Below are positions 1-64,000 of a stretch of DNA of 64,000 nt, one piece after another; positions within the stretch are counted from its first letter, which is position 1; each line of letters begins with the position of its first letter. This DNA is from Paenibacillus sp. FSL W8-0426 (GTDB lineage: Bacteria; Bacillota; Bacilli; Paenibacillales; Paenibacillaceae). The stretch lies in the NCBI RefSeq assembly GCF_037969725.1, contig NZ_CP150203.1, positions 1,070,001 through 1,134,000 on the forward strand. Direction: 5' to 3'. The position numbers were made by a program, and so were the translations under genes. A model generated the notes under the pieces. It made no database searches. It was not told the DNA's origin and worked only from the letters and a program-made list of their open reading frames with translations.

Positions 1-660
1 TTTGAATGGATTGTTAAGCGGACTAACGAGCTCCAGAGGGTACGCGACCGTTTCATTGCCGGAACCGCCTTCGGAACCGGAGGTCAGCGAATAGCCTGGC
101 AGCGCTTGGCCTGCTGCCGGCAGTCTGGCCGTATCTGAACCGTTATCAATGTAACCGACCCGAACCGTGCTGCCTGCTCCGACCTGCAGGGTGGCCAAAG
201 GAATGGCAACCTCGATGACGGAGGAATTGCGATAAAATTGGGAATTCGTCAATGTTGCGGCCGAATTCCAAACCCAATCGGTGCCGCTGCCGCCATAACG
301 GTATAGTCCTTGATTTTCAAGCAGCCATTCGACTCCGGTGGCCGCCCAGCCGGACGCTTGGTATCCTGTCGAGGCATCGTTATCGGCATTAATCCAGAAG
401 TTTCCCATAGTCGTACTCAAACCTGAGCCCTGAACGAGCAGGTACAAATTTGTCCCGTCATGGGTTGCTTTAAGCGTCTGAGCCGTGCCTGATTGGCTTG
501 CGAGCGCAGCAATTCCGCTCCAGTCGCTGACGTTGCCATCAATGGTGATCGTGGCGGCAGAAGCTTTTGGAGCAGCACCAGGCAAGAACAGGGTGAACAT
601 GAGAATGAGAGCAAAAACCAATCCGATGGTCCGTTTGCTTCGGTTGAACAATGTGTTCAT
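1..660 (-). CDS. Secreted protein with CBM9/DOMON-like carbohydrate-binding domain (partial, 3' end outside window)
   Basis: The reading frame starts at an ATG whose complement lies at 658-660, behind a TAGGAGG ribosome binding site, and stays open to the window edge (220 codons). Residues 1-35 form a signal peptide: basic MNTLFNRSKR, a hydrophobic core rich in L, F and V, then an AxA-type site near PKASA-A. The mature part begins TITIDGNVSDWSGIAAL, the usual opening of family 9-like carbohydrate-binding modules (a small DGxxxDW element), followed by DGTNLYLLVQG and NFWINADNDASTGYQ, typical strands of the same fold. In this family the domain is usually appended to larger cell-surface glycosidases or adhesins, so the missing C-terminus probably holds the main activity. 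It is divergent from the sugar operon at 1295. Confidence 0.75.
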   Translation of the reverse strand, partial: MNTLFNRSKRTIGLVFALILMFTLFLPGAAPKASAATITIDGNVSDWSGIAALASQSGTAQTLKATHDGTNLYLLVQGSGLSTTMGNFWINADNDASTGYQASGWAATGVEWLLENQGLYRYGGSGTDWVWNSAATLTNSQFYRNSSVIEVAIPLATLQVGAGSTVRVGYIDNGSDTARLPAAGQALPGYSLTSGSEGGSGNETVAYPLELVSPLNNPFK

Positions 661-834
661 GGTAAACCTCCTAATACGGAATGTAGGTTATTCGCTTACG
701 CTTTCTCGTCTTGATGTCGTTCATAAGGTGGGAAAAGTAGTTTGCTTCAGTCAAAAAAGGCGGAGGAATAGTGACGTTTCATGTCATGGTAATGGCAATC
801 ATAGGGGATGAGGCATGAAAAATTAAAATAAATG

Positions 835-1269
835 TTTGCGGCAAAAACATAAAATGATCGTTGCGATCGACGGGATCCACGTCTACATTGCATTATAGGG
901 GAAGACTGGAAGAGATTCAATCCAAAATTTCTCAAACTATTCATGTATTTTCCCTGAAAATGTAAGGTTGTTTTCGGAAAAGTGATGTATATATCAAAAG
1001 AAACATTGATTCAATTTTGCCGCAAAAATATTGGATTTCCCTTAAATTATATAATACAATAAATAAAATGTAAACGCTTAACACGCTATGAATAAACAAA
1101 TATCTTCCTGTGTTATTAATAAAATGATTGAATTTTATTGCCGCAAAGATAATTTAAAATTTAGCCAAAAACGATTGACAATCATTCTGAACTATTTTAC
1201 TATCGATACATATTCAATCCCTTGTTAGCTTTGTTGACATCATTATCGCTTTAAGGCTTTTGCCGCAAA
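835..1269. promoter_or_regulatory. Cluster of four TTTGCSGCAAA operators in a 634-bp divergent intergenic region
   Basis: The palindrome TTTGCSGCAAA occurs at 835-845 (G centre), 1016-1026 (C centre), 1259-1269 (C centre, 26 bp before the oxidoreductase ATG) and with one mismatch at 1137-1147. A fifth copy lies at 5773-5783 before the lacI gene. The form, a short palindrome around a central GC step, is typical of LacI-family operators. A cre-like sequence TGTAAACGCTTAAC at 1069-1082 suggests CcpA control as well. The rest of this AT-rich gap between 661 and 1294 shows no gene. Confidence 0.7.
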
Positions 1270-1294
1270 TTTATGAGTAACGGAGAGTGTGAGC

Positions 1295-2395
1295 ATGGAT
1301 AAGATAAAAATGGGTTTTATCGGCGTTGGGGATATGGGGTCGCATCATTGCATCGGTTTTGATCGGCTTGAGGAGAGCGAAGTCCGTTATGTTTGCGACA
1401 TGAACGAAGCGAATGTGGAGCGAACGCTGGCCGAGCTCAAACACAGCCGTCCGGTCGTGGTGAAGGATTATCGGGAATTGCTGCAAAAAGAAGATCTGGA
1501 TGCCGTCGTCATCAGTGTTCCCAACTATTTGCACCGGGAAGTTGCAGTAGCTTTCCTGGAGGCAGGCAAGCATGTATTTCTGGAAAAGCCGGTAGCCCAT
1601 ACGATCGAGGATTGCGATGCCATCATTCAGGCTGCCGAGACGGCAGGGCGCACGCTGCAGATCGGGCTGGTGTACCGATATTCCAATCTGTACCGACGGA
1701 TGGCGAGAGAACTGGAGAGCGGACGCCTTGGCGACGTGAAATTGATGTGGTGCAAGGAGTTTCGCGATCCTTTCCCGCCTGCGGACTGGTTCTACGACAA
1801 ATCCAAATCCGGCGGTGCGATCGTCGAGAAGGACTGCCACCATTTCGATATTTTCAATTGGATGATCCAGGCGAAGCCGGTACGCGTTTTTGCCTCCGGG
1901 GGACAACACGTTATGAAGCAGGGTGAGCCTAACTTGATTCGGAACTCTTACAGCCACTACGAGCCCAAAGAAATTTCGGATACATCGATCGTGGACCATG
2001 CCTTTATCACCATTGATTATGATAACGGCAGCAAGGCCAATCTGGGCCTGTGCATGTATTTGAAACCGCGAAATCTGATGGGTGAAGGACTTGAGATCGG
2101 CCTCATCGGAGAGAACGGCGGCCAGATGGTAGCCCGGAACGACAAAACGATTGATATCGTAGGAGGGCAGGACTGGACCAAAGACCATCTCGACATTGAC
2201 GTGGCTTCCGATTCCATCATGGGCGGGCATACGGGAGGGCAGACCCAGCGCATAGATTTTTTGAAATGCGTACGGGAAGGAAAGCAGCCGTTTGCCAGTG
2301 CGCAGGTCGGACGCGACGCTCTGTTGATTGCCCTCGCGGCAGAGAAATCGATCATTGAAGAACGGTATGTATACTTAGAAGAAATTTCCGGCTGA
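1295..2395 (+). CDS. Gfo/Idh/MocA family NAD(P)-dependent sugar oxidoreductase
   Basis: This 366-residue cytoplasmic dehydrogenase probably oxidises or epimerises a sugar or cyclitol brought in by the transporter encoded downstream. The N-terminus KMGFIGVGDMGSHH is a Rossmann dinucleotide-binding loop (GxGxxG variant); GKHVFLEKPVAHT near residue 90 is the EKP signature whose lysine is catalytic in this family. KDCHHFDIFNWM near residue 180 carries the D...H active-site pair. The ATG at 1295 is preferred over the in-frame GTG at 1289 because the CGGAGAG ribosome site at 1281-1287 is 7 nt before it. It is first of four co-directional genes, with the next start 11 bp after its stop. Confidence 0.85.
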   Translation: MDKIKMGFIGVGDMGSHHCIGFDRLEESEVRYVCDMNEANVERTLAELKHSRPVVVKDYRELLQKEDLDAVVISVPNYLHREVAVAFLEAGKHVFLEKPVAHTIEDCDAIIQAAETAGRTLQIGLVYRYSNLYRRMARELESGRLGDVKLMWCKEFRDPFPPADWFYDKSKSGGAIVEKDCHHFDIFNWMIQAKPVRVFASGGQHVMKQGEPNLIRNSYSHYEPKEISDTSIVDHAFITIDYDNGSKANLGLCMYLKPRNLMGEGLEIGLIGENGGQMVARNDKTIDIVGGQDWTKDHLDIDVASDSIMGGHTGGQTQRIDFLKCVREGKQPFASAQVGRDALLIALAAEKSIIEERYVYLEEISG

Positions 2396-2406
2396 GGGGT
2401 GTCATC

Positions 2407-3297
2407 ATGAATGGACTGAGAAAATATGACACGCTGCTGTTTTTCCTTTTCATCCTGCCCTGGATCATTGGGTTTATCACCTTTTTCATGATTCCTTTCG
2501 GAACCTCGGTTTTTTACGCGTTTACGGACGCGAGACTTCCCGGAGCCACTCAATACAATTTTGTCGGCTTTGACAATTTTATGCACATGATGGATGACCC
2601 CGTTTTTTTTAAAAGCTTGCTGAACACCCTCTATTTTGTCGGATTCGGCGTTCCCATCGTGACGGCGGGCATGCTTGGCCTGGCGATGCTGCTCAATTTC
2701 AATGTCAGAGGCATCGCGCTGTTCCGCACCTTCTTTTATTTGCCCACTTTAGTTCCCATCGTAGCCACGGTCATCATCTGGCGGCTCGTATTCAATTCCG
2801 AATTCGGCATTCTGAACGGCGTGCTCGGGGCGCTTGGCATGGGCAAAGTGGATTGGATCGGCGGCGAACATACGATCAAGCCCGTCATCATCATGCTGCA
2901 GGTCTGGATCTCCGGCAGCGGCGTACTCATTTTCCTGGCGGCGCTGAAAAACGTGCCCAAACATTTGTATGAAGCTGCGGCCATAGACGGCGCCAGAGGC
3001 GTTCGGCGTTTTTTTCACATTACCTTGCCGATGATCAGTCCCTCCATCCTGTTTGTTATCATCATTCAGACGATGTACAACTTTCAGATGTTCACGGAAG
3101 CGCTGCTGCTTTCCAAGGGAGGACCGAACTACGCTGCTTATACGTTTGTTTACAATATCTACAAATCAGCCTTCACCGACCTGAAGTTCAGCATGGCGAT
3201 GTCGCAGTCGATTTTCCTGTTCGCGCTGATCTCGCTGGCGACGCTGATCCTGATGAAAATTTCGAACCGCTTCGTCTACTACGAGGGAGAACGTTAG
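2407..3297 (+). CDS. Carbohydrate ABC transporter permease, MalF/UgpA type
   Basis: A 296-residue integral membrane permease of the CUT1 family. Six hydrophobic segments can be followed, the first at about residues 12-34 (LFFLFILPWIIGFITFFMI). The cytoplasmic EAA loop that docks on the ATPase is visible as EAAAIDGARGVRRFFHITLP near residue 190. The GAGGGGTG ribosome site overlaps the stop of the preceding oxidoreductase, so the two are translationally close. Together with the next permease and lipoprotein it forms an importer. No ATPase is encoded in this operon, so it presumably shares an MsmX/UgpC-type ATPase encoded elsewhere, as many Bacillus CUT1 systems do (family knowledge). Confidence 0.87.
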   Translation: MNGLRKYDTLLFFLFILPWIIGFITFFMIPFGTSVFYAFTDARLPGATQYNFVGFDNFMHMMDDPVFFKSLLNTLYFVGFGVPIVTAGMLGLAMLLNFNVRGIALFRTFFYLPTLVPIVATVIIWRLVFNSEFGILNGVLGALGMGKVDWIGGEHTIKPVIIMLQVWISGSGVLIFLAALKNVPKHLYEAAAIDGARGVRRFFHITLPMISPSILFVIIIQTMYNFQMFTEALLLSKGGPNYAAYTFVYNIYKSAFTDLKFSMAMSQSIFLFALISLATLILMKISNRFVYYEGER

Positions 3298-3309
3298 GAG
3301 GAGAGCAAT

Positions 3310-4143
3310 ATGAGCAGCCGCAAAATCGTGGCAAAAGCGTCCCAATATACATTGCTTATCGCAGCTTTAATGCTGTTTGCAGGACCATTGGTGTGGATGC
3401 TGTCGACCATGCTGAAAACCAAGGCTGAGACGTACAGGGTACCTCCTACGGTCTTGCCGGAGAAATTCAGTCTTGAAGCTTTTGAACGGTTGTTCGCCGT
3501 ACAGCCGATGATGTGGCACTGGATACAAAATTCGTTGTTCATCTCGTTTTTCGTTGCGGCGGGAGCTGTGGTGTCCAGTTCTCTTGTCGCTTACGGATTC
3601 TCGCGGTTTGCTACCAGATACCGGAATATTCTGTTTCCCATCGTGCTGGTCACGTTAATGATTCCCCCGTCCATCATGATGATCCCCTCATACGTCCTTT
3701 TTACCAAGCTGCATTGGATCGACACCTGGTTGCCGCTCATCGTTCCATCCTGGCTTGGCGGAGCCTATTACATTTTCCTGTTCCGGCAATTTTTCATGAC
3801 CATTCCCCAAGAGCTGGACGAGGCGACTTATCTCGACGGCGGCAATCGCTGGACGGTATACGCCAGAGTGATCATGCCGCTATCCAAACCGATTATCATG
3901 ACAACCATTATTTTTGCCTTCGTGAATTCCTGGCTCGATTTTCTGGGGCCGTTCCTTTATATCAAAAATGCGGAAATGTTCACGCTGAGCGTCGGACTGC
4001 AACTGCTGATCGGCCAGACCAGCCAAGATCTGCCCGCGCTTGCCGCGGGAGCATTCATCAGCATACTGCCGATTGGCCTGCTGTATCTGTTTGCGCAGCG
4101 TTATATCGTCGAGGGGGTGGTGCTGACGGGCACCAAGGGGTAA
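3310..4143 (+). CDS. Carbohydrate ABC transporter permease, MalG/UgpE type
   Basis: A 277-residue partner permease with six predicted membrane segments and the second EAA loop, DEATYLDGGNRWTVYARVIMP, near residue 175. The ribosome site is GGAGGAGAG at 3297-3305. The length and the short N-terminus before the first helix (LLIAALMLFAGPLVWML) fit the MalG type, and the gene order permease F, permease G, lipoprotein is a common Paenibacillus variant. The substrate cannot be read from the permeases. Confidence 0.87.
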   Translation: MSSRKIVAKASQYTLLIAALMLFAGPLVWMLSTMLKTKAETYRVPPTVLPEKFSLEAFERLFAVQPMMWHWIQNSLFISFFVAAGAVVSSSLVAYGFSRFATRYRNILFPIVLVTLMIPPSIMMIPSYVLFTKLHWIDTWLPLIVPSWLGGAYYIFLFRQFFMTIPQELDEATYLDGGNRWTVYARVIMPLSKPIIMTTIIFAFVNSWLDFLGPFLYIKNAEMFTLSVGLQLLIGQTSQDLPALAAGAFISILPIGLLYLFAQRYIVEGVVLTGTKG

Positions 4144-4211
4144 ACGAACTGTCGGTTTTCCGGTTTTTGCATCGCCATGACTTTTCGATTAGACGTAAAG
4201 GGGAGTTGTAT

Positions 4212-5555
4212 ATGAGAACAAAGGGCAAACGGCTGTTTAATGTGTGGGCACTTGTGCTGGCGGCGATGATGGTCATCAGTGGATGTGGAAGCGGGGGATC
4301 TTCCGAATCCGGGAGTTCTGCCGAAGGCGGCGGCACTCCGGGCGAACCTGTAACGATAACGTACTCCCAGTGGGGAACGGCAGAAGAGCTGCACCGGACG
4401 CAGGAACTTCTGGATCAATTCATGAAGGCGAATCCGGATGTGAAGGTCAAGCTGGAGGGCAAGGATTGGGGCAGCTATTGGGATGGGTTGACGGCGAATG
4501 CAGCCGGGGGCACGCTCCCCGACGTGTTCAAAACCAGTTACGCCTACGTGGAGAAATACGCCGAGCTGGGTATTTTTAAGGAATTGGACGGACTGCTCGC
4601 CGAGAACGGGTTCGATCTGAACAATGTGGACAAAAGCCTGCTGGGGCTTCACCAATATCAGGGCAAACAAGTATCTTTGCCGATCGATGCCAATGTCATC
4701 GTATGGTATTACAACAAAGACATGTTTGAGGACCCTGCGACGAATCCTCAGCAAGCAGCGGTACCGTCACTTGAACCGACGTGGGATGAAATTGCTGATA
4801 TAGCCACCAAAATGACGCTGGACAAAAACGGGAAAACTGCGGCCGAATCAGGGTTCGATGCCAACAACATTGTACAGTGGGGCATGTCCGTTTCGCCAGG
4901 GTCGACGATGGACTGGTTCCTGGAGCCTGAGCTGTGGTCCAACGGCGCGAAGCTGGTGAATGACGACGGTTCCCTTGCCCTGGATACACCGGAAGCGAAG
5001 GAAGTGCTGAATTATTTCATCGATCTGACCAAAAACAAAAAAATCAACACCACCCCTGCTCAGATTGAAGGGTTGGGAGGCCAGGTCAACCTGGCGATCA
5101 CCACGGCAAAGGTGGCGATGAATCCGGGCGGAAGCTGGAACACCACCAACTATCAGGAGGCCGGAGTGAACTACGGCATTTCGTATTTGCCGAAATTCAA
5201 AACGAATCAGACCGTGGTTCAACCGGCAGGCATTGCGATCAGCGCGAACACCGCGCATGAAGAGGCCGCCTATAAATTGCTCGCATGGCTTGCCGGCCCG
5301 GACGGACAGACCGAACTGGCGAAGCAAGGATACTCCATTCCGGCGAATAAAGCGGCAGCGGATGCGTATATCGCCACCGTCGGAGAAGACAATAAGATAT
5401 TCCTGGATGCACAGCAGTACGGCATCGTTTCGCCGTTCACCACGAAGAAAACCGATCTGGTATGGACATATGGCGAACAGTCGCTGAAGCTCCCCCTTGC
5501 AGGGGAAGGCGACTTGGATGCGGCGCTTCAGGATCTGGCGTCCAAGATGCAATAA
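4212..5555 (+). CDS. Sugar-binding lipoprotein of CUT1 ABC importer
   Basis: A 447-residue extracellular solute-binding protein. The frame is open far upstream inside the permease gene, but the real start is the ATG at 4212, 5 nt after AGGGGAG, because it begins the lipoprotein signal MRTKGKRLFNVWALVLAAMMVISGC with the lipobox ISGC (Cys25). A Gly/Ser-rich linker follows, then the family 1 binding fold, with YSQWGT, LPDVFKTSY and AMNPGGSWNT typical of sugar-binding proteins. It would capture the sugar outside and hand it to the permeases at 2407 and 3310. The substrate is unknown; the linked Gfo/Idh/MocA enzyme points to a sugar needing oxidation or a sugar acid. Confidence 0.87.
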   Translation: MRTKGKRLFNVWALVLAAMMVISGCGSGGSSESGSSAEGGGTPGEPVTITYSQWGTAEELHRTQELLDQFMKANPDVKVKLEGKDWGSYWDGLTANAAGGTLPDVFKTSYAYVEKYAELGIFKELDGLLAENGFDLNNVDKSLLGLHQYQGKQVSLPIDANVIVWYYNKDMFEDPATNPQQAAVPSLEPTWDEIADIATKMTLDKNGKTAAESGFDANNIVQWGMSVSPGSTMDWFLEPELWSNGAKLVNDDGSLALDTPEAKEVLNYFIDLTKNKKINTTPAQIEGLGGQVNLAITTAKVAMNPGGSWNTTNYQEAGVNYGISYLPKFKTNQTVVQPAGIAISANTAHEEAAYKLLAWLAGPDGQTELAKQGYSIPANKAAADAYIATVGEDNKIFLDAQQYGIVSPFTTKKTDLVWTYGEQSLKLPLAGEGDLDAALQDLASKMQ

Positions 5556-5640
5556 TCAGATCGTGATGAAACTATTCGTTCAGGAGTAAATATGGGATTG
5601 GATTCAAATGTATCGATGTAGGCAAAAATACTGGAATAAG

Positions 5641-5675
5641 CGGCAGTCCCGGGTCCGACCCGGGCTGCCGTCTTC
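5641..5675 (+). terminator. Terminator after the sugar ABC operon
   Basis: The stem CGGCAG-T-CCCGGGTC pairs with GACCCGGGCTGCCG (one bulged T), followed by TCTTCATTT. It separates the binding-protein gene from the lacI gene. The T-tract is weak, so some read-through into lacI is possible. Confidence 0.65.
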
Positions 5676-5772
5676 ATTTGCGAGAAACGGTTCCGTTGCT
5701 TGTGGGGACGCGAGCCATGGTGGCATGCATGACGTCACGTTGACTTCTTTCAAACTGAAATATAAGATTAAA

Positions 5773-5783
5773 TTTGCCGCAAA
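5773..5783. promoter_or_regulatory. TTTGCCGCAAA operator upstream of lacI
   Basis: An exact copy of the palindrome found upstream of the 1295 operon, 90 bp before the lacI start. This supports autoregulation by the LacI protein and its control of both transcription units. Confidence 0.65.
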
Positions 5784-5862
5784 TTTGTGTTAAAATGGAC
5801 AAAATTGCCCCAATCGAGTTGGGGCTTGAAATAGAATGACAGATGAAGGGTTGGGACTTCAC

Positions 5863-6909
5863 ATGGCTAGATTGAAGGATATTGCAGACCGGGTGGGCGT
5901 TTCGATCTCTACCGTTTCACGCGTGATGAAGAACGACGCGAACCGTTCCGTCAGTGATGAAACCCGTAAAAAAATATGGGATGCGGCAGAGGAACTCGGA
6001 TACCGTTCGCAGCGACCTGCCAAGAAAAAAAAGCTGGAGCCCAAAACGGCGTATGCGATCGGTTGCGTGGTTGCGATGCCGCAAAATAAATATAACAGTC
6101 CGTATTTTTCGGTCATTATGGAAGGCATTGAGAAACAGCTGACAGATCTGGGCATGAGACTGGAGTTCGTGTACAGCATTGAGAAGGATGGAGATACGCT
6201 GCAAATGCAGGCTTTGGTCAAGGAGCATCGGATTGACGGCATGATCGTCGTAGAACGGATCGACCCTGAAGCCTACCGCTGGATCAAGGCTAATGTTCGT
6301 TCGGTGGTCGGAGTGGATATCACCGATCCGGATATTCCGGTCGTTGGTTACGATCGGGAAGCGGCGGCCAGGGAAGCCGTCAAACACCTGATCGACCAGG
6401 GACATCGGCAGATTGCGTATATCGGGGGAGCGGAGTACAAAAATGATTTTCGCGCGGAAAAACGTTTCCTTGGTTATCGGCGCGCCATGCAGGAAGCCGG
6501 TTTGACGATTGATGATGATTGGGTCATCGATGTGAAATGGGATGTATCGCTCAGTTACGAACTGACCAAAAAGGCGTTTGCCAACAATGCGGGCAAGCCA
6601 ACCGCCATTTTTGCTGCCAGCGACATGATGGCTATTGCAGCCATGCGAGCGGCTACGGAACAGGGTCTCCGGATTCCGGATGACATTGCTTTTTTTGGCG
6701 TGGACAACATCGAAATCTCCGAATTCACCTCGCCTCCGTTGTCCACGATCCACGTACCCAAGCTGGAAATGGGCATGTTCGCCGTGAAACAGCTGCTCGA
6801 CTATTTGGAGCATCAATACGAAGTAGCCGTGAAAATGATCATTCCGTATCGCTGCATATTTCGGCAGTCTTCGAACGGTAAACGCGATCATTCTTCTTCG
6901 ACGATTTAG
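5863..6909 (+). CDS. LacI family transcriptional regulator of the 1295-5555 sugar operon
   Basis: A 348-residue repressor. The N-terminus MARLKDIADRVGVSISTVSRVMKND is the classic LacI helix-turn-helix plus hinge start, so the ATG at 5863 is preferred over the in-frame ATG at 5836. The rest is a periplasmic-binding-protein-like effector domain with IDGMIVVERIDPEAYRW, GHRQIAYIGGAEYK and PDDIAFFGVDNIEISEFTSPPLSTI, the last being the conserved dimer and effector segment. It sits just downstream of the ABC operon, and the same TTTGCSGCAAA palindrome lies before both, so it most likely represses both until its sugar ligand binds. Confidence 0.87.
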   Translation: MARLKDIADRVGVSISTVSRVMKNDANRSVSDETRKKIWDAAEELGYRSQRPAKKKKLEPKTAYAIGCVVAMPQNKYNSPYFSVIMEGIEKQLTDLGMRLEFVYSIEKDGDTLQMQALVKEHRIDGMIVVERIDPEAYRWIKANVRSVVGVDITDPDIPVVGYDREAAAREAVKHLIDQGHRQIAYIGGAEYKNDFRAEKRFLGYRRAMQEAGLTIDDDWVIDVKWDVSLSYELTKKAFANNAGKPTAIFAASDMMAIAAMRAATEQGLRIPDDIAFFGVDNIEISEFTSPPLSTIHVPKLEMGMFAVKQLLDYLEHQYEVAVKMIIPYRCIFRQSSNGKRDHSSSTI

Positions 6910-6966
6910 GCGGTGTGCGGGATACGCCAGCTTGGCATCGTTCATTGGTTTGAAACGCATTATCCA

Positions 6967-7010
6967 GAAACGAGCTTTTTGCCCGGGGGCAGGAAGCTCG
7001 TTTCTTCTTA
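6967..7010. terminator. Bidirectional terminator between lacI and araC genes
   Basis: A perfect 11-bp stem, GAAACGAGCTT (6967-6977) with AAGCTCGTTTC (6994-7004), followed by TTCTT. It lies between convergent genes and can serve both. Confidence 0.75.
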
Positions 7011-7035
7011 TGAGGCGCCTTAAGATCGGCCTCTT

Positions 7036-7941
7036 TTACAGCATTCTGGACAGCTTCCGGTATTCGCGGGGAGAGATGCCCTCGTGTTTGGTGAACAGGC
7101 GGCTGAAATAGTGAATGTCCGGATAGCCGCTTCGGGCGCCGACCATTTCGATGGAGTCGTCGGTTTCCCGCAGCAGCCTGCGCGCCTCGCGCAAACGGAT
7201 GGACTGGATATATTCGTTAGGGGGAATCCCGGCCACTTGTCGGAACAATTTGGCCATATGATCCACGCTCAGGTTCAATTGTTTGGCCATGCCGGTATTG
7301 GTCCACTTTTCTTCGGGACTCGTCTCGATCTGTTTCATGATCTCCAACAGCTTGTCGTCATGAACGGATGCGTGGCGGGGTGCGCTAACCCAGGATGAAC
7401 GGAGCAATTGGGTCAACAATTGCAGCATCAATGCTTTGCATGCCAGCTCATAACCCGGGGGACGCATCGTGAATTCATGCACAAGTTGCTCCATAAGCTG
7501 TACTGCGTAAGGAGAGGGAGTATAAATGGGAGTCGAAGATAACGGTTTCATCCCTTCGGCGCAGGCTTCCGCCGCGAACTTGTGGGCCTGCACGTTCTCT
7601 TCGTTTACGACCATGTCGGCTTCGGTCTGGATGGTCGATTCATTGAAGAAATCAAAGTGAATGCCAATGAAGCGTGCCTCGGGGCTGGAGACGACTTCGT
7701 TCTGGTGGTGGATGCCTGAAGGCAAGACGATGAGTTGTCCCGCTGTCAGCGCATAACGTTGATCATACATATAGGTTGCTGCCTCGCCCTGGCTTACATA
7801 CAGCAGCTCGAAATCGTACAGCCGCCGTTTCGCCAGCTTGCCCGGGGGCAGGCTCTGGAACTGGGCATAGTGGACGCTGGGAGACCACTCCCCGTAATTC
7901 GCGATGCGTTTCAGCGGATAACCATTTGGTTGGGGAGGCAT
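7036..7941 (-). CDS. AraC family transcriptional regulator with N-terminal cupin
   Basis: A 301-residue regulator. The start chosen is the ATG at 7941 with GAAAGGAGAAC 6 nt before it; the frame extends upstream without a better ribosome site. The N-terminal half has a cupin-like sensor (LYVSQGEAATYMYDQRYALTAGQLIVLPSGIHH). The C-terminal about 100 residues hold the double helix-turn-helix: NTGMAKQLNLSVDHMAKLFRQ and DSIEMVGARSGYPDIHYFSRLF, ending SPREYRK. It is divergent from the three-gene carbohydrate operon at 8125-10744 and probably activates it in response to a sugar. Confidence 0.85.
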   Translation of the reverse strand: MPPQPNGYPLKRIANYGEWSPSVHYAQFQSLPPGKLAKRRLYDFELLYVSQGEAATYMYDQRYALTAGQLIVLPSGIHHQNEVVSSPEARFIGIHFDFFNESTIQTEADMVVNEENVQAHKFAAEACAEGMKPLSSTPIYTPSPYAVQLMEQLVHEFTMRPPGYELACKALMLQLLTQLLRSSWVSAPRHASVHDDKLLEIMKQIETSPEEKWTNTGMAKQLNLSVDHMAKLFRQVAGIPPNEYIQSIRLREARRLLRETDDSIEMVGARSGYPDIHYFSRLFTKHEGISPREYRKLSRML

Positions 7942-8124
7942 GGAAGGTTCTCCTTTCAGGATAAATTGGTGATAAAAAAATAGGCTGGAATTCAAACGGA
8001 ATCGTGCAAAAAATCTCTTGATTCCCTAAATAAAAAATGGTGCGGAACATCTATAATACAAGTATTATCACATGTTTGATGAAGAGAAACAATGTCACGG
8101 ATTTATTTAAAAAGGGGATGAGGC

Positions 8125-8772
8125 ATGGTGGGCTTCCCGGTAGTCGCATCCAGATATGTCTATTGCTGCAGACGATTGGAGAACACCTTGTTCCAAAGCG
8201 GCCCTCCCGTTGTGAGGGACTGGGAACGGTGCGAACCGCTGGAACTGGTGGATACGGTGACTGGCAAGCCTGCGCGTCAGTCTACGGAAGTGCGCATGGG
8301 CTGGAGTCCCGAGTATTTGCATATCCGGTATGTGTGCGAGGATGATCATGTCGTTTCCGATTTCGCGGAACGTGATCAGCCGCTCTACGAGCAGGATGTG
8401 GTCGAACTGTTCATTGATGAACAGGGAGACGGCAAGCAATACATGGAACTGGAGGTCAGTCCGCGCAACGTTGTGTTTGATGCGTTCATTCGTCATGAAG
8501 GTGTGGCTTCAGGGATAAGAGCGGATATGAACTGGAGCATGGAGGGAATTCAGACGACGGTGGAGTCGGATGATCGCGGCAATTTGGTGTATTCGATCCA
8601 TATTCCTGCCAGCAATTTCGAGTCACCTTTAATGGAAGGGACGTGTTGGAGAGTTAACATGTACCGCATTGACGAGGATATACGGGGAACGAGGGAGTAT
8701 CAGGCCTGGCAGCCTACCGGCGCCGTCAATTTTCATTTGCCTGATCGATTCGGCTTTGTTCGATTCGTATGA
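8125..8772 (+). CDS. Cytoplasmic CBM9-like carbohydrate-binding protein
   Basis: A 215-residue protein without a signal peptide, placed behind AAAGGGGATGAGGC. The fold is that of a family 9-like module: DTVTGKPARQSTEVRMGWSPEYLHIRYVCEDDHV, QDVVELFIDEQGDGKQYMELEVSPRNVVFDAF and YSIHIPASNFE are the recurrent strands. Such stand-alone modules occur beside sugar isomerases and oxidoreductases, as here with the genes at 8828 and 9731. The exact role, binding an intracellular oligosaccharide or acting as an accessory subunit, is not established. Confidence 0.7.
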   Translation: MVGFPVVASRYVYCCRRLENTLFQSGPPVVRDWERCEPLELVDTVTGKPARQSTEVRMGWSPEYLHIRYVCEDDHVVSDFAERDQPLYEQDVVELFIDEQGDGKQYMELEVSPRNVVFDAFIRHEGVASGIRADMNWSMEGIQTTVESDDRGNLVYSIHIPASNFESPLMEGTCWRVNMYRIDEDIRGTREYQAWQPTGAVNFHLPDRFGFVRFV

Positions 8773-8827
8773 CGATCCAATCGTAAGGCCGCCGTTATTT
8801 GCATCAATTACAGGAGGGGATTGGGGT

Positions 8828-9676
8828 ATGAAAAAAGGAATAAACATTTGGTCGTTTCCGGAAAATGCATCTATTGCGGATTGCATTCAGACGGCCAGCC
8901 GGGCAGGATTCGATGGAATTGAGCTTTCGCTGAATGGAGAAGGCGAGCTGAGCCTGTCCGCGTCGGATCGCGAAGTCCGGGATATTCAGGGACGACTGGA
9001 GGAAGCCGGACTAGAAATTGCCGGACTGGCCACGGGACTGTATTGGGATTATCCGATGACCAGCGCCCGGCCCGAAATTCGTGCGAAAGCGCTTGACGTA
9101 TGCAAAAAACAGCTTGAGCTTGCCTCGGCTTTGGGCGTGGATACCATTCTCGTCATTCCCGGTGCCGTCGGCGTCGATTTTATTCCGGATAGCGAAGTGA
9201 CCGATTACGAAGTTGCCTACGAACGGGCTCAGGAAGCGATAGCTCATTTGCTGCCTTATGCGGAGAGTGCCGGGGTGTCGATCGGCATCGAGAATGTATG
9301 GAACAAATTTCTGGTGTCACCGCTTGAGCTGAAGAGCTTCATCGATGGATTCGATTCCCCTTATGTCGGCTCCTATTTCGATGTGGGTAATGTGGTGCAG
9401 GGCGGATACCCGGAGCATTGGGTTCGCATTTTGGGTCACCGGATCAAAAAGGTGCATTTCAAGGATTACCGCCGTCAGGCAGGGGGATTGCACGGCTTTG
9501 TGGATCTTCTGGCGGGTGACGTGAATTATCCGGCGGTGATGGAAGCGTTGCGCGCGATCGGTTACGATAACTACGTGACTGCGGAGATGATTCCGGCGTA
9601 TACGCATCATTCCAATCAGATTGTATTTAACACATCCCAAGCGATGGATGCCATTCTGGGCCGCTCTCAGATATAA
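8828..9676 (+). CDS. Sugar phosphate isomerase/epimerase, xylose-isomerase-like TIM barrel
   Basis: A 282-residue cytoplasmic enzyme. The start is the ATG at 8828 behind AGGAGGGGATTGGGGT; an upstream in-frame ATG at 8669 lies inside the previous gene and lacks a ribosome site. The barrel is recognisable from SIADCIQTASRAGFDGIELSL, VDTILVIPGAVG, VSIGIENVWNKFLVSP, VGSYFDVGNVVQGGYPEHWVRIL and IKKVHFKDYRR; the E, D, H and E residues in these strands are the metal ligands of the AP endonuclease 2-like family. It works with the oxidoreductase at 9731, a pairing common in cyclitol or hexulose catabolism. The substrate is not known. Confidence 0.83.
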   Translation: MKKGINIWSFPENASIADCIQTASRAGFDGIELSLNGEGELSLSASDREVRDIQGRLEEAGLEIAGLATGLYWDYPMTSARPEIRAKALDVCKKQLELASALGVDTILVIPGAVGVDFIPDSEVTDYEVAYERAQEAIAHLLPYAESAGVSIGIENVWNKFLVSPLELKSFIDGFDSPYVGSYFDVGNVVQGGYPEHWVRILGHRIKKVHFKDYRRQAGGLHGFVDLLAGDVNYPAVMEALRAIGYDNYVTAEMIPAYTHHSNQIVFNTSQAMDAILGRSQI

Positions 9677-9730
9677 ATACGGGTAACTACGTGTTATCGA
9701 ACTTACATTTTCGATCGGGAGGCAGAATTT

Positions 9731-10744
9731 ATGTTGAAAGTGGGATTGGTCGGTTTTGGTTTTATGGGACGGATGCATTTCGACAATTATGTACGCCTGG
9801 CTTCGGAAGGGGAGCCGGTGGAGTTGGTCGCCATCTGCGACTTGAGAATCGAGGAACTGAAAAGCGGAAAAGCATCCGGTAACATGGCCACGGAGCAGGA
9901 AGTATACGACCTGTCAGCCTATCGCCTGTATGATGACATCGCGACCATGCTGGAGCAGGAGGAACTGGATATCGTTGATTTGACGCTGCCAACACCCTTG
10001 CATGCTGAGATTGCGCGTTCAATTCTGAACAAAGGCATTCATGTGCTCTGCGAGAAACCGGTGGCGCGCCATTCGGCAGATGGCTGGAAAATGGCGGAGA
10101 CGGCCCGGCAGACGGGGCGAACGTTGATGATCGGGCAATGCCTGCGTTTTTGGCCGGCATATGCTTACCTGAAATCTGTGGTTGAAGACGGCCGTTATGG
10201 CGCGGTAACCGGAGGTTATTTTTTCAGAGGTTCAGGTGCGCCGCAGGACTGGTTTTTGGATGGGGAAAAAAGCGGCGGCTGCATTCTGGATATGCACATT
10301 CATGACACGGATATCGTGCACTGGCTGTTCGGCAAGCCGGATCGGGTATCCACGCTGGCCCGGAACGTCATTCCGGGAAGCGGTTACGATGCCGTCTCCA
10401 CACATTATGCATACTCGGACGGCAAAGTCCTCAATGCTCAGGCGGACTGGACGTTGGGAGGCGATTACGGTTTCTCGATGACATATCGCGTGAATTTTGA
10501 ACAAGGCAATCTGGTATTCGAGAACGGCGAGTTAAAGGTCAACCCGAATAACGCACCAGGGTTCATTCCCGAGCTTTCACCAGAATCGGGGTATTACCAT
10601 CAGCTCCAGTATTTTATTCGTTCCGTGGCGGAAGGCACATCTGTTGCAACATGTACACCGGAGAGCGCCGTCGGTTCGCTCGAAATCGTCGAAGCGGAGA
10701 TACGTTCAGCCGATGAAAGGGGAGCGTGGATTAAGGTAGGTTAG
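9731..10744 (+). CDS. Gfo/Idh/MocA family oxidoreductase
   Basis: A 337-residue NAD(P)-dependent dehydrogenase, the second of this family in the window. LKVGLVGFGFMGRMHFDNY is the Rossmann loop; GIHVLCEKPVARHSADG carries the EKP lysine; GGCILDMHIHDTDIVHWLFG holds the catalytic D/H pair. A GATCGGGAGGC ribosome site lies before the start. Last gene of the operon driven from the araC intergenic region and followed by a strong terminator. It probably oxidises the same sugar that the isomerase at 8828 handles. Confidence 0.85.
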   Translation: MLKVGLVGFGFMGRMHFDNYVRLASEGEPVELVAICDLRIEELKSGKASGNMATEQEVYDLSAYRLYDDIATMLEQEELDIVDLTLPTPLHAEIARSILNKGIHVLCEKPVARHSADGWKMAETARQTGRTLMIGQCLRFWPAYAYLKSVVEDGRYGAVTGGYFFRGSGAPQDWFLDGEKSGGCILDMHIHDTDIVHWLFGKPDRVSTLARNVIPGSGYDAVSTHYAYSDGKVLNAQADWTLGGDYGFSMTYRVNFEQGNLVFENGELKVNPNNAPGFIPELSPESGYYHQLQYFIRSVAEGTSVATCTPESAVGSLEIVEAEIRSADERGAWIKVG

Positions 10745-10775
10745 CTTCCTGTACATCTGCGTTTAAAGGAAAAAT

Positions 10776-10812
10776 AAAGAGCAGAGCCCGAATTCGGGTT
10801 CTGCTCTTTCAT
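10776..10812. terminator. Bidirectional terminator
   Basis: A long near-perfect hairpin, AAAGAGCAGAGCCCGAA facing TTCGGGTTCTGCTCTTT, with A and T runs on the two sides. It lies between the convergent genes ending at 10744 and 10819. Confidence 0.85.
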
Positions 10813-10818
10813 TATGAA

Positions 10819-12579
10819 TCATGATCCGTTTGTGCTCCCGCCAACCACCATCCAATTGTCGGGCTGTTGCACCGTTAACGGCCGATGTCTGCGAACATAT
10901 TCTTCGACCAAAGCGGCCATGTCCGTCGCGCCTTCGTGCAGCACCTTTTTCCCAGGGTACATCGCGTAATCGCCGCCGCCGGCAGCGCGGTAGCTGTTCA
11001 TAACAACAGAGAATGTATCTTCAGGGCCGATAGGAGTTCCGTTGCGTTCCAGTTTGACTACGCGGCTGCCCATCGGTTTGGAAATATCCAATTCATATTC
11101 GATCCCTGCCCACATGTCGTAGTTGTAATGCTGCGGCTTGGGATCGATATAGGCCGGATTAACGACGACCTGACCACCCGCATCGAGCACAAAGTAACGC
11201 GCGGTTTGCTCCAACGCTTCGCGGATGTCCTGCCCGCTGAGCTCAAGCACCGTCAAGGTATTCGGGTAGATGAAATTGGACAAAACATCCCTGACCGTGA
11301 TGCGTGCACCGAAGCCGCGCGCTTCCTCGCTCAGCAGCGCCGTATTCGACACCTGCGCGCCAGTAGCATCCATTTGAACCCGATGTACGAAATCGATGAA
11401 CGGATGGGCGGCCAGTCTCACGGTCGTGGCATCTTTGATGGTCAGATCGCCATGTACTTCACCGATCGGCTGGTCCAGCCATGCCTGAGTCAGGCTTTCC
11501 AGCTGTTCCGTCAAACGCAGGACGGTGGCATCTGCCTCCAGGCCGCTTTCGCTCGAATGAAGCAGACGAGCTGCTTTATCCGTGATCTGCCAGCGCCCCT
11601 CGGCATGTTGCTCTAACTGCACCGATACTTGGCCGACGGCATGGCCATTGAATCCAGGTTGGATGACGGTGACGCCATGCACTTGGCCCGTCAGCTCGCG
11701 ATGCTGGTGTCCGGTTAACAATACATCGATGCCTTCGATGTCGCGGCAGATGGCGTAAGCCTGATTTTCCCCGGTAAGCCGCTCGGCAGGTTCACCTGTT
11801 TCAAGATCGCATTCGAAGCCTCCATGGTAACTGACCACGAGCACGTCCGGTTGTTCCTTTTGGCGAATATGGTTCACCCAGACACGGATCGTTTCCAAAG
11901 CGTCAACGAAGTGCAAACCTTCGATGTTTTTCGGATGCTCCCAGTTGGGAATGTAGTGGGTGGTGGCGCCAAGAATGGCGACTTTTACGCCTGTCGATAA
12001 CGTTTTGATCCAATAAGGCGGGCCGAATGCCGGAATGGCTGCCCCTGCAGGAGCAGATGGCGGTATTAACGAATCAGAGTCCCCATAAGCATGGATGACG
12101 ATGCGTTCATCGTCGTACGTAAGGTATTCCGGTTGATCCGTCTCATGTCCCTCCCAAGGAAGTCCAGCATTGTCGTCCGGCTGCGGGCTCCTTGCAAAAC
12201 CGATATTGGCGGACAGCCAAGGGAAGCGGGAAGCTTCCACCGCTTTGCGCAGCATGCCTTGTCCATAATTGAACTCATGGTTACCCATGACCGCAGCATC
12301 GTAGCCGAGCTCATTCAATACATGGATGAAAGGATGCGTCGAATCGGCTTCGTTGAATGCGGCGGCATAGGAAGCAAGCGGAGAGCCCTGCAGCAGATCG
12401 CCGTTATCGATCAGCAGCATTTCGGGCGAAAGCTCCCGTTCCCGGCGGATCAAGGTGGCGAGATGGGCGAGACCGGCTTGGCGCGGGGCATTTGTATTGT
12501 ACTGAATGGGGCGAATGGCCCCGTGAAGGTCGCTGGTAAACATGATGTCGACACGGGCCGTGCGGTTGGATGATGTCAT
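10819..12579 (-). CDS. Bifunctional metallophosphatase/5'-nucleotidase without signal peptide
   Basis: A 586-residue protein of the UshA/YfkN family that hydrolyses nucleotides or cyclic nucleotides. The N-terminal metallophosphoesterase domain shows DIMFTSDLHGAIRPIQ, LLIDNGDLLQGSPL, AVMGNHEFNYGQ, VVSYHGGFE and LLTGHQHRELTG, which supply the two-metal ligands. The C-terminal 5'-nucleotidase domain contains VRDVLSNFIYPNTL and NSYRAAGGGDYAMYPG (substrate binding). The ATG at 12579 follows AGAGGAGAT. Most relatives are exported; this one starts directly with the catalytic domain, so it should act in the cytoplasm. It is divergent from the phosphonate importer, which hints at a shared role in phosphorus supply. 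Confidence 0.85.
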   Translation of the reverse strand: MTSSNRTARVDIMFTSDLHGAIRPIQYNTNAPRQAGLAHLATLIRRERELSPEMLLIDNGDLLQGSPLASYAAAFNEADSTHPFIHVLNELGYDAAVMGNHEFNYGQGMLRKAVEASRFPWLSANIGFARSPQPDDNAGLPWEGHETDQPEYLTYDDERIVIHAYGDSDSLIPPSAPAGAAIPAFGPPYWIKTLSTGVKVAILGATTHYIPNWEHPKNIEGLHFVDALETIRVWVNHIRQKEQPDVLVVSYHGGFECDLETGEPAERLTGENQAYAICRDIEGIDVLLTGHQHRELTGQVHGVTVIQPGFNGHAVGQVSVQLEQHAEGRWQITDKAARLLHSSESGLEADATVLRLTEQLESLTQAWLDQPIGEVHGDLTIKDATTVRLAAHPFIDFVHRVQMDATGAQVSNTALLSEEARGFGARITVRDVLSNFIYPNTLTVLELSGQDIREALEQTARYFVLDAGGQVVVNPAYIDPKPQHYNYDMWAGIEYELDISKPMGSRVVKLERNGTPIGPEDTFSVVMNSYRAAGGGDYAMYPGKKVLHEGATDMAALVEEYVRRHRPLTVQQPDNWMVVGGSTNGS

Positions 12580-12825
12580 TTTACAATCTCCTCTAGGGTA
12601 TAAAATGGGCAGGTTCGATCACGACGTGATTCCGTTTCTGTTGCATTTCGAGATGGAGCCGGTTCGGTGACGAGCCATAATGAGGCTATTCTAACAGATT
12701 CTAAACGGGCTGACAGCCTGACAAGAAACTTTACAAAACTCCAAATTTCGTTTCACATCACCCTAATCATTGACAACTATAGTAGACAAGTATTGAAAAA
12801 TAGAAACTCTTTGGAGGGTGTTCGC

Positions 12826-13821
12826 TTGAAGAAGTCTGCATTATTTTTACCATTGTTGCTTGTCATTCTGCTATTAAGTGCTTGTGGGTCAAACGCGGGT
12901 ACAACTACAGATTCCGCTAACGGAACAAATTCGAGCTCGAATGCGGCCTCCGGAACGTCCTCAAACGAGGCAGACACAGACAAAACTGCCGAAGGTTACG
13001 TTCCTACCGAACTGACGGTGCAATTCGTACCATCCCAAAACGCGGATACGCTGGAAGCAAAAGCTAAACCGCTGGAGAAGCTGCTTGGCGACAAGCTGGG
13101 CATCCCGGTTAAAGTCAGCGTATCGACAGACTACAACACCATCATCGAAGCCATGGCTTCCAAAAAAGTCGATGTCGGTTTTCTGCCTCCGACAGCTTAC
13201 GTGCTTGCTAAAGAAAAAGGCGCTGCACAAGTTATCCTGCAGGCGCAGCGTTTTGGCGTGAATGATGAAACAGGTGCTCCGACAGAGGATTTGGCCGATT
13301 CCTATAAATCCATGTTTATCGTGAAGAAAGATTCGCCGATCCAATCCATTGAAGATTTGAAAGGCAAAAAAATCGCTTACCAGAACGTAACTTCTTCCGC
13401 AGGTTATGTATGGCCGGCAGGTCTGCTGCTGGATAAAGGCATCGATCCATTGAAAGATGTAACGCCAGTTACGGTAAAAGGGCATGACCAAGGCGTTATC
13501 GCCGTATTGAACGGCGACGTTGATGCAGCGGCGATTTTCCAAGATGCCCGCAACACGGTTTCCAAAGACTACCCGACCGTATTCGAAGATACGCGTGTAC
13601 TGGCGTTCACAGAGCCTATTCCTAACGACACCATCGCGGTACGTACGGATATGAACGCTGACTGGTCCGCGAAGCTGAAACAAGCTTTCATCGACATCGG
13701 TAAAGATCCGGAAGGTCATGAGATCATCAAAGAAATTTATACGCATGAAGGTTATGTAGAGTCCGACGACAGCAAGTTCGAAATCGTTCGTCAATACGGC
13801 GAAAAAGTAAAAACCGAGTAG
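12826..13821 (+). CDS. phnD: Phosphonate/phosphite-binding lipoprotein PhnD
   Basis: A 331-residue binding protein. The start is a TTG at 12826 after TTGGAGGGTG; it opens the lipoprotein signal KKSALFLPLLLVILLLSAC with lipobox LSAC (Cys20). A Ser/Asn/Thr-rich linker follows. The PhnD fold is clear from LTVQFVPSQNADTLEAKAKPLEKLLGDKLG, VDVGFLPPTAYVLAKEKGAAQVILQAQ, SIEDLKGKKIAYQNVTSSAGYVWPAGLL and VIAVLNGDVDAAAIF. It captures phosphonate, phosphite or a similar anion outside the membrane for PhnC and the two PhnE proteins. The family label does not settle which of these ligands is bound. Confidence 0.87.
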   Translation: MKKSALFLPLLLVILLLSACGSNAGTTTDSANGTNSSSNAASGTSSNEADTDKTAEGYVPTELTVQFVPSQNADTLEAKAKPLEKLLGDKLGIPVKVSVSTDYNTIIEAMASKKVDVGFLPPTAYVLAKEKGAAQVILQAQRFGVNDETGAPTEDLADSYKSMFIVKKDSPIQSIEDLKGKKIAYQNVTSSAGYVWPAGLLLDKGIDPLKDVTPVTVKGHDQGVIAVLNGDVDAAAIFQDARNTVSKDYPTVFEDTRVLAFTEPIPNDTIAVRTDMNADWSAKLKQAFIDIGKDPEGHEIIKEIYTHEGYVESDDSKFEIVRQYGEKVKTE

Positions 13822-13899
13822 TTTTCGATCACGTAGACGATTGAAAATCATCCGATTGTCATTCGCTTCTATCCCATGAGACAGATGTATTCGCAGTGC

Positions 13900-13942
13900 G
13901 GACAGGCCAGTTCAGCGTGACATACGCTGCGCTGGCTTGTCC
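13900..13942 (+). promoter_or_regulatory. Intercistronic hairpin between phnD and phnC
   Basis: GGACA-GCCAG-CAGCG arms pair with CGCTG-CTGGC-GTCC with small internal loops. There is no T-tract. Such hairpins behind a binding-protein gene often stabilise its mRNA or reduce transcription of the following genes, giving more PhnD than transporter. Confidence 0.45.
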
Positions 13943-13993
13943 CGTTACTGCTGCCCTCCGATAGATCCCATTATAGAAAGAAGGATTAGCGTA

Positions 13994-14791
13994 ATGATCG
14001 AGCTTCATAACGTCACCAAAATGTACGCGAATGGTACGAAAGGCCTCAACAATATCAATCTTACCTTTGAACAAGGCGAGTTCATCGCGGTCGTGGGATT
14101 GTCCGGTGCGGGAAAATCGACGCTGCTGCGTTCCATTAATCGTCTCCATGATATAAGCGAAGGAGAGATTCTGATTAATGGCAGTTCGATCACCAAAGCG
14201 CAGGGCAAGCGATTGCGCATGATCCGGCGCGATATCGGCATGATCTTTCAGAGCTTCAATCTCGTGAAACGATCGAGCGTGCTTCGTAACGTTCTGGCAG
14301 GACGCGTTGGTTATCATTCCACGCTGCGCACCATCCTGGGCCGTTTTCCAAAAGAGGATACGGAGCTTGCATTCCAGGCTTTGGAACGGGTGAACATCGC
14401 GGAGAAGGCTTATTCCCGTGCGGACCAGCTGTCCGGCGGACAGCAGCAGCGGGTGGCGATTGCACGCGTACTTGCACAGGAGGCCAAAATCATTTTGGCC
14501 GACGAACCGGTTGCCTCGCTTGATCCGCTCACAACCAAACAAGTGATGGATGACTTGAAACGCATTAATCAGGATCTCGGCATCACGACCATCGTCAATC
14601 TTCACTTTATCGACTTGGCGAGGGAGTATGCCACGCGCATCGTTGGCTTGCGTGCAGGCGAAGTCGTGTTTGACGGTCCGGTGGAAGAGGCCACGGATGA
14701 GCGTTTCGCCGAAATCTACGGCAGACCGATTCTCGCCGACGAGTTGTTGGAGAAACAGCATGTATCCGAGCAGGGAGAAGTGCTGGTATGA
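13994..14791 (+). CDS. phnC: Phosphonate ABC transporter ATP-binding protein PhnC
   Basis: A 265-residue ATPase. Walker A is [17 protein letters not shown], the Q-loop lies in [25 protein letters not shown] (the [16 protein letters not shown] stretch is characteristic of PhnC), the signature is [19 protein letters not shown], and Walker B is [14 protein letters not shown]. The ATG at 13994 follows AAGAAGG; the frame is open further upstream but lacks a ribosome site there. It overlaps phnE by 4 nt (ATGA), which suggests translational coupling. Confidence 0.9.
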
Positions 14792-15642
14792 AGGGGCAGG
14801 CCAACGCTTCACTTCACCAACCACGGACAAGAGCGGGAAAGGAGCCGGGTTTGGGACCTAATCAGGTTGTCAACCGCCCCAAACCGCCGGGGCGCACCAA
14901 ACATCTGCTCACCGTAATCATCATTTTGCTGTTATTGTGGGCCAGTGCCAAACAAACCGATGCCAGCTTTAGTGAACTCATCGAAGGGTTTCCTAATATG
15001 TGGGATCTGCTGAAGGAAATGTTTCCGCCACGCTGGACCTACTTCGACAACATTGTGCAGGGCATGCTGGAAACGATTCGCATGGCTTTGATCGGCACCA
15101 CCATCGGTGCCATCATTGCGATTCCGGTATCGATCATTTGTGCGGGGAACCTGATGCCGAGCCGCTGGATTTATTATCCGGCCCGTTTCGTGCTGAACCT
15201 GATTCGTACCGTGCCTGACCTGCTCTTGGCCGCGCTGTTCGTCGCGGTGTTCGGTCTGGGACCGATCCCCGGTATTTTGGCCCTTGCCGTGTTCTCGGTC
15301 GGACTGATTGCGAAGCTGACTTACGAAACGCTGGAAACGATCGATAAAGGACCGCTGGAAGCGATGACCGCCGTCGGCATGAACCGGATCCAGCTCATCG
15401 TGTATGGGGTCGTGCCACAGCTGGCTGCCCAGTTTACTTCCTATGTCCTGTATGCCTTTGAGATCAATGTGCGCGCGGCGGCTATCCTTGGACTGGTAGG
15501 CGCAGGGGGCATCGGACTTTATTATGAGGCAACGCTTGGATTCCTGGAGTATGACAAAACGAGCGTGATCATTCTGTTTACCCTTGCGATCGTCCTCATC
15601 ATCGATTATGTAAGTACTAAGCTGCGGGAGAAGTTGCTATGA
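14788..15642 (+). CDS. phnE: Phosphonate ABC transporter permease PhnE (first copy)
   Basis: A 284-residue membrane protein with a roughly 45-residue basic, Pro-rich N-terminal extension before the first helix ([15 protein letters not shown]). PhnE features include [62 protein letters not shown] and [20 protein letters not shown], the last a family signature near the C-terminus. It starts inside the phnC stop and overlaps the second phnE by 4 nt. Confidence 0.88.
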
Positions 15643-16445
15643 TGAAAAATGAAACAAGCGCCATCCGGCGCAAACCACGAAAGAACCCGCTTCGCTGGGT
15701 CATCGTGCTGCTGTTGATCCTGGTATATGCCTGGGCATTGGCAGGCGTGCCGTTTACCGGCCTCAAGGATACGGCCGGCCAGATCATGAAGGCGATCGTA
15801 GCCGGGATTTTCTCGCCGGACTGGAATTTTGTCTATTTGCCGGAAGGCGAAGATTTGCTGCGAGGATTGCTCGACACGCTGGCGATCTCGATTCTGGGAA
15901 CGGTCATTTCGGCCGTGCTGTGCATTCCGTTTGCTTTTTGGTCCGCCCGAAACATGAGCCGGTTTCGCGCAATATCGGGGGCAGGCAAGATGGTCCTGAG
16001 CTTCATTCGCACTTTTCCCGAAATCATCATGGCTTTGCTGTTCATCAAGGCCGTGGGACCGGGTTCTTTCGCGGGGGTCCTTGCACTCGGGCTGCATTCC
16101 ATCGGGATGCTGGGCAAGCTGTTTGCCGACGAAGTGGAAAATATCGATTACGGTCCTTCCGAAGCGTTGCTCGCTTCCGGGGCCACGCGCATGCAGCAGC
16201 TGTGGTTTGCCGTGCTGCCGCAGGTGCTGCCTGGATTCCTCAACTATACGTTGTACCGGTTCGAGATCAACGTACGTTCCGCAACCATTCTGGGCGTCAT
16301 TGGGGCAGGGGGGATCGGCACGCCGCTGATCTTTGCGCTCAGCACGCGGAACTGGCCGCGCGTCGGCATCATTTTGCTGGGCATCATCGTGATGATCACG
16401 ATCATTGACCTGATTTCCGGTTACATTCGCAAGAAGCTGGTGTAA
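15639..16445 (+). CDS. phnE: Phosphonate ABC transporter permease PhnE (second copy)
   Basis: A 268-residue second permease. It repeats the PhnE pattern: LLRGLLDTLAISILGTVISAVLCIPFAFWSARNM, LSFIRTFPEIIMALLFIKAVGPGSFAGVLAL and FEINVRSATILGVIGAGGIGTPLIF. Two adjacent, diverged phnE genes are normal in Firmicutes and probably form a heterodimeric channel. The gene ends the phnDCEE operon and is followed by a terminator at 16531. Confidence 0.88.
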   Translation: MMKNETSAIRRKPRKNPLRWVIVLLLILVYAWALAGVPFTGLKDTAGQIMKAIVAGIFSPDWNFVYLPEGEDLLRGLLDTLAISILGTVISAVLCIPFAFWSARNMSRFRAISGAGKMVLSFIRTFPEIIMALLFIKAVGPGSFAGVLALGLHSIGMLGKLFADEVENIDYGPSEALLASGATRMQQLWFAVLPQVLPGFLNYTLYRFEINVRSATILGVIGAGGIGTPLIFALSTRNWPRVGIILLGIIVMITIIDLISGYIRKKLV

Positions 16446-16530
16446 ATCAGGGTCGAGAAATAAGCGTTTAATGGAAGTGCTCGATAGTTCAGTGCTATGC
16501 TTGATTCCGTGCAAAGTACATGAAGGAATC

Positions 16531-16586
16531 AGGAGTGCAGTTACGTCGGTCAATAAACATGGCCGTGGCAACTGCACTCCTTTTTA
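16531..16586 (+). terminator. Terminator of the phn operon
   Basis: A 12-bp perfect stem, AGGAGTGCAGTT (16531-16542) with AACTGCACTCCT (16570-16581), followed by TTTTATA. Confidence 0.8.
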
Positions 16587-16713
16587 TATAAGTATCAACA
16601 ACTCACACCTTGTCATTAAGTTGAGGGCTGTGCTCGAATGATTGTTCATTGTTCCTGCTATAGCATCCAGGTTCTCATCACTTTTTTTCCAAACAGTCAG
16701 TGTTAAGGTGTTA

Positions 16714-17568
16714 TTACGAAATCGAGTCTTTCAAAAAATCCGTAAAACTCACCGGCGATCTTCCAATCAGGTTTTCCAAAGTGGGATCGGTTTGCGAGAA
16801 ATCTCCCTGTCGACTTGCCTGAAACATCCCCGTAAGCATGCCGACCATCACTTCCGGCAGTCCTCGGGATACCAAGTGGTTCCGATATTCATCATCCGAC
16901 ACGACCATTCGCCGAATCGGTCGATCCAAGACCTTGGAAGCAATCGCTGCGATTCGATCCATGTCAATCGCTTCGGAAGCCGTAAGGTGGGGAGTTATTC
17001 CTTCATATCTCTGCTCTGTCAGGATTACCGCTGTGGCTTCAGCCAGGTCGGAATGGGTGGTCCAGGCAACAGGACCATCTTCCGGAGCAATCAATTCCCC
17101 TGTTTTCAAGGCATCACCCATCCACATGATTGCTGATGCGGCATAAAAGCCGTTTCGCAGCGACGTAAAAGCCAGTCCTGAAGATTTTAGCATCTCTTCT
17201 GTAGCAGCATGAACGTCCATGGGAGAAAAATGCGACGTTGCAGATGAAAACATTTGGCTAGTATACAACAGTCGACTAACGCCAGCTTTCTTTGCCGAGT
17301 CGATTGCGGTATGATGCTGACGAACAGCAGCTTCCCCCAAGGAGTGGGACGAGATCATAAGAACTTGAGACGCTCCCTCAAAGGCGTGAAGAAGACTCTC
17401 GGAATCATCGAAATTTCCTTGCCGAACACGAACTCCGCGTTCTTTTAGATCTTGTACCGTGTTCACATCACGGACACTTACACCAATATCCCCGGCTGGA
17501 ACACGCTTGAGAAGTTCTTCTACGACATTCCGACCTAATTTTCCATTCGCTCCAGTAACAACAATCAT
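16714..17568 (-). CDS. NmrA-like NAD(P)H-binding oxidoreductase, quinone reductase type
   Basis: A 284-residue atypical short-chain dehydrogenase of the QorB/YtfG group. The N-terminus MIVVTGANGKLGRNVVEELLKR has the TGxxGxLG nucleotide-binding loop; GNFDDSESLLHAFEGASQVLMISS and GVSRLLYTSQMFSSATSH follow the NmrA pattern and lack the YxxxK catalytic motif of classical dehydrogenases. In the family these proteins reduce quinones or act as NADP sensors. It is divergent from the TetR gene at 17809, a classic regulator and target arrangement, so expression is probably induced by an electrophile or quinone. Confidence 0.83.
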   Translation of the reverse strand: MIVVTGANGKLGRNVVEELLKRVPAGDIGVSVRDVNTVQDLKERGVRVRQGNFDDSESLLHAFEGASQVLMISSHSLGEAAVRQHHTAIDSAKKAGVSRLLYTSQMFSSATSHFSPMDVHAATEEMLKSSGLAFTSLRNGFYAASAIMWMGDALKTGELIAPEDGPVAWTTHSDLAEATAVILTEQRYEGITPHLTASEAIDMDRIAAIASKVLDRPIRRMVVSDDEYRNHLVSRGLPEVMVGMLTGMFQASRQGDFSQTDPTLENLIGRSPVSFTDFLKDSIS

Positions 17569-17614
17569 TTATGCACTCATCCTTTCGTTCGCAATTCAGA
17601 TAGAGATTTTCTTG

Positions 17615-17677
17615 TTATACGATTTGGTTTGTGCAATCATAATCGTATAAGTGCATGTTTCAAAAAAGTGACTTTTT
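17615..17677. promoter_or_regulatory. Inverted repeats between the oxidoreductase and TetR genes
   Basis: Two inverted repeats lie in the divergent promoter region: TTATACGATT (17615-17624) with AATCGTATAA (17641-17650), and the compact AAAAAGT-G-ACTTTTT at 17663-17677. Either could be the operator of the TetR protein encoded at 17809; the compact one has the usual TetR size. Confidence 0.5.
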
Positions 17678-17808
17678 GAACAACCTCTTAAGTAAAAGAT
17701 AAAAGGAATAAGCCCGTGCAAACAACCTGCAAAAAGCTGTTTGTGTTGTGTTCCCAACATTTTTGTCCTTTTGTCTGTTATTTGAGTTCAAGAGAAAGAG
17801 GGGATAAG

Positions 17809-18402
17809 ATGTCGGTAAATCCCGAGGATCCGCGTGTTAAAAGAACCCGTCAATTGTTCGTGCAGGCTTTTAACGATTTGGTTGAGAAAAAGAGAAACGT
17901 CTATTCCATTTCTGTGCACGATATCACGAAACAAGCAACCGTAAATCGAACAACGTTTTATGCGCATTTTCAGGATAAATATGATTTTCTTGAATATTGG
18001 ATGACGGAAAAGTTCCAGAAGACTATAAGGGATAGATTGCCGGAAGGAACAAGTTGCAATGCGGGCAATTTGCGAATCCTTATTCAAACCATACTCGATT
18101 TTCTTTTGCGGTTTCATCAATGTAGTACGCCGGGAGACAAGCAGTTTGAAGCGATGTTTGAAAATATCATGCATCAGGATCTTCATCGACTCCTGCTTAA
18201 ACGGATAAATGAAGTGGACACACTGAGCTTTTCGCAAGAAAAATTGGAAGCTATGGCACTCGTTATCAGTTGGGGCATATTCGGATCGGCTTTGCAGTGG
18301 AGCCGGAACCCTCAAGACCGCTCAGTGGAAACGACGTTTGAAGAAGTTATAGAGGTTATATCGGTCCAGTTGGCCCCTTTTTGGGAGCAAACAGCCAGCT
18401 AA
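17809..18402 (+). CDS. TetR/AcrR family transcriptional regulator
   Basis: A 197-residue repressor. The ATG at 17809 follows AGAAAGAGGGGA; the frame extends upstream without support. RVKRTRQLFVQAFNDLVEKKR...SISVHDITKQATVNRTTFYAHFQDKYDFLEYW is the standard TetR helix-turn-helix, with NRTTFYAHF as recognition helix. The C-terminal half is an all-helical ligand domain of the kind seen with short TetR proteins. It probably represses itself and the divergent quinone-reductase-like gene. Confidence 0.83.
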   Translation: MSVNPEDPRVKRTRQLFVQAFNDLVEKKRNVYSISVHDITKQATVNRTTFYAHFQDKYDFLEYWMTEKFQKTIRDRLPEGTSCNAGNLRILIQTILDFLLRFHQCSTPGDKQFEAMFENIMHQDLHRLLLKRINEVDTLSFSQEKLEAMALVISWGIFGSALQWSRNPQDRSVETTFEEVIEVISVQLAPFWEQTAS

Positions 18403-18547
18403 AGACACGCCTCATTGACCGATGTCGAGACAACGCGTTTGGGTTATAAATCGGACTTATGATAGTATGCGTTAATTGGTTGAAAAGGGTGGAGTATGGG
18501 GAGCAAAGGGGAGAACGGTCTACGGATGATCGGGTAACCGCGAGCGC

Positions 18548-18730
18548 TAACGAACATCACACGTCTTATTCGGGCGATATCAAGCTGATTCCGGCGCTAA
18601 CGAATCTCAGACACCTTATTTGTGGATTTCAGGGTCGTGGTACATGGGTTTGGCTGAAATAGCGCTCCTCAGGTTCGTTACCATTTCAAGAAGGCCTGAT
18701 AATCCCGAATAAGGTGTGTCGGGTTCGTTA
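18548..18730. repeat. 183-bp inverted module of four 23-nt units (locus A)
   Basis: Units related to TAACGAAYCT...ACACCTTATT lie forward at 18548-18570 and 18598-18620 and inverted at 18658-18680 and 18708-18730. Start spacings are 50, 60 and 50 nt, so the module is symmetric about 18639 and unit 1 can pair with unit 4, unit 2 with unit 3. The intervening sequences are not conserved. It lies between convergent genes. The same geometry recurs at 57037-57219 and partly at 31859-31992. Confidence 0.85.
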
Positions 18731-18742
18731 CAGGTACGAGAA

Positions 18743-18797
18743 AAAAACCGAAACGGGAACTGGCCAATAAGGCCGTGTCCGGTTTCGGTTTTTGCGT
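18743..18797. terminator. Bidirectional terminator
   Basis: AAAAACCGAAAC (18743-18754) pairs with GTTTCGGTTTTT (18782-18793), with an inner TGGCC/GGCC stem. It lies between the convergent TetR gene and the secreted protein gene. The rest of the 18403-18901 gap holds repeat module A and nothing else I can recognise. Confidence 0.8.
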
Positions 18798-18901
18798 TGA
18801 GGCGTTTCATGCGGAGGCGAGGCGTAACACGTGGTGAAGCGTCAAATACGTGGGCTTCTCATGCGAGGGGCATGCGCCAATGCTCTCTTTACCAGAGGCA
18901 A

Positions 18902-21700
18902 TTAGCTAGCCAAAGGCAACGCTTTTGTGACTTGAACCGTAATTGTTTCGGTGCTTGTCACACCGGCTGAATTCACCAGCTCAGCACGGTACGTGTACGT
19001 TCCGTTGGCACGACCGGACAGTTCGGTTACCGCGCTTTGCGCAGAAGGCGTTGCTGCATTCAGCGCTTGCGTGTCGATCAACACATCGTTTTCATAGAGA
19101 CGGTATTCCGTGGCATTGGTTCCCCACCACAGATTCATGGTGACTTTGTAGCTGCCGTCTCCATCCCAATTGTCCTGGGAAAGCACGGCTTTGCCTGGAG
19201 CGGCATTGGCTACGGTCACGGTCAGCGTCTGGCTGCGAGTCGTGCCTTTGTCGTTCGTCAACTCAGCAACATACGTGTAAGTACCGTTCGATTTGCCTTG
19301 AATTTTCGTTTCGGCAGTTTGAGCCATCGGTGCATTGTAAGTCAGCTTTTGTGTGTCGATCAGCACGCCGTCTTCATACAGCTTGTAGCTGGTTGCATTC
19401 TCGCCCCACCACAGGTTCATGCTCACCGTGTACGTGCCTTCAAGCAGTCCGTTGGCATGGCCGTTGTTGTGGGAAAGCACCGGTGTACCCGGTGCCCCCG
19501 CTGCTGGAGTCGTTGGTTCCTGTTCTTCTTGCTCAGCCGGAACAAAATCGTCCAGGCTTCTTGGTTTCAACTGGAACACATCTTTGAAAATAGCGGATAC
19601 GCCAGTGATGGAAATTTTGTCGCCTTCCGCATAAGGGAAGGAGGACTGGCTTACACCAGTGCGCGTATCCACGCGGATGTGCGTGCTTGTGCCGTCTGCA
19701 GCTACCGCGTCAAACTCAAAGGAGCCTGCAGGCGCGGCGCTGACGATATTTTGAATCGTCACGTCTTTCAGTTCGAGCAGCTGCCCTTGATTGTCTGCCG
19801 TTACCGTTTGAGCCTCTACTGGAGCGGGAATGGAAGCCGTTCCCGTTTTCTCGATGGCAACGATATCGGTCAATTCAAACTCGGTATTATACAGCGTCGA
19901 TGCCGCAGTAATTTTCACGACATCGCCTGCATGATAACCGCTGGCACTTTGAAAGACGTACAATCCGCCGGTTTCATCCTGCATGTAAAAGGCTTGTCCG
20001 CCGAATGCGCCCGGCTCGGTCGTGATTACGCCTTCCACGGTCACCGTGGAGCCGATGGCTTTGGCACGTGCTTCGGCAATGCTGATTGGTGCCGGGATCG
20101 GTCCTTCTTCTCCCGGAAGCGGTTCGGCCGGAACGTTGGCGATCGTCACGGCATTCGTGATCAGGTTGCCTCCGTTCAGGCGCAGGCGCAGGTTGGCTGC
20201 ACCGGAAGTGCCCGGTTTGATGCGCACGTTCAAATCCTTGATGGCACGGCCTTTGCTGTCGGACGTCACGCTGAAGGCCGAGCTGTATCCATAGGAGGTC
20301 GGCCAAGTGCCGCTCTCGTTCTGAACCATGGCTACTTGCGTACCGCCAGCCAGGTAGATCCCTGCGCTGAAGCCGGATACGGTCGTATTGGCAGGCATGT
20401 TTTCAACGACGACGCGAATTTGGAAGTCTTCTGCGTTAGGCAGCGTATCCTGCTTCACGAAGCTGTATGTGGCGTTTGCGCTGGAGGCAGGTCCGCCGTA
20501 CGAGCCTGGTTTGAAGGTGGAACGGTCATACCATTTGTATCCTGCAGCAGGTGCGGCCCATGGTTCTGCCTGAGGCTCCGTGGACAGGGCAGGTGTTTCG
20601 AACGGCAGCAGTGCCGTAGGGTTGTCCAGTTGCAGGCCGGGAACCTGCGTCAGACTGGTGTAGCTTTCCTGCGTAGCGAGCCAGTTCACCATGTTGACGA
20701 GCAGCGCGGCATCGTCCACTTCTTTGAAGCCGTCATACGTTGTTTTGCGTGCGCCTGTTTCTTCACGCAAATATTTCGGAGAAGCATCCTCAACCGGGGA
20801 AGAGTCACCGATGAAGCCGGCTTTGCCTGCACCAAGTTTGGATACGGCTACGTAAGGACCTTCTTCAACGCCGCCGCCGTTGTAAACGCCTTGGTCAACC
20901 GCATTTGGCCAAGCTGCGTTTGTTTTCGGCAGGTATACGATCCCTTTGGCTTGCGTCGGATCGGTGATCGCAAGCGTGGACCCAGCGTGCATCGCTACTG
21001 CAGATACGCCTTCCGTAATGCCGAATGCCTGATCGGCAGGAACGATGTTCGTCGCGTTAAGGTCGCCGAGCGCGTTGTAACGGAAACGGACGCCGAAGTT
21101 CTCGGACAGCCAGTCCGTGCTGGTCACGTCTTTCATGGCTTCCGAATTGCTTTCCTCGGCGCTCATGCCTTTGGTTGGATTGCCGAATGCGCCGCGGCGG
21201 TAACCGTTAATGGCTTCGGAACCGTCCCAGCGGTTTTTGTTGCGGTCGGCATTGTAATGGTCGCCGATGAAGAAAATGCTGCCGCCGTTTTCGACGTATT
21301 GCTTCATGGCTGCCTGTTCCGATGTTTTATATGGAATGTTAGGCTCTGCGACGACGAACACGTTATAATCCTTCAGATCGTCATACGTGATGGGCGTCGT
21401 TTTGCGCAGTTCTTTGACATCATAGCCTTCGTTTGCAAGGCCATTGGCAAAATCGGAGAAACCGCCGTCAATAACCCAGTCCGCAGCGCCCGCCGTTTGA
21501 GCATGGGTATTGTCGAACAATACCTTTTTACCTGCATTTTCATTGACAACCTTGGCCTGAATGAAAGGAGCCGGGTCGGTCGGACCCTCTGCATGTACCG
21601 ATGCATTGGCATCCCATAATCCGAATTGAAGCGGCAAAGCCATGGATACGGCCAGAAACGCTTTTACCCCTTTTCCTCTCCAATTTTTCCAGTTAGCCAA
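18902..21700 (-). CDS. Large secreted multidomain protein (GldG/GATase-like, OB-fold, two ChiA-N-like domains)
   Basis: A 932-residue exported protein. The best start is a TTG at 21700 with GGGAGGG 7 nt before it; it opens a signal peptide (ANWKNWRGKGVKAFLAVSMALPLQ, cleavage near NASVHA). About residues 45-330 hold a class I glutamine-amidotransferase-like region (VLFDNTHAQTAGAADW, YNVFVVAEPN, YVENGGSIFFIGDHYNADRN), about 390-520 a beta-sandwich, about 535-720 an OB-fold (VTVEGVITTEPGAFGGQAFYMQDETGG) like those in secreted nucleases, and two about 95-residue repeats at the C-terminus (PVLSHNNG...MNLWWGENA and AVLSQDNW...MNLWWGTNA) resembling chitinase A N-terminal modules. No classic catalytic motif was found. 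Function unknown; binding of DNA or chitin-like polymers at the cell surface is possible. Confidence 0.72.
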   Translation of the reverse strand: MANWKNWRGKGVKAFLAVSMALPLQFGLWDANASVHAEGPTDPAPFIQAKVVNENAGKKVLFDNTHAQTAGAADWVIDGGFSDFANGLANEGYDVKELRKTTPITYDDLKDYNVFVVAEPNIPYKTSEQAAMKQYVENGGSIFFIGDHYNADRNKNRWDGSEAINGYRRGAFGNPTKGMSAEESNSEAMKDVTSTDWLSENFGVRFRYNALGDLNATNIVPADQAFGITEGVSAVAMHAGSTLAITDPTQAKGIVYLPKTNAAWPNAVDQGVYNGGGVEEGPYVAVSKLGAGKAGFIGDSSPVEDASPKYLREETGARKTTYDGFKEVDDAALLVNMVNWLATQESYTSLTQVPGLQLDNPTALLPFETPALSTEPQAEPWAAPAAGYKWYDRSTFKPGSYGGPASSANATYSFVKQDTLPNAEDFQIRVVVENMPANTTVSGFSAGIYLAGGTQVAMVQNESGTWPTSYGYSSAFSVTSDSKGRAIKDLNVRIKPGTSGAANLRLRLNGGNLITNAVTIANVPAEPLPGEEGPIPAPISIAEARAKAIGSTVTVEGVITTEPGAFGGQAFYMQDETGGLYVFQSASGYHAGDVVKITAASTLYNTEFELTDIVAIEKTGTASIPAPVEAQTVTADNQGQLLELKDVTIQNIVSAAPAGSFEFDAVAADGTSTHIRVDTRTGVSQSSFPYAEGDKISITGVSAIFKDVFQLKPRSLDDFVPAEQEEQEPTTPAAGAPGTPVLSHNNGHANGLLEGTYTVSMNLWWGENATSYKLYEDGVLIDTQKLTYNAPMAQTAETKIQGKSNGTYTYVAELTNDKGTTRSQTLTVTVANAAPGKAVLSQDNWDGDGSYKVTMNLWWGTNATEYRLYENDVLIDTQALNAATPSAQSAVTELSGRANGTYTYRAELVNSAGVTSTETITVQVTKALPLAS

Positions 21701-22117
21701 CCAAAATCCCTCCCAAAAATTAGTGGATTCCACAATCCGTTCATAGTTTAACATCCAAAATCTCACATCGTCATAACAATATGTAAAAACATGGTCATAA
21801 ATTGTTAAAACAGGTCTTATGAACCACTGAAGGGCCGTCTATGGCGACATGTACACCATTGAAAATAGGAGGGATTATCGCAGAAAACAAAGGAAATTGG
21901 AATGAATGAGAGAAATACACGGAATGGGGTGTTTCTTTGGAATTGCATTCCTGTGGTCCAATGGGGGACGTTATCCGTCTGGATTATACGAAAATGAGGA
22001 AATATGGGCTGCAAGGGATAGGCGCTTTTTCCTGGTTTCCCGCAGCCTGAATGGAAGACTCGACGCGAAAAATGCTTTTCCGCGATGCAAGATGACGATT
22101 TTTGTAAAAATGGACCG
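21701..22117. other. Intergenic region, no gene recognised
   Basis: This gap of about 420 bp contains the upstream region of the minus-strand secreted protein and the space behind the sigma factor gene. Short open frames here have no ribosome sites or recognisable domains, and I saw no clear hairpin terminator. Confidence 0.5.
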
Positions 22118-22594
22118 CTAGGAGATGATCTTGGCGCGGATCCGGTTGACGGCGTGAAAGACCGAAGATTTGATCATGCCCTCACTCCGGTTTACCAACT
22201 GTGCTGTCTCTTTAACCGAGAAACCGTGAATCAGGCGCAATTTCAATATTTCGCGATGCTCCGTGTTGGTGACAAAAGAGACCAGTTCATCGACGCCATC
22301 GTCGATTTCAAGCCCGTATGTATCACAATGATAGGTAGGCATATCTAGCTTGCTGTCGCGTCTGTGCGTCCGGGTACGCTTGCGGAAGGTATCCATGGCG
22401 AGATTGCGGGCAATTCTTTTTAGATAATAGAGGATTCGATCCTCGGGAACGTCGGCCTTGCTTTGCAGCAGCCGGATGAAACATTCCTGGGCGGCATCCT
22501 CCGCATCTTGCGGATGTTTCAAGATGTTGTACAGATACTGAACGATTTCGGATTTATATTGAAGATAGACGTGGCTGATGTCGATTGGATTCAT
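22118..22594 (-). CDS. ECF-type RNA polymerase sigma factor
   Basis: A 158-residue sigma-70 family protein with regions 2 and 4 only. The start at 22594 follows CAGAGGAGAG. Region 2 is IVQYLYNILKHPQDAEDAAQECFIRLLQ (DAEDAAQE is the typical 2.1-2.2 segment) and YYLKRIARNLAMDTFRKRTRT (2.4). Region 4 is TEHREILKLRLIHGFSVKETAQLVNRSEGMIKSSVFHAVNRIRAKI. No anti-sigma factor gene is adjacent on either side, which is unusual for this class, so the signal that releases it is not visible here. Confidence 0.85.
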   Translation of the reverse strand: MNPIDISHVYLQYKSEIVQYLYNILKHPQDAEDAAQECFIRLLQSKADVPEDRILYYLKRIARNLAMDTFRKRTRTHRRDSKLDMPTYHCDTYGLEIDDGVDELVSFVTNTEHREILKLRLIHGFSVKETAQLVNRSEGMIKSSVFHAVNRIRAKIIS

Positions 22595-22847
22595 GGGGCG
22601 CTCTCCTCTGGTGTATGTTCTTGGCCGTGCCTTGCAGTTGAAATCCATTATATCGGCACCATGTTTCCAAAAAGGACGAGGTTGTATCGGAGTTGTAACA
22701 TTTGAGCGATGGGGCTGGTCAAGTTTGGGAACTGGCGACAGAATAAAAGAAGAAGCTGGGTGAAAAGGAACGTTTCACCGCAGCATGGTTAGGGTTGAAG
22801 CCCGAATCGGGGCAGACGATAAATAGACAGGGAGATTCTGAAAGCAT

Positions 22848-23561
22848 ATGAGACCTAAACGGATTTTGATCATTGAAGACGAGGAGGGCATTCGCGACAT
22901 TTTATCGTATTCGCTGCGCAAGGAAGGTTTCGAGATTCATGAAGCGGCGACCGGCAGAGGCGGACTTTCACAACTGGAACAGCACCAGCCGGACCTGGTA
23001 TTGCTGGACCTGATGCTGCCGGACATGAGCGGATTCGATATATGCAGGCATTTGTCCGTGACGACCCGGACGCCGGTCATCATGATTACGGCCAAGTCGG
23101 ACATGCTGGACAAGGTGCTCGGCATGGAGCTTGGGGCAGACGATTATATCACGAAGCCGTTCGACATTCGCGAGGTTGTGGCGCGCATTCGTGCCATTTT
23201 CCGCCGCATCGGGCTCATCGGCGAGACGATGGAACAGCCTGTCCGCGAGGCGACGCGCCTTGGCAGGCATATCGAAATTTACCGGGACGAGCGCGAAGTG
23301 TGGAAGGACGGCGAACGCGTGCTGCTGACCAACAAGGAGTACGACCTGCTGATGTTTCTTGTGGAACATAACCGCAAGGTGTTTACCCGTTCCGAGCTGC
23401 TGGACAAAGTGTGGGGATTCGAATTTGCCGGGGATACCCGCACGGTGGACATCCATGTGCAGCGCATCCGAAAAAAGCTGGATCAAGGCCACGCGGCTGC
23501 TTCAATCATCGAAACGGTATTCGGGGTGGGATACAAGCTTGATACCCAGGTGCAGGCATGA
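22848..23561 (+). CDS. OmpR/PhoB family response regulator
   Basis: A 237-residue two-component regulator. The receiver domain shows ILIIEDEEG (acidic pocket), VLLDLMLPDMSG with phospho-acceptor Asp54, PVIMITAKSD and DDYITKPFDIREVVARI (conserved Lys). The C-terminal winged helix contains LTNKEYDLLMFLVEHNRKVFTRSELLDKVWGFEFAGDTRTVDIHVQRIRKKL. It overlaps the histidine kinase start by 4 nt and must be its partner. Confidence 0.92.
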   Translation: MRPKRILIIEDEEGIRDILSYSLRKEGFEIHEAATGRGGLSQLEQHQPDLVLLDLMLPDMSGFDICRHLSVTTRTPVIMITAKSDMLDKVLGMELGADDYITKPFDIREVVARIRAIFRRIGLIGETMEQPVREATRLGRHIEIYRDEREVWKDGERVLLTNKEYDLLMFLVEHNRKVFTRSELLDKVWGFEFAGDTRTVDIHVQRIRKKLDQGHAAASIIETVFGVGYKLDTQVQA

Positions 23562-25018
23562 GATGGACGATCCAGTTCAAAATGGCAGCCTTGTTTGCCG
23601 TGATCGTATTCATCGGATTTGCGGCCCTGCTGCTTGTGTTCAACAAAGTGAGCGAGGACAACATGTACCGCGAGATCGACGAAGATATGGTACAGTTTAA
23701 AAAAAACCTGGATATCGCGGTCAATCAATATTTTTTGCTGAAAAATAAACGCATGAACGAAAACGCCATCGAATCCAACGTGGACGACATGGAAAAGCAA
23801 ATCGGCTTGTCCATCGGGGGTGAGATCGACATCTACCGGGCAGACGGTTCATCGTTCAAATATCCGGCAGGCGATGTTCAGCCGAGCCTCATCTACCGGG
23901 CGGATGTGGAGGCGGCGATGAAATCCAACATTGCCTACGGCACCCGGATTAATAAAGGGCATGTCACGGCCAGTTTGTCCGCGCCCTTGATTAGCGAAGA
24001 CAAGGTGGTCGGCATCATTCGTTTCCAGAAGGATTATTCGAGCCTCTATCGGCGCCATCTACGCTTTCAGGATACGATCAGCGCTTTTGCGATCATAATC
24101 TTTGTTTTTGTGTTCTTGGGATCGATTCTGATCTCTCGAAGGATGACGCAGCCGATTCGGGTGCTCACGCAGCATTCGAAGGCGGTGGCGCAAGGCAGCC
24201 TCAATCCGGACATCGAGGTGCAGACCCGGGACGAGATCGGCGAGCTGGCCGTCAGCTTCTCCAATATGATTCGGCGGATTCGGCAGCAGATCGATGTTAT
24301 CGAACGCGAACGCGACGAGGTGAAACAGGTTCAGGAGCGCAGCAAGGTTTTTTTCGATAATGTAACGCATGAATTGAAGACACCGCTCACGACGATTCTG
24401 GGATACGCCCAGATTTTGCGGGATAACGGATTTACCGACAAGGCTTTTTTCGAAAAGGGATTGAATTACATCATCAACGAAAGCCGTCGCTTGAACACGA
24501 TGGTTGTCGACATTTTGGAAACTTCCGTAGCCGCCGCCCCGGGGCAGACGTTCCGGTTCGAGCGGATCAACGTATCGGCCGTTCTGAAGGAAGCCTGCGA
24601 CGATATGTCGTTCAAGGCGGCCAAGTACAACATGACGGTCAAGTCGGAGCTGGAAGATCCGCTGTATATGCAGGGGGACGGTGACAAATTAAAGGAAGCG
24701 TTTCTTAATGTGCTCGATAATTCAATCAAATACGGATACGTAAATTCGATAATTACAGTGAATGCGTTCCGGATCGGCGGCGAAATCGCCATTTTGATCC
24801 GCGATCAAGGGGAAGGGGTTCGAGAAGAAGCGCTGGAGCGCATCTTCGAGCCGTTTTATCGTGAGAATGACGTCAACCGGGAAGAAAAGGGCAGTGCGGG
24901 TCTCGGCTTGTCCATCGTCAAAAATACGATTGAGCACCATGGAGGGCAGGTCAAGATGACCAGCGTGTTGGGCAGGGGGAGCGAAATGAGAATATTATTG
25001 CCGGAGCAGCGCCCATGA
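23558..25018 (+). CDS. Membrane sensor histidine kinase
   Basis: A 486-residue kinase. A transmembrane helix at about residues 9-28 and another at about 170-190 flank an extracytoplasmic sensor of about 140 residues (with IGGEIDIYRADGSSFKYPAG, Cache-like). A HAMP linker follows (ISRRMTQPIRVLTQHSKAVAQG). The dimerisation box is FDNVTHELKTPLTTILGYAQ with His271, and the ATPase domain has NVLDNSIKYG (N box), IRDQGEGV (G1) and GSAGLGLSIVKN (G2). It overlaps the regulator gene upstream and the propeller-like gene downstream by 4 nt each. The ligand is unknown. Confidence 0.9.
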   Translation: MRWTIQFKMAALFAVIVFIGFAALLLVFNKVSEDNMYREIDEDMVQFKKNLDIAVNQYFLLKNKRMNENAIESNVDDMEKQIGLSIGGEIDIYRADGSSFKYPAGDVQPSLIYRADVEAAMKSNIAYGTRINKGHVTASLSAPLISEDKVVGIIRFQKDYSSLYRRHLRFQDTISAFAIIIFVFVFLGSILISRRMTQPIRVLTQHSKAVAQGSLNPDIEVQTRDEIGELAVSFSNMIRRIRQQIDVIERERDEVKQVQERSKVFFDNVTHELKTPLTTILGYAQILRDNGFTDKAFFEKGLNYIINESRRLNTMVVDILETSVAAAPGQTFRFERINVSAVLKEACDDMSFKAAKYNMTVKSELEDPLYMQGDGDKLKEAFLNVLDNSIKYGYVNSIITVNAFRIGGEIAILIRDQGEGVREEALERIFEPFYRENDVNREEKGSAGLGLSIVKNTIEHHGGQVKMTSVLGRGSEMRILLPEQRP

Positions 25019-26187
25019 ACAAAGGGTGGAATTGGTTAAAAGACAAGCGAGACATCGTCCTATTAGCCGGGATGCTGGTTGCGTTCGTAGGCGGGCTGTA
25101 CGGCATCGGCAGCTTGTTCGGTATCGTGTCGGCCAAACCGAGATTGGTCGTCCTGCCCGAGAGCCGCGTAGGCGGGGCGCTTGCGCTTGCGCCGGAGCCG
25201 GATTCGTCCTTTCGGCTGGAGTCGGCGAGCAAACAGCAGAACGATTTCCCGATGTTCGATTTCCGGGTTGCCGAGCAGAATGCCATTTTTTTGAATCGGT
25301 TTCGCGCTTCCTATTCGGGCGTCAAGTTGTCGATGTTATACATGGATGACAATCATGTGAAAGATATCGCGACAAACACCGATTTTGGCATGGCCCTTAG
25401 CCCGGACGGCACCAAGGTTGTGTACAGCCGCTACGATGAGAGAAACAAGCCTCAACTATACGCATACGACTGGAAAAAGGGAACGCACCGGAAGCTGAAG
25501 GATGACCATGCCTACTGGCGCGAATTCATCGGAGACGATGTGTACGTCGCCTATGATGATGATCAATATAAAAAGGTCGACCTTACCACAGGCGATCAGG
25601 ATTCGATCATTACCCATGATGAATTGTCCTCGCGTGTGTCAAGGCTCGCCGGAAATACGGCTTCGAAAGACGTTTTGACCATGCCGGAAAGCGTTGCGGT
25701 CAGCAAAGACCGACGTTTTTTCTATGTTACGGTCCAGTATGGAGAGAACAAAGAGGGTATTTACCGGATGTCGCTGAAAGACGGCGAGCAGGACGAGCTC
25801 CTGGCCAAGACCGAGTACATTCAGGAGTTCAGTGTATTGAATAATGGCAGCATCGTTATGTTGGGCGAGGTGAACGGCACGCACGGGTTATATTTGTACA
25901 AGCCGGAGAACAAGGAGTTCAAGCTGCTTCACAAAGGGGACATTTACGGATTCGGCATGGATGAAGACAGGTCGAGGATCGCCTATTTGGACGTGCTGGA
26001 CAATCAGGAAGGGCAGAATGAGCTGCATGTGGCTTATTTGAAAAACGGGGCATTATCCTCGGATACGGTGATCTACCGCAACATTCAGGATTTCTACAAA
26101 CTGCTCTGGTCCGGGGACAGTCTGTTTGTCGGAGGCAGCTCCATGGACATGAGCGAAATCTATCGTTTTACGTTCCGGGTATGGTAG
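25015..26187 (+). CDS. Membrane-anchored beta-propeller-like protein of the two-component operon
   Basis: A 390-residue protein of unknown function. One N-terminal membrane helix (about residues 14-36, IVLLAGMLVAFVGGLYGIGSLFGIVSA) would place the rest outside. The body has repeated strand patterns like TolB/WD-type propellers: GMALSPDGTKVVYSRYDERNKPQLYAYDW, VAVSKDRRFFYVTVQYGENKEGIYRMSL, FSVLNNGSIVMLGEVNGTHGLYLY and FGMDEDRSRIAYLD. The start overlaps the kinase stop by 4 nt (ATGA), so its product is made together with the kinase. An accessory sensor or modulator of the kinase is the natural inference. Confidence 0.65.
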   Translation: MNKGWNWLKDKRDIVLLAGMLVAFVGGLYGIGSLFGIVSAKPRLVVLPESRVGGALALAPEPDSSFRLESASKQQNDFPMFDFRVAEQNAIFLNRFRASYSGVKLSMLYMDDNHVKDIATNTDFGMALSPDGTKVVYSRYDERNKPQLYAYDWKKGTHRKLKDDHAYWREFIGDDVYVAYDDDQYKKVDLTTGDQDSIITHDELSSRVSRLAGNTASKDVLTMPESVAVSKDRRFFYVTVQYGENKEGIYRMSLKDGEQDELLAKTEYIQEFSVLNNGSIVMLGEVNGTHGLYLYKPENKEFKLLHKGDIYGFGMDEDRSRIAYLDVLDNQEGQNELHVAYLKNGALSSDTVIYRNIQDFYKLLWSGDSLFVGGSSMDMSEIYRFTFRVW

Positions 26188-26218
26188 GGGCAAATGTAGT
26201 AGAAGATAGCAATGATGG

Positions 26219-26266
26219 GGGTTCCCGTCTGAAAGCAAACGAGCTTTCCGGCGGGAACCTTTCAAC
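26219..26266 (+). terminator. Terminator of the two-component operon
   Basis: A two-level hairpin: outer GGTTCCCG with CGGGAACC, inner GAAAGC with GCTTTC, followed by TTTCAACTTCTT. Confidence 0.75.
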
Positions 26267-26273
26267 TTCTTAA

Positions 26274-26288
26274 TGAGAATTGTTTTCA
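26274..26288. promoter_or_regulatory. Fur box before the AraC-type regulator
   Basis: TGAGAAT-T-GTTTTCA matches the 7-1-7 Fur consensus TGATAATNATTATCA at 12 of 14 fixed positions. It lies in the leader of the araC-like gene, about 100 bp before the start codon, so iron should repress this gene. Confidence 0.65.
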
Positions 26289-26377
26289 ATTATAATATAA
26301 TGGGTTGTGGATTCAATGCCATGACCAGACACACAAGCGTATGCTTCTGCATCAACATAGAGGAGGTGAAACGTGCA

Positions 26378-28405
26378 ATGCAGGCGAGCCAGCCATTGCT
26401 CGTTTGGAGCCATTCGCATATCCATGTTTTGGACATCCGCCACATTGTGCGGGATCAGGGGGAAACGGGCGCGCCGTACCGGCTGCCGGCCAATTGCTTT
26501 TTGTATGCAGTGAAGGGAGAAGCGACGATCCATCTCGGCGATGTGCGCCGGCAAGTCGAACGCTTCCTTATATTGCACGGTACCAAAGGGAGTATTTTGG
26601 TGATAGACCGGGTGGAAACCTGCTTCGAATATTACCTGATCTTTTACGGGGCAACCTTGCCGGAACTGCTGAAGCAGCGGTTGCTGCCAGGCAAGGATCG
26701 GCAAGGCGCTTATTATCAAAGCTACAGCGTAGCGCCGGTATCCTCGTCCGTATTGCTGCATCAGGTGCAGGAGATGAGGGCTGCCTGGGAAAACCAGTCC
26801 CGGGACAAGCTTCAGCGGATTCGCGTCAAATCGCTCATGTACCAGTTCGTGTACGAGGTTCTGCAGCAGGCCAATACCAGCGGTGCGCTGCTTGTTCACG
26901 ACGATCTGGTATCCCGGGCCATCCAGTACATGCATGCCAATTATACCCGTCACATCACGCTGGAGGAGCTGGCTGCGAAGCTGTATTGCAGCACGCGCCA
27001 CTTCTCCCGGATTTTCAAGAACGAGACCGGAAAAAGCCCGATCGAATACATCATTCATCTGCGGATTGCGAGATCGAAGGAGCTGCTGGTCGGCACGGAT
27101 GCGACGCTTCAGGAAATCGCCGAAAGCATCGGCCAGCCTGACAGTTATTATTTCAGCAAAATGTTCAAAAAACACGTTGGCGTATCCCCTCTGCGCTATC
27201 GAACCGAACATAGATATAGCCCCACTTGTCCATATTTGCCATCCGGGATGGCACGATATGACATGGGAGATCCTTTTTTGGCGCAGTACAGTATTGATAA
27301 GGATTATCATTCTTATTTAGATGCTAAAGAGGGGGCTTCATCCATGTTCCGCAACAAAAAGTGGGCAGCAACGATGCTGCTTTGTTTTACAGTAGCGCTC
27401 AGCGCTTGCTCGACGGGAAATAGTGGTTCGGGCGGAGCGGCCGGGAATGCGGCAGACAACCAAAGCGGGTCCGTCACCCAGCAAACGGCAACAACGCAAT
27501 CCGCATCAGGGGACACGGCGGCATCCCAGCCTTATCAAGCTTCCATTGAAACCAAATTTGGCAAGGTGGATATTACGGCCGAGCCGAAGCGTATCGTAGC
27601 ACTGGGGTGGGGAGATGCGGAAACGGCTCTCAGCCTTGGCGTGGAACCGATCGGTGCCAGCGACTGGGTGGCCTTCGGTGGCGACGGCGTAGGGCCTTGG
27701 CTGGAGGGCAGTTACCATACAGCACCAACGATCATTGGAACGTTGGAGCCGGACTATGAGCTGATCGCGAGCCTGGAGCCGGATTTGATCCTTGACGTGA
27801 AATCGTCCGGGGATGAGGAGCGCTACAAACGTTTGTCCGAGATCGCGCCTACCCTCGGCATTCCGGAAGGAGGGGACCGTTACAAAACATCCTCCGAAGA
27901 CCAGCTGCGCATGATTGCCAAGGCGCTCAACAAGGTGGATGAAGGCGAAGCGCTGCTGGCCCAGGTCAATGACGCATTTGCGAAAGCGGCGAGCGATCAT
28001 CCCGAATTTGCCGGCAAAACGGCAGTGGTCGGGTCCTATCAATCCAGCGGGTTCGGGGCGTATGTTACGGGCAGCACGCGCATCGACTTCATGAAACGTC
28101 TCGGCTTCGTGACGAAACAGGAGATCGAAGAGACGGAAAGCGCCAACTTTGCGATCAAAGTGGCAGATGAACGCCTCGAGATGCTGGATGCGGACCTGAC
28201 GGTCATTGTACCGATCGGTGTGGAGCCAAATGCGGTCACCGAGCAACCGCTGTTTCAGAAGATTCCTTCCGTAGCGGATGGCCGGGGATTGGTGCTGGAT
28301 CGCGAAACATCGCGCGCATTCTCGACGGGAAGCATTCCTGCCTTGCTCTGGACCGTGGAACATCTTGTTCCGCAGCTCGCAGACGCGTTGAACGGGAAGG
28401 AGTAA
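26378..28405 (+). CDS. AraC family siderophore regulator running in frame into the binding lipoprotein (Btr/FeuA-like)
   Basis: The ATG at 26378 sits 8 nt behind AGGAGGTGA. From it a single frame of 675 codons runs without a stop. Residues 1-290 are an AraC protein: cupin-like sensor (CFLYAVKGEATIHLGD), then helix-turn-helix ITLEELAAKLYCSTRHFSRIFKNETGKSPIEYI and LQEIAESIGQPDSYYFSKMFKKHVGVSPLRYR. A 30-residue linker leads straight into a complete lipoprotein precursor beginning at codon 323 (27344). Bacillus Btr joins an AraC domain to a FeuA-like domain, but without a signal peptide between them; here the signal and lipobox are intact, and a Fur box lies in the linker. Either one fused product exists or, more likely, two overlapping products. 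Confidence 0.75.
   Translation: MQASQPLLVWSHSHIHVLDIRHIVRDQGETGAPYRLPANCFLYAVKGEATIHLGDVRRQVERFLILHGTKGSILVIDRVETCFEYYLIFYGATLPELLKQRLLPGKDRQGAYYQSYSVAPVSSSVLLHQVQEMRAAWENQSRDKLQRIRVKSLMYQFVYEVLQQANTSGALLVHDDLVSRAIQYMHANYTRHITLEELAAKLYCSTRHFSRIFKNETGKSPIEYIIHLRIARSKELLVGTDATLQEIAESIGQPDSYYFSKMFKKHVGVSPLRYRTEHRYSPTCPYLPSGMARYDMGDPFLAQYSIDKDYHSYLDAKEGASSMFRNKKWAATMLLCFTVALSACSTGNSGSGGAAGNAADNQSGSVTQQTATTQSASGDTAASQPYQASIETKFGKVDITAEPKRIVALGWGDAETALSLGVEPIGASDWVAFGGDGVGPWLEGSYHTAPTIIGTLEPDYELIASLEPDLILDVKSSGDEERYKRLSEIAPTLGIPEGGDRYKTSSEDQLRMIAKALNKVDEGEALLAQVNDAFAKAASDHPEFAGKTAVVGSYQSSGFGAYVTGSTRIDFMKRLGFVTKQEIEETESANFAIKVADERLEMLDADLTVIVPIGVEPNAVTEQPLFQKIPSVADGRGLVLDRETSRAFSTGSIPALLWTVEHLVPQLADALNGKE
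27296..27314. promoter_or_regulatory. Internal Fur box before the lipoprotein start
   Basis: GATAAGGATTATCATTCTT matches the classical 19-bp Fur box GATAATGATAATCATTATC at 15 positions. It lies 30 bp before the ATG at 27344, inside the AraC reading frame, which argues for an independent iron-repressed promoter for the lipoprotein and transporter genes. Confidence 0.75.
27344..28405 (+). CDS. Fe3+-siderophore-binding lipoprotein (internal start within the fused frame)
   Basis: A 353-residue product starting at the ATG at 27344 behind AAAGAGGGGGC. MFRNKKWAATMLLCFTVALSAC is a lipoprotein signal with lipobox LSAC (Cys22), followed by a Gly/Ser/Gln/Thr linker. The mature part is a FecB/FhuD-type binding protein: ITAEPKRIVALGWGDAETALSLGVEPIGAS, LEPDYELIASLEPDLILDVKSSGDEERYKRLSEIAPTLG and LLWTVEHLVPQLADAL. 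It would capture a ferric siderophore for the permeases at 28413 and 29541. The gene lacks its own separate frame because the upstream AraC frame has no stop; the Fur box and ribosome site support this internal start. Confidence 0.8.
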   Translation: MFRNKKWAATMLLCFTVALSACSTGNSGSGGAAGNAADNQSGSVTQQTATTQSASGDTAASQPYQASIETKFGKVDITAEPKRIVALGWGDAETALSLGVEPIGASDWVAFGGDGVGPWLEGSYHTAPTIIGTLEPDYELIASLEPDLILDVKSSGDEERYKRLSEIAPTLGIPEGGDRYKTSSEDQLRMIAKALNKVDEGEALLAQVNDAFAKAASDHPEFAGKTAVVGSYQSSGFGAYVTGSTRIDFMKRLGFVTKQEIEETESANFAIKVADERLEMLDADLTVIVPIGVEPNAVTEQPLFQKIPSVADGRGLVLDRETSRAFSTGSIPALLWTVEHLVPQLADALNGKE

Positions 28406-28412
28406 TCCATTG

Positions 28413-29480
28413 ATGGCATCATCCAGTCGTTCCATGAAAAAAGGCAGGCCGGAGGAAGCCAGACACGCGCAAAACACGAAAGCGGCAGTGACAAGGACGG
28501 CAGGGCTGCTCGCCCTGCTGATCCTGCTCGCGGGCGGCGTGGTGATCAGCCTCATGGTTGGCGCCAAGCCGCTTTCTGCTGTTACCGTATGGGCAGCGTT
28601 GACCGCTCCTGACGGAAGTTACGATCATACAGCCATACTGGAGGCACGGGTGCCGCGCACGGTGCTCGCCTTGGCGGTGGGGAGCGCGCTGGGCTTGTCC
28701 GGTGCGCTTATTCAAGCTTTTACGCGGAATCCGCTCGCCGATCCGGGCATATTGGGCGTCAACGCCGGGGCAGCGTTCGCCGTTGCGGCTGGAATAGGCC
28801 TGTTCTCGGTGACGAGTATGACGGGATACATGTGGTTTGCCTTTGCGGGAGCGCTGCTGGCTACGATGGCTGTGTATGTGATCAGCGGCGGCGCAGGGAG
28901 AGTCTCGCCAACGCCGGTGCAGATTACGCTGGCAGGCGTGGCGATCGGGGCGGCGTTAAGCGGGATCACGACCGTGTTTCGCATGCTGAACAGCGAGGCG
29001 TTTTCCCAGATGCTGCAATGGAGCGTCGGTTCTCTGGCGAGAAGAAGCCTGAGCGATCTTTGGCCCGTGTTGCCGTTCATGATCGTTGGCGTGCTGCTTG
29101 CCCTCGCCGTATCGCCGGCGCTTAATGCCGTGGCTCTTGGAGACGAAAGGGCTGCGTCAATGGGCGTGCACATTCAGCGGACCCGGATCATCTGCCTGAT
29201 CGCGGTTACCCTTCTGGCTGGCGGAGCCACCGCCGTCGCCGGACCGGTCGGGTTCCTCGGACTGATGGTACCGCACTGCGTGCGCTGGTTCGTCGGTCCG
29301 GACCAACGGTGGATTTTCCTCTATTCGCTGGTGGCGGCACCGCTTCTGCTGCTTGTGTCGGATGTCCTTGGCCGGGTCGTTATGCCGCCTGCCGAAATTC
29401 CGGTAGGCATCATTACGGCATTTCTCGGCGCACCGATCCTGATTCTGTTGATTCGAAGAAAAAAAGCAAGCGGCCTGTAG
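28413..29480 (+). CDS. Iron-siderophore ABC transporter permease, FecCD family (first)
   Basis: A 355-residue permease with about ten hydrophobic segments. Family signatures: EARVPRTVLALAVGSALGLSGALIQAFTRNPLADPGILGVNAGAAFAVAAG near the N-terminus, GVAIGAALSGITTVF, and AGPVGFLGLMVPHCVRWFVGPDQR near the C-terminus. The ATG at 28413 follows GGGAAGGAG; a TTG at 28410 is directly before it in frame. It lies 7 bp after the lipoprotein gene, so the two are co-transcribed under Fur. Confidence 0.87.
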   Translation: MASSSRSMKKGRPEEARHAQNTKAAVTRTAGLLALLILLAGGVVISLMVGAKPLSAVTVWAALTAPDGSYDHTAILEARVPRTVLALAVGSALGLSGALIQAFTRNPLADPGILGVNAGAAFAVAAGIGLFSVTSMTGYMWFAFAGALLATMAVYVISGGAGRVSPTPVQITLAGVAIGAALSGITTVFRMLNSEAFSQMLQWSVGSLARRSLSDLWPVLPFMIVGVLLALAVSPALNAVALGDERAASMGVHIQRTRIICLIAVTLLAGGATAVAGPVGFLGLMVPHCVRWFVGPDQRWIFLYSLVAAPLLLLVSDVLGRVVMPPAEIPVGIITAFLGAPILILLIRRKKASGL

Positions 29481-29540
29481 ACCAGACCAATGCCATTAAG
29501 TTCGACTTATCTTCATGACATTGTCTATAAACGGGTTGGC

Positions 29541-30623
29541 ATGATAAAGGGGATGAGACGATTGCGACCTGTTCAAGCCGGTCGCCGCGAGTGGGCAGTG
29601 ACTTGGCCGATCAAGATCAGGCTGGGGGTCAAGGCGCTGCTGGCTACCCTGGCGATGCTCGGCATCGTCATCGCGCTCGGCGTTCTTTCGCTGATGGTGG
29701 GCACGATGCCGGTAAGCGTGGCAGATGTGTTTCGGGCCATAATGGGCCATGCCGAGGGTATGGTGCGGACCGTTGTGGTGGAGTGGAGGCTGCCCAGAGC
29801 CGTTGCCGCCATGGTGTTTGGCGCAGCGCTCGGAGCGAGCGGGGCGATCTTCCAGTCGCTGACCAAAAATCCGCTCGGATCGCCAGACATCATCGGGTTC
29901 AGCTCCGGTTCTTATACGGGGGCGCTGCTGGTGCTGCTGGGCACGGGAACCGTATCCTTTGCGGCTGTAGCTTCAGGAGCGATTCTGGGCGGAATCGGCA
30001 CGGCCGTGATCGTGTATGCATTGGCTTTTCGCGGGGGCTCCAAGGGATTTCGCCTGATCATTGTCGGGATCGGCATATCCGCCATGCTGGGCAGCTTCAA
30101 CTCCATGCTGCTTCTGCGCAGCGACCCGGATGCGGCGTTTGCGGCCGCGGCGTGGGGCGTCGGTTCATTGAACGGCGTTAGTTGGGAGCAGGTGCTGCCT
30201 GCATCGGTTGTGGCGGTTGTGCTTCTTTTGGGTGCGATGTTACAGACAAGGCCTTTGCGAGAAATGGAGCTGGGGGACGATACGGCCAAAGCGCATGGCG
30301 TTGCGGTGGAAAAAAGCCGTTTTCTGCTCATTGCCACGGCTGTGGCCTTGACGGCCGTGCCGACGGCAGTGATGGGCCCGGTATCCTTCGTTGCGCTGGC
30401 TGCGCCGCAGATGGCCAAAAGGCTTGCCGGAGCATCGCACAGCTTGATGCCTGCCGCAGCCATGGGTGCATTGATGATGCTGGGCGCCGATTTTGCGGCG
30501 CAGCGGCTGATACGCGGAACGGTGTTTCCGGTCGGCGTTGTAACGTTGTCGCTGGGCGGATTGTATCTGGTGTGGCTGCTGTTCATGCAGGCGAGAAAAA
30601 ATGGGTCCGGTTCAGGCAAGTAG
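29541..30623 (+). CDS. Iron-siderophore ABC transporter permease, FecCD family (second)
   Basis: A permease of about 360 residues, partner of the previous one. Signatures: EWRLPRAVAAMVFGAALGASGAIFQSLTKNPLGSPDIIGFSSGSYTGALLV, RLIIVGIGISAMLGSFNSMLLLRS and GPVSFVALAAPQMAKRLAG. The start is uncertain: the frame opens at 29490, ATGs lie at 29541 and 29553, and a TTG at 29562 has the best ribosome site (AAAGGGGATGAG, 5 nt before). ATG 29541 is used here. Confidence 0.82.
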   Translation: MIKGMRRLRPVQAGRREWAVTWPIKIRLGVKALLATLAMLGIVIALGVLSLMVGTMPVSVADVFRAIMGHAEGMVRTVVVEWRLPRAVAAMVFGAALGASGAIFQSLTKNPLGSPDIIGFSSGSYTGALLVLLGTGTVSFAAVASGAILGGIGTAVIVYALAFRGGSKGFRLIIVGIGISAMLGSFNSMLLLRSDPDAAFAAAAWGVGSLNGVSWEQVLPASVVAVVLLLGAMLQTRPLREMELGDDTAKAHGVAVEKSRFLLIATAVALTAVPTAVMGPVSFVALAAPQMAKRLAGASHSLMPAAAMGALMMLGADFAAQRLIRGTVFPVGVVTLSLGGLYLVWLLFMQARKNGSGSGK

Positions 30624-30654
30624 GTTGGAGAGGAAGGGGACGAATCCGGTAATC

Positions 30655-31485
30655 ATGACAATTTCCGAACATATAAAAACGGGACACGGCGCGGCGGCTG
30701 CCTCGCCACTGCGGGCCGAAACGTTAAGTGTCCAATATGACAAACGCACGATCATCGAAAGCCTGTCGGTCACGATCCCGCTGAATTCGTTCACGGTCAT
30801 CATCGGTCCGAATGCCTGTGGAAAGTCCACGCTGCTGCGGGCGCTGTCCGGCCTGCTGAAGCCGGAGCGCGGGCATGTGATGCTGGACGGGAAGGAGCTT
30901 GCGACGTATAAAGCGAAAGAGGTCGCCCGCCGATTGGGGCTGCTGCCCCAGACGGCCATCGCCCCTGACGGCATTGCGGTAGCCGATCTGGTTGCTCGTG
31001 GCCGATATCCGCACCAGAGCATTTTCAGGCAGTGGACGGAAGCAGATGAACAGATTGTTGCAGGGGCCATGGAAGCTACGGGCACGAGCAGCCTGGCTGG
31101 GCGGCTGGTGGACGAACTCTCCGGCGGCCAGCGCCAGCGAGTATGGGTCGCGATGGCCTTGGCGCAGCAAACGCCATTGCTGCTGCTGGACGAACCGACG
31201 ACGTTTCTGGACATCGCGCATCAGATCGAGCTGATGGAACTGTTCACGGAGCTGAACGCGGACGGGCATACGCTGGTGGCGGTGCTGCATGATTTGAATC
31301 ATGCGGCCAGATACGCCACACATCTCATCGCCATGAAAGACGGCGCCATTGTGGCGCAGGGAGATCCGCGGGACATCGTGACCGAGGCGCTGGTCGAGGA
31401 AGTGTTCGATTTACCTTGCAAAGTCATCGAGGATCCGGTGACGGGCACGCCGCTCGTCGTGCCTGTTGGCAAACGTCGGGCGTAA
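30655..31485 (+). CDS. Iron-siderophore ABC transporter ATP-binding protein, FecE/FepC type
   Basis: A 276-residue ATPase powering the two FecCD permeases. Walker A is IGPNACGKSTLLRALSGLLKP, the Q-loop region is LGLLPQTAIAPDGIAVADLVARGRYPHQS (the ARGRYPHQ stretch is typical of siderophore ATPases), the signature is VDELSGGQRQRVWVAMALAQ, and Walker B is LLLLDEPTTFLDIAHQ with the H-loop at VAVLHDLNHA. The ATG at 30655 is preferred; an in-frame ATG at 30601 would overlap the previous gene by 23 nt. It ends the iron operon. Confidence 0.87.
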   Translation: MTISEHIKTGHGAAAASPLRAETLSVQYDKRTIIESLSVTIPLNSFTVIIGPNACGKSTLLRALSGLLKPERGHVMLDGKELATYKAKEVARRLGLLPQTAIAPDGIAVADLVARGRYPHQSIFRQWTEADEQIVAGAMEATGTSSLAGRLVDELSGGQRQRVWVAMALAQQTPLLLLDEPTTFLDIAHQIELMELFTELNADGHTLVAVLHDLNHAARYATHLIAMKDGAIVAQGDPRDIVTEALVEEVFDLPCKVIEDPVTGTPLVVPVGKRRA

Positions 31486-31594
31486 TGCAGGACATAGGCT
31501 CTGTATGTGGCGTCAAGCGGGAAAAAGCAACCCGATTCACTGAAACGCAACGGCAGTCGCGGTTCTTTTTTTGATACATAACGTTAAGAAGTTG

Positions 31595-31641
31595 AAGGTT
31601 GACCTGTACGTCATGAAAGTGGCGCGGGTCGACCTTTTTTT
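31595..31641 (+). terminator. Terminator of the iron uptake operon
   Basis: AAGGTTGACC (31595-31604) pairs with GGTCGACCTT (31627-31636) through one G-U pair, followed by TTTTTT. Confidence 0.75.
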
Positions 31642-31680
31642 ATGGGTATAGGAAGAGGTGATGACAAGTCTAACGGAAGG

Positions 31681-31830
31681 GCAAAACGGCTGTGGGCTGT
31701 GGGCAAAACGTTGTGGCAAGATGCAAGACGCTGTAGACAAGATGCTGTAGGCCAGATGTTGCTGGCAAGATGCTGTTGAAGACGCTGTAGGCAAGACGTT
31801 GTAGACAAAACGCTGTGGATGAAGACGCAG
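31681..31830. repeat. Imperfect 14-nt tandem repeat
   Basis: About ten degenerate units close to ACGCTGTAGGCAAG (variants begin ATG, ACG or AACG; GTAGACAAG, GTAGGCCAG) run head to tail. There is no supported gene over it. It lies just upstream of repeat module B in the long gap 31486-32604. Confidence 0.7.
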
Positions 31831-31858
31831 CTTGAAAACCACCATGCCGATTATGGCG

Positions 31859-31992
31859 TAACGAACCTGACACACGTTATTACGCCTAAATGAGCCCTTT
31901 TTTGGCCTGATTTACCCTAAATAAGACGCCGGAAGTTCGTTAGAATTCCATAAGGGCTGAAATTTGCGGAATAAGGTGTCAGAAGTTCGTTA
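31859..31992. repeat. Partial 23-nt repeat module (locus B)
   Basis: One forward unit at 31859-31881 and two inverted units at 31920-31942 and 31970-31992. The spacing of the last two is exactly 50 nt and the forward unit is within 1 nt of the position of unit 2 in modules A and C; unit 1 is missing. Downstream, 32000-32160 contains short direct repeats of the AGAGCACC and CAAAGAAC type but no supported gene. Confidence 0.8.
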
Positions 31993-32560
31993 GAGTTCAA
32001 GAGTGTAGCACATTGGGGGAGAGCACCCAAGAAGTATCTAAGGAGCACCCTAGAAGCACCCGATGCGACAAACAGTACGAACCAGGAATACCAGCAAGAC
32101 GCACAAATAAAGAGCACCATCAAAGAACACCACCAAAGAACGCCAACAAGGATCACCTGCACATACTTGGGTTCGCCTAAGGAAAAAGCGTCTCCTTTGC
32201 AAGAGGGCCTATCCTCACCGAATCGCATCCTGCCTTAATATCATAGCTTTCAGGCATTATTGCCAAACTTGTAAGAGAGCGGGCCAATAAAAGATTCTCC
32301 CTCCAAGATTGCAGAAGGCTACTCTAGTTGTGTAATGGCAACATAGACCCTCCTACCTCAACGCCCCTCCCATGTACGCGTCATCCCCATATGTTACAAA
32401 TTGGATACATCCACCGTCAGGACGGATACAACTCGCCACTATAATCAAGGTGTACATAACGATGGGAAACCCATCCGCACGTCTGCGAACTATCGGAGTT
32501 CGCCAGAGTTTTTCCGGTTGCCGGTCCCGGCGAGGAGAGAAGTTGAGGTAAGGCGAGGTA

Positions 32561-32595
32561 AGGAAAGGAAAGGAAAGGAAAGGAAAGGAAAGGAA
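32561..32595 (+). repeat. (AGGAA)7 microsatellite overlapping a ribosome binding region
   Basis: Seven perfect copies of AGGAA, preceded by degenerate AGGTA/AGGCG copies from about 32547. The array ends 9 nt before the TTG start at 32605 of the ABC transporter ATPase, so every unit resembles a Shine-Dalgarno sequence. Confidence 0.85.
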
Positions 32596-32604
32596 GATGA
32601 ACGA

Positions 32605-33312
32605 TTGGCAGCAATGTTACGGGTAGAACAGGTATCGCACGCATTTCGCAACGCCAAGGAAAGTGTGCCGGTGCTTCAGGATATCAACCTCACGGTGGAA
32701 AAGGGAACGATGGTTGCGCTTCTCGGCAGCTCGGGCTCCGGCAAATCAACCCTGCTTAACTTGATGGCCGGGCTGATGAAGCCGGACCAAGGCAAGATCT
32801 GGATCGCCGATCAGGATATCGTGCGGCTGGGCGAGAACCGGCTGGCCGAGTTCCGGCGCAGTCATATCGGTTTTATTTTCCAGTCGTATGAACTGCTGTC
32901 CAACCTGACGGTACGCGAAAATGTGGAGCTTCCGCTTGTGTTTATGGGTGTAAGCCCATCCAAGCGCAAAGCCAAAGCGTTAAGCCTGCTGGAACAGGTG
33001 GGGCTCGCCCCCAAGGCTGCTCTGTTCCCCTCCCAGCTATCCGGCGGACAGCAGCAGCGCGTCAGCATCGCGCGTTCGCTCATTACCGAGCCGTCGGTTA
33101 TTTTTGCCGATGAGCCGACAGGGAATTTGGATACGGAGACGGAGGAAGAGATCATTACCATTTTGCAGCGGTTGAATCGGGAAATGCAGACTACGTTCGT
33201 CATCGTGACCCATGAGGCGGAAGTCGCTGAACAGATGCAGGTCGTGCTGACGCTTCAGCAGGGACGTCTCGTTCGCGAAACCGTGCAGCAAGCCGGAGTA
33301 AAGGAGAAGTAA
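32605..33312 (+). CDS. ABC transporter ATP-binding protein, MacB/LolD type
   Basis: A protein of about 235 residues. The domain begins MLRVEQVSHAFRNAKESVPVLQDINLTVEKG; Walker A is LLGSSGSGKSTLLNLMAGL, the Q-loop is HIGFIFQSYELLSNLTVRENVELPL, the signature is [19 protein letters not shown] and Walker B is VIFADEPTGNLDTET. The start could be TTG 32605 (8 nt after GGAAG) or ATG 32614; the frame is open to 32401, but that part is a translated microsatellite without family similarity. It is the energy subunit for the permease at 33314, with which it is 1 bp apart. Confidence 0.87.
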   Translation: MAAMLRVEQVSHAFRNAKESVPVLQDINLTVEKGTMVALLGSSGSGKSTLLNLMAGLMKPDQGKIWIADQDIVRLGENRLAEFRRSHIGFIFQSYELLSNLTVRENVELPLVFMGVSPSKRKAKALSLLEQVGLAPKAALFPSQLSGGQQQRVSIARSLITEPSVIFADEPTGNLDTETEEEIITILQRLNREMQTTFVIVTHEAEVAEQMQVVLTLQQGRLVRETVQQAGVKEK

Positions 33313-33313
33313 C

Positions 33314-34681
33314 GTGAGAATTTGGGATGTAACCCGCATGGCATGGGGGCAAATCGTTCGCAGGAAAGTGGTGACCCTGCTCTGCATGATCGGCTTGTCC
33401 ATCGGCTCGGCCGCAATGATCATTGCGCTCAGCGTAGGGCAATCCATTCAGGCGTATAGCGAGCAAACGCTAAATGCGAATTACAAGATGGACGAAATCA
33501 CGGTCACGCCGAATGAAGGCATTCGCACCGGCGGCGCGAGCCGCCAGACCTCGACGTTTGAACGGGGCGCGTTGACGCCGGAGAAAATCGGAATTATCCA
33601 GCGGCTCCCGCACGTCATCGCCGTAGCTCCAATGCTGAAGCTGGACATGGTGGAGATGGTACTGCCCGACGGACGAAGCTCTTATGTGGAGGCGATCGGC
33701 ACGGAGCTCGGGACGCTGGGCGGATTCGGATACAAGTATGCGCAGGGAAGCGGAGCGGCGGGTGGCGGACGAACAGCCGTTGCAAGTTACGGGGCAACAT
33801 TCGGACTCGTCGACCCCAAAGTGACGCAAAAATTGTTCGAGCAGTTGAACAACGATCCATATAACAACGACCTGCTCCAGCAATACATGGAGATGGCGTC
33901 CAAGCAGGACAAGCTCGTGCAGGAACGGGTGCAATTCAGGTACGAGGATATGGCGAATCCCGGCAAAAGCAAAACAAGCGGCTCCGTGCGGGTGACCGGG
34001 GAGCTGGCTCAGCCAACGAACATGAGCGGCGAAAGCGCCCAGAACGATAAAAAAATATATATGCCGCTCGATACGGCGCGTGCGCTGCAGGATGAGCTCG
34101 GCATGCAGCGGGCGGACGGAAAGGCCGCCGCCCGCCTGAATTCCGCCTTGGTCAAAGTCGAGGACAAACGTTATGTTGCCCAAGTGGAACAACAGATCCA
34201 GAAGCTGATGCTGAATACGGAAAGCAACCTGTTCCAGGAAGAGGCTTTGGCAGGCCAACTCGCGATGTACCAGAAGGCAGCCATCGGCATCGGCGGCTTC
34301 ATCATGGTGCTGGCGTCTTTGTCGATCATCGTGGCGATGATCATGTCGACCCACCAACGCCGCAAACAGATCGGCGTAATGAAGGTGCTGGGCGCCAATC
34401 TGTGGCAGGTACGCCAGATGTTCATTGCCGAGGCAGCCATGCTTGGACTGATGGGCGGCTTGGCCGGCGTAGGCATCGCGTTTGCCGCGCTTGGCGGCGT
34501 GAACGGCCTGCTGGAAAGCCAGATGGCCGACCAGCAGAACGGGCCGATGACGGTGATCATTCAGCAGTCGGCCTTGCCGCAGGGCATTTTGTTTGCCGTC
34601 CTGGTAGGCATCGTTTCGGGCATCTACCCGGCCATCAGCGCGTCACGAACCAATGCGCTTAGCGTGATCAAGTCAGGATGA
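33314..34681 (+). CDS. ABC transporter permease, MacB/FtsX type
   Basis: A 455-residue permease starting with GTG at 33314 behind AAAGGAGAAG. The first helix (VVTLLCMIGLSIGSAAMIIALSVG) is followed by a MacB-like extracytoplasmic domain of about 260 residues, then three helices at the C-terminus, with the FtsX motif HQRRKQIGVMKVLGANLWQVRQMFIAEAAMLGLMGG and the ending GIYPAISASRTNALSVIKSG. The extracellular domain contains a Gly/Ala-rich stretch (QGSGAAGGGRTAVAS). With the ATPase and the adaptor at 34769 it forms a MacAB-like exporter, probably for peptides or antibiotics. Confidence 0.87.
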   Translation: MRIWDVTRMAWGQIVRRKVVTLLCMIGLSIGSAAMIIALSVGQSIQAYSEQTLNANYKMDEITVTPNEGIRTGGASRQTSTFERGALTPEKIGIIQRLPHVIAVAPMLKLDMVEMVLPDGRSSYVEAIGTELGTLGGFGYKYAQGSGAAGGGRTAVASYGATFGLVDPKVTQKLFEQLNNDPYNNDLLQQYMEMASKQDKLVQERVQFRYEDMANPGKSKTSGSVRVTGELAQPTNMSGESAQNDKKIYMPLDTARALQDELGMQRADGKAAARLNSALVKVEDKRYVAQVEQQIQKLMLNTESNLFQEEALAGQLAMYQKAAIGIGGFIMVLASLSIIVAMIMSTHQRRKQIGVMKVLGANLWQVRQMFIAEAAMLGLMGGLAGVGIAFAALGGVNGLLESQMADQQNGPMTVIIQQSALPQGILFAVLVGIVSGIYPAISASRTNALSVIKSG

Positions 34682-34768
34682 CCAAGCTCCGGCTCAAGCT
34701 CAAGCTCAAGAGCGGATCATGCACAAGGTCCGGCCAATCACTTTATCAGCGAAAGGGAACATGCAGCA

Positions 34769-35845
34769 ATGAAAAAATGGATCAACGTCATCGTAACCGT
34801 GGCGATTATGGCAGGGGCGGGTTACTGGCTATATGAGAAATACAAACCGCAGCCGGAGGCTCCCATCGAGGTTCCGCCGCCGATTACGTTCGAAGTGACC
34901 CGGCAAACGATGACCCAGACGATACAGGTAAAAGGAAAGTCGGTCTACACGGACCAGACGGACGTTTTTGCGCCATACGCCGCAAGCATCAAACAATGGA
35001 ACGTGAAGAACGGGCAGCAGGTGAAGAAAGGAGACGTGCTGTTTACGCTGGATACTTCGACGCTTCAAACGGAGGTCCAGCAGCTGCAAAGCGATCTGGA
35101 GAAGGCGAAGCTGGAAATCGAAATCAATCAGGTGACCATGGATCAAGCCGACATGAGCGCATCGCTCGGCGTAACCGAGGAAGAACGCAAAAAGGCGTTT
35201 GCCGACCGGGAGAGTAAACGCATGACCAATGAGCTGAACCAGAAAGCAATCGCCTTGAAAGAACAGGAAATACAGAAGAAGCAAGAGGTCATCGGCAGGG
35301 CGACCGTGTACGCTCCGGCATCGGGCATCTTTCAGTTGAACGATTCCGACACGAAGACCCGCATGGTCAGCGAAGGCCAGTCCGTAGGCAGCATCACGAA
35401 CACGTCCAAGCTGCAATTCGTGGCGGTCATCGGCGAAGAGGAACTGTTTACGCTCAAACCCGGCATGCCGGTAAAGGTCCGCATGACGGCCAATAAAGAG
35501 CCGGAGTTCACGGGCAAGGTGAGCAAGGTATCCAAATTCGCCCGCAAAGGCTCCGACGCCGACCTCAAGCAGGCATCCCAGTTCGATATCGTCATTGACC
35601 TGAAGCCGGATGCCCGGATGTATGGCGGAGTCAGTCTTGAGGGAGAGATCGAAACGGCGCGCAAGGACAAAGCCACCGTCGTTTCAAGCCTCGCCATCAT
35701 GCGCGATCAAGCCGAACCTTACGTGCTGCTCGACAAAGGAAACGGGCAGACCGAGCCGCGAACCGTGAAAACCGGCATGGAGTCGGGGGACCAGACCGAA
35801 GTGATTAGCGGATTGAAGCCGGGGGATATGGTGGTTTTACCTTAA
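34769..35845 (+). CDS. Periplasmic-adaptor-like (HlyD/MacA) subunit
   Basis: A 358-residue protein with an N-terminal membrane anchor (VIVTVAIMAGAGYWLY). The biotinyl-lipoyl half-motifs TDVFAPYAASIKQWNVKNGQQVKKGDVLFTLDT and RATVYAPASGIFQL flank a coiled-coil hairpin of about 85 residues (EVQQLQSDLEKAKLEIEINQ to ALKEQEIQKKQEVIG). Beta-barrel and membrane-proximal segments follow (LKPGMPVKVRMTANKEPEFTGKV). In Gram-positives such proteins link a MacB-type permease to the cell surface. The gene is 87 bp after the permease. Confidence 0.85.
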   Translation: MKKWINVIVTVAIMAGAGYWLYEKYKPQPEAPIEVPPPITFEVTRQTMTQTIQVKGKSVYTDQTDVFAPYAASIKQWNVKNGQQVKKGDVLFTLDTSTLQTEVQQLQSDLEKAKLEIEINQVTMDQADMSASLGVTEEERKKAFADRESKRMTNELNQKAIALKEQEIQKKQEVIGRATVYAPASGIFQLNDSDTKTRMVSEGQSVGSITNTSKLQFVAVIGEEELFTLKPGMPVKVRMTANKEPEFTGKVSKVSKFARKGSDADLKQASQFDIVIDLKPDARMYGGVSLEGEIETARKDKATVVSSLAIMRDQAEPYVLLDKGNGQTEPRTVKTGMESGDQTEVISGLKPGDMVVLP

Positions 35846-35896
35846 CAGCAATGAATCTAGTAGGTGTCGAGCATGGCATCTGCCGAAAAATAAGGA

Positions 35897-35937
35897 CAAG
35901 CCGGGCAAAAAGAACCGTTTTTGCCCGGCTTGTTTGT
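35897..35937 (+). terminator. Terminator of the MacAB-like operon
   Basis: A perfect 15-bp stem, CAAGCCGGGCAAAAA (35897-35911) with TTTTTGCCCGGCTTG (35918-35932), then TTTGTTG. Confidence 0.85.
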
Positions 35938-36096
35938 TGCCGCTGATTTTCTTCTAAAAAATATAAAATATTTTAATTAATTCAATTTACAGTAATATTT
36001 TCATAGGGTATAATCGATTCAAAAGGAGGTGAACATGTCGTGTAAGGTTCAAACGAGCGAAACCGCCAGATCATGTGCTTCCATTAACTTCAATTT

Positions 36097-36110
36097 AGTA
36101 AGCGCTTACT
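36097..36110. promoter_or_regulatory. Palindromic cre-like operator AGTAAGCGCTTACT upstream of the cellulase
   Basis: A perfect 14-bp palindrome with the central AAGCGCTT core of CcpA or LacI-family sites. It lies about 400 bp before the GH6 start in the gap 35938-36506, where short open frames show no domains. It could mediate catabolite or cellobiose control of the cellulase. Confidence 0.5.
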
Positions 36111-36506
36111 CGCAGCCGGTCAACCACCTCATCACGAATACCCGCAATCACCCTCAGAGCAGCATCCACATTTGCCCATTTCTTTGCATCGGTTCGGTTT
36201 TACTTACAGAATGCGACGAAACAAAGCATCGCTAATCTCCTTTCAGTGCCTGACCTTCAACGTTTCATTTATCCATCGAGAGCTCCTGTATACGTAGACG
36301 AACTTTCCGGCTTGTCCAACTTGCCATGGAATCGTTCGATCCATCGCATGGTTCATAAGCAAGCATTATCAAATTGTTTACGGAGGTGTGCCTGCCAATA
36401 CCCATCCATACATCAGGGCGTTCTCTACCGGGCATGTTCATCTTGCCGACCCAGAGGATCAGTCATGAGGTAACATCCAATCCAAAAGGAGAAAGGTGGA
36501 ATTATA

Positions 36507-38684
36507 ATGGCAAAGAGGAAAACGATACCGGGAAGCCCGGCGGGAAGGAAAAAGCTGTTCCGCAAGAGCGTCAAACAAGTGCTTGCAGGAGCTTTGCTGG
36601 CTGCGGGCATCTTCCCGGGCATGACTGCGGACACGATCCGGGCAGCGGAGGCGCATGTGGACAATCCGTTCGTAGGTGCCACCGCGTACGTCAATCAGGA
36701 TTATTCGGCCCTGGTGGACACGTCGATTGCACAGACGTCCGACACGGCGCTCAAAGCCAAGATGGAAACGGTAAAATCGTATCCGACCGCCGTCTGGGTC
36801 GATCGCATCGCGGCAATCTATGGCGGTGCCGACAATGCGGGCCGCAAAAGCGTGGAGCAGCATCTGGACGCGGTCCTCGCGCAGAAGCAGCCCGGCGTGC
36901 CGATTACGGCCACGTTTGTCATCTATAACCTGCCTGGCCGGGATTGCCACGCGCTGGCCTCCAACGGCGAGCTGCCTTTGACGCAGGCTGCGCTTCAAAC
37001 GTACAAAACGGAGTACATTGATGTGCTCGCCGATATTTTTGCAGACCCGAAATACCAGGATATCCGCATCGTCGCGGTCATTGAGCCGGACAGCTTGCCG
37101 AACCTGGTCACCAACCTGAGCACGCCGGCCTGCGCGCAAGCGAGTTCCACCGGCATCTATGAAGAGGGCGTGCAATACGCGATCAATAAACTTCATGCCA
37201 TTCCAAACGTATACAACTATCTGGACATTGGCCATTCCGGCTGGCTCGGCTGGGACAACAACCGTACAGGAGCCATTACGCTCTATACCGATGTTGTGCA
37301 AGGAACGACGTCCGGCTTGAACAGCGTGGACGGCTTCATTACCAACACGGCCAACACCACGCCGCTGCATGAGCCGAACCTGCCGAACCCGGATCTGAAC
37401 ATTGGCGGCCAGCCGATCCGTTCATCCGATTTCTACGAATGGAATCCGTATTTTGACGAAACCGATTTTACCGCCGCCCTCTATAACGGGTTTGTGCAGG
37501 CAGGCTGGCCAAGCAGCATCGGCTTCCTGATCGATACGAGCCGCAACGGCTGGGGCGGGCCGAATCGGCCTTCCACCGCGTCGGGCAGCAATATCAACAC
37601 CTACGTCGACTCCGGACGCGTCGATCGCCGCGACCATCGGGGCAACTGGTGCAACAACAGCGGGGCAGGCATCGGCCAGCCGCCGCAGGCAGCACCGGGG
37701 GCCGCTCATCTGGACGCCTATGTATGGGTCAAGCCTCCGGGCGAGTCGGACGGTTCCAGCTCCGCCATTCCGAACGATGAAGGCAAGGGCTTCGACCGGA
37801 TGTGCGATCCCACGTTCGTCACGCGGGACGGCGTTCTGACGGGCGCGCTGCCGAATGCACCGATTTCCGGGCACTGGTTCCATGACCAATTCGTTATGCT
37901 CGTGCAGAACGCGTTTCCGGTGATCCCGGCGAGCAATGGCGGCGGATCTACGCCGGGCAACGGCGAAACCGCGCCTTCGGCACCTGCATCATTGACGGCG
38001 ACTGCCGGCAACGGTCAAGTGACTTTAAGCTGGAGTGCGTCTTCCGGAGCAACGAGTTATCATGTAAAACGCGCGACGAATGCATCGGGACCATACGCAA
38101 CGGTGGCCGCGAACGTGACTGCAGCATCGTACACGGATACGGGCCTGACCAATGGTACGACGTACCATTACGTGGTGAGCGCGGTGAATGCGGCAGGCGA
38201 GAGCAGCCCTTCCGTCGCCGCGACGGCAACGCCGCAGAGCGTGGTCGTTCCCACATGTGATCTGGTGGTGCAATACCATGCAGGAGATACCAATGCGGCC
38301 GATAATCAGATCAAACCCTATTTCAATATCAAAAATACGGGAAATACGGCCGTAAACCTGAGCGACTTGAAGCTTCGCTATTACTTTACGAAAGAAGGCA
38401 GCGCCGCGATGGATTCAGCCATCGATTATGCCCAGATCGGAGGCAGCAACATCCAGCGCACGTTTGCGGATGGGTATGTGGAGCTCAGCTTCACGGCAGG
38501 GGCAGGCAGCATTCCTGCTGGCGGACAATCGGGGGATATCCAGCTGCGGATGTACAAAACAGACTGGAGCAATTTTGACGAAACCGACGATTATTCCTAC
38601 GATCCGACCAAAGCCTCTTATCAAGATTGGAGCAAGGTAACTCTTTATAAAGACGGAAGCCTGGTATGGGGCATTGAGCCTTGA
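36507..38684 (+). CDS. Secreted GH6 cellulase (cellobiohydrolase/endoglucanase) with FnIII and CBM3
   Basis: A 725-residue exported enzyme that hydrolyses beta-1,4 links of cellulose. The ATG at 36507 follows AAAAGGAGAAAGG. Residues 1-48 are a signal peptide (basic MAKRKTIPGSPAGRKKLFRK, core VLAGALLAAGIFP, site near RAAEA). About 50-475 is the GH6 domain: TFVIYNLPGRDCHALASNGE, IVAVIEPDSLPNLV with Asp195 as likely general acid, YLDIGHSGWLGW and HLDAYVWVKPPGESDGSS are family hallmarks. A short GGGSTPG linker leads to one fibronectin III domain (about 489-578) and a C-terminal CBM3 (about 585-725, QIKPYFNIKNTGNTAVNLSDLKLRYYF) that binds crystalline cellulose. The long VKPPGESDGSS loop region is usual in bacterial exo-acting members. 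Confidence 0.92.
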   Translation: MAKRKTIPGSPAGRKKLFRKSVKQVLAGALLAAGIFPGMTADTIRAAEAHVDNPFVGATAYVNQDYSALVDTSIAQTSDTALKAKMETVKSYPTAVWVDRIAAIYGGADNAGRKSVEQHLDAVLAQKQPGVPITATFVIYNLPGRDCHALASNGELPLTQAALQTYKTEYIDVLADIFADPKYQDIRIVAVIEPDSLPNLVTNLSTPACAQASSTGIYEEGVQYAINKLHAIPNVYNYLDIGHSGWLGWDNNRTGAITLYTDVVQGTTSGLNSVDGFITNTANTTPLHEPNLPNPDLNIGGQPIRSSDFYEWNPYFDETDFTAALYNGFVQAGWPSSIGFLIDTSRNGWGGPNRPSTASGSNINTYVDSGRVDRRDHRGNWCNNSGAGIGQPPQAAPGAAHLDAYVWVKPPGESDGSSSAIPNDEGKGFDRMCDPTFVTRDGVLTGALPNAPISGHWFHDQFVMLVQNAFPVIPASNGGGSTPGNGETAPSAPASLTATAGNGQVTLSWSASSGATSYHVKRATNASGPYATVAANVTAASYTDTGLTNGTTYHYVVSAVNAAGESSPSVAATATPQSVVVPTCDLVVQYHAGDTNAADNQIKPYFNIKNTGNTAVNLSDLKLRYYFTKEGSAAMDSAIDYAQIGGSNIQRTFADGYVELSFTAGAGSIPAGGQSGDIQLRMYKTDWSNFDETDDYSYDPTKASYQDWSKVTLYKDGSLVWGIEP

Positions 38685-38737
38685 GGCTACTGCCGAGGCA
38701 GTGCTCAGCGTTTTGAAAGAGCTTGGATAACAAGGAC

Positions 38738-38778
38738 AAAACCGCGATCCTCTGGCAAGGAGGATGGCGGTTTTTCCT
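38738..38778 (+). terminator. Terminator after the GH6 cellulase
   Basis: AAACCGC-ATCCTC pairs with GAGGAT-GCGGTTT (small bulges), followed by TTTCC. The remainder of the 38685-39151 gap is the leader of the PL11 gene, with no gene or clear operator seen. Confidence 0.75.
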
Positions 38779-39151
38779 TTATTTCAAATTTTAAACACTG
38801 AATAGTGCCTATTTTGCACTGAAAATTAACTATATTGAGACAGGAACGGGCTCTATAATAATAGCCGATGGGCAGATCAAAAAGTATGCTCTAACCATTT
38901 CGTCAGGTTGCCAGGGATCAGGCTTGGCAGCGGGGTCCGAAGGATGAAAGGGGGATCGGGGCGAGTATCTGCGGCAGACGTATGCTGCGATGCAAAGAAA
39001 GGATTTTTTGATTTCAAGCAAAATGTAAGCGTATCCATCCGAAGATGAATGAAATCTGGCTGATTCTTCAATAGAGCGGCCAAACGTTCCAAAGCTTGAT
39101 CATGAAGCTGCTGCAGCATCACCGATTCGGTCTAAGGGAGAGTGAAGGTGG

Positions 39152-41569
39152 ATGAATTCGGAAAGACACATGTCAAGGTTTCAGAACAAGGTATCGCCAT
39201 TGTACTCAAAACGTGGAAAGACACGCATGCCTTTGGCGGCAAAAGTGCTTTCCTCCGCGCTTAGCGCAGCTTTGCTTCTGGCAGGCACTTCAGGAATCGC
39301 CGGGGCGACAGCGCCATCCGTTAGCGGTTCGGCTGATGTTGAACTGCAATCCAACAAAGGAGGCGGTCAGGTGAAAAGCATTCAGCTCGAATACCTGGAT
39401 CGGGGGCTGGTCGCCGCATCGACATCCGAGGGTGTGTTTCTCAGCTGGAGGCTGCTGGCGGACGAAGCAACGGGATACAGCGACAAGGGGTTGACGGGAA
39501 CGGACTTTAACGTTTACCGCGACGGCAAGAAGATCGCGACCGTAACGGACAGCACCAATTATGTCGATCCGGCAGGCAAAACGTCCTCCAAGTACCAGGT
39601 CGCCGCCGTGAACTCCAAAGGCAAGGAAAGCAAAAAAAGCGATGCCGTCAAACCTTGGGCCAACGGATATATCGATCTGCCATTGCAGAAACCTGCCGAT
39701 GGCGTGACTCCTGCCGGAGAAGCCTATACGTATTCCGCCAATGACATGAGCGTCGGAGATGTGAACGGCGACGGCCAATACGAGTTTTTCGTCAAATGGG
39801 ATCCATCCAATGCCAAGGACGTTTCGCAAAAAGGATATACAGGCAGCACTTACGTCGATTGTTACACGCTGGACGGGCAGCTGTTGTACCGGATCGATCT
39901 CGGGGTCAACATCCGTTCGGGTGCTCATTATACGCAGATGCTCGTTTATGATTTCGACGGGGACGGCAAGGCTGAATTGATGTTCAAAACCGCTCCCGGC
40001 ACCAAAATCATCAAATACAACAAAAAAGGCAAAGTCACTTCCGAGAAATACATCACCCTGCCGAAGGAGGACCGCAAAGCGGGCTATTCGAACGAGGATG
40101 ATTACCGTCTGAGCGCAAAAGGATATTACGATCATGTAGTGCAGATGTTCCGGAACTGGCACAAGCACGAGGAAGTCGTCAACGGGAACTGGCCTGCCAC
40201 GCTGGAGGAAGCCTTCGGCATCGAGAAAAAGTACACGTATCCTCTCTCCCAGCAGGATGCGGAGAGCTTGGCCGACTACTTTATGGACGTGTACGCGCCG
40301 GAACGGAGCGCACGGAACGATCTGCGCACGTTTGAAGGTTTCATCCTGAACGGGCCGGAATACGTGACCGTCTTTGAAGGCGAATCCGGCAAAGAGCTGC
40401 AGACCGTACCTTATGAACCGGAAAGGCATGACGATGGCCTGATGTGGGGCGATTACGCGATGGCGCGCATCGAACCCGGCAACCGGGTAGACCGGTTCCT
40501 GGCAGGGGTGGCGTATCTGGACGGCAAGAAGCCTTCCGCTATTTTCGCGCGCGGATACTATACTCGCTCCACAATGGTCGCCTACAACTGGGATGGCAAG
40601 AAACTGAAGAAGGAATGGAAGGTGGACAGCGGCTGGACGCCGATGAAAAATCCGTTCAACGACGGGCCTCATGGCGTAGACGGCACAGATCCGCAGTACG
40701 GTTCGATCACAACGCAGGGAGCCCACTATTTCAGCGTGGCCGACGTGGACGGGGACGGCAAGCAGGAAATCGTGTACGGCTCGGCCACGATTGACCATGA
40801 CGGCAGCGTCTTGTACAGTTCCACCGACGTCATGCCGCCGGAGAGCGCTGCGCCGGGGACGGTGGCCCGCTTGGGACACGGCGACGCGATTCATGTGGCG
40901 GACATCGATCCGGCTCGGCCGGGGCTCGAAATTTTCATGGTGCATGAAGGCGGCCCTTGGGCTCCGTACGGTTATTCGCTAAGAGACGCCAAGACCGGCG
41001 AAGTGATCTATGGCGGGTATACCGGCAAAGATACCGGACGCGGCATGGTCGGCGACGTTGATCCGACGCGCCGGGGCCTCGAAACGTGGGCCGTGGGACT
41101 GTGGACAGCCGATGGCCAGAAGATCAGCGATACGGCTCCAGGTACCAACATGAGCATTCGTTGGGCAGGCAACATGACGACCCAGATCGTGGACGGCGCG
41201 ATCGACGTGACGCCGACGATCAAGGATTGGACGCGCGGCACGCTGCTCACCGCCACGGGCACGCTGACGAACAATCATACGAAAGGAACGCCGTCGCTCG
41301 TGGCGGACATTTTCGGCGATTGGCGCGAGGAGATGCTCGTTCGCACGGCAGACAGCTCCGCGATCCGTATCTATCTGAGCACCGAGCTAACGGATCGTAA
41401 GCTGTACACGCTGATGCATGACGCGATGTACCGTGTGGGCATCGCCGGCCAGAACAGCGGCTATAACCAGCCTTCGTATCCGTCGTTCTACATGGCTTCG
41501 GACATCGACTGGTCGAAGATACCGCTGCCAAAGTTCCATACGCCAGGAAAAGGTAAAGGCGACAAGTAA
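39152..41569 (+). CDS. Secreted rhamnogalacturonan endolyase, PL11 family (YesW-like)
   Basis: An 805-residue exported pectin lyase that cleaves the rhamnogalacturonan I backbone by beta-elimination. The ATG at 39152 follows AAGGGAGAG. The signal peptide spans about residues 1-52 (basic start, core VLSSALSAALLLAGTSGIAGA). The mature enzyme begins with a beta-sandwich domain (QLEYLDRGLVAASTSEGVFLSWRLL...FNVYRDGKKIATV) and then the eight-bladed propeller with calcium-binding DxNGDGxxE-type loops: VGDVNGDGQYEFFVKWDPSNAKD, VYDFDGDGKAELMFKTAPGT and VADVDGDGKQEIVYG. The end, MHDAMYRVGIAGQNSGYNQPSYPSFY, is highly typical of PL11. No carbohydrate-binding module is attached. Confidence 0.92.
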   Translation: MNSERHMSRFQNKVSPLYSKRGKTRMPLAAKVLSSALSAALLLAGTSGIAGATAPSVSGSADVELQSNKGGGQVKSIQLEYLDRGLVAASTSEGVFLSWRLLADEATGYSDKGLTGTDFNVYRDGKKIATVTDSTNYVDPAGKTSSKYQVAAVNSKGKESKKSDAVKPWANGYIDLPLQKPADGVTPAGEAYTYSANDMSVGDVNGDGQYEFFVKWDPSNAKDVSQKGYTGSTYVDCYTLDGQLLYRIDLGVNIRSGAHYTQMLVYDFDGDGKAELMFKTAPGTKIIKYNKKGKVTSEKYITLPKEDRKAGYSNEDDYRLSAKGYYDHVVQMFRNWHKHEEVVNGNWPATLEEAFGIEKKYTYPLSQQDAESLADYFMDVYAPERSARNDLRTFEGFILNGPEYVTVFEGESGKELQTVPYEPERHDDGLMWGDYAMARIEPGNRVDRFLAGVAYLDGKKPSAIFARGYYTRSTMVAYNWDGKKLKKEWKVDSGWTPMKNPFNDGPHGVDGTDPQYGSITTQGAHYFSVADVDGDGKQEIVYGSATIDHDGSVLYSSTDVMPPESAAPGTVARLGHGDAIHVADIDPARPGLEIFMVHEGGPWAPYGYSLRDAKTGEVIYGGYTGKDTGRGMVGDVDPTRRGLETWAVGLWTADGQKISDTAPGTNMSIRWAGNMTTQIVDGAIDVTPTIKDWTRGTLLTATGTLTNNHTKGTPSLVADIFGDWREEMLVRTADSSAIRIYLSTELTDRKLYTLMHDAMYRVGIAGQNSGYNQPSYPSFYMASDIDWSKIPLPKFHTPGKGKGDK

Positions 41570-41860
41570 GTAAGGTAACCGGTAAACGAATCTCCAATAA
41601 GGCAAGGAAAGACAAAGGCTTTGACGGACCACGAACTGCTTGAGGCAGGCATCTCGGGTCCCGTCAGGGCCTTATTTTCGTTTTTCCAAGAAACAGGCTC
41701 ACATTGCTTTGCCCCAAGGGTTAACAATAACGAAAAACTGAATACGCGCTGCATCGCAAGAGCCGCAGAATTCATGCCTGACATTGCTCGTGAGATTTCG
41801 CCCATCGCGGTTCGCCGCTTGGACGAACGTGAAGCCAGTGAATTTCATTCGCAGAAGGAT

Positions 41861-42478
41861 TCATGACAGATGTGAAACGGAAGCAAAGTCCGACAGGCGA
41901 TACCGTCCGTTGTCATGAATCAGCCGCGTGATGGAGCACTCCGGCACAAGCTGGCTCTGCTTGGCGATAAACGCATCGTGCCAAACGTTCAGCTCATCTT
42001 CGGAGAACAAGTGAACCAGCAAATCAGTGATCAAGCCACCATGCGTAACAATAACAATATTGCGATCATCATCGGATGATGCAGCCGATACGGCACCAAG
42101 CTCGTTCAGGCATTCGGCGAACCGCATCCCGGCCTGCCGGGCGGAGTCGCCCACCGGTGGCGCATAATCGGGATCGCGCGTGCAGCGGTCCCACATCTCG
42201 ACGAATTGCTCCAGCGTCTGGCCGGGCAGATCCCCCCAGTTTGCCCGCTCTCTCAGGCGTACGTCCTCCATCAACGGCGCTTGGATCCGTGCAGCAATGC
42301 AGTCGGCCGTTTGCCGCGCCCGCCGGAGCGGACTGGTTACGATGAGGTCAGTGGGCATTGGAGCCAATATGCGTGCGACGGCTTGGGCCTGCCGTATGCC
42401 TTCGGCGGTAAGGGGAACGTCACCGATCGCCTGCTCTTTGAGCCCATGCCTGACCAGATAGAAAGTATGGGTAACCAT
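41861..42478 (-). CDS. Histidine phosphatase family protein
   Basis: A 205-residue cytoplasmic phosphatase of the phosphoglycerate-mutase-like superfamily. TFYLVRHGLKEQAIGDVPLTAEGIRQAQAVA carries the RHG motif with the phospho-accepting His; SPLRRARQTADCIA supplies the second Arg; IVIVTHGGLITDLLVHLF carries the second catalytic His. The start follows AGGAGGTTATTT. It is a single gene, convergent with the PL11 gene. The substrate is not predictable; small phosphorylated metabolites are usual. Confidence 0.85.
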   Translation of the reverse strand: MVTHTFYLVRHGLKEQAIGDVPLTAEGIRQAQAVARILAPMPTDLIVTSPLRRARQTADCIAARIQAPLMEDVRLRERANWGDLPGQTLEQFVEMWDRCTRDPDYAPPVGDSARQAGMRFAECLNELGAVSAASSDDDRNIVIVTHGGLITDLLVHLFSEDELNVWHDAFIAKQSQLVPECSITRLIHDNGRYRLSDFASVSHLS

Positions 42479-42522
42479 GAAATAACCTCCTTTACAAATA
42501 TAACAGGATTCATGAATTTTAA

Positions 42523-42540
42523 ATTAGACGATTGTCTAAT
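42523..42540. promoter_or_regulatory. Perfect inverted repeat ATTAGAC-GATT-GTCTAAT
   Basis: A 7-4-7 perfect inverted repeat, 45 bp before the start of the histidine phosphatase gene on the minus strand. It has the size of a MarR or TetR operator. No regulator gene is adjacent. Confidence 0.55.
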
Positions 42541-42748
42541 TATATGATTAACTAATTTATGTTTGCAATCCTGAATATTGAAGACCAGCGCGCATCTTCT
42601 CCTTCTTATGCAATGCCACCTGATAATCACGCGGCGGGTTAGAACAAGTTCGAAGCGTTCTCAGGCCCCCAATTTTCTGTTCTCCCTTTTACAAAAGCTT
42701 AACATCGTGATGATACCGGGCTAATCCTTCCTCCGTAACATAAGTGGC

Positions 42749-42785
42749 ATGTGGGATCGTTCCCACTGTGGGAACGATCCCACAT
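42749..42785. promoter_or_regulatory. 37-nt perfect hairpin/palindrome upstream of the phosphoesterase operon
   Basis: Two perfect 17-nt arms (ATGTGGGATCGTTCCCA and its complement) enclose the loop CTG. It ends 8 nt before the AAGGGAGGA ribosome site of the gene at 42809. It could be the operator of the LacI protein encoded at 45045, or a 5'-UTR stem-loop that controls access to the ribosome site. There is no T-tract. Confidence 0.7.
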
Positions 42786-42808
42786 CACGGCAAGGGAGGA
42801 TCATCCCC

Positions 42809-43279
42809 ATGAACCTGATGGACATCCAAGGACGCGTGACTCCCGAACAATCCGGGACGCATCTTCGAATTCCTTTTCAATTAACGGCGGATGCCGAGCG
42901 CTTGAACATCCGATTCGCGTATTCCCCGAAGGTGCTGGAGGATCGCGAGCGAGCGCTCGCTTTGCTGGAAGCCAGTTTTGCCAAACATGTATTGCCGGAT
43001 CAACAGGAACGGGCAGCGGCACGGGCCGAAACCTATTTGCCGTTAAGCAATCTGATTACCGTCTCGCTGGATGACGAGCATCAATATCGTGGAGCATGCC
43101 ATAGGCATGACCCTGTGCAAGAACTGCACCTATCTGAGCATCATGCATCCCCAGGTCTTGTTCGTGGGTTGATCAAGCAAGGACGCTGGACAGTGACGCT
43201 TAGCATCCACAGCATCGTGACGGCTGTGTGCGATTATCGCCTGGAAGTCTGGACGGATGAAACGGAGGTGCAGGCATGA
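42809..43279 (+). CDS. Uncharacterised protein linked to PHP-type phosphoesterase
   Basis: A 156-residue protein that I do not recognise by motif. The ATG at 42809 follows AAGGGAGGATCA; the frame extends upstream only through the palindrome. The sequence GTHLRIPFQLTADAERLNIRFAYSPKVLEDRERALALLEASF and WTVTLSIHSIVTAVCDYRLEVW suggest a small beta-rich fold. It overlaps the PHP phosphoesterase gene by 4 nt, so the two are made together and probably form a functional pair. No signal peptide. Confidence 0.6.
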   Translation: MNLMDIQGRVTPEQSGTHLRIPFQLTADAERLNIRFAYSPKVLEDRERALALLEASFAKHVLPDQQERAAARAETYLPLSNLITVSLDDEHQYRGACHRHDPVQELHLSEHHASPGLVRGLIKQGRWTVTLSIHSIVTAVCDYRLEVWTDETEVQA

Positions 43280-44295
43280 AATGGCTCGCCTGTGAGCTGC
43301 ATACCCATACGCTGCACAGTGACGGAAGTCAGACGCTGTCCGAACTGGCCGCGGGAGCAAGCAAGCTTGGCTTCGACGCGATTGCCTTGACGGATCACAA
43401 TACGATGTCCGGTCTGGCCGATCGCAAAGACATCGCTAAGGAGCATGGGCTGCTCATTATTCCGGGCATGGAGTGGACAACGTTCCACGGACATATGGTC
43501 ACGCTTGGACTGGATGCATATGTGGATTGGCGGACCGTAGACAAGGACGGCATTTTGGATGGCATTGCAGCCGTCCACGAACAGGGCGGCCTGGCGGGGC
43601 TTGCCCATCCTTTTCGAATCGGAAGTCCGGCCTGCACCGGCTGTTATTGGGAGTATGAGATCAAAGACTGGTCTGCCGTCGATTACATCGAGGTTTGGTC
43701 CGGGACCTTTGCCCCGATCCAACACAACAATCAACGGGCATTCGCTTTATGGAATGACAAGCTGAACGAGGGCTATCGCATATCCGCTACTTCCGGCCGC
43801 GACTGGCATACGCAGGCCGACACGACGGATCCGCTGTCCGTGACGTATTTGGGTATTCCGGACGATGCCGATCCTGACGAGGAACAACTCGTCCAGGCCC
43901 TGCGCCGCGGACATGTCTCCGTAACGGTCGGTCCGCTGCTGGAGTTAGGCATCAAAACCGGCGGTACCACTTATGATCTTGGAGCGATCATTCCGGCACA
44001 TCCACCGGATGCACACGGTGGCAATTTCGCCATCGCATCGGTGTCGATCGATTTCTCGGTCAGGCCGGGTCGATGGACGCTGCCGGGACGAACCTGCAAG
44101 CTGGTGCTGCAGTCCAATCTGGGCACGGAAGTTACTCGTGAGGTGTATGCACCCGAAAGCCATGCGCGATTGGAGCCATGCGAATTGAACATTCCTGATA
44201 CCACTGGCCGAAGGTGGATCAGGGCCGAATTATGGGGCAGCGTGCAGGGTGCTTATATGCTGATCGCATTTACGAATGCCATTTATTTTGAATAG
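43276..44295 (+). CDS. CehA/McbA family metallohydrolase (PHP domain phosphoesterase)
   Basis: A 339-residue enzyme. The PHP domain metal-binding motifs are all visible: ELHTHTLHSDGSQTLSELAAGASKLGFDAIALTDHNTMSGLADR, GMEWTTFHGHMVTLGLDAYVDW, GGLAGLAHPFRIGSPACTGCYWEYEI and ISATSGRDWHT. Such proteins hydrolyse phosphate mono- or diesters with two or three metal ions. The gene overlaps the unknown gene upstream by 4 nt and is 12 nt before a glycerophosphodiesterase-like gene, so attack on a phosphodiester is a reasonable inference. Confidence 0.83.
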   Translation: MKWLACELHTHTLHSDGSQTLSELAAGASKLGFDAIALTDHNTMSGLADRKDIAKEHGLLIIPGMEWTTFHGHMVTLGLDAYVDWRTVDKDGILDGIAAVHEQGGLAGLAHPFRIGSPACTGCYWEYEIKDWSAVDYIEVWSGTFAPIQHNNQRAFALWNDKLNEGYRISATSGRDWHTQADTTDPLSVTYLGIPDDADPDEEQLVQALRRGHVSVTVGPLLELGIKTGGTTYDLGAIIPAHPPDAHGGNFAIASVSIDFSVRPGRWTLPGRTCKLVLQSNLGTEVTREVYAPESHARLEPCELNIPDTTGRRWIRAELWGSVQGAYMLIAFTNAIYFE

Positions 44296-44307
44296 GAGTG
44301 CATGCAG

Positions 44308-45048
44308 ATGAAGCCTTTTCCATGGGTAACCGCACACACGGGATGTATGGGCATGCCGGAACATTCGGAGGAATCGCTGCACGCGGCGCTTGCGCTGGGG
44401 GCGGACATCTACGAAGACGACATACGTGTGACGCGGGACGGCGTGCTCGTGCTCGCCCATGACGACGAAGTGGTGCTGGCAGACGGCAACCATGGCAGCA
44501 TATCCAGCTTGACGCTGGACGAACTGAACGCCGGCTTGCTGCAGCCGATTCCCCTTTTGGAGCCGATGCTGCGGCAGATCGGAGCCGCGGGCAAAACGAT
44601 GAATCTGGACATTAAAATGCCGGCCAGCCTGGAGCCTGTCTTCCATATGTTAACCCGGCTGCAAATGACGGACCAAGCTTTCCTGAGCGGCTGCGAACAT
44701 GAATTGGCCATGGAGGCCAACCGTTACGGAAACAACGTCCCCAAGCTGCTGAACGTAAACGTGGACAGCTTCCGAACGCTTGATTACGCGGAGGCCGTCA
44801 AGCAAGCATGCCATGAAGCAAGGTCGGCGGATTGCTTTGGGCTGAACATGCCCTATGTATTGATCCGCCCGGAACTAATGGAAACGGCCGAGCGCGAACA
44901 GCTGAAGGTCTACGCATGGACCGTGACCGACGCAAGCGACATGGCCAGGCTCGCCGGGCTGGGCGTGGCGTCGATCACGACGCGGAACGTGGCCGGGCTG
45001 ATGGCCGTCAAGGCGCGATGGAATGAAGCGAAGGAGAAACGCGATTGA
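44308..45048 (+). CDS. Glycerophosphodiester phosphodiesterase family protein
   Basis: A 246-residue TIM-barrel protein. The ATG at 44308 is 9 nt after AGGAG; an ATG at 44302 is too close. Instead of the usual HRG start it has TAHTGCMGMPEHSEESLHAALALGADIYEDDIRVTRDGVLVLAHDDEVV: the E-D metal pair and the second His (AHDD) are conserved, but the first His-Arg-Gly is replaced by HTG. The C-terminus LKVYAWTVTDASDMARLAGLGVASITTRN is the normal family ending. The missing Arg of HR suggests an altered substrate or reduced activity. It overlaps the lacI gene by 4 nt. Confidence 0.83.
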   Translation: MKPFPWVTAHTGCMGMPEHSEESLHAALALGADIYEDDIRVTRDGVLVLAHDDEVVLADGNHGSISSLTLDELNAGLLQPIPLLEPMLRQIGAAGKTMNLDIKMPASLEPVFHMLTRLQMTDQAFLSGCEHELAMEANRYGNNVPKLLNVNVDSFRTLDYAEAVKQACHEARSADCFGLNMPYVLIRPELMETAEREQLKVYAWTVTDASDMARLAGLGVASITTRNVAGLMAVKARWNEAKEKRD

Positions 45049-46064
45049 ATACCAAGCTGAATCACAGTTTAAAGGAGCTGGCGCAGCTGGCCGGCGTGTC
45101 GAAGTCCACGGCTTCGCGCGTCATCTCCGGCAAAGGCTACGCCAGCCCCGAGGTGCGCGAACGCGTGCTGAACGCGGCAGAGAAGCTGCGTTATAAACCA
45201 AACGCCGTCGCCAGGGCGATGGTGACGAAACGCACGAACAACATCGGCGTCATCGTGTTTCGCGAGACGCTGCCGATCGTGTCCCATCCGCTGTATGGCA
45301 AAATCATCGATGCCATTCTCATGGCGTCCGAAGCGAGAGGCTACTCCGTTTTCCTCAAAACCGACAAGGAAATGTCGCTTCGTTCGACCGACTACATGCT
45401 GGAGCAGCGGGTAGATGGGCTGATTCTGGTCAGCCGGTTGCGTAAAAACGTCATTGATTACGTGAAGAAATTCAACATTCCGTATCTGATGGTCAACGGG
45501 TCGACGGACGATCCGGAGGTCATTCATCTGGTCAGCAACGACGAAGAAGGCGGGGGACGCGCGGCGGAATATATGCATGGGCTCGGCCATCGCAGGTTTT
45601 TCATCCTGTCGGGCCCCGGTGCGCACCGAAGCCACTCGCTGCGGTTATCCGGTTTCCACAAGCGATTGCTGCAGCTGGGCGTATCCGGGGAGGAGGACAT
45701 TTTCATTGCCGAATCTCCCGAATCCCATTTCGATTACGGTGTCCGGCTGATGAACCAGCATTACGACGCATTTCGTGCAGGCGGATACACGGCCTTGTTC
45801 ACGACGAACGACATGCTGGCATTGGGTGCGATGAAGGTGCTGCTGGAGCACGGGGTACGGATTCCGGACGAAGTCGCCGTGATGGGGTATGACAACATTG
45901 AGCTTGGCGCGATGTATTCGCCGGCATTGACGACGGTGAGCGTGAATGCGGCAGGCATCGGCCTGGATGCGGTCGACATTCTCGACCGGTTGATCGGCGG
46001 GGAGAAGGACGTGCCCCCGCTGGTCGAATATGACAGCGAAGTCGTGATCAGGCAGTCTACTTGA
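45045..46064 (+). CDS. LacI family transcriptional regulator of the phosphoesterase/ABC operon
   Basis: A 339-residue regulator starting with TTG at 45045 (overlapping the previous stop) behind GAAGGAGAAAC. The DNA-binding domain is SLKELAQLAGVSKSTASRVISGKGYASPEVRERVLNAAEKLRYKPNAVARAM. The effector domain shows VDGLILVSRLR, GHRRFFILSGPGAHRSHSLRLSGF and PDEVAVMGYDNIELGAMYSPALTTVSVN. A repressor gene inside the operon implies autoregulation; the 37-nt palindrome at 42749 is the best operator candidate. Confidence 0.87.
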   Translation: MNTKLNHSLKELAQLAGVSKSTASRVISGKGYASPEVRERVLNAAEKLRYKPNAVARAMVTKRTNNIGVIVFRETLPIVSHPLYGKIIDAILMASEARGYSVFLKTDKEMSLRSTDYMLEQRVDGLILVSRLRKNVIDYVKKFNIPYLMVNGSTDDPEVIHLVSNDEEGGGRAAEYMHGLGHRRFFILSGPGAHRSHSLRLSGFHKRLLQLGVSGEEDIFIAESPESHFDYGVRLMNQHYDAFRAGGYTALFTTNDMLALGAMKVLLEHGVRIPDEVAVMGYDNIELGAMYSPALTTVSVNAAGIGLDAVDILDRLIGGEKDVPPLVEYDSEVVIRQST

Positions 46065-46083
46065 AGTGGATGGAGGGGAAAAC

Positions 46084-46908
46084 ATGCTGTGGTATTGGAA
46101 AGCGGTCGGCCTCAGGCGGATTGTGGAATTTGTGCTCCTGACGATCTTTGCCGTGTTTTTTGCCGGACCGCTGCTGAATTTGCTCGTGCTGGCGTTCAGC
46201 GAGAAATGGAACTATCCGGACGTTCTTCCGCAGGTATGGGGCTTTAAATGGTGGAACTTCGTGCTTGCCAAGGACGATATCGTCTCGTCTATTTCCTTGT
46301 CGTTCCTGATCGCGACGCTGGTTACGGCGTTATCCATCGTGCTGTGCATTCCGGCAGCCTATGCGTTTGCCCGGATACAGTTTCCGCTGAAGCGTATGTT
46401 CCTGTTTTCGTTTCTGCTGACCAATGCGTTTCCGAAAATGGGACTGTACGTATCGATCGCGGTGCTCTTCTACAAGGTGGGGTTGATGAATACGCTGCTA
46501 GGCGTTGTGCTGATCCACATGATCAATGTGCTGATGTTCATGACCTGGATTCCGACGGCTGCATTCCGCAACGTACATGCCGCCCAGGAAGAATCGGCGA
46601 GGGACGTGGGAGCGACGCCGTTCAGGGTGTTCCGCAGCATCACGCTGCCGATGGCTATGCCGGGAATTCTCGTCGCATCGGTGTTCACGTTCCTGCATTC
46701 GTTGGATGAAGCTCAGGGCACGTTCCTGGTCGGCATTCCCGATTTCAAAACGATGCCGATCGTGATGTATTCGATCATTTCCGATTTCCCGAGCAGCGCG
46801 GGAGCGGTGTTCTCCATCATTTTGACGCTGCCAACGATCATTCTTCTGATTGCCGCGCAGCGGCTGGTTAGCGCGGACGTGCTGGCCAGCGGATTCCAGG
46901 TGAAGTGA
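46084..46908 (+). CDS. ABC transporter permease, PotC/PhnV-like
   Basis: A 274-residue permease with six helices, from VEFVLLTIFAVFFAGPLLNLLVLAF to IILTLPTIILLIAAQRLV. The EAA loop is EESARDVGATPFRVFRSITLPMAMPG. The ATG at 46084 follows GATGGAGGGGAAA. Overall it fits the polyamine / 2-aminoethylphosphonate / iron class of importer permeases and not the sugar class. Its partner is the permease at 49174. Confidence 0.82.
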   Translation: MLWYWKAVGLRRIVEFVLLTIFAVFFAGPLLNLLVLAFSEKWNYPDVLPQVWGFKWWNFVLAKDDIVSSISLSFLIATLVTALSIVLCIPAAYAFARIQFPLKRMFLFSFLLTNAFPKMGLYVSIAVLFYKVGLMNTLLGVVLIHMINVLMFMTWIPTAAFRNVHAAQEESARDVGATPFRVFRSITLPMAMPGILVASVFTFLHSLDEAQGTFLVGIPDFKTMPIVMYSIISDFPSSAGAVFSIILTLPTIILLIAAQRLVSADVLASGFQVK

Positions 46909-46924
46909 CGGGGCGGAGAGCTTC

Positions 46925-47989
46925 ATGACAGAAAGGGGCAACAGCATCATGCAGTTGAAGGTACAGGAATTGACCAAACGTTACAAAACCGGTGACGGCG
47001 TCAGCGGAATCAATCTGGAAGTGGCAAAAGGGGAACTGGTCACGCTGCTCGGTCCTTCGGGCTGCGGCAAAACGACCGTGCTGCGCAGCATCGGCGGCTT
47101 TCTGGAGCCGGACTCGGGCGACATTCTCATCGAAGGACAGAGCGTCATCAAGCTTCCGCCGGAGAAGCGGCCCACATCGATGGTATTTCAGAGCTACAAT
47201 CTGTGGTCCCACATGACGGTGTACGACAACCTGGCGTTTGGGCTGAAAATTCGCAAAATGCCCAAAGCCGACATTCGCGCTGCCGTATCGGATGCGCTCC
47301 AGCTCGTTCGCCTGCCCGGCTACGAAAAGAAATATCCGTCGCAATTGTCAGGCGGTCAGCAGCAGCGGGTCGCGCTGGCCCGATCACTGCTGCTCAAGCC
47401 GGCGGTTTTGCTCCTGGACGAGCCATTCTCGGCGCTCGATGCCAAGCTGCGGCACGAGATGCGGGAGGAGCTGCGCGAAATCCAAATGCAGACCGGACTT
47501 ACGATGGTGTTCGTTACCCATGATCAGGAAGAGGCTTTGTCCTTGTCCGATCGCATCATCGTCATGAACAAAGGGAACATCGAGCAGATTGCGAAGCCGC
47601 AGGAAATTTACGATGAACCTGCATCGCTGTATGTCGCCAGCTTTATCGGCAAAATGAACTTTTTGGAGGGGGTGGCGGATGAGCAGAACATCCGTGTCGG
47701 GGAAGCCGTTTTTCCGAATGACAAACATCTGCGCGGAAAGGTAACGGTAGCGGTTCGACCGGAAGACGTGGGCATCCACGACGGATTGCAGGGACAGGGA
47801 ATGTTGGCCGGCAAGATCAAACACATCATGATTCTGGGGCACTACGCCGAGGTGACGGTCGATCTGGCCGGCTTTGGCAGTCTGCGGACGTTTCAAACGA
47901 AGGAAGCGACGCAGCAGTTGCGAATCGGCAAAGACGTTCAAGTATCGATCACCCGATTGACCGGATATCCGGAACTCGTAACCCAATAA
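46925..47989 (+). CDS. ABC transporter ATP-binding protein, PotA/FbpC/PhnT-like
   Basis: A 354-residue ATPase. Walker A is LLGPSGCGKTTVLRSIGGFLEP, the Q-loop is TSMVFQSYNLWSHMTVYDNLAFGLKIRK, the signature is [22 protein letters not shown], Walker B is VLLLDEPFSALDAKLR and the H-loop is VFVTHDQEEAL. A C-terminal TOBE domain (about residues 275-350, VTVAVRPEDVGIHDGL) supports a regulated importer. Starts at 46925 (GGAG 7 nt before) or at 46949 are both possible. Confidence 0.87.
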   Translation: MTERGNSIMQLKVQELTKRYKTGDGVSGINLEVAKGELVTLLGPSGCGKTTVLRSIGGFLEPDSGDILIEGQSVIKLPPEKRPTSMVFQSYNLWSHMTVYDNLAFGLKIRKMPKADIRAAVSDALQLVRLPGYEKKYPSQLSGGQQQRVALARSLLLKPAVLLLDEPFSALDAKLRHEMREELREIQMQTGLTMVFVTHDQEEALSLSDRIIVMNKGNIEQIAKPQEIYDEPASLYVASFIGKMNFLEGVADEQNIRVGEAVFPNDKHLRGKVTVAVRPEDVGIHDGLQGQGMLAGKIKHIMILGHYAEVTVDLAGFGSLRTFQTKEATQQLRIGKDVQVSITRLTGYPELVTQ

Positions 47990-48004
47990 CGGAGGCTGAA
48001 AAAA

Positions 48005-49177
48005 ATGCGCACAAAAAAAACCTGGTTAACCATGTTCTCTTCAGTGATGCTGTCTGCTGTCATGCTGGCCGGATGCGGAAACGGCGCTTCGAACACCGCT
48101 GCGTCGTCCGAAGGCGGTTCATCCACGGCCACAGCGGCCGAAACGACGACTTCGTTCAATTTCTATTTTACCGGATCGCAAAACGTGAAGGACCTATGGG
48201 ATACGCTGGTTCCGATGTTTGAAGAGAAAAATAAGGAAGTCGACGTGAACCTGGTCTATATTCCGTCCGGAACGGGTGCCCAGCCAACCTATGATCGCAT
48301 CATGGCGGCCAAACAAGCGGGCAAAGGCTCGGGCGACATCGATCTGTATGAAGACGGCATCGCCGTTGTTTCCCAAGGCATCAAGGATGGCGTATGGTCC
48401 CAGCTGAGCGAGGGCGACATTCCGAACATCAGCAAAGTCAGCGCGCAAACGATGAAGGACGTCGAAAACTATGCCGTTCCATATCGCTCTTCCGCCGTGG
48501 TACTCGCCTATGACAGCACCAAAGTGGCGAACCCGCCCAAAACGATGGACGAGCTCTTGCAATGGATCAAAGCCAACCCCGGCCAGTTCGCTTACAATGA
48601 TCCGTCCACCGGCGGTTCTGGCAGCTCTTTCGTACAGACGGTCGTGTATAAGGACCTGCCCGAAGAAGACATCCACAACAGCGATCCGGCAGTGATGGAA
48701 AAGTGGGAATCCGGTTTTAACACGCTGAAAGAATTGGGCCAATACGTGTATGGCGACGGCATCTATCCGAAGAAAAATCAGGGCACGCTGGACCTGCTCA
48801 TGAACGGCGAGGTGTCGATCATCCCGGCATGGTCCGACATGGTGCTGCAGCAGATCAACGAAGGCCTCCTGCCGGATACGGTCAAAATGCAGCAGATCAC
48901 GCCAGGCTTCAACGGCGGACCGACATACCTGATGGTGAACGGCGAATCGGACAAGAAGGAAGCGATCAACCAGTTTATCGATTTCGTGCTGTCTCCTGAA
49001 GCACAAGAGGTTATCGTGGATAAAATGAACGGCTTCCCTGGCATCGAGCTCTCGAACATGTCCCAGGACATGCAGAACAAATTCAACGGCGTATCCGACG
49101 GGTTCCGCACGTTCAACATCGGCGACCTGAGCACCGAGATGAACAAACGCTGGCAGAATGAAGTTGCGGCGCAATGA
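48005..49177 (+). CDS. ABC transporter substrate-binding lipoprotein (AEP/polyamine/iron class)
   Basis: A 390-residue lipoprotein: MRTKKTWLTMFSSVMLSAVMLAGC has lipobox LAGC (Cys24), followed by a Ser/Ala/Thr linker. The mature part is a family 1-type binding fold with FNFYFTGSQNVKDLWDTLVPMFEEKNKEVDVNLVYIPSGTGAQPTYDRIMAAKQAGKGSGDIDLYEDG and VPYRSSAVVLAYDSTKVANPPKTMDELLQWIKANPGQFAYNDPSTGGSGSSFV; the latter segment resembles the phosphate- or carboxylate-binding lobes of PotD/FbpA-like proteins. It lies between the ATPase and permease genes and overlaps the latter by 4 nt. A phosphorylated ligand is inferred from the phosphoesterases in the operon. Confidence 0.82.
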   Translation: MRTKKTWLTMFSSVMLSAVMLAGCGNGASNTAASSEGGSSTATAAETTTSFNFYFTGSQNVKDLWDTLVPMFEEKNKEVDVNLVYIPSGTGAQPTYDRIMAAKQAGKGSGDIDLYEDGIAVVSQGIKDGVWSQLSEGDIPNISKVSAQTMKDVENYAVPYRSSAVVLAYDSTKVANPPKTMDELLQWIKANPGQFAYNDPSTGGSGSSFVQTVVYKDLPEEDIHNSDPAVMEKWESGFNTLKELGQYVYGDGIYPKKNQGTLDLLMNGEVSIIPAWSDMVLQQINEGLLPDTVKMQQITPGFNGGPTYLMVNGESDKKEAINQFIDFVLSPEAQEVIVDKMNGFPGIELSNMSQDMQNKFNGVSDGFRTFNIGDLSTEMNKRWQNEVAAQ

Positions 49178-50013
49178 GTAAAAAAACGAAACAGGCGATC
49201 GCAGGGCTCGCCATGGTCCTTCCTTCTTTTGCCGTCCTGCTGTTCGTGGTCATCATTCCGATCATCCAGTCGCTGATCATGAGTCTCAGCAATGGCGAGG
49301 GCGGCTACGATCTCAGTCGGTATCAGATGTTATTTACCGATAAAGGCATGCGGGCCAACATCATCTTTACGCTCCGCATCACGCTGATCTCCTGCGTGCT
49401 TGTGCTGCTGGTCAGTTATGCGCTTGCCATCTACATGCGGTTCAACAACGGCCGGATCGTGGAGATGATTCGCAAAACGTACATGATTCCTTTGTTCATT
49501 CCGGGCGTCATTGCCAGCTACGGGCTGATCAACCTGCTCGGCAACCATGGCTGGCTGGCACGGCTGTTGGACGGCACGGGCATTGAGCTGCCGCGGATCA
49601 TTTTCGACGAAAAGGGCATCATCATCGCCAATCTGTGGTTCAACATTCCGTTTACGACGATGCTGCTCAGCTCCGCGCTGGCGAGCATTCCGTCCTCGGT
49701 CATCGAGAGCGCAAAGGATGTGGGGGCAGGCAAACTGAAGCTGTTCGTTCGTTTCATTCTGCCGCTGACCTACAAGACGTTTCTGGTGGCCGTGACGTTT
49801 GTGTTCATGGGCGTGATCGGGTCGTTTACCGCACCGTTCCTGATGGGCGCCAATTCCCCGCAAATGCTCGGCGTGTCGATGCAGCAGGTGTTTAGCGTAT
49901 TCCAAGAGCGGGAGCAGGCTGCGGCCATGGCCTTCTTCTCGTTCCTGCTCTGCTCGGTCATGGGGGCGTTCTACATCCGGTCGATGTCGCAGGAGGAAAA
50001 CGCCAAGGCTTGA
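49174..50013 (+). CDS. ABC transporter permease, PotB/PhnU-like
   Basis: A 279-residue permease, last gene of the operon. Six helices (first LAMVLPSFAVLLFVVIIPIIQSLIMSL); the EAA loop is SVIESAKDVGAGKLKLFVRFILPLTYKTF. It overlaps the binding-protein gene by 4 nt. Downstream, 50014-50224 shows no obvious terminator. Confidence 0.82.
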   Translation: MSKKTKQAIAGLAMVLPSFAVLLFVVIIPIIQSLIMSLSNGEGGYDLSRYQMLFTDKGMRANIIFTLRITLISCVLVLLVSYALAIYMRFNNGRIVEMIRKTYMIPLFIPGVIASYGLINLLGNHGWLARLLDGTGIELPRIIFDEKGIIIANLWFNIPFTTMLLSSALASIPSSVIESAKDVGAGKLKLFVRFILPLTYKTFLVAVTFVFMGVIGSFTAPFLMGANSPQMLGVSMQQVFSVFQEREQAAAMAFFSFLLCSVMGAFYIRSMSQEENAKA

Positions 50014-50224
50014 TATTGTACTATGCATCGTTTCATGAAGCGTGACCCAGTTAGAGAGCTCATCAGCCAAAATAGGATAAACGCTCCGCTCCGGCTTCCC
50101 CAATGTGCAGTGATGCATGTTGGCGGACAGCCGGAGTTTTGCGTTATACGGACAGCCGCGATGGGTCCAAACCTGCTACAATGGAGCCATGACGATATGG
50201 CAGAACGGACGGGGAGGTTAGGAT

Positions 50225-51280
50225 ATGGAACAGGGAAAGTTGAACGGGAGTTTGTACCAGCCGGAGCTGCGCGCGGGAGACTGCGGTCCGCGTTTTTACG
50301 CCTACTACTACAAGCAATGGGACGATTACGAAATGTCCCACCATGTTCACGATTCGACCGAAATCATGTACATCATATCCGGCATGTGCAGAGTGGACGT
50401 CAAGATGCCGGACGGCAGCACGGAACAGGCGGTGTTGAAAAAAGGACAGTTCATCCTGCTGGATGCGGGCGTTCCGCACCGATTGCTGGTGCAGGACGGC
50501 GTGCCCTGCCGGATGCTTAACGTGGAATTCGGCTTTGCGCCCGCAGCGCCGGGCCAGCCTTCGATTCGCCAGCTCGCGCGGGAAGAGCAGGAGGTCGCAG
50601 CTCTGCTCGACGGAGCGTCTCCTTATCTGGTGCTGCCTGACCCGGAAGAGGTATACCACATCATGAAAAGCCTGGTGCTGGAGCTGGACCAGCGCGGCTT
50701 GGCTGCGCAGGAACGGCAGGATCGAACAGGCGCCGCCGCGTCCGCAGCGCCGAGTCCGCTGCGCGTGCTTGCGCCCGAAGAACGCTCGCAGCATCGCGAA
50801 GCCCGCAACCTGCAGTTTCCCGAACAGGGCACGTTAGTGCGCACGCTGTTCGTCCAGCTGCTGGTTCGGGTGGCCCGCCTGCGCGGGGAGCAGCGCCGAA
50901 GCGCGCTTGACCAGACCGAGCTGTACGTGAAGCGCACGATCGAGTTCATGCATCAGAACATGGACCGCAGCATTCAAATGAAGGAGATCGCCGCAGCCGT
51001 CAACCTGCATCCGGGGTATTTGCACCGCATCTTCCGCAAGCATGCGGGACGAACCCCTGCCGATTACCTGACGATGCTGCGCATGGAAAAGGCCAAAATG
51101 CTGCTGCAGCAGACCGACATTCCCGTATCGGAAATCTCGGATTACGTGGGCGTGGGCAGCCGCCAATACTTTCATATGCTGTTCAAAAAACATACGGGGC
51201 TGACGCCGCTGGAATTCCGGGCATCCATGGAGCGCCATGTTAGCCATTATCCGGATGGCAGCCATGCGGAGGGGGAATGA
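50225..51280 (+). CDS. AraC family transcriptional regulator with N-terminal cupin
   Basis: A 351-residue regulator behind CGGGGAGGTTAGG. The cupin sensor domain is MSHHVHDSTEIMYIISGMCRVDVKMPDGSTEQAVLKKGQFILLDAGVPHRLLV. The C-terminal DNA-binding part is SIQMKEIAAAVNLHPGYLHRIFRKHAGRTPADYLTMLRMEKAKMLLQQTDIPVSEISDYVGVGSRQYFHMLFKKHTGLTPLEFR. An Ala/Arg-rich stretch of about 40 residues in the middle has unusually high GC. It lies directly before the GH4 gene and probably activates it. Confidence 0.85.
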   Translation: MEQGKLNGSLYQPELRAGDCGPRFYAYYYKQWDDYEMSHHVHDSTEIMYIISGMCRVDVKMPDGSTEQAVLKKGQFILLDAGVPHRLLVQDGVPCRMLNVEFGFAPAAPGQPSIRQLAREEQEVAALLDGASPYLVLPDPEEVYHIMKSLVLELDQRGLAAQERQDRTGAAASAAPSPLRVLAPEERSQHREARNLQFPEQGTLVRTLFVQLLVRVARLRGEQRRSALDQTELYVKRTIEFMHQNMDRSIQMKEIAAAVNLHPGYLHRIFRKHAGRTPADYLTMLRMEKAKMLLQQTDIPVSEISDYVGVGSRQYFHMLFKKHTGLTPLEFRASMERHVSHYPDGSHAEGE

Positions 51281-51418
51281 AAAGTGAGGATTTTTGACAC
51301 CCTTTCCGCAAACAGGTCATGATTTTGATAACGCTTCCCCGAAAGGCATTGCTACAATGGACTCATGTGGTGAAACAATAACCGAAGCAGTGTCTTCGGA
51401 CAATGGGAGGACATGGGC

Positions 51419-52924
51419 ATGTCGTTTAAAGTGGCCTTTATCGGGGCAGGCAGCATCGGATTCACGCGCGGATTGTTGCGGGATCTGCTGACCGTGCCGG
51501 AGTTCAAAAACATCGAGGTGGCGTTCTGCGACATCAACCAGCATAACCTGGACATGGTGACCGAGCTGTGCCAACGGGATATTCGCGAGAACGGACTGGA
51601 CATCCAGATTCAACCGACGACGGACCGCAGAGAAGCGCTCAAGGATGCCAAGTACGTGCTGTGCACGATACGGGTAGGCGGGCTTGAAGCGTTTGCGACC
51701 GACGTGGACATTCCGCTCAAATACGGGGTGGACCAGTGCGTCGGGGACACGCTGTGCGCGGGCGGCATTATGTACGGGCAGCGCGGCATCGCCGAGATGC
51801 TGGACATCTGCAAGGACATTCGCGAGCAGAGCGCGCCGGACGTGCTGCTGCTCAACTACTCGAACCCGATGGCCATGCTGACTTGGGCCTGCAACACATA
51901 CGGCGGCGTGCGCACGATCGGTTTGTGCCACGGGGTACAGCATGGGCACCATCAGATCGCAGAAGTGTACGGGCTGGATAAAAAGGACGTCGATATCGTC
52001 TGCGCGGGCATCAACCATCAGACGTGGTACATCAAGGCGTCGCACAAGGGCGAGGACCTGACGGCAGGTTTGCTTGAAGCGTTCGAGAAACATCCGGAGT
52101 ACAGCCGGACCGAAAAGGTGCGCATCGACATGCTGCGCCGCTTCGGGTATTACAGCACGGAATCGAACGGCCATCTGAGCGAATACGTGCCTTGGTACCG
52201 CAAACGTCCGGACGAAATTCAAGACTGGATCGACCTGGGCAGCTGGATCAACGGGGAGACCGGAGGGTATTTGCGGGTATGCACGGAAGGACGCAACTGG
52301 TTCGAAACCGACTTCCCGAACTGGATGAAAGATGAGCCTATGCGTTTCGTTCCGGAAAAACGAGGCGAAGAGCACGGTTCGTACATTATCGAATCGCTGG
52401 AAACGGGACGCGTATACCGCGGGCATTTCAACACTGTCAACAACGGCGTGATCTCCAACCTGCCGAATGACGCGATCATCGAAGCGCCGGGCTATGTCGA
52501 CCGCAACGGCATCTCGATGCCGCATGTCGGCGATCTGCCGCTCGGCCCGGCAGCCGTATGCAACGTCAGCATTTCGGTACAACGTCTGGCGGTAGAGGCC
52601 GCAGTGCATGGCGATGACCAGTTGCTGCGTCAGGCATTCATGATGGACCCGCTCGTCGGCGCGGTATGCAATCCGAAAGAGATTTGGCAAATGGTCGACG
52701 AGATGCTGGTCGCACAGGCGAAATGGCTGCCGCAATACGGCGAAGCCATTGCAGCGGCGAAAGAGCGGCTTGCGGCAGGCAACCTTATTCCGACGAAAGC
52801 ATACGAAGGCGCAGCGCGGCTCAAAGTGAAAACGGTGGAAGAGATGCAGCAGGACCGCGATGCCGCCAACAAAAACGCGGGCGAGTCCGACAAGGGCAAA
52901 GATCGCGAAAAGGTACAGCAATAA
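51419..52924 (+). CDS. GH4 family alpha-glycosidase (alpha-galactosidase/alpha-glucosidase/alpha-galacturonidase type)
   Basis: A 501-residue cytoplasmic glycosidase with the NAD- and Mn-dependent GH4 mechanism. The ATG at 51419 is 8 nt after GGGAGG. VAFIGAGSIGFTRGLLRDLL is the NAD site; CTIRVGGLEAFATDVDIPLKYGVDQCVGDTLCAGGIMYG, LLLNYSNPMAMLTWACNTY, IGLCHGVQHGH (Mn-binding Cys-His) and GINHQTWYIKA are family motifs. The CHGVQ variant and the NPMAMLTW stretch fit the MelA/LplD side of the family, not the 6-phospho-glycosidases. The C-terminus carries a 25-residue charged tail (QQDRDAANKNAGESDKG). The adjacent AraC gene and the nearby pectin lyase make alpha-galactosides or galacturonides plausible substrates. 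Confidence 0.87.
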   Translation: MSFKVAFIGAGSIGFTRGLLRDLLTVPEFKNIEVAFCDINQHNLDMVTELCQRDIRENGLDIQIQPTTDRREALKDAKYVLCTIRVGGLEAFATDVDIPLKYGVDQCVGDTLCAGGIMYGQRGIAEMLDICKDIREQSAPDVLLLNYSNPMAMLTWACNTYGGVRTIGLCHGVQHGHHQIAEVYGLDKKDVDIVCAGINHQTWYIKASHKGEDLTAGLLEAFEKHPEYSRTEKVRIDMLRRFGYYSTESNGHLSEYVPWYRKRPDEIQDWIDLGSWINGETGGYLRVCTEGRNWFETDFPNWMKDEPMRFVPEKRGEEHGSYIIESLETGRVYRGHFNTVNNGVISNLPNDAIIEAPGYVDRNGISMPHVGDLPLGPAAVCNVSISVQRLAVEAAVHGDDQLLRQAFMMDPLVGAVCNPKEIWQMVDEMLVAQAKWLPQYGEAIAAAKERLAAGNLIPTKAYEGAARLKVKTVEEMQQDRDAANKNAGESDKGKDREKVQQ

Positions 52925-53010
52925 GATACAGCAATAAGGTGAACTATAAAGTGAATCTATGAAGTGAAGCGATAAGATGAAGCAACAACATCACTAAGCT
53001 TCATGATGCA

Positions 53011-53057
53011 AGGCGCAGCCGTTAGACGAGGGAGTCTGGCGGCTGGGCTTTTTTTGC
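53011..53057 (+). terminator. Terminator after the GH4 gene
   Basis: A hairpin built from AGCCG-AGAC and GTCT-CGGCT arms, followed by GGGCTTTTTTT. Confidence 0.75.
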
Positions 53058-53161
53058 ATGTGAAAATCGATTATACAAAGCGCGCAATTTGGATTATGAT
53101 GGAATAACCAAGTAAGTTAATGTGTTTACATATAATAGCGATTTAATCTAGGAGGATGATA

Positions 53162-54349
53162 ATGATGTCAACTATACCTGAACCATTGACCACCGAACTG
53201 ATCGAGCAAGCTATTGCCTGGCGCAGGCATTTGCACCGGCATCCCGAGCTTTCGTTTCAGGAACATGAAACGTCCCGGTACATCGCCGGCATATTGGAAT
53301 CGTTCGGCGGACTGGAGATCAGCCGCCCTACGCCGACAAGCGTCGTTGCCAAGCTGATCGGCGCCCATCCGGGCAAAACGCTGGCTCTGCGTGCAGACAT
53401 CGACGCATTGCCGATTGAAGAGGAAGCGCCGATCGAGGACGCTTCCCGCAATCCGGGCGTCATGCATGCCTGCGGGCATGACGGGCATACGGCCACGCTG
53501 CTGGCCGTGGCCAAGCTGCTTAGCGCGCGAAAGGAGCAGCTTCGCGGCGAGATTCGCTTTATTTTCCAGCATGCGGAGGAAATGCCGCCAGGCGGGGCAA
53601 GAGAACTGGTCGCGGCAGGCGTCATGGACGGGGTGGATTGGGTCGTGGGCGAACACTTGGCTTCCCTGCTGCCTGTCGGTCAAATAGGCATTGCCTATGG
53701 CGAAATGATGGCTTCGCCGGACAACTTCACGATTCTTGTCAAAGGGTACGGCGGACATGCGGGATCTCCACATAGGGCGGTGGACGTCATCGCCATTGGC
53801 GCCCAAATCGTGACCAACCTGCAGCACATCGTGTCCCGGAATGCCGATCCGCTGGAGCGCCTCGTGGTATCCATTGCCCAATTTACCGCAGGGGCCTCCC
53901 ACAATGTCATTCCGGATCAGGCGATCATCAAAGGAACGGTACGGAGCTTCAGCACGGAAGTGCGGGAAGAGGCCGAAAGACAGATCGAGCGCATCGCCGG
54001 CGGAGTCGCTTCGGCCCATGGAGCGAGCATCGAGCTGGATTACGTGTACGGCTACGATCCGGTCGTGAATGACGAGGGACTGACCCGTACGATTGAAGCG
54101 GTGCTGGTGGAAACGTTTGGCCGGGACGCCGTCGTTCATCAACCCCCATCCATGGGCGGCGAGGATTTCTCGGCGTATCAGCGCGTCGTTCCAGGGACGT
54201 TTTTCAATATCGGCGCAGGCAATGTGGATAAAGGCATCGTGTATCCCCATCATCATCCCAAATTTATGATTGACGAAGAAGCGCTGCAGAACGGCATATT
54301 GGCTTTCGTTAAAATTGCGGAACATTTGCTTGAGTGGAACCGGGATTAG
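53162..54349 (+). CDS. M20 family amidohydrolase/aminoacylase
   Basis: A 395-residue metal-dependent hydrolase that removes acyl groups from amino acids or related amides. AIAWRRHLHRHPELSFQEHETSRYI, ALRADIDALPIEEEAP, GVMHACGHDGHTATLLAVAKLL and IFQHAEEMPPGGARELVAAGVMDGVDWVVGEHL are the standard motifs, with the Cys-His-Asp-Gly-His cluster and the HAEE catalytic pair. A lid domain is seen at GYGGHAGSPHRAVDVIAIGAQIVTNLQ. The start is ATG 53162, 6 nt after AGGAGG; 53156 is too close. It precedes an amino acid importer operon and may process its substrate. Confidence 0.87.
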   Translation: MMSTIPEPLTTELIEQAIAWRRHLHRHPELSFQEHETSRYIAGILESFGGLEISRPTPTSVVAKLIGAHPGKTLALRADIDALPIEEEAPIEDASRNPGVMHACGHDGHTATLLAVAKLLSARKEQLRGEIRFIFQHAEEMPPGGARELVAAGVMDGVDWVVGEHLASLLPVGQIGIAYGEMMASPDNFTILVKGYGGHAGSPHRAVDVIAIGAQIVTNLQHIVSRNADPLERLVVSIAQFTAGASHNVIPDQAIIKGTVRSFSTEVREEAERQIERIAGGVASAHGASIELDYVYGYDPVVNDEGLTRTIEAVLVETFGRDAVVHQPPSMGGEDFSAYQRVVPGTFFNIGAGNVDKGIVYPHHHPKFMIDEEALQNGILAFVKIAEHLLEWNRD

Positions 54350-54498
54350 TCAAACAATGTTCAACATCTGGATATGCAGGATAGGATTAACCTTGCGAAT
54401 CTCTCGACTCTTTTTCCATGCTATGTTATTATAAAAACTCTGATAACGTGGTAACGAGCTAAAGCGTTTTGCTGGCTATAGACATGGAGGGGTAAGAA

Positions 54499-55272
54499 AT
54501 GATGAAGAAAAAGGGAATCGTACTGTTACTGATCAGCATGTTCATCGTTGTACTCGCGGGCTGTTCGGGCTCGGCAAGCAAAGACGACAATACCATCGTC
54601 GTAGGCATCGACGACAAATTCGCTCCGATGGGTTTCCGTGACGAGCAAAACGAAATCGTAGGTTTCGATATTGATTATGCCCGCGCGGCCGGGGAGAAAA
54701 TGGGTAAAGAGTTCACGTTCCAGCCGATCGACTGGTCTTCCAAGGAATCCGAGCTGAACAGCGGCCGCATCGACCTGATCTGGAACGGATACACGATCAC
54801 GGACGAGCGCAAGGAGAAAGTCCTGTTCACGAAGCCGTATCTGGAGAATAGCCAGGTGGTCGTGACGCTGGCCGATTCGCCGATTACGAAGCTGGACGAG
54901 CTGGACGGCAAAAACGTCGGTCTGCAAGCATTGTCCTCTGCGGCAGATGCACTCGCGGCAAGCCCGCTGAAAGACAAAGTAAAAGCTTCCGAATTCAAGG
55001 ATAACGTACTTGCCCTGACCGACCTCAAAACGAAACGCCTGGATGCCGTCATCATCGACGAGGTTGTAGCAAGATACTACATGTCCAAAGAAGAAGGAAC
55101 GTTCAAACTGCTGGACGAATCGCTCGCTCCCGAGCAATATGGCGTTGGCGTGAAGAAAGGCAATGAAGCACTGTTGAACGAGCTGCAAAAAGCCCTTGAC
55201 GAGATGAACGCGGACGGCACGGCTGCCGAAATTTCGAACAAGTGGTTTGGCGAAAACAAGGTGCTGAAATAA
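54499..55272 (+). CDS. Polar amino acid ABC transporter binding lipoprotein
   Basis: A 257-residue lipoprotein of family 3: MMKKKGIVLLLISMFIVVLAGC has lipobox LAGC (Cys22). VVGIDDKFAPMGFRDEQNEIVGFDIDYARAAGEKMGKEFTFQPIDWSSKESELNSGRIDLIWNGYTITDERKEKVLF is the typical amino acid-binding segment, and the end AAEISNKWFGENKVLK is typical too. Ribosome site TGGAGGGG. The ligand is likely a polar amino acid such as cystine, glutamine or arginine; this cannot be settled from sequence alone. Confidence 0.88.
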   Translation: MMKKKGIVLLLISMFIVVLAGCSGSASKDDNTIVVGIDDKFAPMGFRDEQNEIVGFDIDYARAAGEKMGKEFTFQPIDWSSKESELNSGRIDLIWNGYTITDERKEKVLFTKPYLENSQVVVTLADSPITKLDELDGKNVGLQALSSAADALAASPLKDKVKASEFKDNVLALTDLKTKRLDAVIIDEVVARYYMSKEEGTFKLLDESLAPEQYGVGVKKGNEALLNELQKALDEMNADGTAAEISNKWFGENKVLK

Positions 55273-55367
55273 CAGGTTTGATCCGATCCACTTAGAATCG
55301 CAAAGGACCTGACAATATCGATTGAACGGCATGGCCTGAATCCTTTATGCCGCCGTTCACTACCAAG

Positions 55368-55417
55368 TGACCCCGTATTTCCGATGGAGGCAATGCCTTC
55401 GGTGGAGTGCGGGGTCA
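55368..55417 (+). promoter_or_regulatory. Intercistronic hairpin between binding-protein and permease genes
   Basis: TGACCCCG (55368-55375) pairs with CGGGGTCA (55410-55417), with an inner weak stem. There is no T-tract. It probably stabilises the binding-protein transcript or attenuates the following genes, giving an excess of binding protein. Confidence 0.5.
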
Positions 55418-55439
55418 ACAGATTAGAGGAGATTGAATC

Positions 55440-56099
55440 ATGAGCTGGGATTATATATCTACCGTATTAAAACCGATGCTGGATGGGGCGCAGACAACGA
55501 TCATCATGTTTCTGGTCGCGATCGTATTGTCCGTGCCGCTCGGCTTCGGCATAACGCTGGTCATGCGCAGCCGCTTCAAACCGCTGGCCTGGCTGGCGCA
55601 CGCGTACGTTTACGTCATGCGCGGCACGCCGCTGCTGCTGCAGGTGCTGTTCTTCTGCTTCGGCCTGCCGCTGCTGCCGGTGATCGGGGAGCATCTGGTC
55701 TTCGACCGCTTCGTTTCCGCAGCGATTGCGTTTGTGCTGAACTATGCCGCATACTTCGCGGAAATTTTCCGGGGCGGCCTGCTTTCCATCGACAAAGGAC
55801 AGCAGGAAGCGGCGCAGGTGCTGGGGCTTAGCCGCTGGCAAACGATGACGAAAGTCATCGTTCCGCAGATGATCCGCGTGGTGCTGCCGGCAACCGCCAA
55901 CGAATCGATTACGCTGGTGAAGGATACGGCGCTTTTGTACGCCGTGGCCGTGCCGGAGCTGCTGTATTACGCGCAGGCGGCGGTCAACCGCGACATGCAG
56001 CTGATACCGTTTTTCTTGGCGGCAGTCATTTATTTGGTGATGACCCTTGTGCTGACCGTTCTGTTCAAGCTGTTGGAGAAACGTTACTCGTTTAAATAA
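55440..56099 (+). CDS. Polar amino acid ABC transporter permease
   Basis: A 219-residue His/Glu/Gln/Arg-type permease. Signatures: VLKPMLDGAQTTIIMFLVAIVLSVPLGFGITLVMRS, YVYVMRGTPLLLQVLFFCFGLPL, NYAAYFAEIFRGGLLSIDKGQQEAAQVLGLSRWQTMTKVIVPQMIRVVLPATANESITLVKDTAL (EAA loop included). RBS GAGGAGAT. Partner of the binding protein at 54499 and the ATPase at 56154. Confidence 0.9.
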   Translation: MSWDYISTVLKPMLDGAQTTIIMFLVAIVLSVPLGFGITLVMRSRFKPLAWLAHAYVYVMRGTPLLLQVLFFCFGLPLLPVIGEHLVFDRFVSAAIAFVLNYAAYFAEIFRGGLLSIDKGQQEAAQVLGLSRWQTMTKVIVPQMIRVVLPATANESITLVKDTALLYAVAVPELLYYAQAAVNRDMQLIPFFLAAVIYLVMTLVLTVLFKLLEKRYSFK

Positions 56100-56153
56100 A
56101 GCTGCGGCGCAGAGGCCGCACTCAAAATCAATCCGTTAAAGGACTGTCTAAAC

Positions 56154-56909
56154 ATGTCACATATCATAGAAGTCAACCAATTGAAAAAATCGTTCGGCAC
56201 GCTGGACGTCCTGAAGCAGGTTTCCTTCAGCGTGGAGCCGGGCGAAGTCATTGCCGTCATCGGACCGTCGGGCTCCGGCAAAAGCACCATGCTGCGCAGC
56301 CTGATCCATCTGGAGGAAATTACGGGCGGCACGATCCGCCTGCAAAATCAGGTGCTGGTTGAGGACGGACGTTACGCTTCCGGTGCGGACATTCGCAAAA
56401 TGACCGACCGGATGGGCATGGTGTTCCAGCATTTTAACCTGTTCCCGCACCTGACCGTGCGCGCGAATCTGGAGCTGGCGCCGAAGACGCTGAAAAAAGA
56501 AAGCAATGCCGCTATTCGTAAGCGCAGCATGGAACTGCTGGACAAGGTAGGGCTGGCGGACAAGGCCGATACCTATCCGGGCAATCTTTCCGGGGGACAG
56601 AAGCAGCGCGTGGCCATCGCCCGCGCCCTCATGATGCAGCCGGACATCCTGCTCTTCGACGAGCCGACCTCCGCGCTCGATCCCGAGCTGACGGGCGAAG
56701 TGCTGCGGGTCATCAAACAGCTCGCCCAGGAAAACATGACGATGATGATCGTCACCCATGAGATGAGCTTTGCCCGCGACGTCGCGGATCGCATTTTCTT
56801 CATGGACAACGGCGAGATCGCCGAATCCGGTACGCCGGAGCAAATTTTCGGCAATCCGCAGCTGGAGCGTACGCGTACGTTTTTGCAGCGGGTAGAGCTG
56901 GACGCCTAA
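56154..56909 (+). CDS. Polar amino acid ABC transporter ATP-binding protein
   Basis: A 251-residue ATPase. Walker A is [24 protein letters not shown], the Q-loop is [25 protein letters not shown], the signature is [20 protein letters not shown], Walker B is [15 protein letters not shown] and the H-loop is [29 protein letters not shown], all characteristic of GlnQ-type ATPases. Last gene of the amino acid import operon, followed by a terminator at 56927. Confidence 0.9.
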
Positions 56910-56926
56910 GCCAGGCTGCACATCAT

Positions 56927-56980
56927 AAAGAGCGAAATCATGCCGGACCACGAGGGGACCGGAAGATTCGCTCTTTTTTG
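56927..56980 (+). terminator. Terminator of the amino acid ABC operon
   Basis: AAGAGCGAA-TC pairs with GATTCGCTCTT (one bulge), enclosing a CCGG-containing loop; the tail is TTTTTTG. Confidence 0.75.
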
Positions 56981-57036
56981 CGTTGACGATACGATGTATG
57001 CTGATCGTAATTTACGCTGCAGTCTTCCGCGAGCGC

Positions 57037-57219
57037 TAACGAATCTCACACACCTTATGTGGGCCGTTTTCGTGGTTTGCAGCACCTAACGAACCTGAGA
57101 AGTCTTATGCAGCGTAATTTGGGCCGTTCGGGCGTCATTTCACCATAATAACGTGTCTCAGGTTCGTTACGATTCAACGTGAGCTTTATTCCGCTCAATA
57201 GAGTGCGTCACGTTCGTTA
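57037..57219. repeat. 183-bp inverted module of four 23-nt units (locus C)
   Basis: Forward units at 57037-57059 and 57087-57109, inverted units at 57147-57169 and 57197-57219. The start spacings 50, 60, 50 equal those of locus A, 38 kb away, and the symmetry centre is 57128. The sequence CCGCGAGCGC directly precedes the first unit here, as CCGCGAGCGC does in locus A. The last unit overlaps the stop codon of the DUF554 fragment (57217-57219). Located between convergent genes. Confidence 0.85.
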
Positions 57220-57471
57220 CAGCAAAAATACGGGGATGAACAAGGCAGGCAGCAGGTTCAACACGTTGATTTTTGTAATGTTCAGAATGTTCAAGCCGGT
57301 GCAGAGCGCAAGAATGCCGCCAATGATCGTGATTTCGTTGATCACGCTGGTCGTCATGTATCCGGAAATGAAATCTGCGGATAAAAATACTGCTGTTTCG
57401 ATAACAAACAATATAAGTGATGTGAGCATGATGCCGATTCCGAAAGTGGAAGCCAGAATGAGCGCCGTCAT
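57217..57471 (-). CDS. DUF554 membrane protein, C-terminal fragment
   Basis: An 84-residue frame: MTALILASTFGIGIMLTSLILFVIETAVFLSADFISGY...EITIIGGILALCTGLNILNITKINVLNLLPALFIPVFLL. It matches the last part of YdfK/YqgA-like DUF554 proteins, whose ends show the same GG...GLNxLxLxKIxVxNLLPA pattern. It overlaps the N-terminal fragment by 4 nt (ATGA). The central portion of the family (about 50 residues) is absent, so this and the next entry look like one gene damaged by an internal deletion. Its stop codon is part of repeat module C. Confidence 0.65.
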   Translation of the reverse strand: MTALILASTFGIGIMLTSLILFVIETAVFLSADFISGYMTTSVINEITIIGGILALCTGLNILNITKINVLNLLPALFIPVFLL

Positions 57472-57770
57472 CCTTCATTCAAACGGCCCGCCGAGAACCG
57501 GGCCATCAGTTTATCCAACCTTTTTTCGATATTTATAAGCTGACCGATGATCCCGCCAAGCGTGAGGAAAATGATAAACATGACTTGAAATTCGCTGGTG
57601 GAAAGGCTGTTCATCGTTGTGCTGATGCCGATGATCAGGGCGCTGACGCCGATCACCTGGTTCAGGATGGATTTGTAGCTCTCATGGATGAACCTTTTGG
57701 AGATGGCTCCGATCGTGCTGCCGCATATCATCGAAAAACAATTGATCCATATTCCAAGCATCGTGTTCAC
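57468..57770 (-). CDS. DUF554 membrane protein, N-terminal fragment
   Basis: A 100-residue frame: MLGIWINCFSMICGSTIGAISKRFIHESYKSILNQVIGVSALIIGISTTMNSLST...FIIFLTLGGIIGQLINIEKRLDKLMARF. It matches the first 80-90 residues of DUF554 proteins (G-S/T-xxGxxxxxxxPE..., LxLGxxIGExxxIExRL). Intact relatives have about 230 residues; the two fragments add up to 184. Whether both short pieces are translated is uncertain. A ribosome site is present (CTCAGGAGTG before the ATG at 57770). Confidence 0.65.
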   Translation of the reverse strand: MNTMLGIWINCFSMICGSTIGAISKRFIHESYKSILNQVIGVSALIIGISTTMNSLSTSEFQVMFIIFLTLGGIIGQLINIEKRLDKLMARFSAGRLNEG

Positions 57771-57779
57771 TCCTGAGGA

Positions 57780-59105
57780 TTACCACACCGAATTTAGAAG
57801 TTGGTCGACTTCCGGGATTCGGGTGACGGATGGGGTTGGGATAAGATTGCCGTTGACCATGACCATGTTGACGTCCGACAAGGCTTCGATACGCTCCAGC
57901 GGGTTATGCTCGAGGACGATCAGATCCGCGTTTTTGCCGACTTCAAGCGTACCGGTAAATTCATCCACGCCCAAAATGTTTGCATTGGTTCGGGTAGCCA
58001 TCTCGATGACCTGTGCCGTGCTCAGACCGGCCTGTCTCATGTAATGGTCGAGTTCTCTCCACATGTCGTAATGCGTAACGAACGGCATCGCGGCATCGGT
58101 GCCGACACCCATCGTAATGCCGTGTTCAATGGCTTGATGCACACTTTTCAACATGGATGTGTAAACCAGCCTGGAGTTTTCCTTCACGGTTGCGCTCACC
58201 TTTGTGACACTGGTGTCCAAGGAGGCCGACGGATAAGCGGCTTGCAGGGTCGGGATCAGGGCCGTGTAACCGTTCAGGGCATTGGGATTGTTTTTATACA
58301 GGCCGATGATTTCGTCATCCATTTCCGCGCCGTGCTCGATCGTGTCGACGCCGCCTTTTAACGCCACTCTGACACCTTCCGTGCTCTCCACATGGGCAGC
58401 GACCCGCAGCCCGATTTTGTGCGCTTCGTCGCAGATCGCGGCTACTTCGTCCACCGTCATTTGCAGGCGGCCCGCTTCGCCGACCATTTTGGCATCGGTC
58501 ACCCCACCGGTCACGCAAATTTTGATCAGATCCACGCCGTGTTTCACATTGAGGCGCACGTTTTTGCGCGCCTCCCATGGGGAGTCTCCCACCAGAGCGA
58601 GGTAGGGTGCGCCGTGTCCGCCCGTGACGCTCAGGAAAAACCCGGATACAAGCAAGTTCGGGCCAACGAACGTGTTGGCGTTGATTTCATCGCGGAGCGC
58701 CACATCGGTGTAGAAAAATTCGCCGACGCTGCGCATCGTGGTCACCCCGGCATGCAGAGCCGTCAGCGCATTGCGTTTCATGCGTTTTATCAGCACGTTT
58801 TTTCCGAATTTCGTGTTCAAAATGTGGTTGTACGCAAATTGCAGCATGCCTTCGCTGGCGGACAGCGTGAACGGTTTGCCGTCTGCGAACAGGTGAACGT
58901 GGGCATTGATCAACCCTGGCATGACATATTTGCCCGCAAGGTCGATCATTTCATAATGGGCGGGGATGTCCATTTCGTGTTCTTTGCCGATCTGTTGAAT
59001 GCGTCCGTGTTCATCGACCAGAATGGTCATATTTTTGGCCAAACCTTGATGCTGGTCGCCGTGGATTATATTGCCGTTGGTGAGCGCATAGGCCTTTGTC
59101 ATCAT
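57780..59105 (-). CDS. Amidohydrolase family protein (prolidase/imidazolonepropionase-like)
   Basis: A 441-residue cytoplasmic metal-dependent hydrolase. The motifs are LAGKYVMPGLINAHVHLF (HxH), LIKICVTGGVTD (metal-bridging Lys), RVAAHVESTEGVRVALKGGVDTIEHGAEMDDEII (two His) and ITMGVGTDAAMPFVTHY (Asp), with the C-terminal beta part GTLEVGKNADLIVLEHNPLERI. These match the Sgx9260/Xaa-Arg or Xaa-Pro dipeptidase-like group, so a small dipeptide or amide is a plausible substrate. RBS CAAGGAGGAT. The palindrome at 59135 suggests control by the TetR protein encoded at 59189. Confidence 0.83.
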   Translation of the reverse strand: MMTKAYALTNGNIIHGDQHQGLAKNMTILVDEHGRIQQIGKEHEMDIPAHYEMIDLAGKYVMPGLINAHVHLFADGKPFTLSASEGMLQFAYNHILNTKFGKNVLIKRMKRNALTALHAGVTTMRSVGEFFYTDVALRDEINANTFVGPNLLVSGFFLSVTGGHGAPYLALVGDSPWEARKNVRLNVKHGVDLIKICVTGGVTDAKMVGEAGRLQMTVDEVAAICDEAHKIGLRVAAHVESTEGVRVALKGGVDTIEHGAEMDDEIIGLYKNNPNALNGYTALIPTLQAAYPSASLDTSVTKVSATVKENSRLVYTSMLKSVHQAIEHGITMGVGTDAAMPFVTHYDMWRELDHYMRQAGLSTAQVIEMATRTNANILGVDEFTGTLEVGKNADLIVLEHNPLERIEALSDVNMVMVNGNLIPTPSVTRIPEVDQLLNSVW

Positions 59106-59134
59106 AAAATCCTCCTTGAATGCGATGTATAATG

Positions 59135-59149
59135 AATGAATAATTCATT
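59135..59149. promoter_or_regulatory. TetR-type operator AATGAAT-A-ATTCATT
   Basis: A perfect 7-1-7 palindrome, 30 bp before the amidohydrolase start. A related sequence, AATGGTTAATTCGTT, lies at 59820-59834 upstream of the tetR gene (12 of 15 identical), which supports a common regulator. Confidence 0.65.
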
Positions 59150-59188
59150 TTTGGAGCGAAAAAAAGGGCAAGGCATGTCCGGCTTTTT

Positions 59189-59797
59189 TTACTCGTTCAA
59201 GCTTTTCATACCGTGCAGTCTGTAAATGCTCAACGCTTCGAAAATACGTCTGCGGCTGTCGTCGCTCATCTCTCTTTTCAGCAGATCCAGATTCATGTCG
59301 ATGACATTGTGGGCGATGATGTTGAGCATGACCATGTTTTCTTCGTGGCCGATTTCGTAGCGTTTATACCGATCCTTGAGATAGGCCTTTTTGGTTTCGA
59401 TCATCAGGTCGACCAGTTCGTTTTTCGCGTTGGTGTATGTGGTGCCTTTGTTTTTTTCGAAAATGATCACGATCTGTTTGCTGTACTTCGTCAACACGTC
59501 CACTTGAGCCTGAAACAGGGCAGACCGCTCCTCGCTGTCGGCGCCGTCGAAAAAATGCTGATTATCGAAATGAATTGTCTCGACCAGCACGTTTTTCAGG
59601 TATTCCACCAAGGTGGGCGGCACGACGGAGTAGAACAGATCCTTTTTGTTTTTGAAATAGGTGTAGATGTTGCCAACGGAAATGTTGATCTCGTTCGCGA
59701 TATCGCTCATCTTGGCGTCGACAAACCCTTTTTCGAAAAATACCTTTAACGCGGCATATTCGATTTCTTTTTTGACTTCGTCTTTTTTGGACTGCAA
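59189..59797 (-). CDS. TetR family transcriptional regulator
   Basis: A 202-residue repressor. EVKKEIEYAALKVFFEKGFVDAKMSDIANEINISVGNIYTYFKNKKDLFYSVV is the typical helix-turn-helix, with SVGNIYTYFKNKKDLF as recognition region. The C-terminal ligand domain is helical and rich in Asn, Lys and Glu. RBS AAGGAGAC. It is upstream of and co-directional with the amidohydrolase gene. The similar palindromes before both genes suggest it represses both. Confidence 0.83.
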   Translation of the reverse strand: MQSKKDEVKKEIEYAALKVFFEKGFVDAKMSDIANEINISVGNIYTYFKNKKDLFYSVVPPTLVEYLKNVLVETIHFDNQHFFDGADSEERSALFQAQVDVLTKYSKQIVIIFEKNKGTTYTNAKNELVDLMIETKKAYLKDRYKRYEIGHEENMVMLNIIAHNVIDMNLDLLKREMSDDSRRRIFEALSIYRLHGMKSLNE

Positions 59798-59819
59798 TCG
59801 GAACGTCTCCTTAAAAGTG

Positions 59820-59834
59820 AATGGTTAATTCGTT
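59820..59834. promoter_or_regulatory. Second putative TetR operator
   Basis: AATGGTTAATTCGTT lies 22 bp before the tetR start; it matches the palindrome at 59135-59149 at 12 of 15 positions. Likely autoregulation site. Confidence 0.5.
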
Positions 59835-59971
59835 ATTAATGTAGTCCTATTTTTGAGGTTTGTCAAATGGCCGGATGTTGGAATGGGGAACAGAGGATAT
59901 GTGAGGCAGTGTGTTGTGTGCTGTGGATGGCGGGATTCATGCGGTTGTGTTATCATTGGTGCGAATGCCAA

Positions 59972-60130
59972 GCTCACATGAATTTCCTGGGAGATTCGCA
60001 CCTCGAAAATTGTCGAAAAACGCCTAATTTGTGACCTTTTGGCAATGAGGAGGGATGTTTTGATTTAGAGAAGGTACTGAAGGAAAGTTCATTTTTTGAA
60101 GTGGACGCAGTTTATACGTTATTTTTCGCT
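59972..60130 (+). promoter_or_regulatory. CRISPR leader of array 1
   Basis: The block 59972-60047 (GCTCACATGAATTTCC to GTGACCTTTTGGCAATG) is nearly the same as 62485-62559 before array 2. Its position on the side opposite to the degenerate last repeat identifies it as the leader, so transcription and new spacer addition occur from the left. Confidence 0.75.
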
Positions 60131-60502
60131 GTCGCACTCTGTATGGAGTGCGTGGATTGAAATACGCCAATCTACACAATCTGATGATCATCACGTTGTC
60201 GCACTCTGTATGGAGTGCGTGGATTGAAATGGATATCACCCAAGGCATTTACCTTGAGTGACTTGTCGCACTCTGTATGGAGTGCGTGGATTGAAATAGC
60301 CCAGTCAGCTACAACAGCGTTAACCCGCATGGCGTCGCACTCTGTATGGAGTGCGTGGATTGAAATCAAAAGCCCGACTTGACGAAGAACAGAATCGCCG
60401 TGTCGCACTCTGTATGGAGTGCGTGGATTGAAATTTCAGGGTTGCTGTCACCTTGACGGCATCAATCGGGTCGCACTTCGTATGGAGTGCGAGAGTTATA
60501 GT
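60131..60502 (+). CRISPR. CRISPR array 1, type I-C-like repeats, five spacers
   Basis: Five identical 33-nt repeats start at 60131, 60198, 60265, 60334 and 60402 (beginning GTCGCACTCTGTATGG and ending GTGCGTGGATTGAAAT); a sixth, degenerate repeat is at 60470-60502. Spacers are 34, 34, 36, 35 and 35 nt. The stem GCACTC...GAGTGC and the end GTGGATTGAAAT are characteristic of type I-C repeats. No cas genes are in the window, so processing and interference need genes elsewhere. Confidence 0.95.
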
Positions 60503-60625
60503 GCATAAGGGGTAGGTCCCTAAATTACAACGAAAAAAGCCCGGCATATGCCGAGCTTTTTTGAGTCAGGATCAATGCGGGTTTCCGGCTAAAGATAAAT
60601 TCGCCGTAAAGCTATCCCTCTGCAG

Positions 60626-61570
60626 TTATACCGGAACTTCCTGTAGTCTTTTCACTTCCAATTGAATGAAATGATGGACATGATCCTGTCCGTATTTGTT
60701 GTCCAGATAAAGCTTGCGGAAATAATTTTTGGCATTGGTGTGGTTCATTTGCTGAAAAGCCAGGTTAAGTCCTGCATTAAGAACGGCACCTGCAATGGGC
60801 ACGATCATGCCCAGTTCCTTTTGCGTGATGACGACGCCTAATCGCTCAGCAACCTTTTGCACGAGCCGGATGAGTTGGGGACAGGATTTTTCGATGACTT
60901 CGGCGGTCAATTCCCCAGCCAGTCCTTCGGCAAACTTGGTCGCTGCCCTCACTTCGGAAAAGGCCAACGATTTGGCTGCCAGAAACCCTTCATCCGAAGC
61001 CGACGATGTTGGCGCCATCGCCGCCAAGACATGCGGAATATTCATCGGATCCGCCGTGGAGTATCCATACGAAGCAGCGATTTGGCTTACATGCCGGGAC
61101 ATCAGCGTCATGGAGGCGGTCACGTCAGCTGCGACGGTCACTGGAAGCAAGAGTCCGCCTGAAAGAGTTGTTGCCATTCCCAATGCTGCACCCTCCGCCG
61201 TAACCAAAAAACCGTTGCTGACATCAAACGTATCTGCCACGATATCCATCTCTTTTAATGGCAAGCGTCGGATCTCCTCTAGACCGGCAATGCGGATATT
61301 GTGTTTTTTCATGTATTCTTTGCGAATGGCATCTTCGCTGGTCAATGCCTTGGCCATTTTGATCGTTCCCCGCAAAGAAGACTCAATCGTGGAGTCGATG
61401 CGGGTGATGGCTTTTTTGATCATCTTGCTATTGGATGAATGGGCGGCTTCCATGAGCTTAGACACGGGTTTTCCGGCGACTTCAAGCGCAGCTTGGACTG
61501 GATTGACCGAAACTTGGCTTTTGGCCATTTCCCCAATGACAAATTGTTCGTACTCCGTAAAGGTCGGCAT
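60626..61570 (-). CDS. EcsC family protein
   Basis: A 314-residue protein. The ATG at 61570 follows TGGAGGGAAAT, which is better than the in-frame upstream ATG at 61591. The sequence shows the EcsC pattern: YEQFVIGEMAKSQVSVNPVQAALEVAGKPVSKLMEAA, DSTIESSLRGTIKMAKALT, GFLVTAEGAALGMATTLSGGLLLPVTVAADVTASMTLMSRHVSQIAASYGYST and ELGMIVPIAGAVLNAGLNLAFQQMNHTNAKNYFRKLYL. Glycine-alanine-rich helices in the middle could insert into a membrane. EcsC in Bacillus is the poorly understood third gene of the ecs locus; here no ecsAB genes are nearby. It lies between two CRISPR arrays with an unknown gene. Confidence 0.78.
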   Translation of the reverse strand: MPTFTEYEQFVIGEMAKSQVSVNPVQAALEVAGKPVSKLMEAAHSSNSKMIKKAITRIDSTIESSLRGTIKMAKALTSEDAIRKEYMKKHNIRIAGLEEIRRLPLKEMDIVADTFDVSNGFLVTAEGAALGMATTLSGGLLLPVTVAADVTASMTLMSRHVSQIAASYGYSTADPMNIPHVLAAMAPTSSASDEGFLAAKSLAFSEVRAATKFAEGLAGELTAEVIEKSCPQLIRLVQKVAERLGVVITQKELGMIVPIAGAVLNAGLNLAFQQMNHTNAKNYFRKLYLDNKYGQDHVHHFIQLEVKRLQEVPV

Positions 61571-61649
61571 GATGATTTCCCTCCAGTACAATCGAATGAT
61601 GATTCCACGCCAACAGCGGACATCTCAAGTCAAAAGCATCCGCCTGGGT

Positions 61650-62354
61650 TTAGGCTTTGTAGTCTGGGTTATGCTGTTCGTATCCCCCATTTGGACGGTT
61701 CACGCTGGTATCCCCGTCGCCATCCCTGTAGTACCCCTCGACGTGCGTGCCGTCTGCGCGCTCATAACCTTCGACATAATGAGGTTCAACGTGGTGAGTA
61801 TTCGGATTTTCGATCGAAGCGGCACCGGTCTGCTCGACATTTGCTGTCGCCGTTGTATGTTCAATAGGCGCTGCATGACTTGGGTCGCTTTCGGCTGCAA
61901 TTTCACCTATGCCATCTGCACCATCCGCCACGTCAAGTATGCCGACTGCAATGACACTCACCGCCGCGGCAGTAACCAGTCCTTTGGCACCGTGCTTCAC
62001 GCGATCCATATCCTCATCCTTGATGCCCGTAACGACATCTTTGCCGTTGTTGTAGACGTATTTGGCAGAAGCAACGACGCCTTTGGCGGTATCAGACACA
62101 GCGCCACCAATGTCGTTCAAGCCATGATCCACCGTGGCTCCATCGTTTGTAATTACCCCTTTAGCGACATCATATACACCGCTGGCAAGATCGCCCACCG
62201 TGCGTCCGGTATGTACGGTTGCTTTTTCAACGCCGTTGCCGACTTCTTTGATATATTGGCTGCCTGTGACTTCACCAACAACCCGGACGGATCCGCCGAG
62301 CACTCTGCCTGTAACTTTTCCCGCGAATTGCCCCAAATCTTTTAGAAAGCTCAT
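61650..62354 (-). CDS. Uncharacterised protein with helical repeats and GYxRxDGTxVxGYxR tail
   Basis: A 234-residue protein, start ATG 62354 behind AAGGAGAATGAC. The first 150 residues repeat small motifs of the type VGEVTGSQYIKEVGNGVEKAT, VGDLASGVYDVAKGVITNDGATV and IGGAVSDTAKGVVASAKYVYNNGKDVVTGI, suggesting an amphipathic helical stretch. A hydrophobic segment (LVTAAAVSVIAVGILDVADG) precedes a C-terminal part rich in His, Glu and Tyr with YVEGYERADGTHVEGYYRDGDGD; similar RxDGTxVxGYxR tails occur at the ends of varied bacterial proteins. Function unknown. It is 79 bp upstream of the EcsC gene, same strand, so the two may be an operon. Confidence 0.6.
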   Translation of the reverse strand: MSFLKDLGQFAGKVTGRVLGGSVRVVGEVTGSQYIKEVGNGVEKATVHTGRTVGDLASGVYDVAKGVITNDGATVDHGLNDIGGAVSDTAKGVVASAKYVYNNGKDVVTGIKDEDMDRVKHGAKGLVTAAAVSVIAVGILDVADGADGIGEIAAESDPSHAAPIEHTTATANVEQTGAASIENPNTHHVEPHYVEGYERADGTHVEGYYRDGDGDTSVNRPNGGYEQHNPDYKA

Positions 62355-62484
62355 ATTGTCATTCTCCTTAGACACACGTTAGGTACTCAAAGTATGCGTT
62401 GTTTTTCTTATTCATAATTGTATTATATACGGATATAAGGGGAAAAGCGGCGCAGGGATTTGGAAATTTAGGTACGAACCCCAT

Positions 62485-62652
62485 GCTCACATGAATTTCC
62501 CGGGGGATTCGCACCTCGGAATTTGTCGAAAAGATCGTTTTCGTGACCTTTTGGCAATGGATTTGCTCCATTAGTTGAGTGATGTATAATAAAAAAGATG
62601 AAGTTACGTAACGATTGTTCCGATTGACACATTTGTTACTTCATTTTTTGCT
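62485..62652 (+). promoter_or_regulatory. CRISPR leader of array 2
   Basis: The segment 62485-62559 repeats the leader block of array 1 with few differences; the part next to the first repeat (ATTTTTTGCT) is also similar to that of array 1 (ATTTTTCGCT). Confidence 0.7.
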
Positions 62653-62812
62653 GTCGCACTCCGTATGGAGTGCGTGGATTGAAATAAATCTCTATCAAGC
62701 GAGGTGCAGCAGCTCAATGAAATCGCACTCCGTATGGAGTGCGTGGATTGAAAGCCATGCAGCTCCATCACTTTTACCTGTCGCACTCTCTATGGAGCGC
62801 ATAACAACAGAA
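62653..62812 (+). CRISPR. CRISPR array 2, decaying, two to three repeats
   Basis: An intact repeat at 62653-62685 (variant CTCCGTATGG where array 1 has CTCTGTATGG), a repeat with changed first and last bases at 62722-62754, and a strongly degenerate one from 62780. Spacers are 36 and 25 nt; the second is too short, which indicates loss of sequence. Same leader side as array 1. Confidence 0.85.
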
Positions 62813-62965
62813 AACCTGGAATGCGACAAAGATGCGTAAACGATTGTTTACGCATCTTTGTGTTGTTTCATATGTGGTTGTATCAAGACCAATTCTTCAT
62901 ATTTTTCCCTGATTGACCGATAACTACTATGAAGTAGATGAAATAATTGGGAAGGGGAGAATTAA

Positions 62966-63631
62966 TTGCAAGAACAATATGCTTTAGAGAAGAAGAGAGT
63001 CATACGTGGCTTTCTGATTGCAGCTGTGTTGGCCACACTCGTGCTCGGAGGTTTTATCGTCTCGGGTTTGGTCAACAACGCGAAGTATGCGGAGGGGCCC
63101 AGAGATTTGAACCATTTGGATCCTGGAACCCTAAAGGCAGGGGACTACGTCGAGGTACAGTTCGAGAAGATGCACCAAGCTTTTGCCAGGTATTATATGC
63201 AGCGGGAAGGAAATGATCTGGAGGTGAATCACTACCTGTATTACATCTATCCTTATCAAGAAAAAGGACTCATTGTGCAAGTGCTCGCACAACATTCATC
63301 CCGATACGACCAGCTTGCGTATTCTTCGAATAATGGCGAACTGTCTGTGGATACCACGATATACAACACGGGCAGTATGCAAAAGATAGACCCCGAGATT
63401 AAGGGGCACGCCACTGAATATATGAAGGAACTTACGGGTACCGAAAAACCATTCGAGGAAGAGTTCTGGCCTTATATGCTTAATTTGGACATTCCTAAGG
63501 AAATTGGAGAGGATCAGTCGTCGTTCATACTTCAAATTCTGGGAGGCATTTATCTAGGCATTATGCTATTGGTCGGTCTAATCGTACTCGGAAGATTGAG
63601 TGTGCTGAAGCATAAATACCGTCAGTATTAA
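62966..63631 (+). CDS. Uncharacterised two-TM extracytoplasmic protein
   Basis: A 221-residue protein starting with TTG at 62966, behind GGGAAGGGGAG. One membrane helix lies at about residues 14-35 (FLIAAVLATLVLGGFIVSGLV) and a second at about 190-210 (ILGGIYLGIMLLVGLIVLG); the 150 residues between them should be outside. That part (GTLKAGDYVEVQFEKMHQAFARYYMQREG...IYPYQEKGLIVQVLAQ) resembles no family I can name. Single gene with no obvious partner. Start choice rests on the ribosome site; no ATG is available nearby. Confidence 0.6.
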   Translation: MQEQYALEKKRVIRGFLIAAVLATLVLGGFIVSGLVNNAKYAEGPRDLNHLDPGTLKAGDYVEVQFEKMHQAFARYYMQREGNDLEVNHYLYYIYPYQEKGLIVQVLAQHSSRYDQLAYSSNNGELSVDTTIYNTGSMQKIDPEIKGHATEYMKELTGTEKPFEEEFWPYMLNLDIPKEIGEDQSSFILQILGGIYLGIMLLVGLIVLGRLSVLKHKYRQY

Positions 63632-63930
63632 TACATAAGATTGGGCAAAATAGCGTTGTAATAAGCGTGAGCTGATTCAACTGTGATTGCAAAAATCCTC
63701 CAAATCATGTGATCTGAAATAAGAAAGAGCCCAAAAACCCGGGGATAACCTCGATCCGAATATGTTTTTGACTGTTGGTGTGGTCACATATAAAATGACT
63801 TGTTCAACTTCTTTACAGGGCCCCATAAGAAAATTTTTACGAAACCCTTAGCATTTACAAAATATGGAGTATGATTATACGCACGATCAAGTATAATGGT
63901 AGTCAATGAAATGAATGGGGAGGATTTACC

Positions 63931-64000
63931 TTGGAACATCGTCAGAATGATTGGGATCAGAATTTTCATGATCCACTCATGCCACCGCCACCACCATATA
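63931..64000 (+). CDS. Start of an unknown gene (partial, 5' end only)
   Basis: A TTG at 63931 sits 6 nt behind GGGGAGGA. The first 23 codons read (M)EHRQNDWDQNFHDPLMPPPPPY, a hydrophilic, proline-rich N-terminus that continues beyond the window edge. Nothing more can be said of its function. The gap 63632-63930 before it shows no gene and no strong terminator. Confidence 0.5.
   Translation, partial: MEHRQNDWDQNFHDPLMPPPPPY

What the first reader, a model, noticed from the sequence alone, without database searches (positions are those of the whole stretch)
18548..57219. Interspersed 183-bp module of four 23-nt units with fixed 50/60/50 spacing
Two loci (18548-18730 and 57037-57219) have the same architecture: two forward and two inverted copies of TAACGAAYCT...ACACCTTATT at offsets 0, 50, 110 and 160. 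A third locus (31859-31992) retains three units at the same offsets within 1 nt. The units are conserved but the spacers are not, so the geometry itself appears to be selected. Units 1/4 and 2/3 can pair; 50 and 60 nt are close to 5 and 6 helical turns, so all units would face one side of the DNA, fitting binding by a multimeric protein. The two complete copies lie between convergent genes. I know of no described element with this layout.
Basis: seen in the sequence. Interest (0 to 1): 0.82.

Follow-up and report, generated by a model that had tools for sequence, protein, structure and literature searches.

The report
Dispersed 183-bp four-site DNA modules
Scattered through the chromosomes of soil bacteria related to Paenibacillus are dozens of short DNA stretches that keep four copies of one small sequence at fixed distances while the DNA between them drifts freely, which looks like a docking platform for an unidentified protein that wraps DNA.

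Summary
The own chromosome has 37 places matching three units at fixed distance; a single-unit scan found 46 groups, 38 of them full ++-- modules at 50/60/50 within 1 nt. A looser pattern matches 49 of 149 genomes of the order, own included, 35 at least twice. Best reading: a MITE-like, selectively kept platform on which an unknown dimeric protein binds four sites and wraps DNA. Protein and role are unknown; ten open-access paper searches listed no description.

The parts
18548..18730 (.). Module 1, complete, spacing 50/60/50
18548..18570 (+). unit 1
   Evidence: 31.1 bits
18598..18620 (+). unit 2
   Evidence: 35.9 bits
18658..18680 (-). unit 3
   Evidence: 30.8 bits
18708..18730 (-). unit 4
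   Evidence: 32.2 bits
31859..31992 (.). Module 2, three units (2, 3, 4); unit 1 missing where a tandem repeat array ends
31859..31881 (+). unit 2
   Evidence: 36.3 bits
31920..31942 (-). unit 3
   Evidence: 25.6 bits
31970..31992 (-). unit 4
   Evidence: 31.0 bits
57037..57219 (.). Module 3, complete, spacing 50/60/50
57037..57059 (+). unit 1
   Evidence: 29.9 bits
57087..57109 (+). unit 2
   Evidence: 27.2 bits
57147..57169 (-). unit 3
   Evidence: 38.1 bits
57197..57219 (-). unit 4
   Evidence: 24.1 bits

Best explanation
The module is a double-stranded DNA docking platform. Each unit is a site for a dimer (half-site TAACGRA and a weaker mirror); two direct sites, a dyad and two inverted sites, with A/T-rich stretches every 10.06 bp, let an unidentified DNA-binding protein, probably four dimers, hold all sites on one face and wrap about 183 bp around itself. 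A repeat below 10.5 bp suggests left-handed wrapping, as on nucleosomes (recalled). The module was spread as a MITE-like unit and in some lineages is now kept by selection, most likely as a chromosome-architecture site (topology or segregation): it is rare at divergent promoters, favours gaps between convergent genes and, in several genomes, the origin half. Shown: geometry, unit symmetry, phasing, hairpin avoidance, dispersal as a unit in some genomes, slower change of units than spacers in most pairs tested. Inferred: the protein, wrapping, its handedness and the role.
For: Fixed geometry found by single-unit scan and by strict pattern in 20 of 149 genomes, own included, with 0 reversed-control hits; looser pattern 49 of 149, 35 with two or more, against 1-2 reversed-control hits in each of 14 genomes. 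Spacer A/T period 10.06 bp, bootstrap 10.02-10.08 (own genome, 26 modules) and 10.04-10.08 (138 modules), beyond all 2000 permutations and all 300 rotations; no such peak in own-genome flanks; 10.16 in a third set of 21, beyond 1000 permutations. Unit palindromy about the 11th base: 0.51-0.72 of pairs complementary in six of seven groups, against 0.05-0.41 at other centres; in G092 the centre is half a base later, 0.55 (two groups have only 4 units). Tandem arrays keep 50/60/50 inside, with 40, 41, 51 or 81-84 nt between modules. Orthologues in the same gap: core 0.87-0.95, spacer 0.37-0.78; two intermediate pairs pooled, 9 of 120 core against 47 of 182 spacer differences, p = 4e-5. Hairpin avoidance.
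Against: No protein was identified and no binding data exist. Origin bias is absent in G077 (22 of 41) and weak in G041 (4 of 6). In one close pair (L174 and the own 57037 module) the core changed more than the spacer, 5 of 60 against 1 of 91. Presence is patchy: 100 of 149 genomes show no match even to the looser pattern, so the platform is dispensable. Apparent orthologues across genera turned out to sit in different gaps of the same neighbourhood. Distances between tandem modules do not all fall on multiples of 10.1.
Confidence: 0.48

Rival explanations
1. A purely selfish miniature transposon: the units are transposase sites, two per end, as in IR/DR-type transposons (recalled), and the geometry serves transposition of a very short element. 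Copies look conserved only because intact ones keep moving.
For: Recent copies in several genomes share only the module, within about 11 nt of its ends; G077 holds a young burst over the whole chromosome; modules occupy different gaps of the same neighbourhood in different species.
Against: The 26 exact own-genome modules have unrelated spacers (best of 325 pairs 0.49 identical, shuffled maximum up to 0.46) although their units are intact. Modules at the same place in different species keep units over decayed spacers. Exact half-modules in G077 (35 plus 29) form no facing pair 0.3-8 kb apart that could enclose a gene. No recurrent transposase among neighbours by eye (no family search on them). 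No target duplication seen by eye.
Confidence: 0.27
2. A strong gyrase site, comparable with BIME-2: phased bends capture gyrase where convergent transcription builds up positive supercoils.
For: The E. coli gyrase motif has phased 10-bp G/C variation over 130 bp, and cleavage is enriched downstream of highly transcribed operons (PMC6379681, abstract and passages). The module is phased and enriched between convergent genes.
Against: Conserved 23-nt units, two of them outside a 130-bp footprint, are not part of that motif. The rhythm runs straight through the dyad, whereas the gyrase motif has a distinct 36-bp centre. Gyrase is universal; the module was seen only in one order in the searches made (the latter capped).
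Confidence: 0.1
3. A transcribed structured RNA or bidirectional terminator made by pairing of units 1/4 and 2/3.
For: 18 of 26 own-genome modules would pair as single strands; fold z-scores -2.2 and -4.1 for two window loci; position at gene 3' ends.
Against: Mates avoid complementarity; no Rfam family at gathering score in the window; no terminator-like hairpin inside 41 module groups by my scan, although the tool's laxer scan reports one match in module 3, against a mean of 0.7 in shuffles.
Confidence: 0.04

Closest known systems
REP/BIME elements
   Same: Many short intergenic copies, symmetric composite layout, bias to gene 3' ends, spread as a unit
   Different: REPs are 20-40 bp palindromes (PMC3733652, abstract in the listing), hairpin-forming by recall; here potential hairpin mates are kept dissimilar and spacers are free while distances are fixed. 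A TnpA-REP partner was not seen among neighbours and not searched genome-wide
MITEs
   Same: Short, inverted ends, dispersed without genes; some modules ride inside a larger MITE
   Different: No transposase found, no target duplication seen, two conserved internal units, spacers not shared between old copies
Noc-binding sites (NBS) and SlmA sites
   Same: Tens of dispersed palindromic binding sites depleted near the terminus (PMC4331003, passages)
   Different: Other sequence; single sites rather than four at fixed distances; this genome has NBS-like sites of its own, 14 at 1 mismatch, none exact, 0 in control
Gyrase wrapping motif and strong gyrase sites
   Same: A/T and G/C alternation every 10 bp over more than 100 bp about a dyad
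   Different: No conserved 23-nt units; degenerate; universal enzyme

Membership tests
REP/BIME | unit or paired units form stable hairpins that are maintained | tested here: not met
   Mates 1/4 and 2/3 less alike than all 2000 shuffles; single units only about half complementary in most groups
REP/BIME | associated TnpA-REP (RAYT) transposase | tested here: inconclusive
   No recurrent transposase cluster by eye among neighbours in 109 loci; not searched genome-wide
MITE | dispersal as a discrete unit with inverted ends | tested here: met
   Identity confined to the module in G120, G098, G075 and one G090 pair; it reaches further in G137 (about 330-475 bp) and in some G077 copies
MITE | target-site duplication | tested here: inconclusive
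   None evident by eye; the one clear empty site concerns a larger MITE carrying a module
MITE | parent element with transposase and the same ends | tested here: inconclusive
   No facing pair 0.3-8 kb apart among exact half-modules of G077; mismatched ends and other genomes not examined this way
Structured RNA (Rfam) | match to a curated family or compensatory changes | tested here: not met
   No match at gathering score in the window; anti-covariation
Noc-binding site | sequence ATTTCCCGGGAAAT (consensus recalled) | tested here: not met
   Units differ; NBS-like sites exist separately
Gyrase site | gyrase cleavage at the dyad | not testable with these tools
   Needs Topo-Seq
Protein-wrapping DNA | A/T rhythm near 10 bp in otherwise free sequence | tested here: met
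   wrapping itself not tested
RacA ram sites | ram motif and RacA gene | not tested
   Recalled only; one paper search (listing)

The most novel reading that the evidence does not exclude
Paenibacillales carry a sequence-programmed, nucleosome-like wrapping complex: an unknown dimeric protein assembles on four fixed sites (or on arrays of up to 16 sites), wraps 183 bp left-handedly per module, and marks the origin half of the chromosome for segregation or topology, independently of Noc.
Probability: 0.25. Interest if true: 0.92.

Novelty: new variant of a known kind. Interest (0 to 1): 0.78.

Why it matters
If right, it points to an order-wide system of chromosome-organising sites whose protein is still to be found, and gives a rare natural case in which selection on nucleoprotein geometry can be read directly because the spacers are free. 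The 10.06-bp rhythm makes a sharp prediction: adding 5 bp to a spacer should destroy binding, adding 10 bp should restore it. The avoidance of self-pairing is a clean example of selection against palindromes within a symmetric element.

Tried and rejected
Pairing of units as RNA or cruciform: rejected by shuffles. A pooled version across genomes looked positive for every pair of units because genomes differ in consensus; it was replaced by within-genome shuffles on 57 loci that I could assign to ten genomes, of 111 loci, plus 38 own modules; three of the 57 come from JJ-223, a near-twin of the own genome. Rfam: nothing at gathering score. Autonomous parent transposon in G077: none among exact half-modules. 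Presence or absence between sister genomes G077 and G543, sought for a target duplication: L255 is a larger composite MITE, L257 has lost half its module in G543, L240 is not alignable, L256 and L258 align across the module; L242, L251 and L259 matched only in part and were not pursued. Orthology across genera: L236 with the own module at 1300372 was dropped because the modules lie on opposite sides of the tail-tube gene; Cohnella L149 with the own module at 720679 was dropped because one different gene intervenes on each side; a weak third match, L214 with 5097089, was not pursued. A recurrent neighbour gene as binding partner: by eye only transporter, regulator and metabolic genes. My first unit pattern was one base too long. 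The first own-genome origin test used a list with listing bias; searches replaced it. The G077 count missed one listed module; one search corrects it. The terminator scan between genes and modules was too strict to inform. In the loci the 50/60/50 spacing was imposed by the query.
Full report
WHAT IS THERE. The three loci are real and placed as stated. The window is 1070001-1134000 of a 6,909,549-bp chromosome. A single-unit pattern with up to 1 mismatch gives 96 + 101 matches against 23 + 25 for the reversed control. Scoring units one at a time in 353 kb of fetched stretches gave 169 units against none in reversed sequence; they fall into 46 groups, 38 of them complete ++-- modules, 26 at exactly 50/60/50 and 12 off by 1 nt in one gap; the other eight are partial. 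One of those is split by an insertion with rve and HTH_Tnp_1 transposase domains. A three-unit pattern, listed without truncation, gives 37 distinct places by my tally; modules with a 59- or 61-nt centre are outside that pattern.

DISTRIBUTION. The strict four-unit pattern (up to 3 mismatches) matches 20 of 149 genomes of the order, own included, in 11 of 46 genera, with no reversed-control hit. A looser pattern matches 49 of 149 in 26 genera; 35 have at least two matches by my tally, and 14 have one. Reversed controls give 1-2 hits in 14 genomes, so single hits can be chance (G099, G104 and G111 look so). The largest counts are 70, 60 and 48. Of 398 genomes drawn from the phylum only the own one matches, but only seven of those are of its family. 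Two viral-collection contigs match three units; in one the module lies inside a phage-tail gene cluster, in the other beside tail-like ORFs judged by eye.

ANATOMY. Over 138 modules (the query fixed heptamers and distances in at least one module per stretch) the unit reads TAACGAA, a base that is mostly A or T, C, seven variable bases, then C-S-Y-TATT. In other families it is TAACGGA, in places a near or full palindrome such as TAACGGAC-N6-GTCCGTTA. Complementarity about the 11th base is 0.51-0.72 in six of seven groups; in G092 the centre is half a base later (0.55); two groups have only four units. The unit is therefore best read as a dimer site with one strong and one weak half. Spacers carry little base identity apart from A/T runs: the best of 325 own-genome pairs is 0.49 identical. 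They carry a strong A/T rhythm: best period 10.06 bp in the own genome (26 modules) and in others (138), stronger than 2000 column permutations and 300 rotations, and without a peak in own-genome flanks; an independent set of 21 gives 10.16. The rhythm runs through the dyad. P. sp. GM2 has arrays of four modules and variants with extra direct units, with 40, 51 or 81-84 nt between modules; distances between neighbouring modules are not all multiples of 10.1.

PAIRING REJECTED. Units 1/4 and 2/3 could form hairpins, and 18 of 26 modules would do so as single strands. But at the 12 variable positions these mates are less alike than in all 2000 within-genome shuffles, for 95 modules together and for the 57 from ten other genomes alone (three of them from JJ-223, a near-twin of the own genome); same-orientation neighbours are equal or more alike. 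In the own genome alone p is about 0.005 and 0.008. Selection acts against pairing.

MOBILITY AND CONSERVATION. In G120, G098, G075 and one G090 pair, copies about 76-89% identical share only the module, within about 11 nt of its ends, in unrelated flanks. Four G137 copies share about 330-475 bp, and G090 also has tandem copies. G077 shows a young burst with similar spacers; at one G077 site the module is cargo of a larger MITE absent from sister genome G543. No parent transposon and no target duplication were found. Against a purely selfish reading, modules at the same place in different species keep units while spacers decay: L090 with L092 and L093 have core 0.87-0.88, spacer 0.37-0.41, near flank 0.30-0.32; L092 with L093 0.95, 0.78 and 0.59; L094 with L097 0.90, 0.70 and 0.79; that they lie in the same gap was checked. 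Pooling the last two pairs: 9 of 120 core against 47 of 182 spacer differences, p = 4e-5. Random pairs of modules already have core 0.83 and spacer 0.36, so for the first two pairs the message is persistence in place rather than extra similarity. These are two loci of one genus. Of three near-identical pairs with JJ-223, two have no core change and 1-2 spacer changes, and one has more core than spacer change, 5 of 60 against 1 of 91.

LOCATION. By a home-made gene finder, 23 of 42 own-genome groups lie between convergent genes, 18 codirectional, 1 divergent. In other genomes 35 are convergent, 68 codirectional and 13 divergent of 116, tandem copies counted apart, against 20, 81 and 34 of 135 module-free gaps of at least 200 nt. 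With dnaA positions, 31 of 37 own-genome modules lie in the origin half (p = 2e-5), 22 of 24 in G090 (19 of 21 with tandem copies counted once) and 13 of 13 in G118, but 4 of 6 in G041, 2 of 2 in G047 and 22 of 41 in the burst genome G077. Better survival of old copies near conserved origin-proximal genes could give the same bias; I did not exclude it.

MECHANISM. Shown: fixed geometry, symmetric units, phased spacers, hairpin avoidance, spread as a unit in some genomes, slower change of units than spacers in most pairs tested. Inferred: binding by a dimeric protein, wrapping, left-handedness (10.06 against about 10.5 bp of free DNA, recalled), and a role in chromosome architecture. Gyrase is a documented protein with a phased 10-bp motif (PMC6379681, abstract and passages) and remains a rival. 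Noc sites share the terminus depletion (PMC4331003, passages), yet this genome has 14 NBS-like sites of its own.

NOVELTY. Ten full-text searches of open-access papers listed nothing whose title or abstract start describes this layout; most subscription papers and bioRxiv preprints are not held. As a short interspersed intergenic repeat it belongs to a broad known kind; fixed distances with free spacers, the 10.06-bp rhythm and avoidance of hairpins set it apart from the families named above.

Noticed in passing
window 31703-31816, 32022-32061, 32109-32157: Degenerate short tandem arrays flank the third-listed module between two ABC ATPase genes; the first array ends where unit 1 should be.
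   Followed up: partly
L030 1607-2856 (own genome about 994269-995518): A transposase pair with rve and HTH_Tnp_1 domains has inserted into a module, parting units 3 and 4.
   Followed up: yes
L255, L268 (G077): A composite MITE of about 320 bp with its own inverted ends (by eye) and a long hairpin carries a module as cargo; absent at that site in sister genome G543.
   Followed up: partly
L236 8803-8985 and own genome 1300372: Modules sit inside PBSX-like phage-tail gene clusters of two species, on opposite sides of the tail-tube gene.
   Followed up: yes
L149, L155, L075: Three genomes hold a module in the same mutY-sodA-acetyltransferase neighbourhood (gene names by eye), each in a different gap.
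   Followed up: partly
own genome, whole chromosome: 14 Noc-type sites at 1 mismatch, none between 2.38 and 4.61 Mb.
   Followed up: no
L142, L152, L182, L187, L235: Arrays of up to four modules (16 units) and variants with extra direct units; L142, L152, L182 and L187 are from P. sp. GM2, L235 has no title in the listing.
   Followed up: partly
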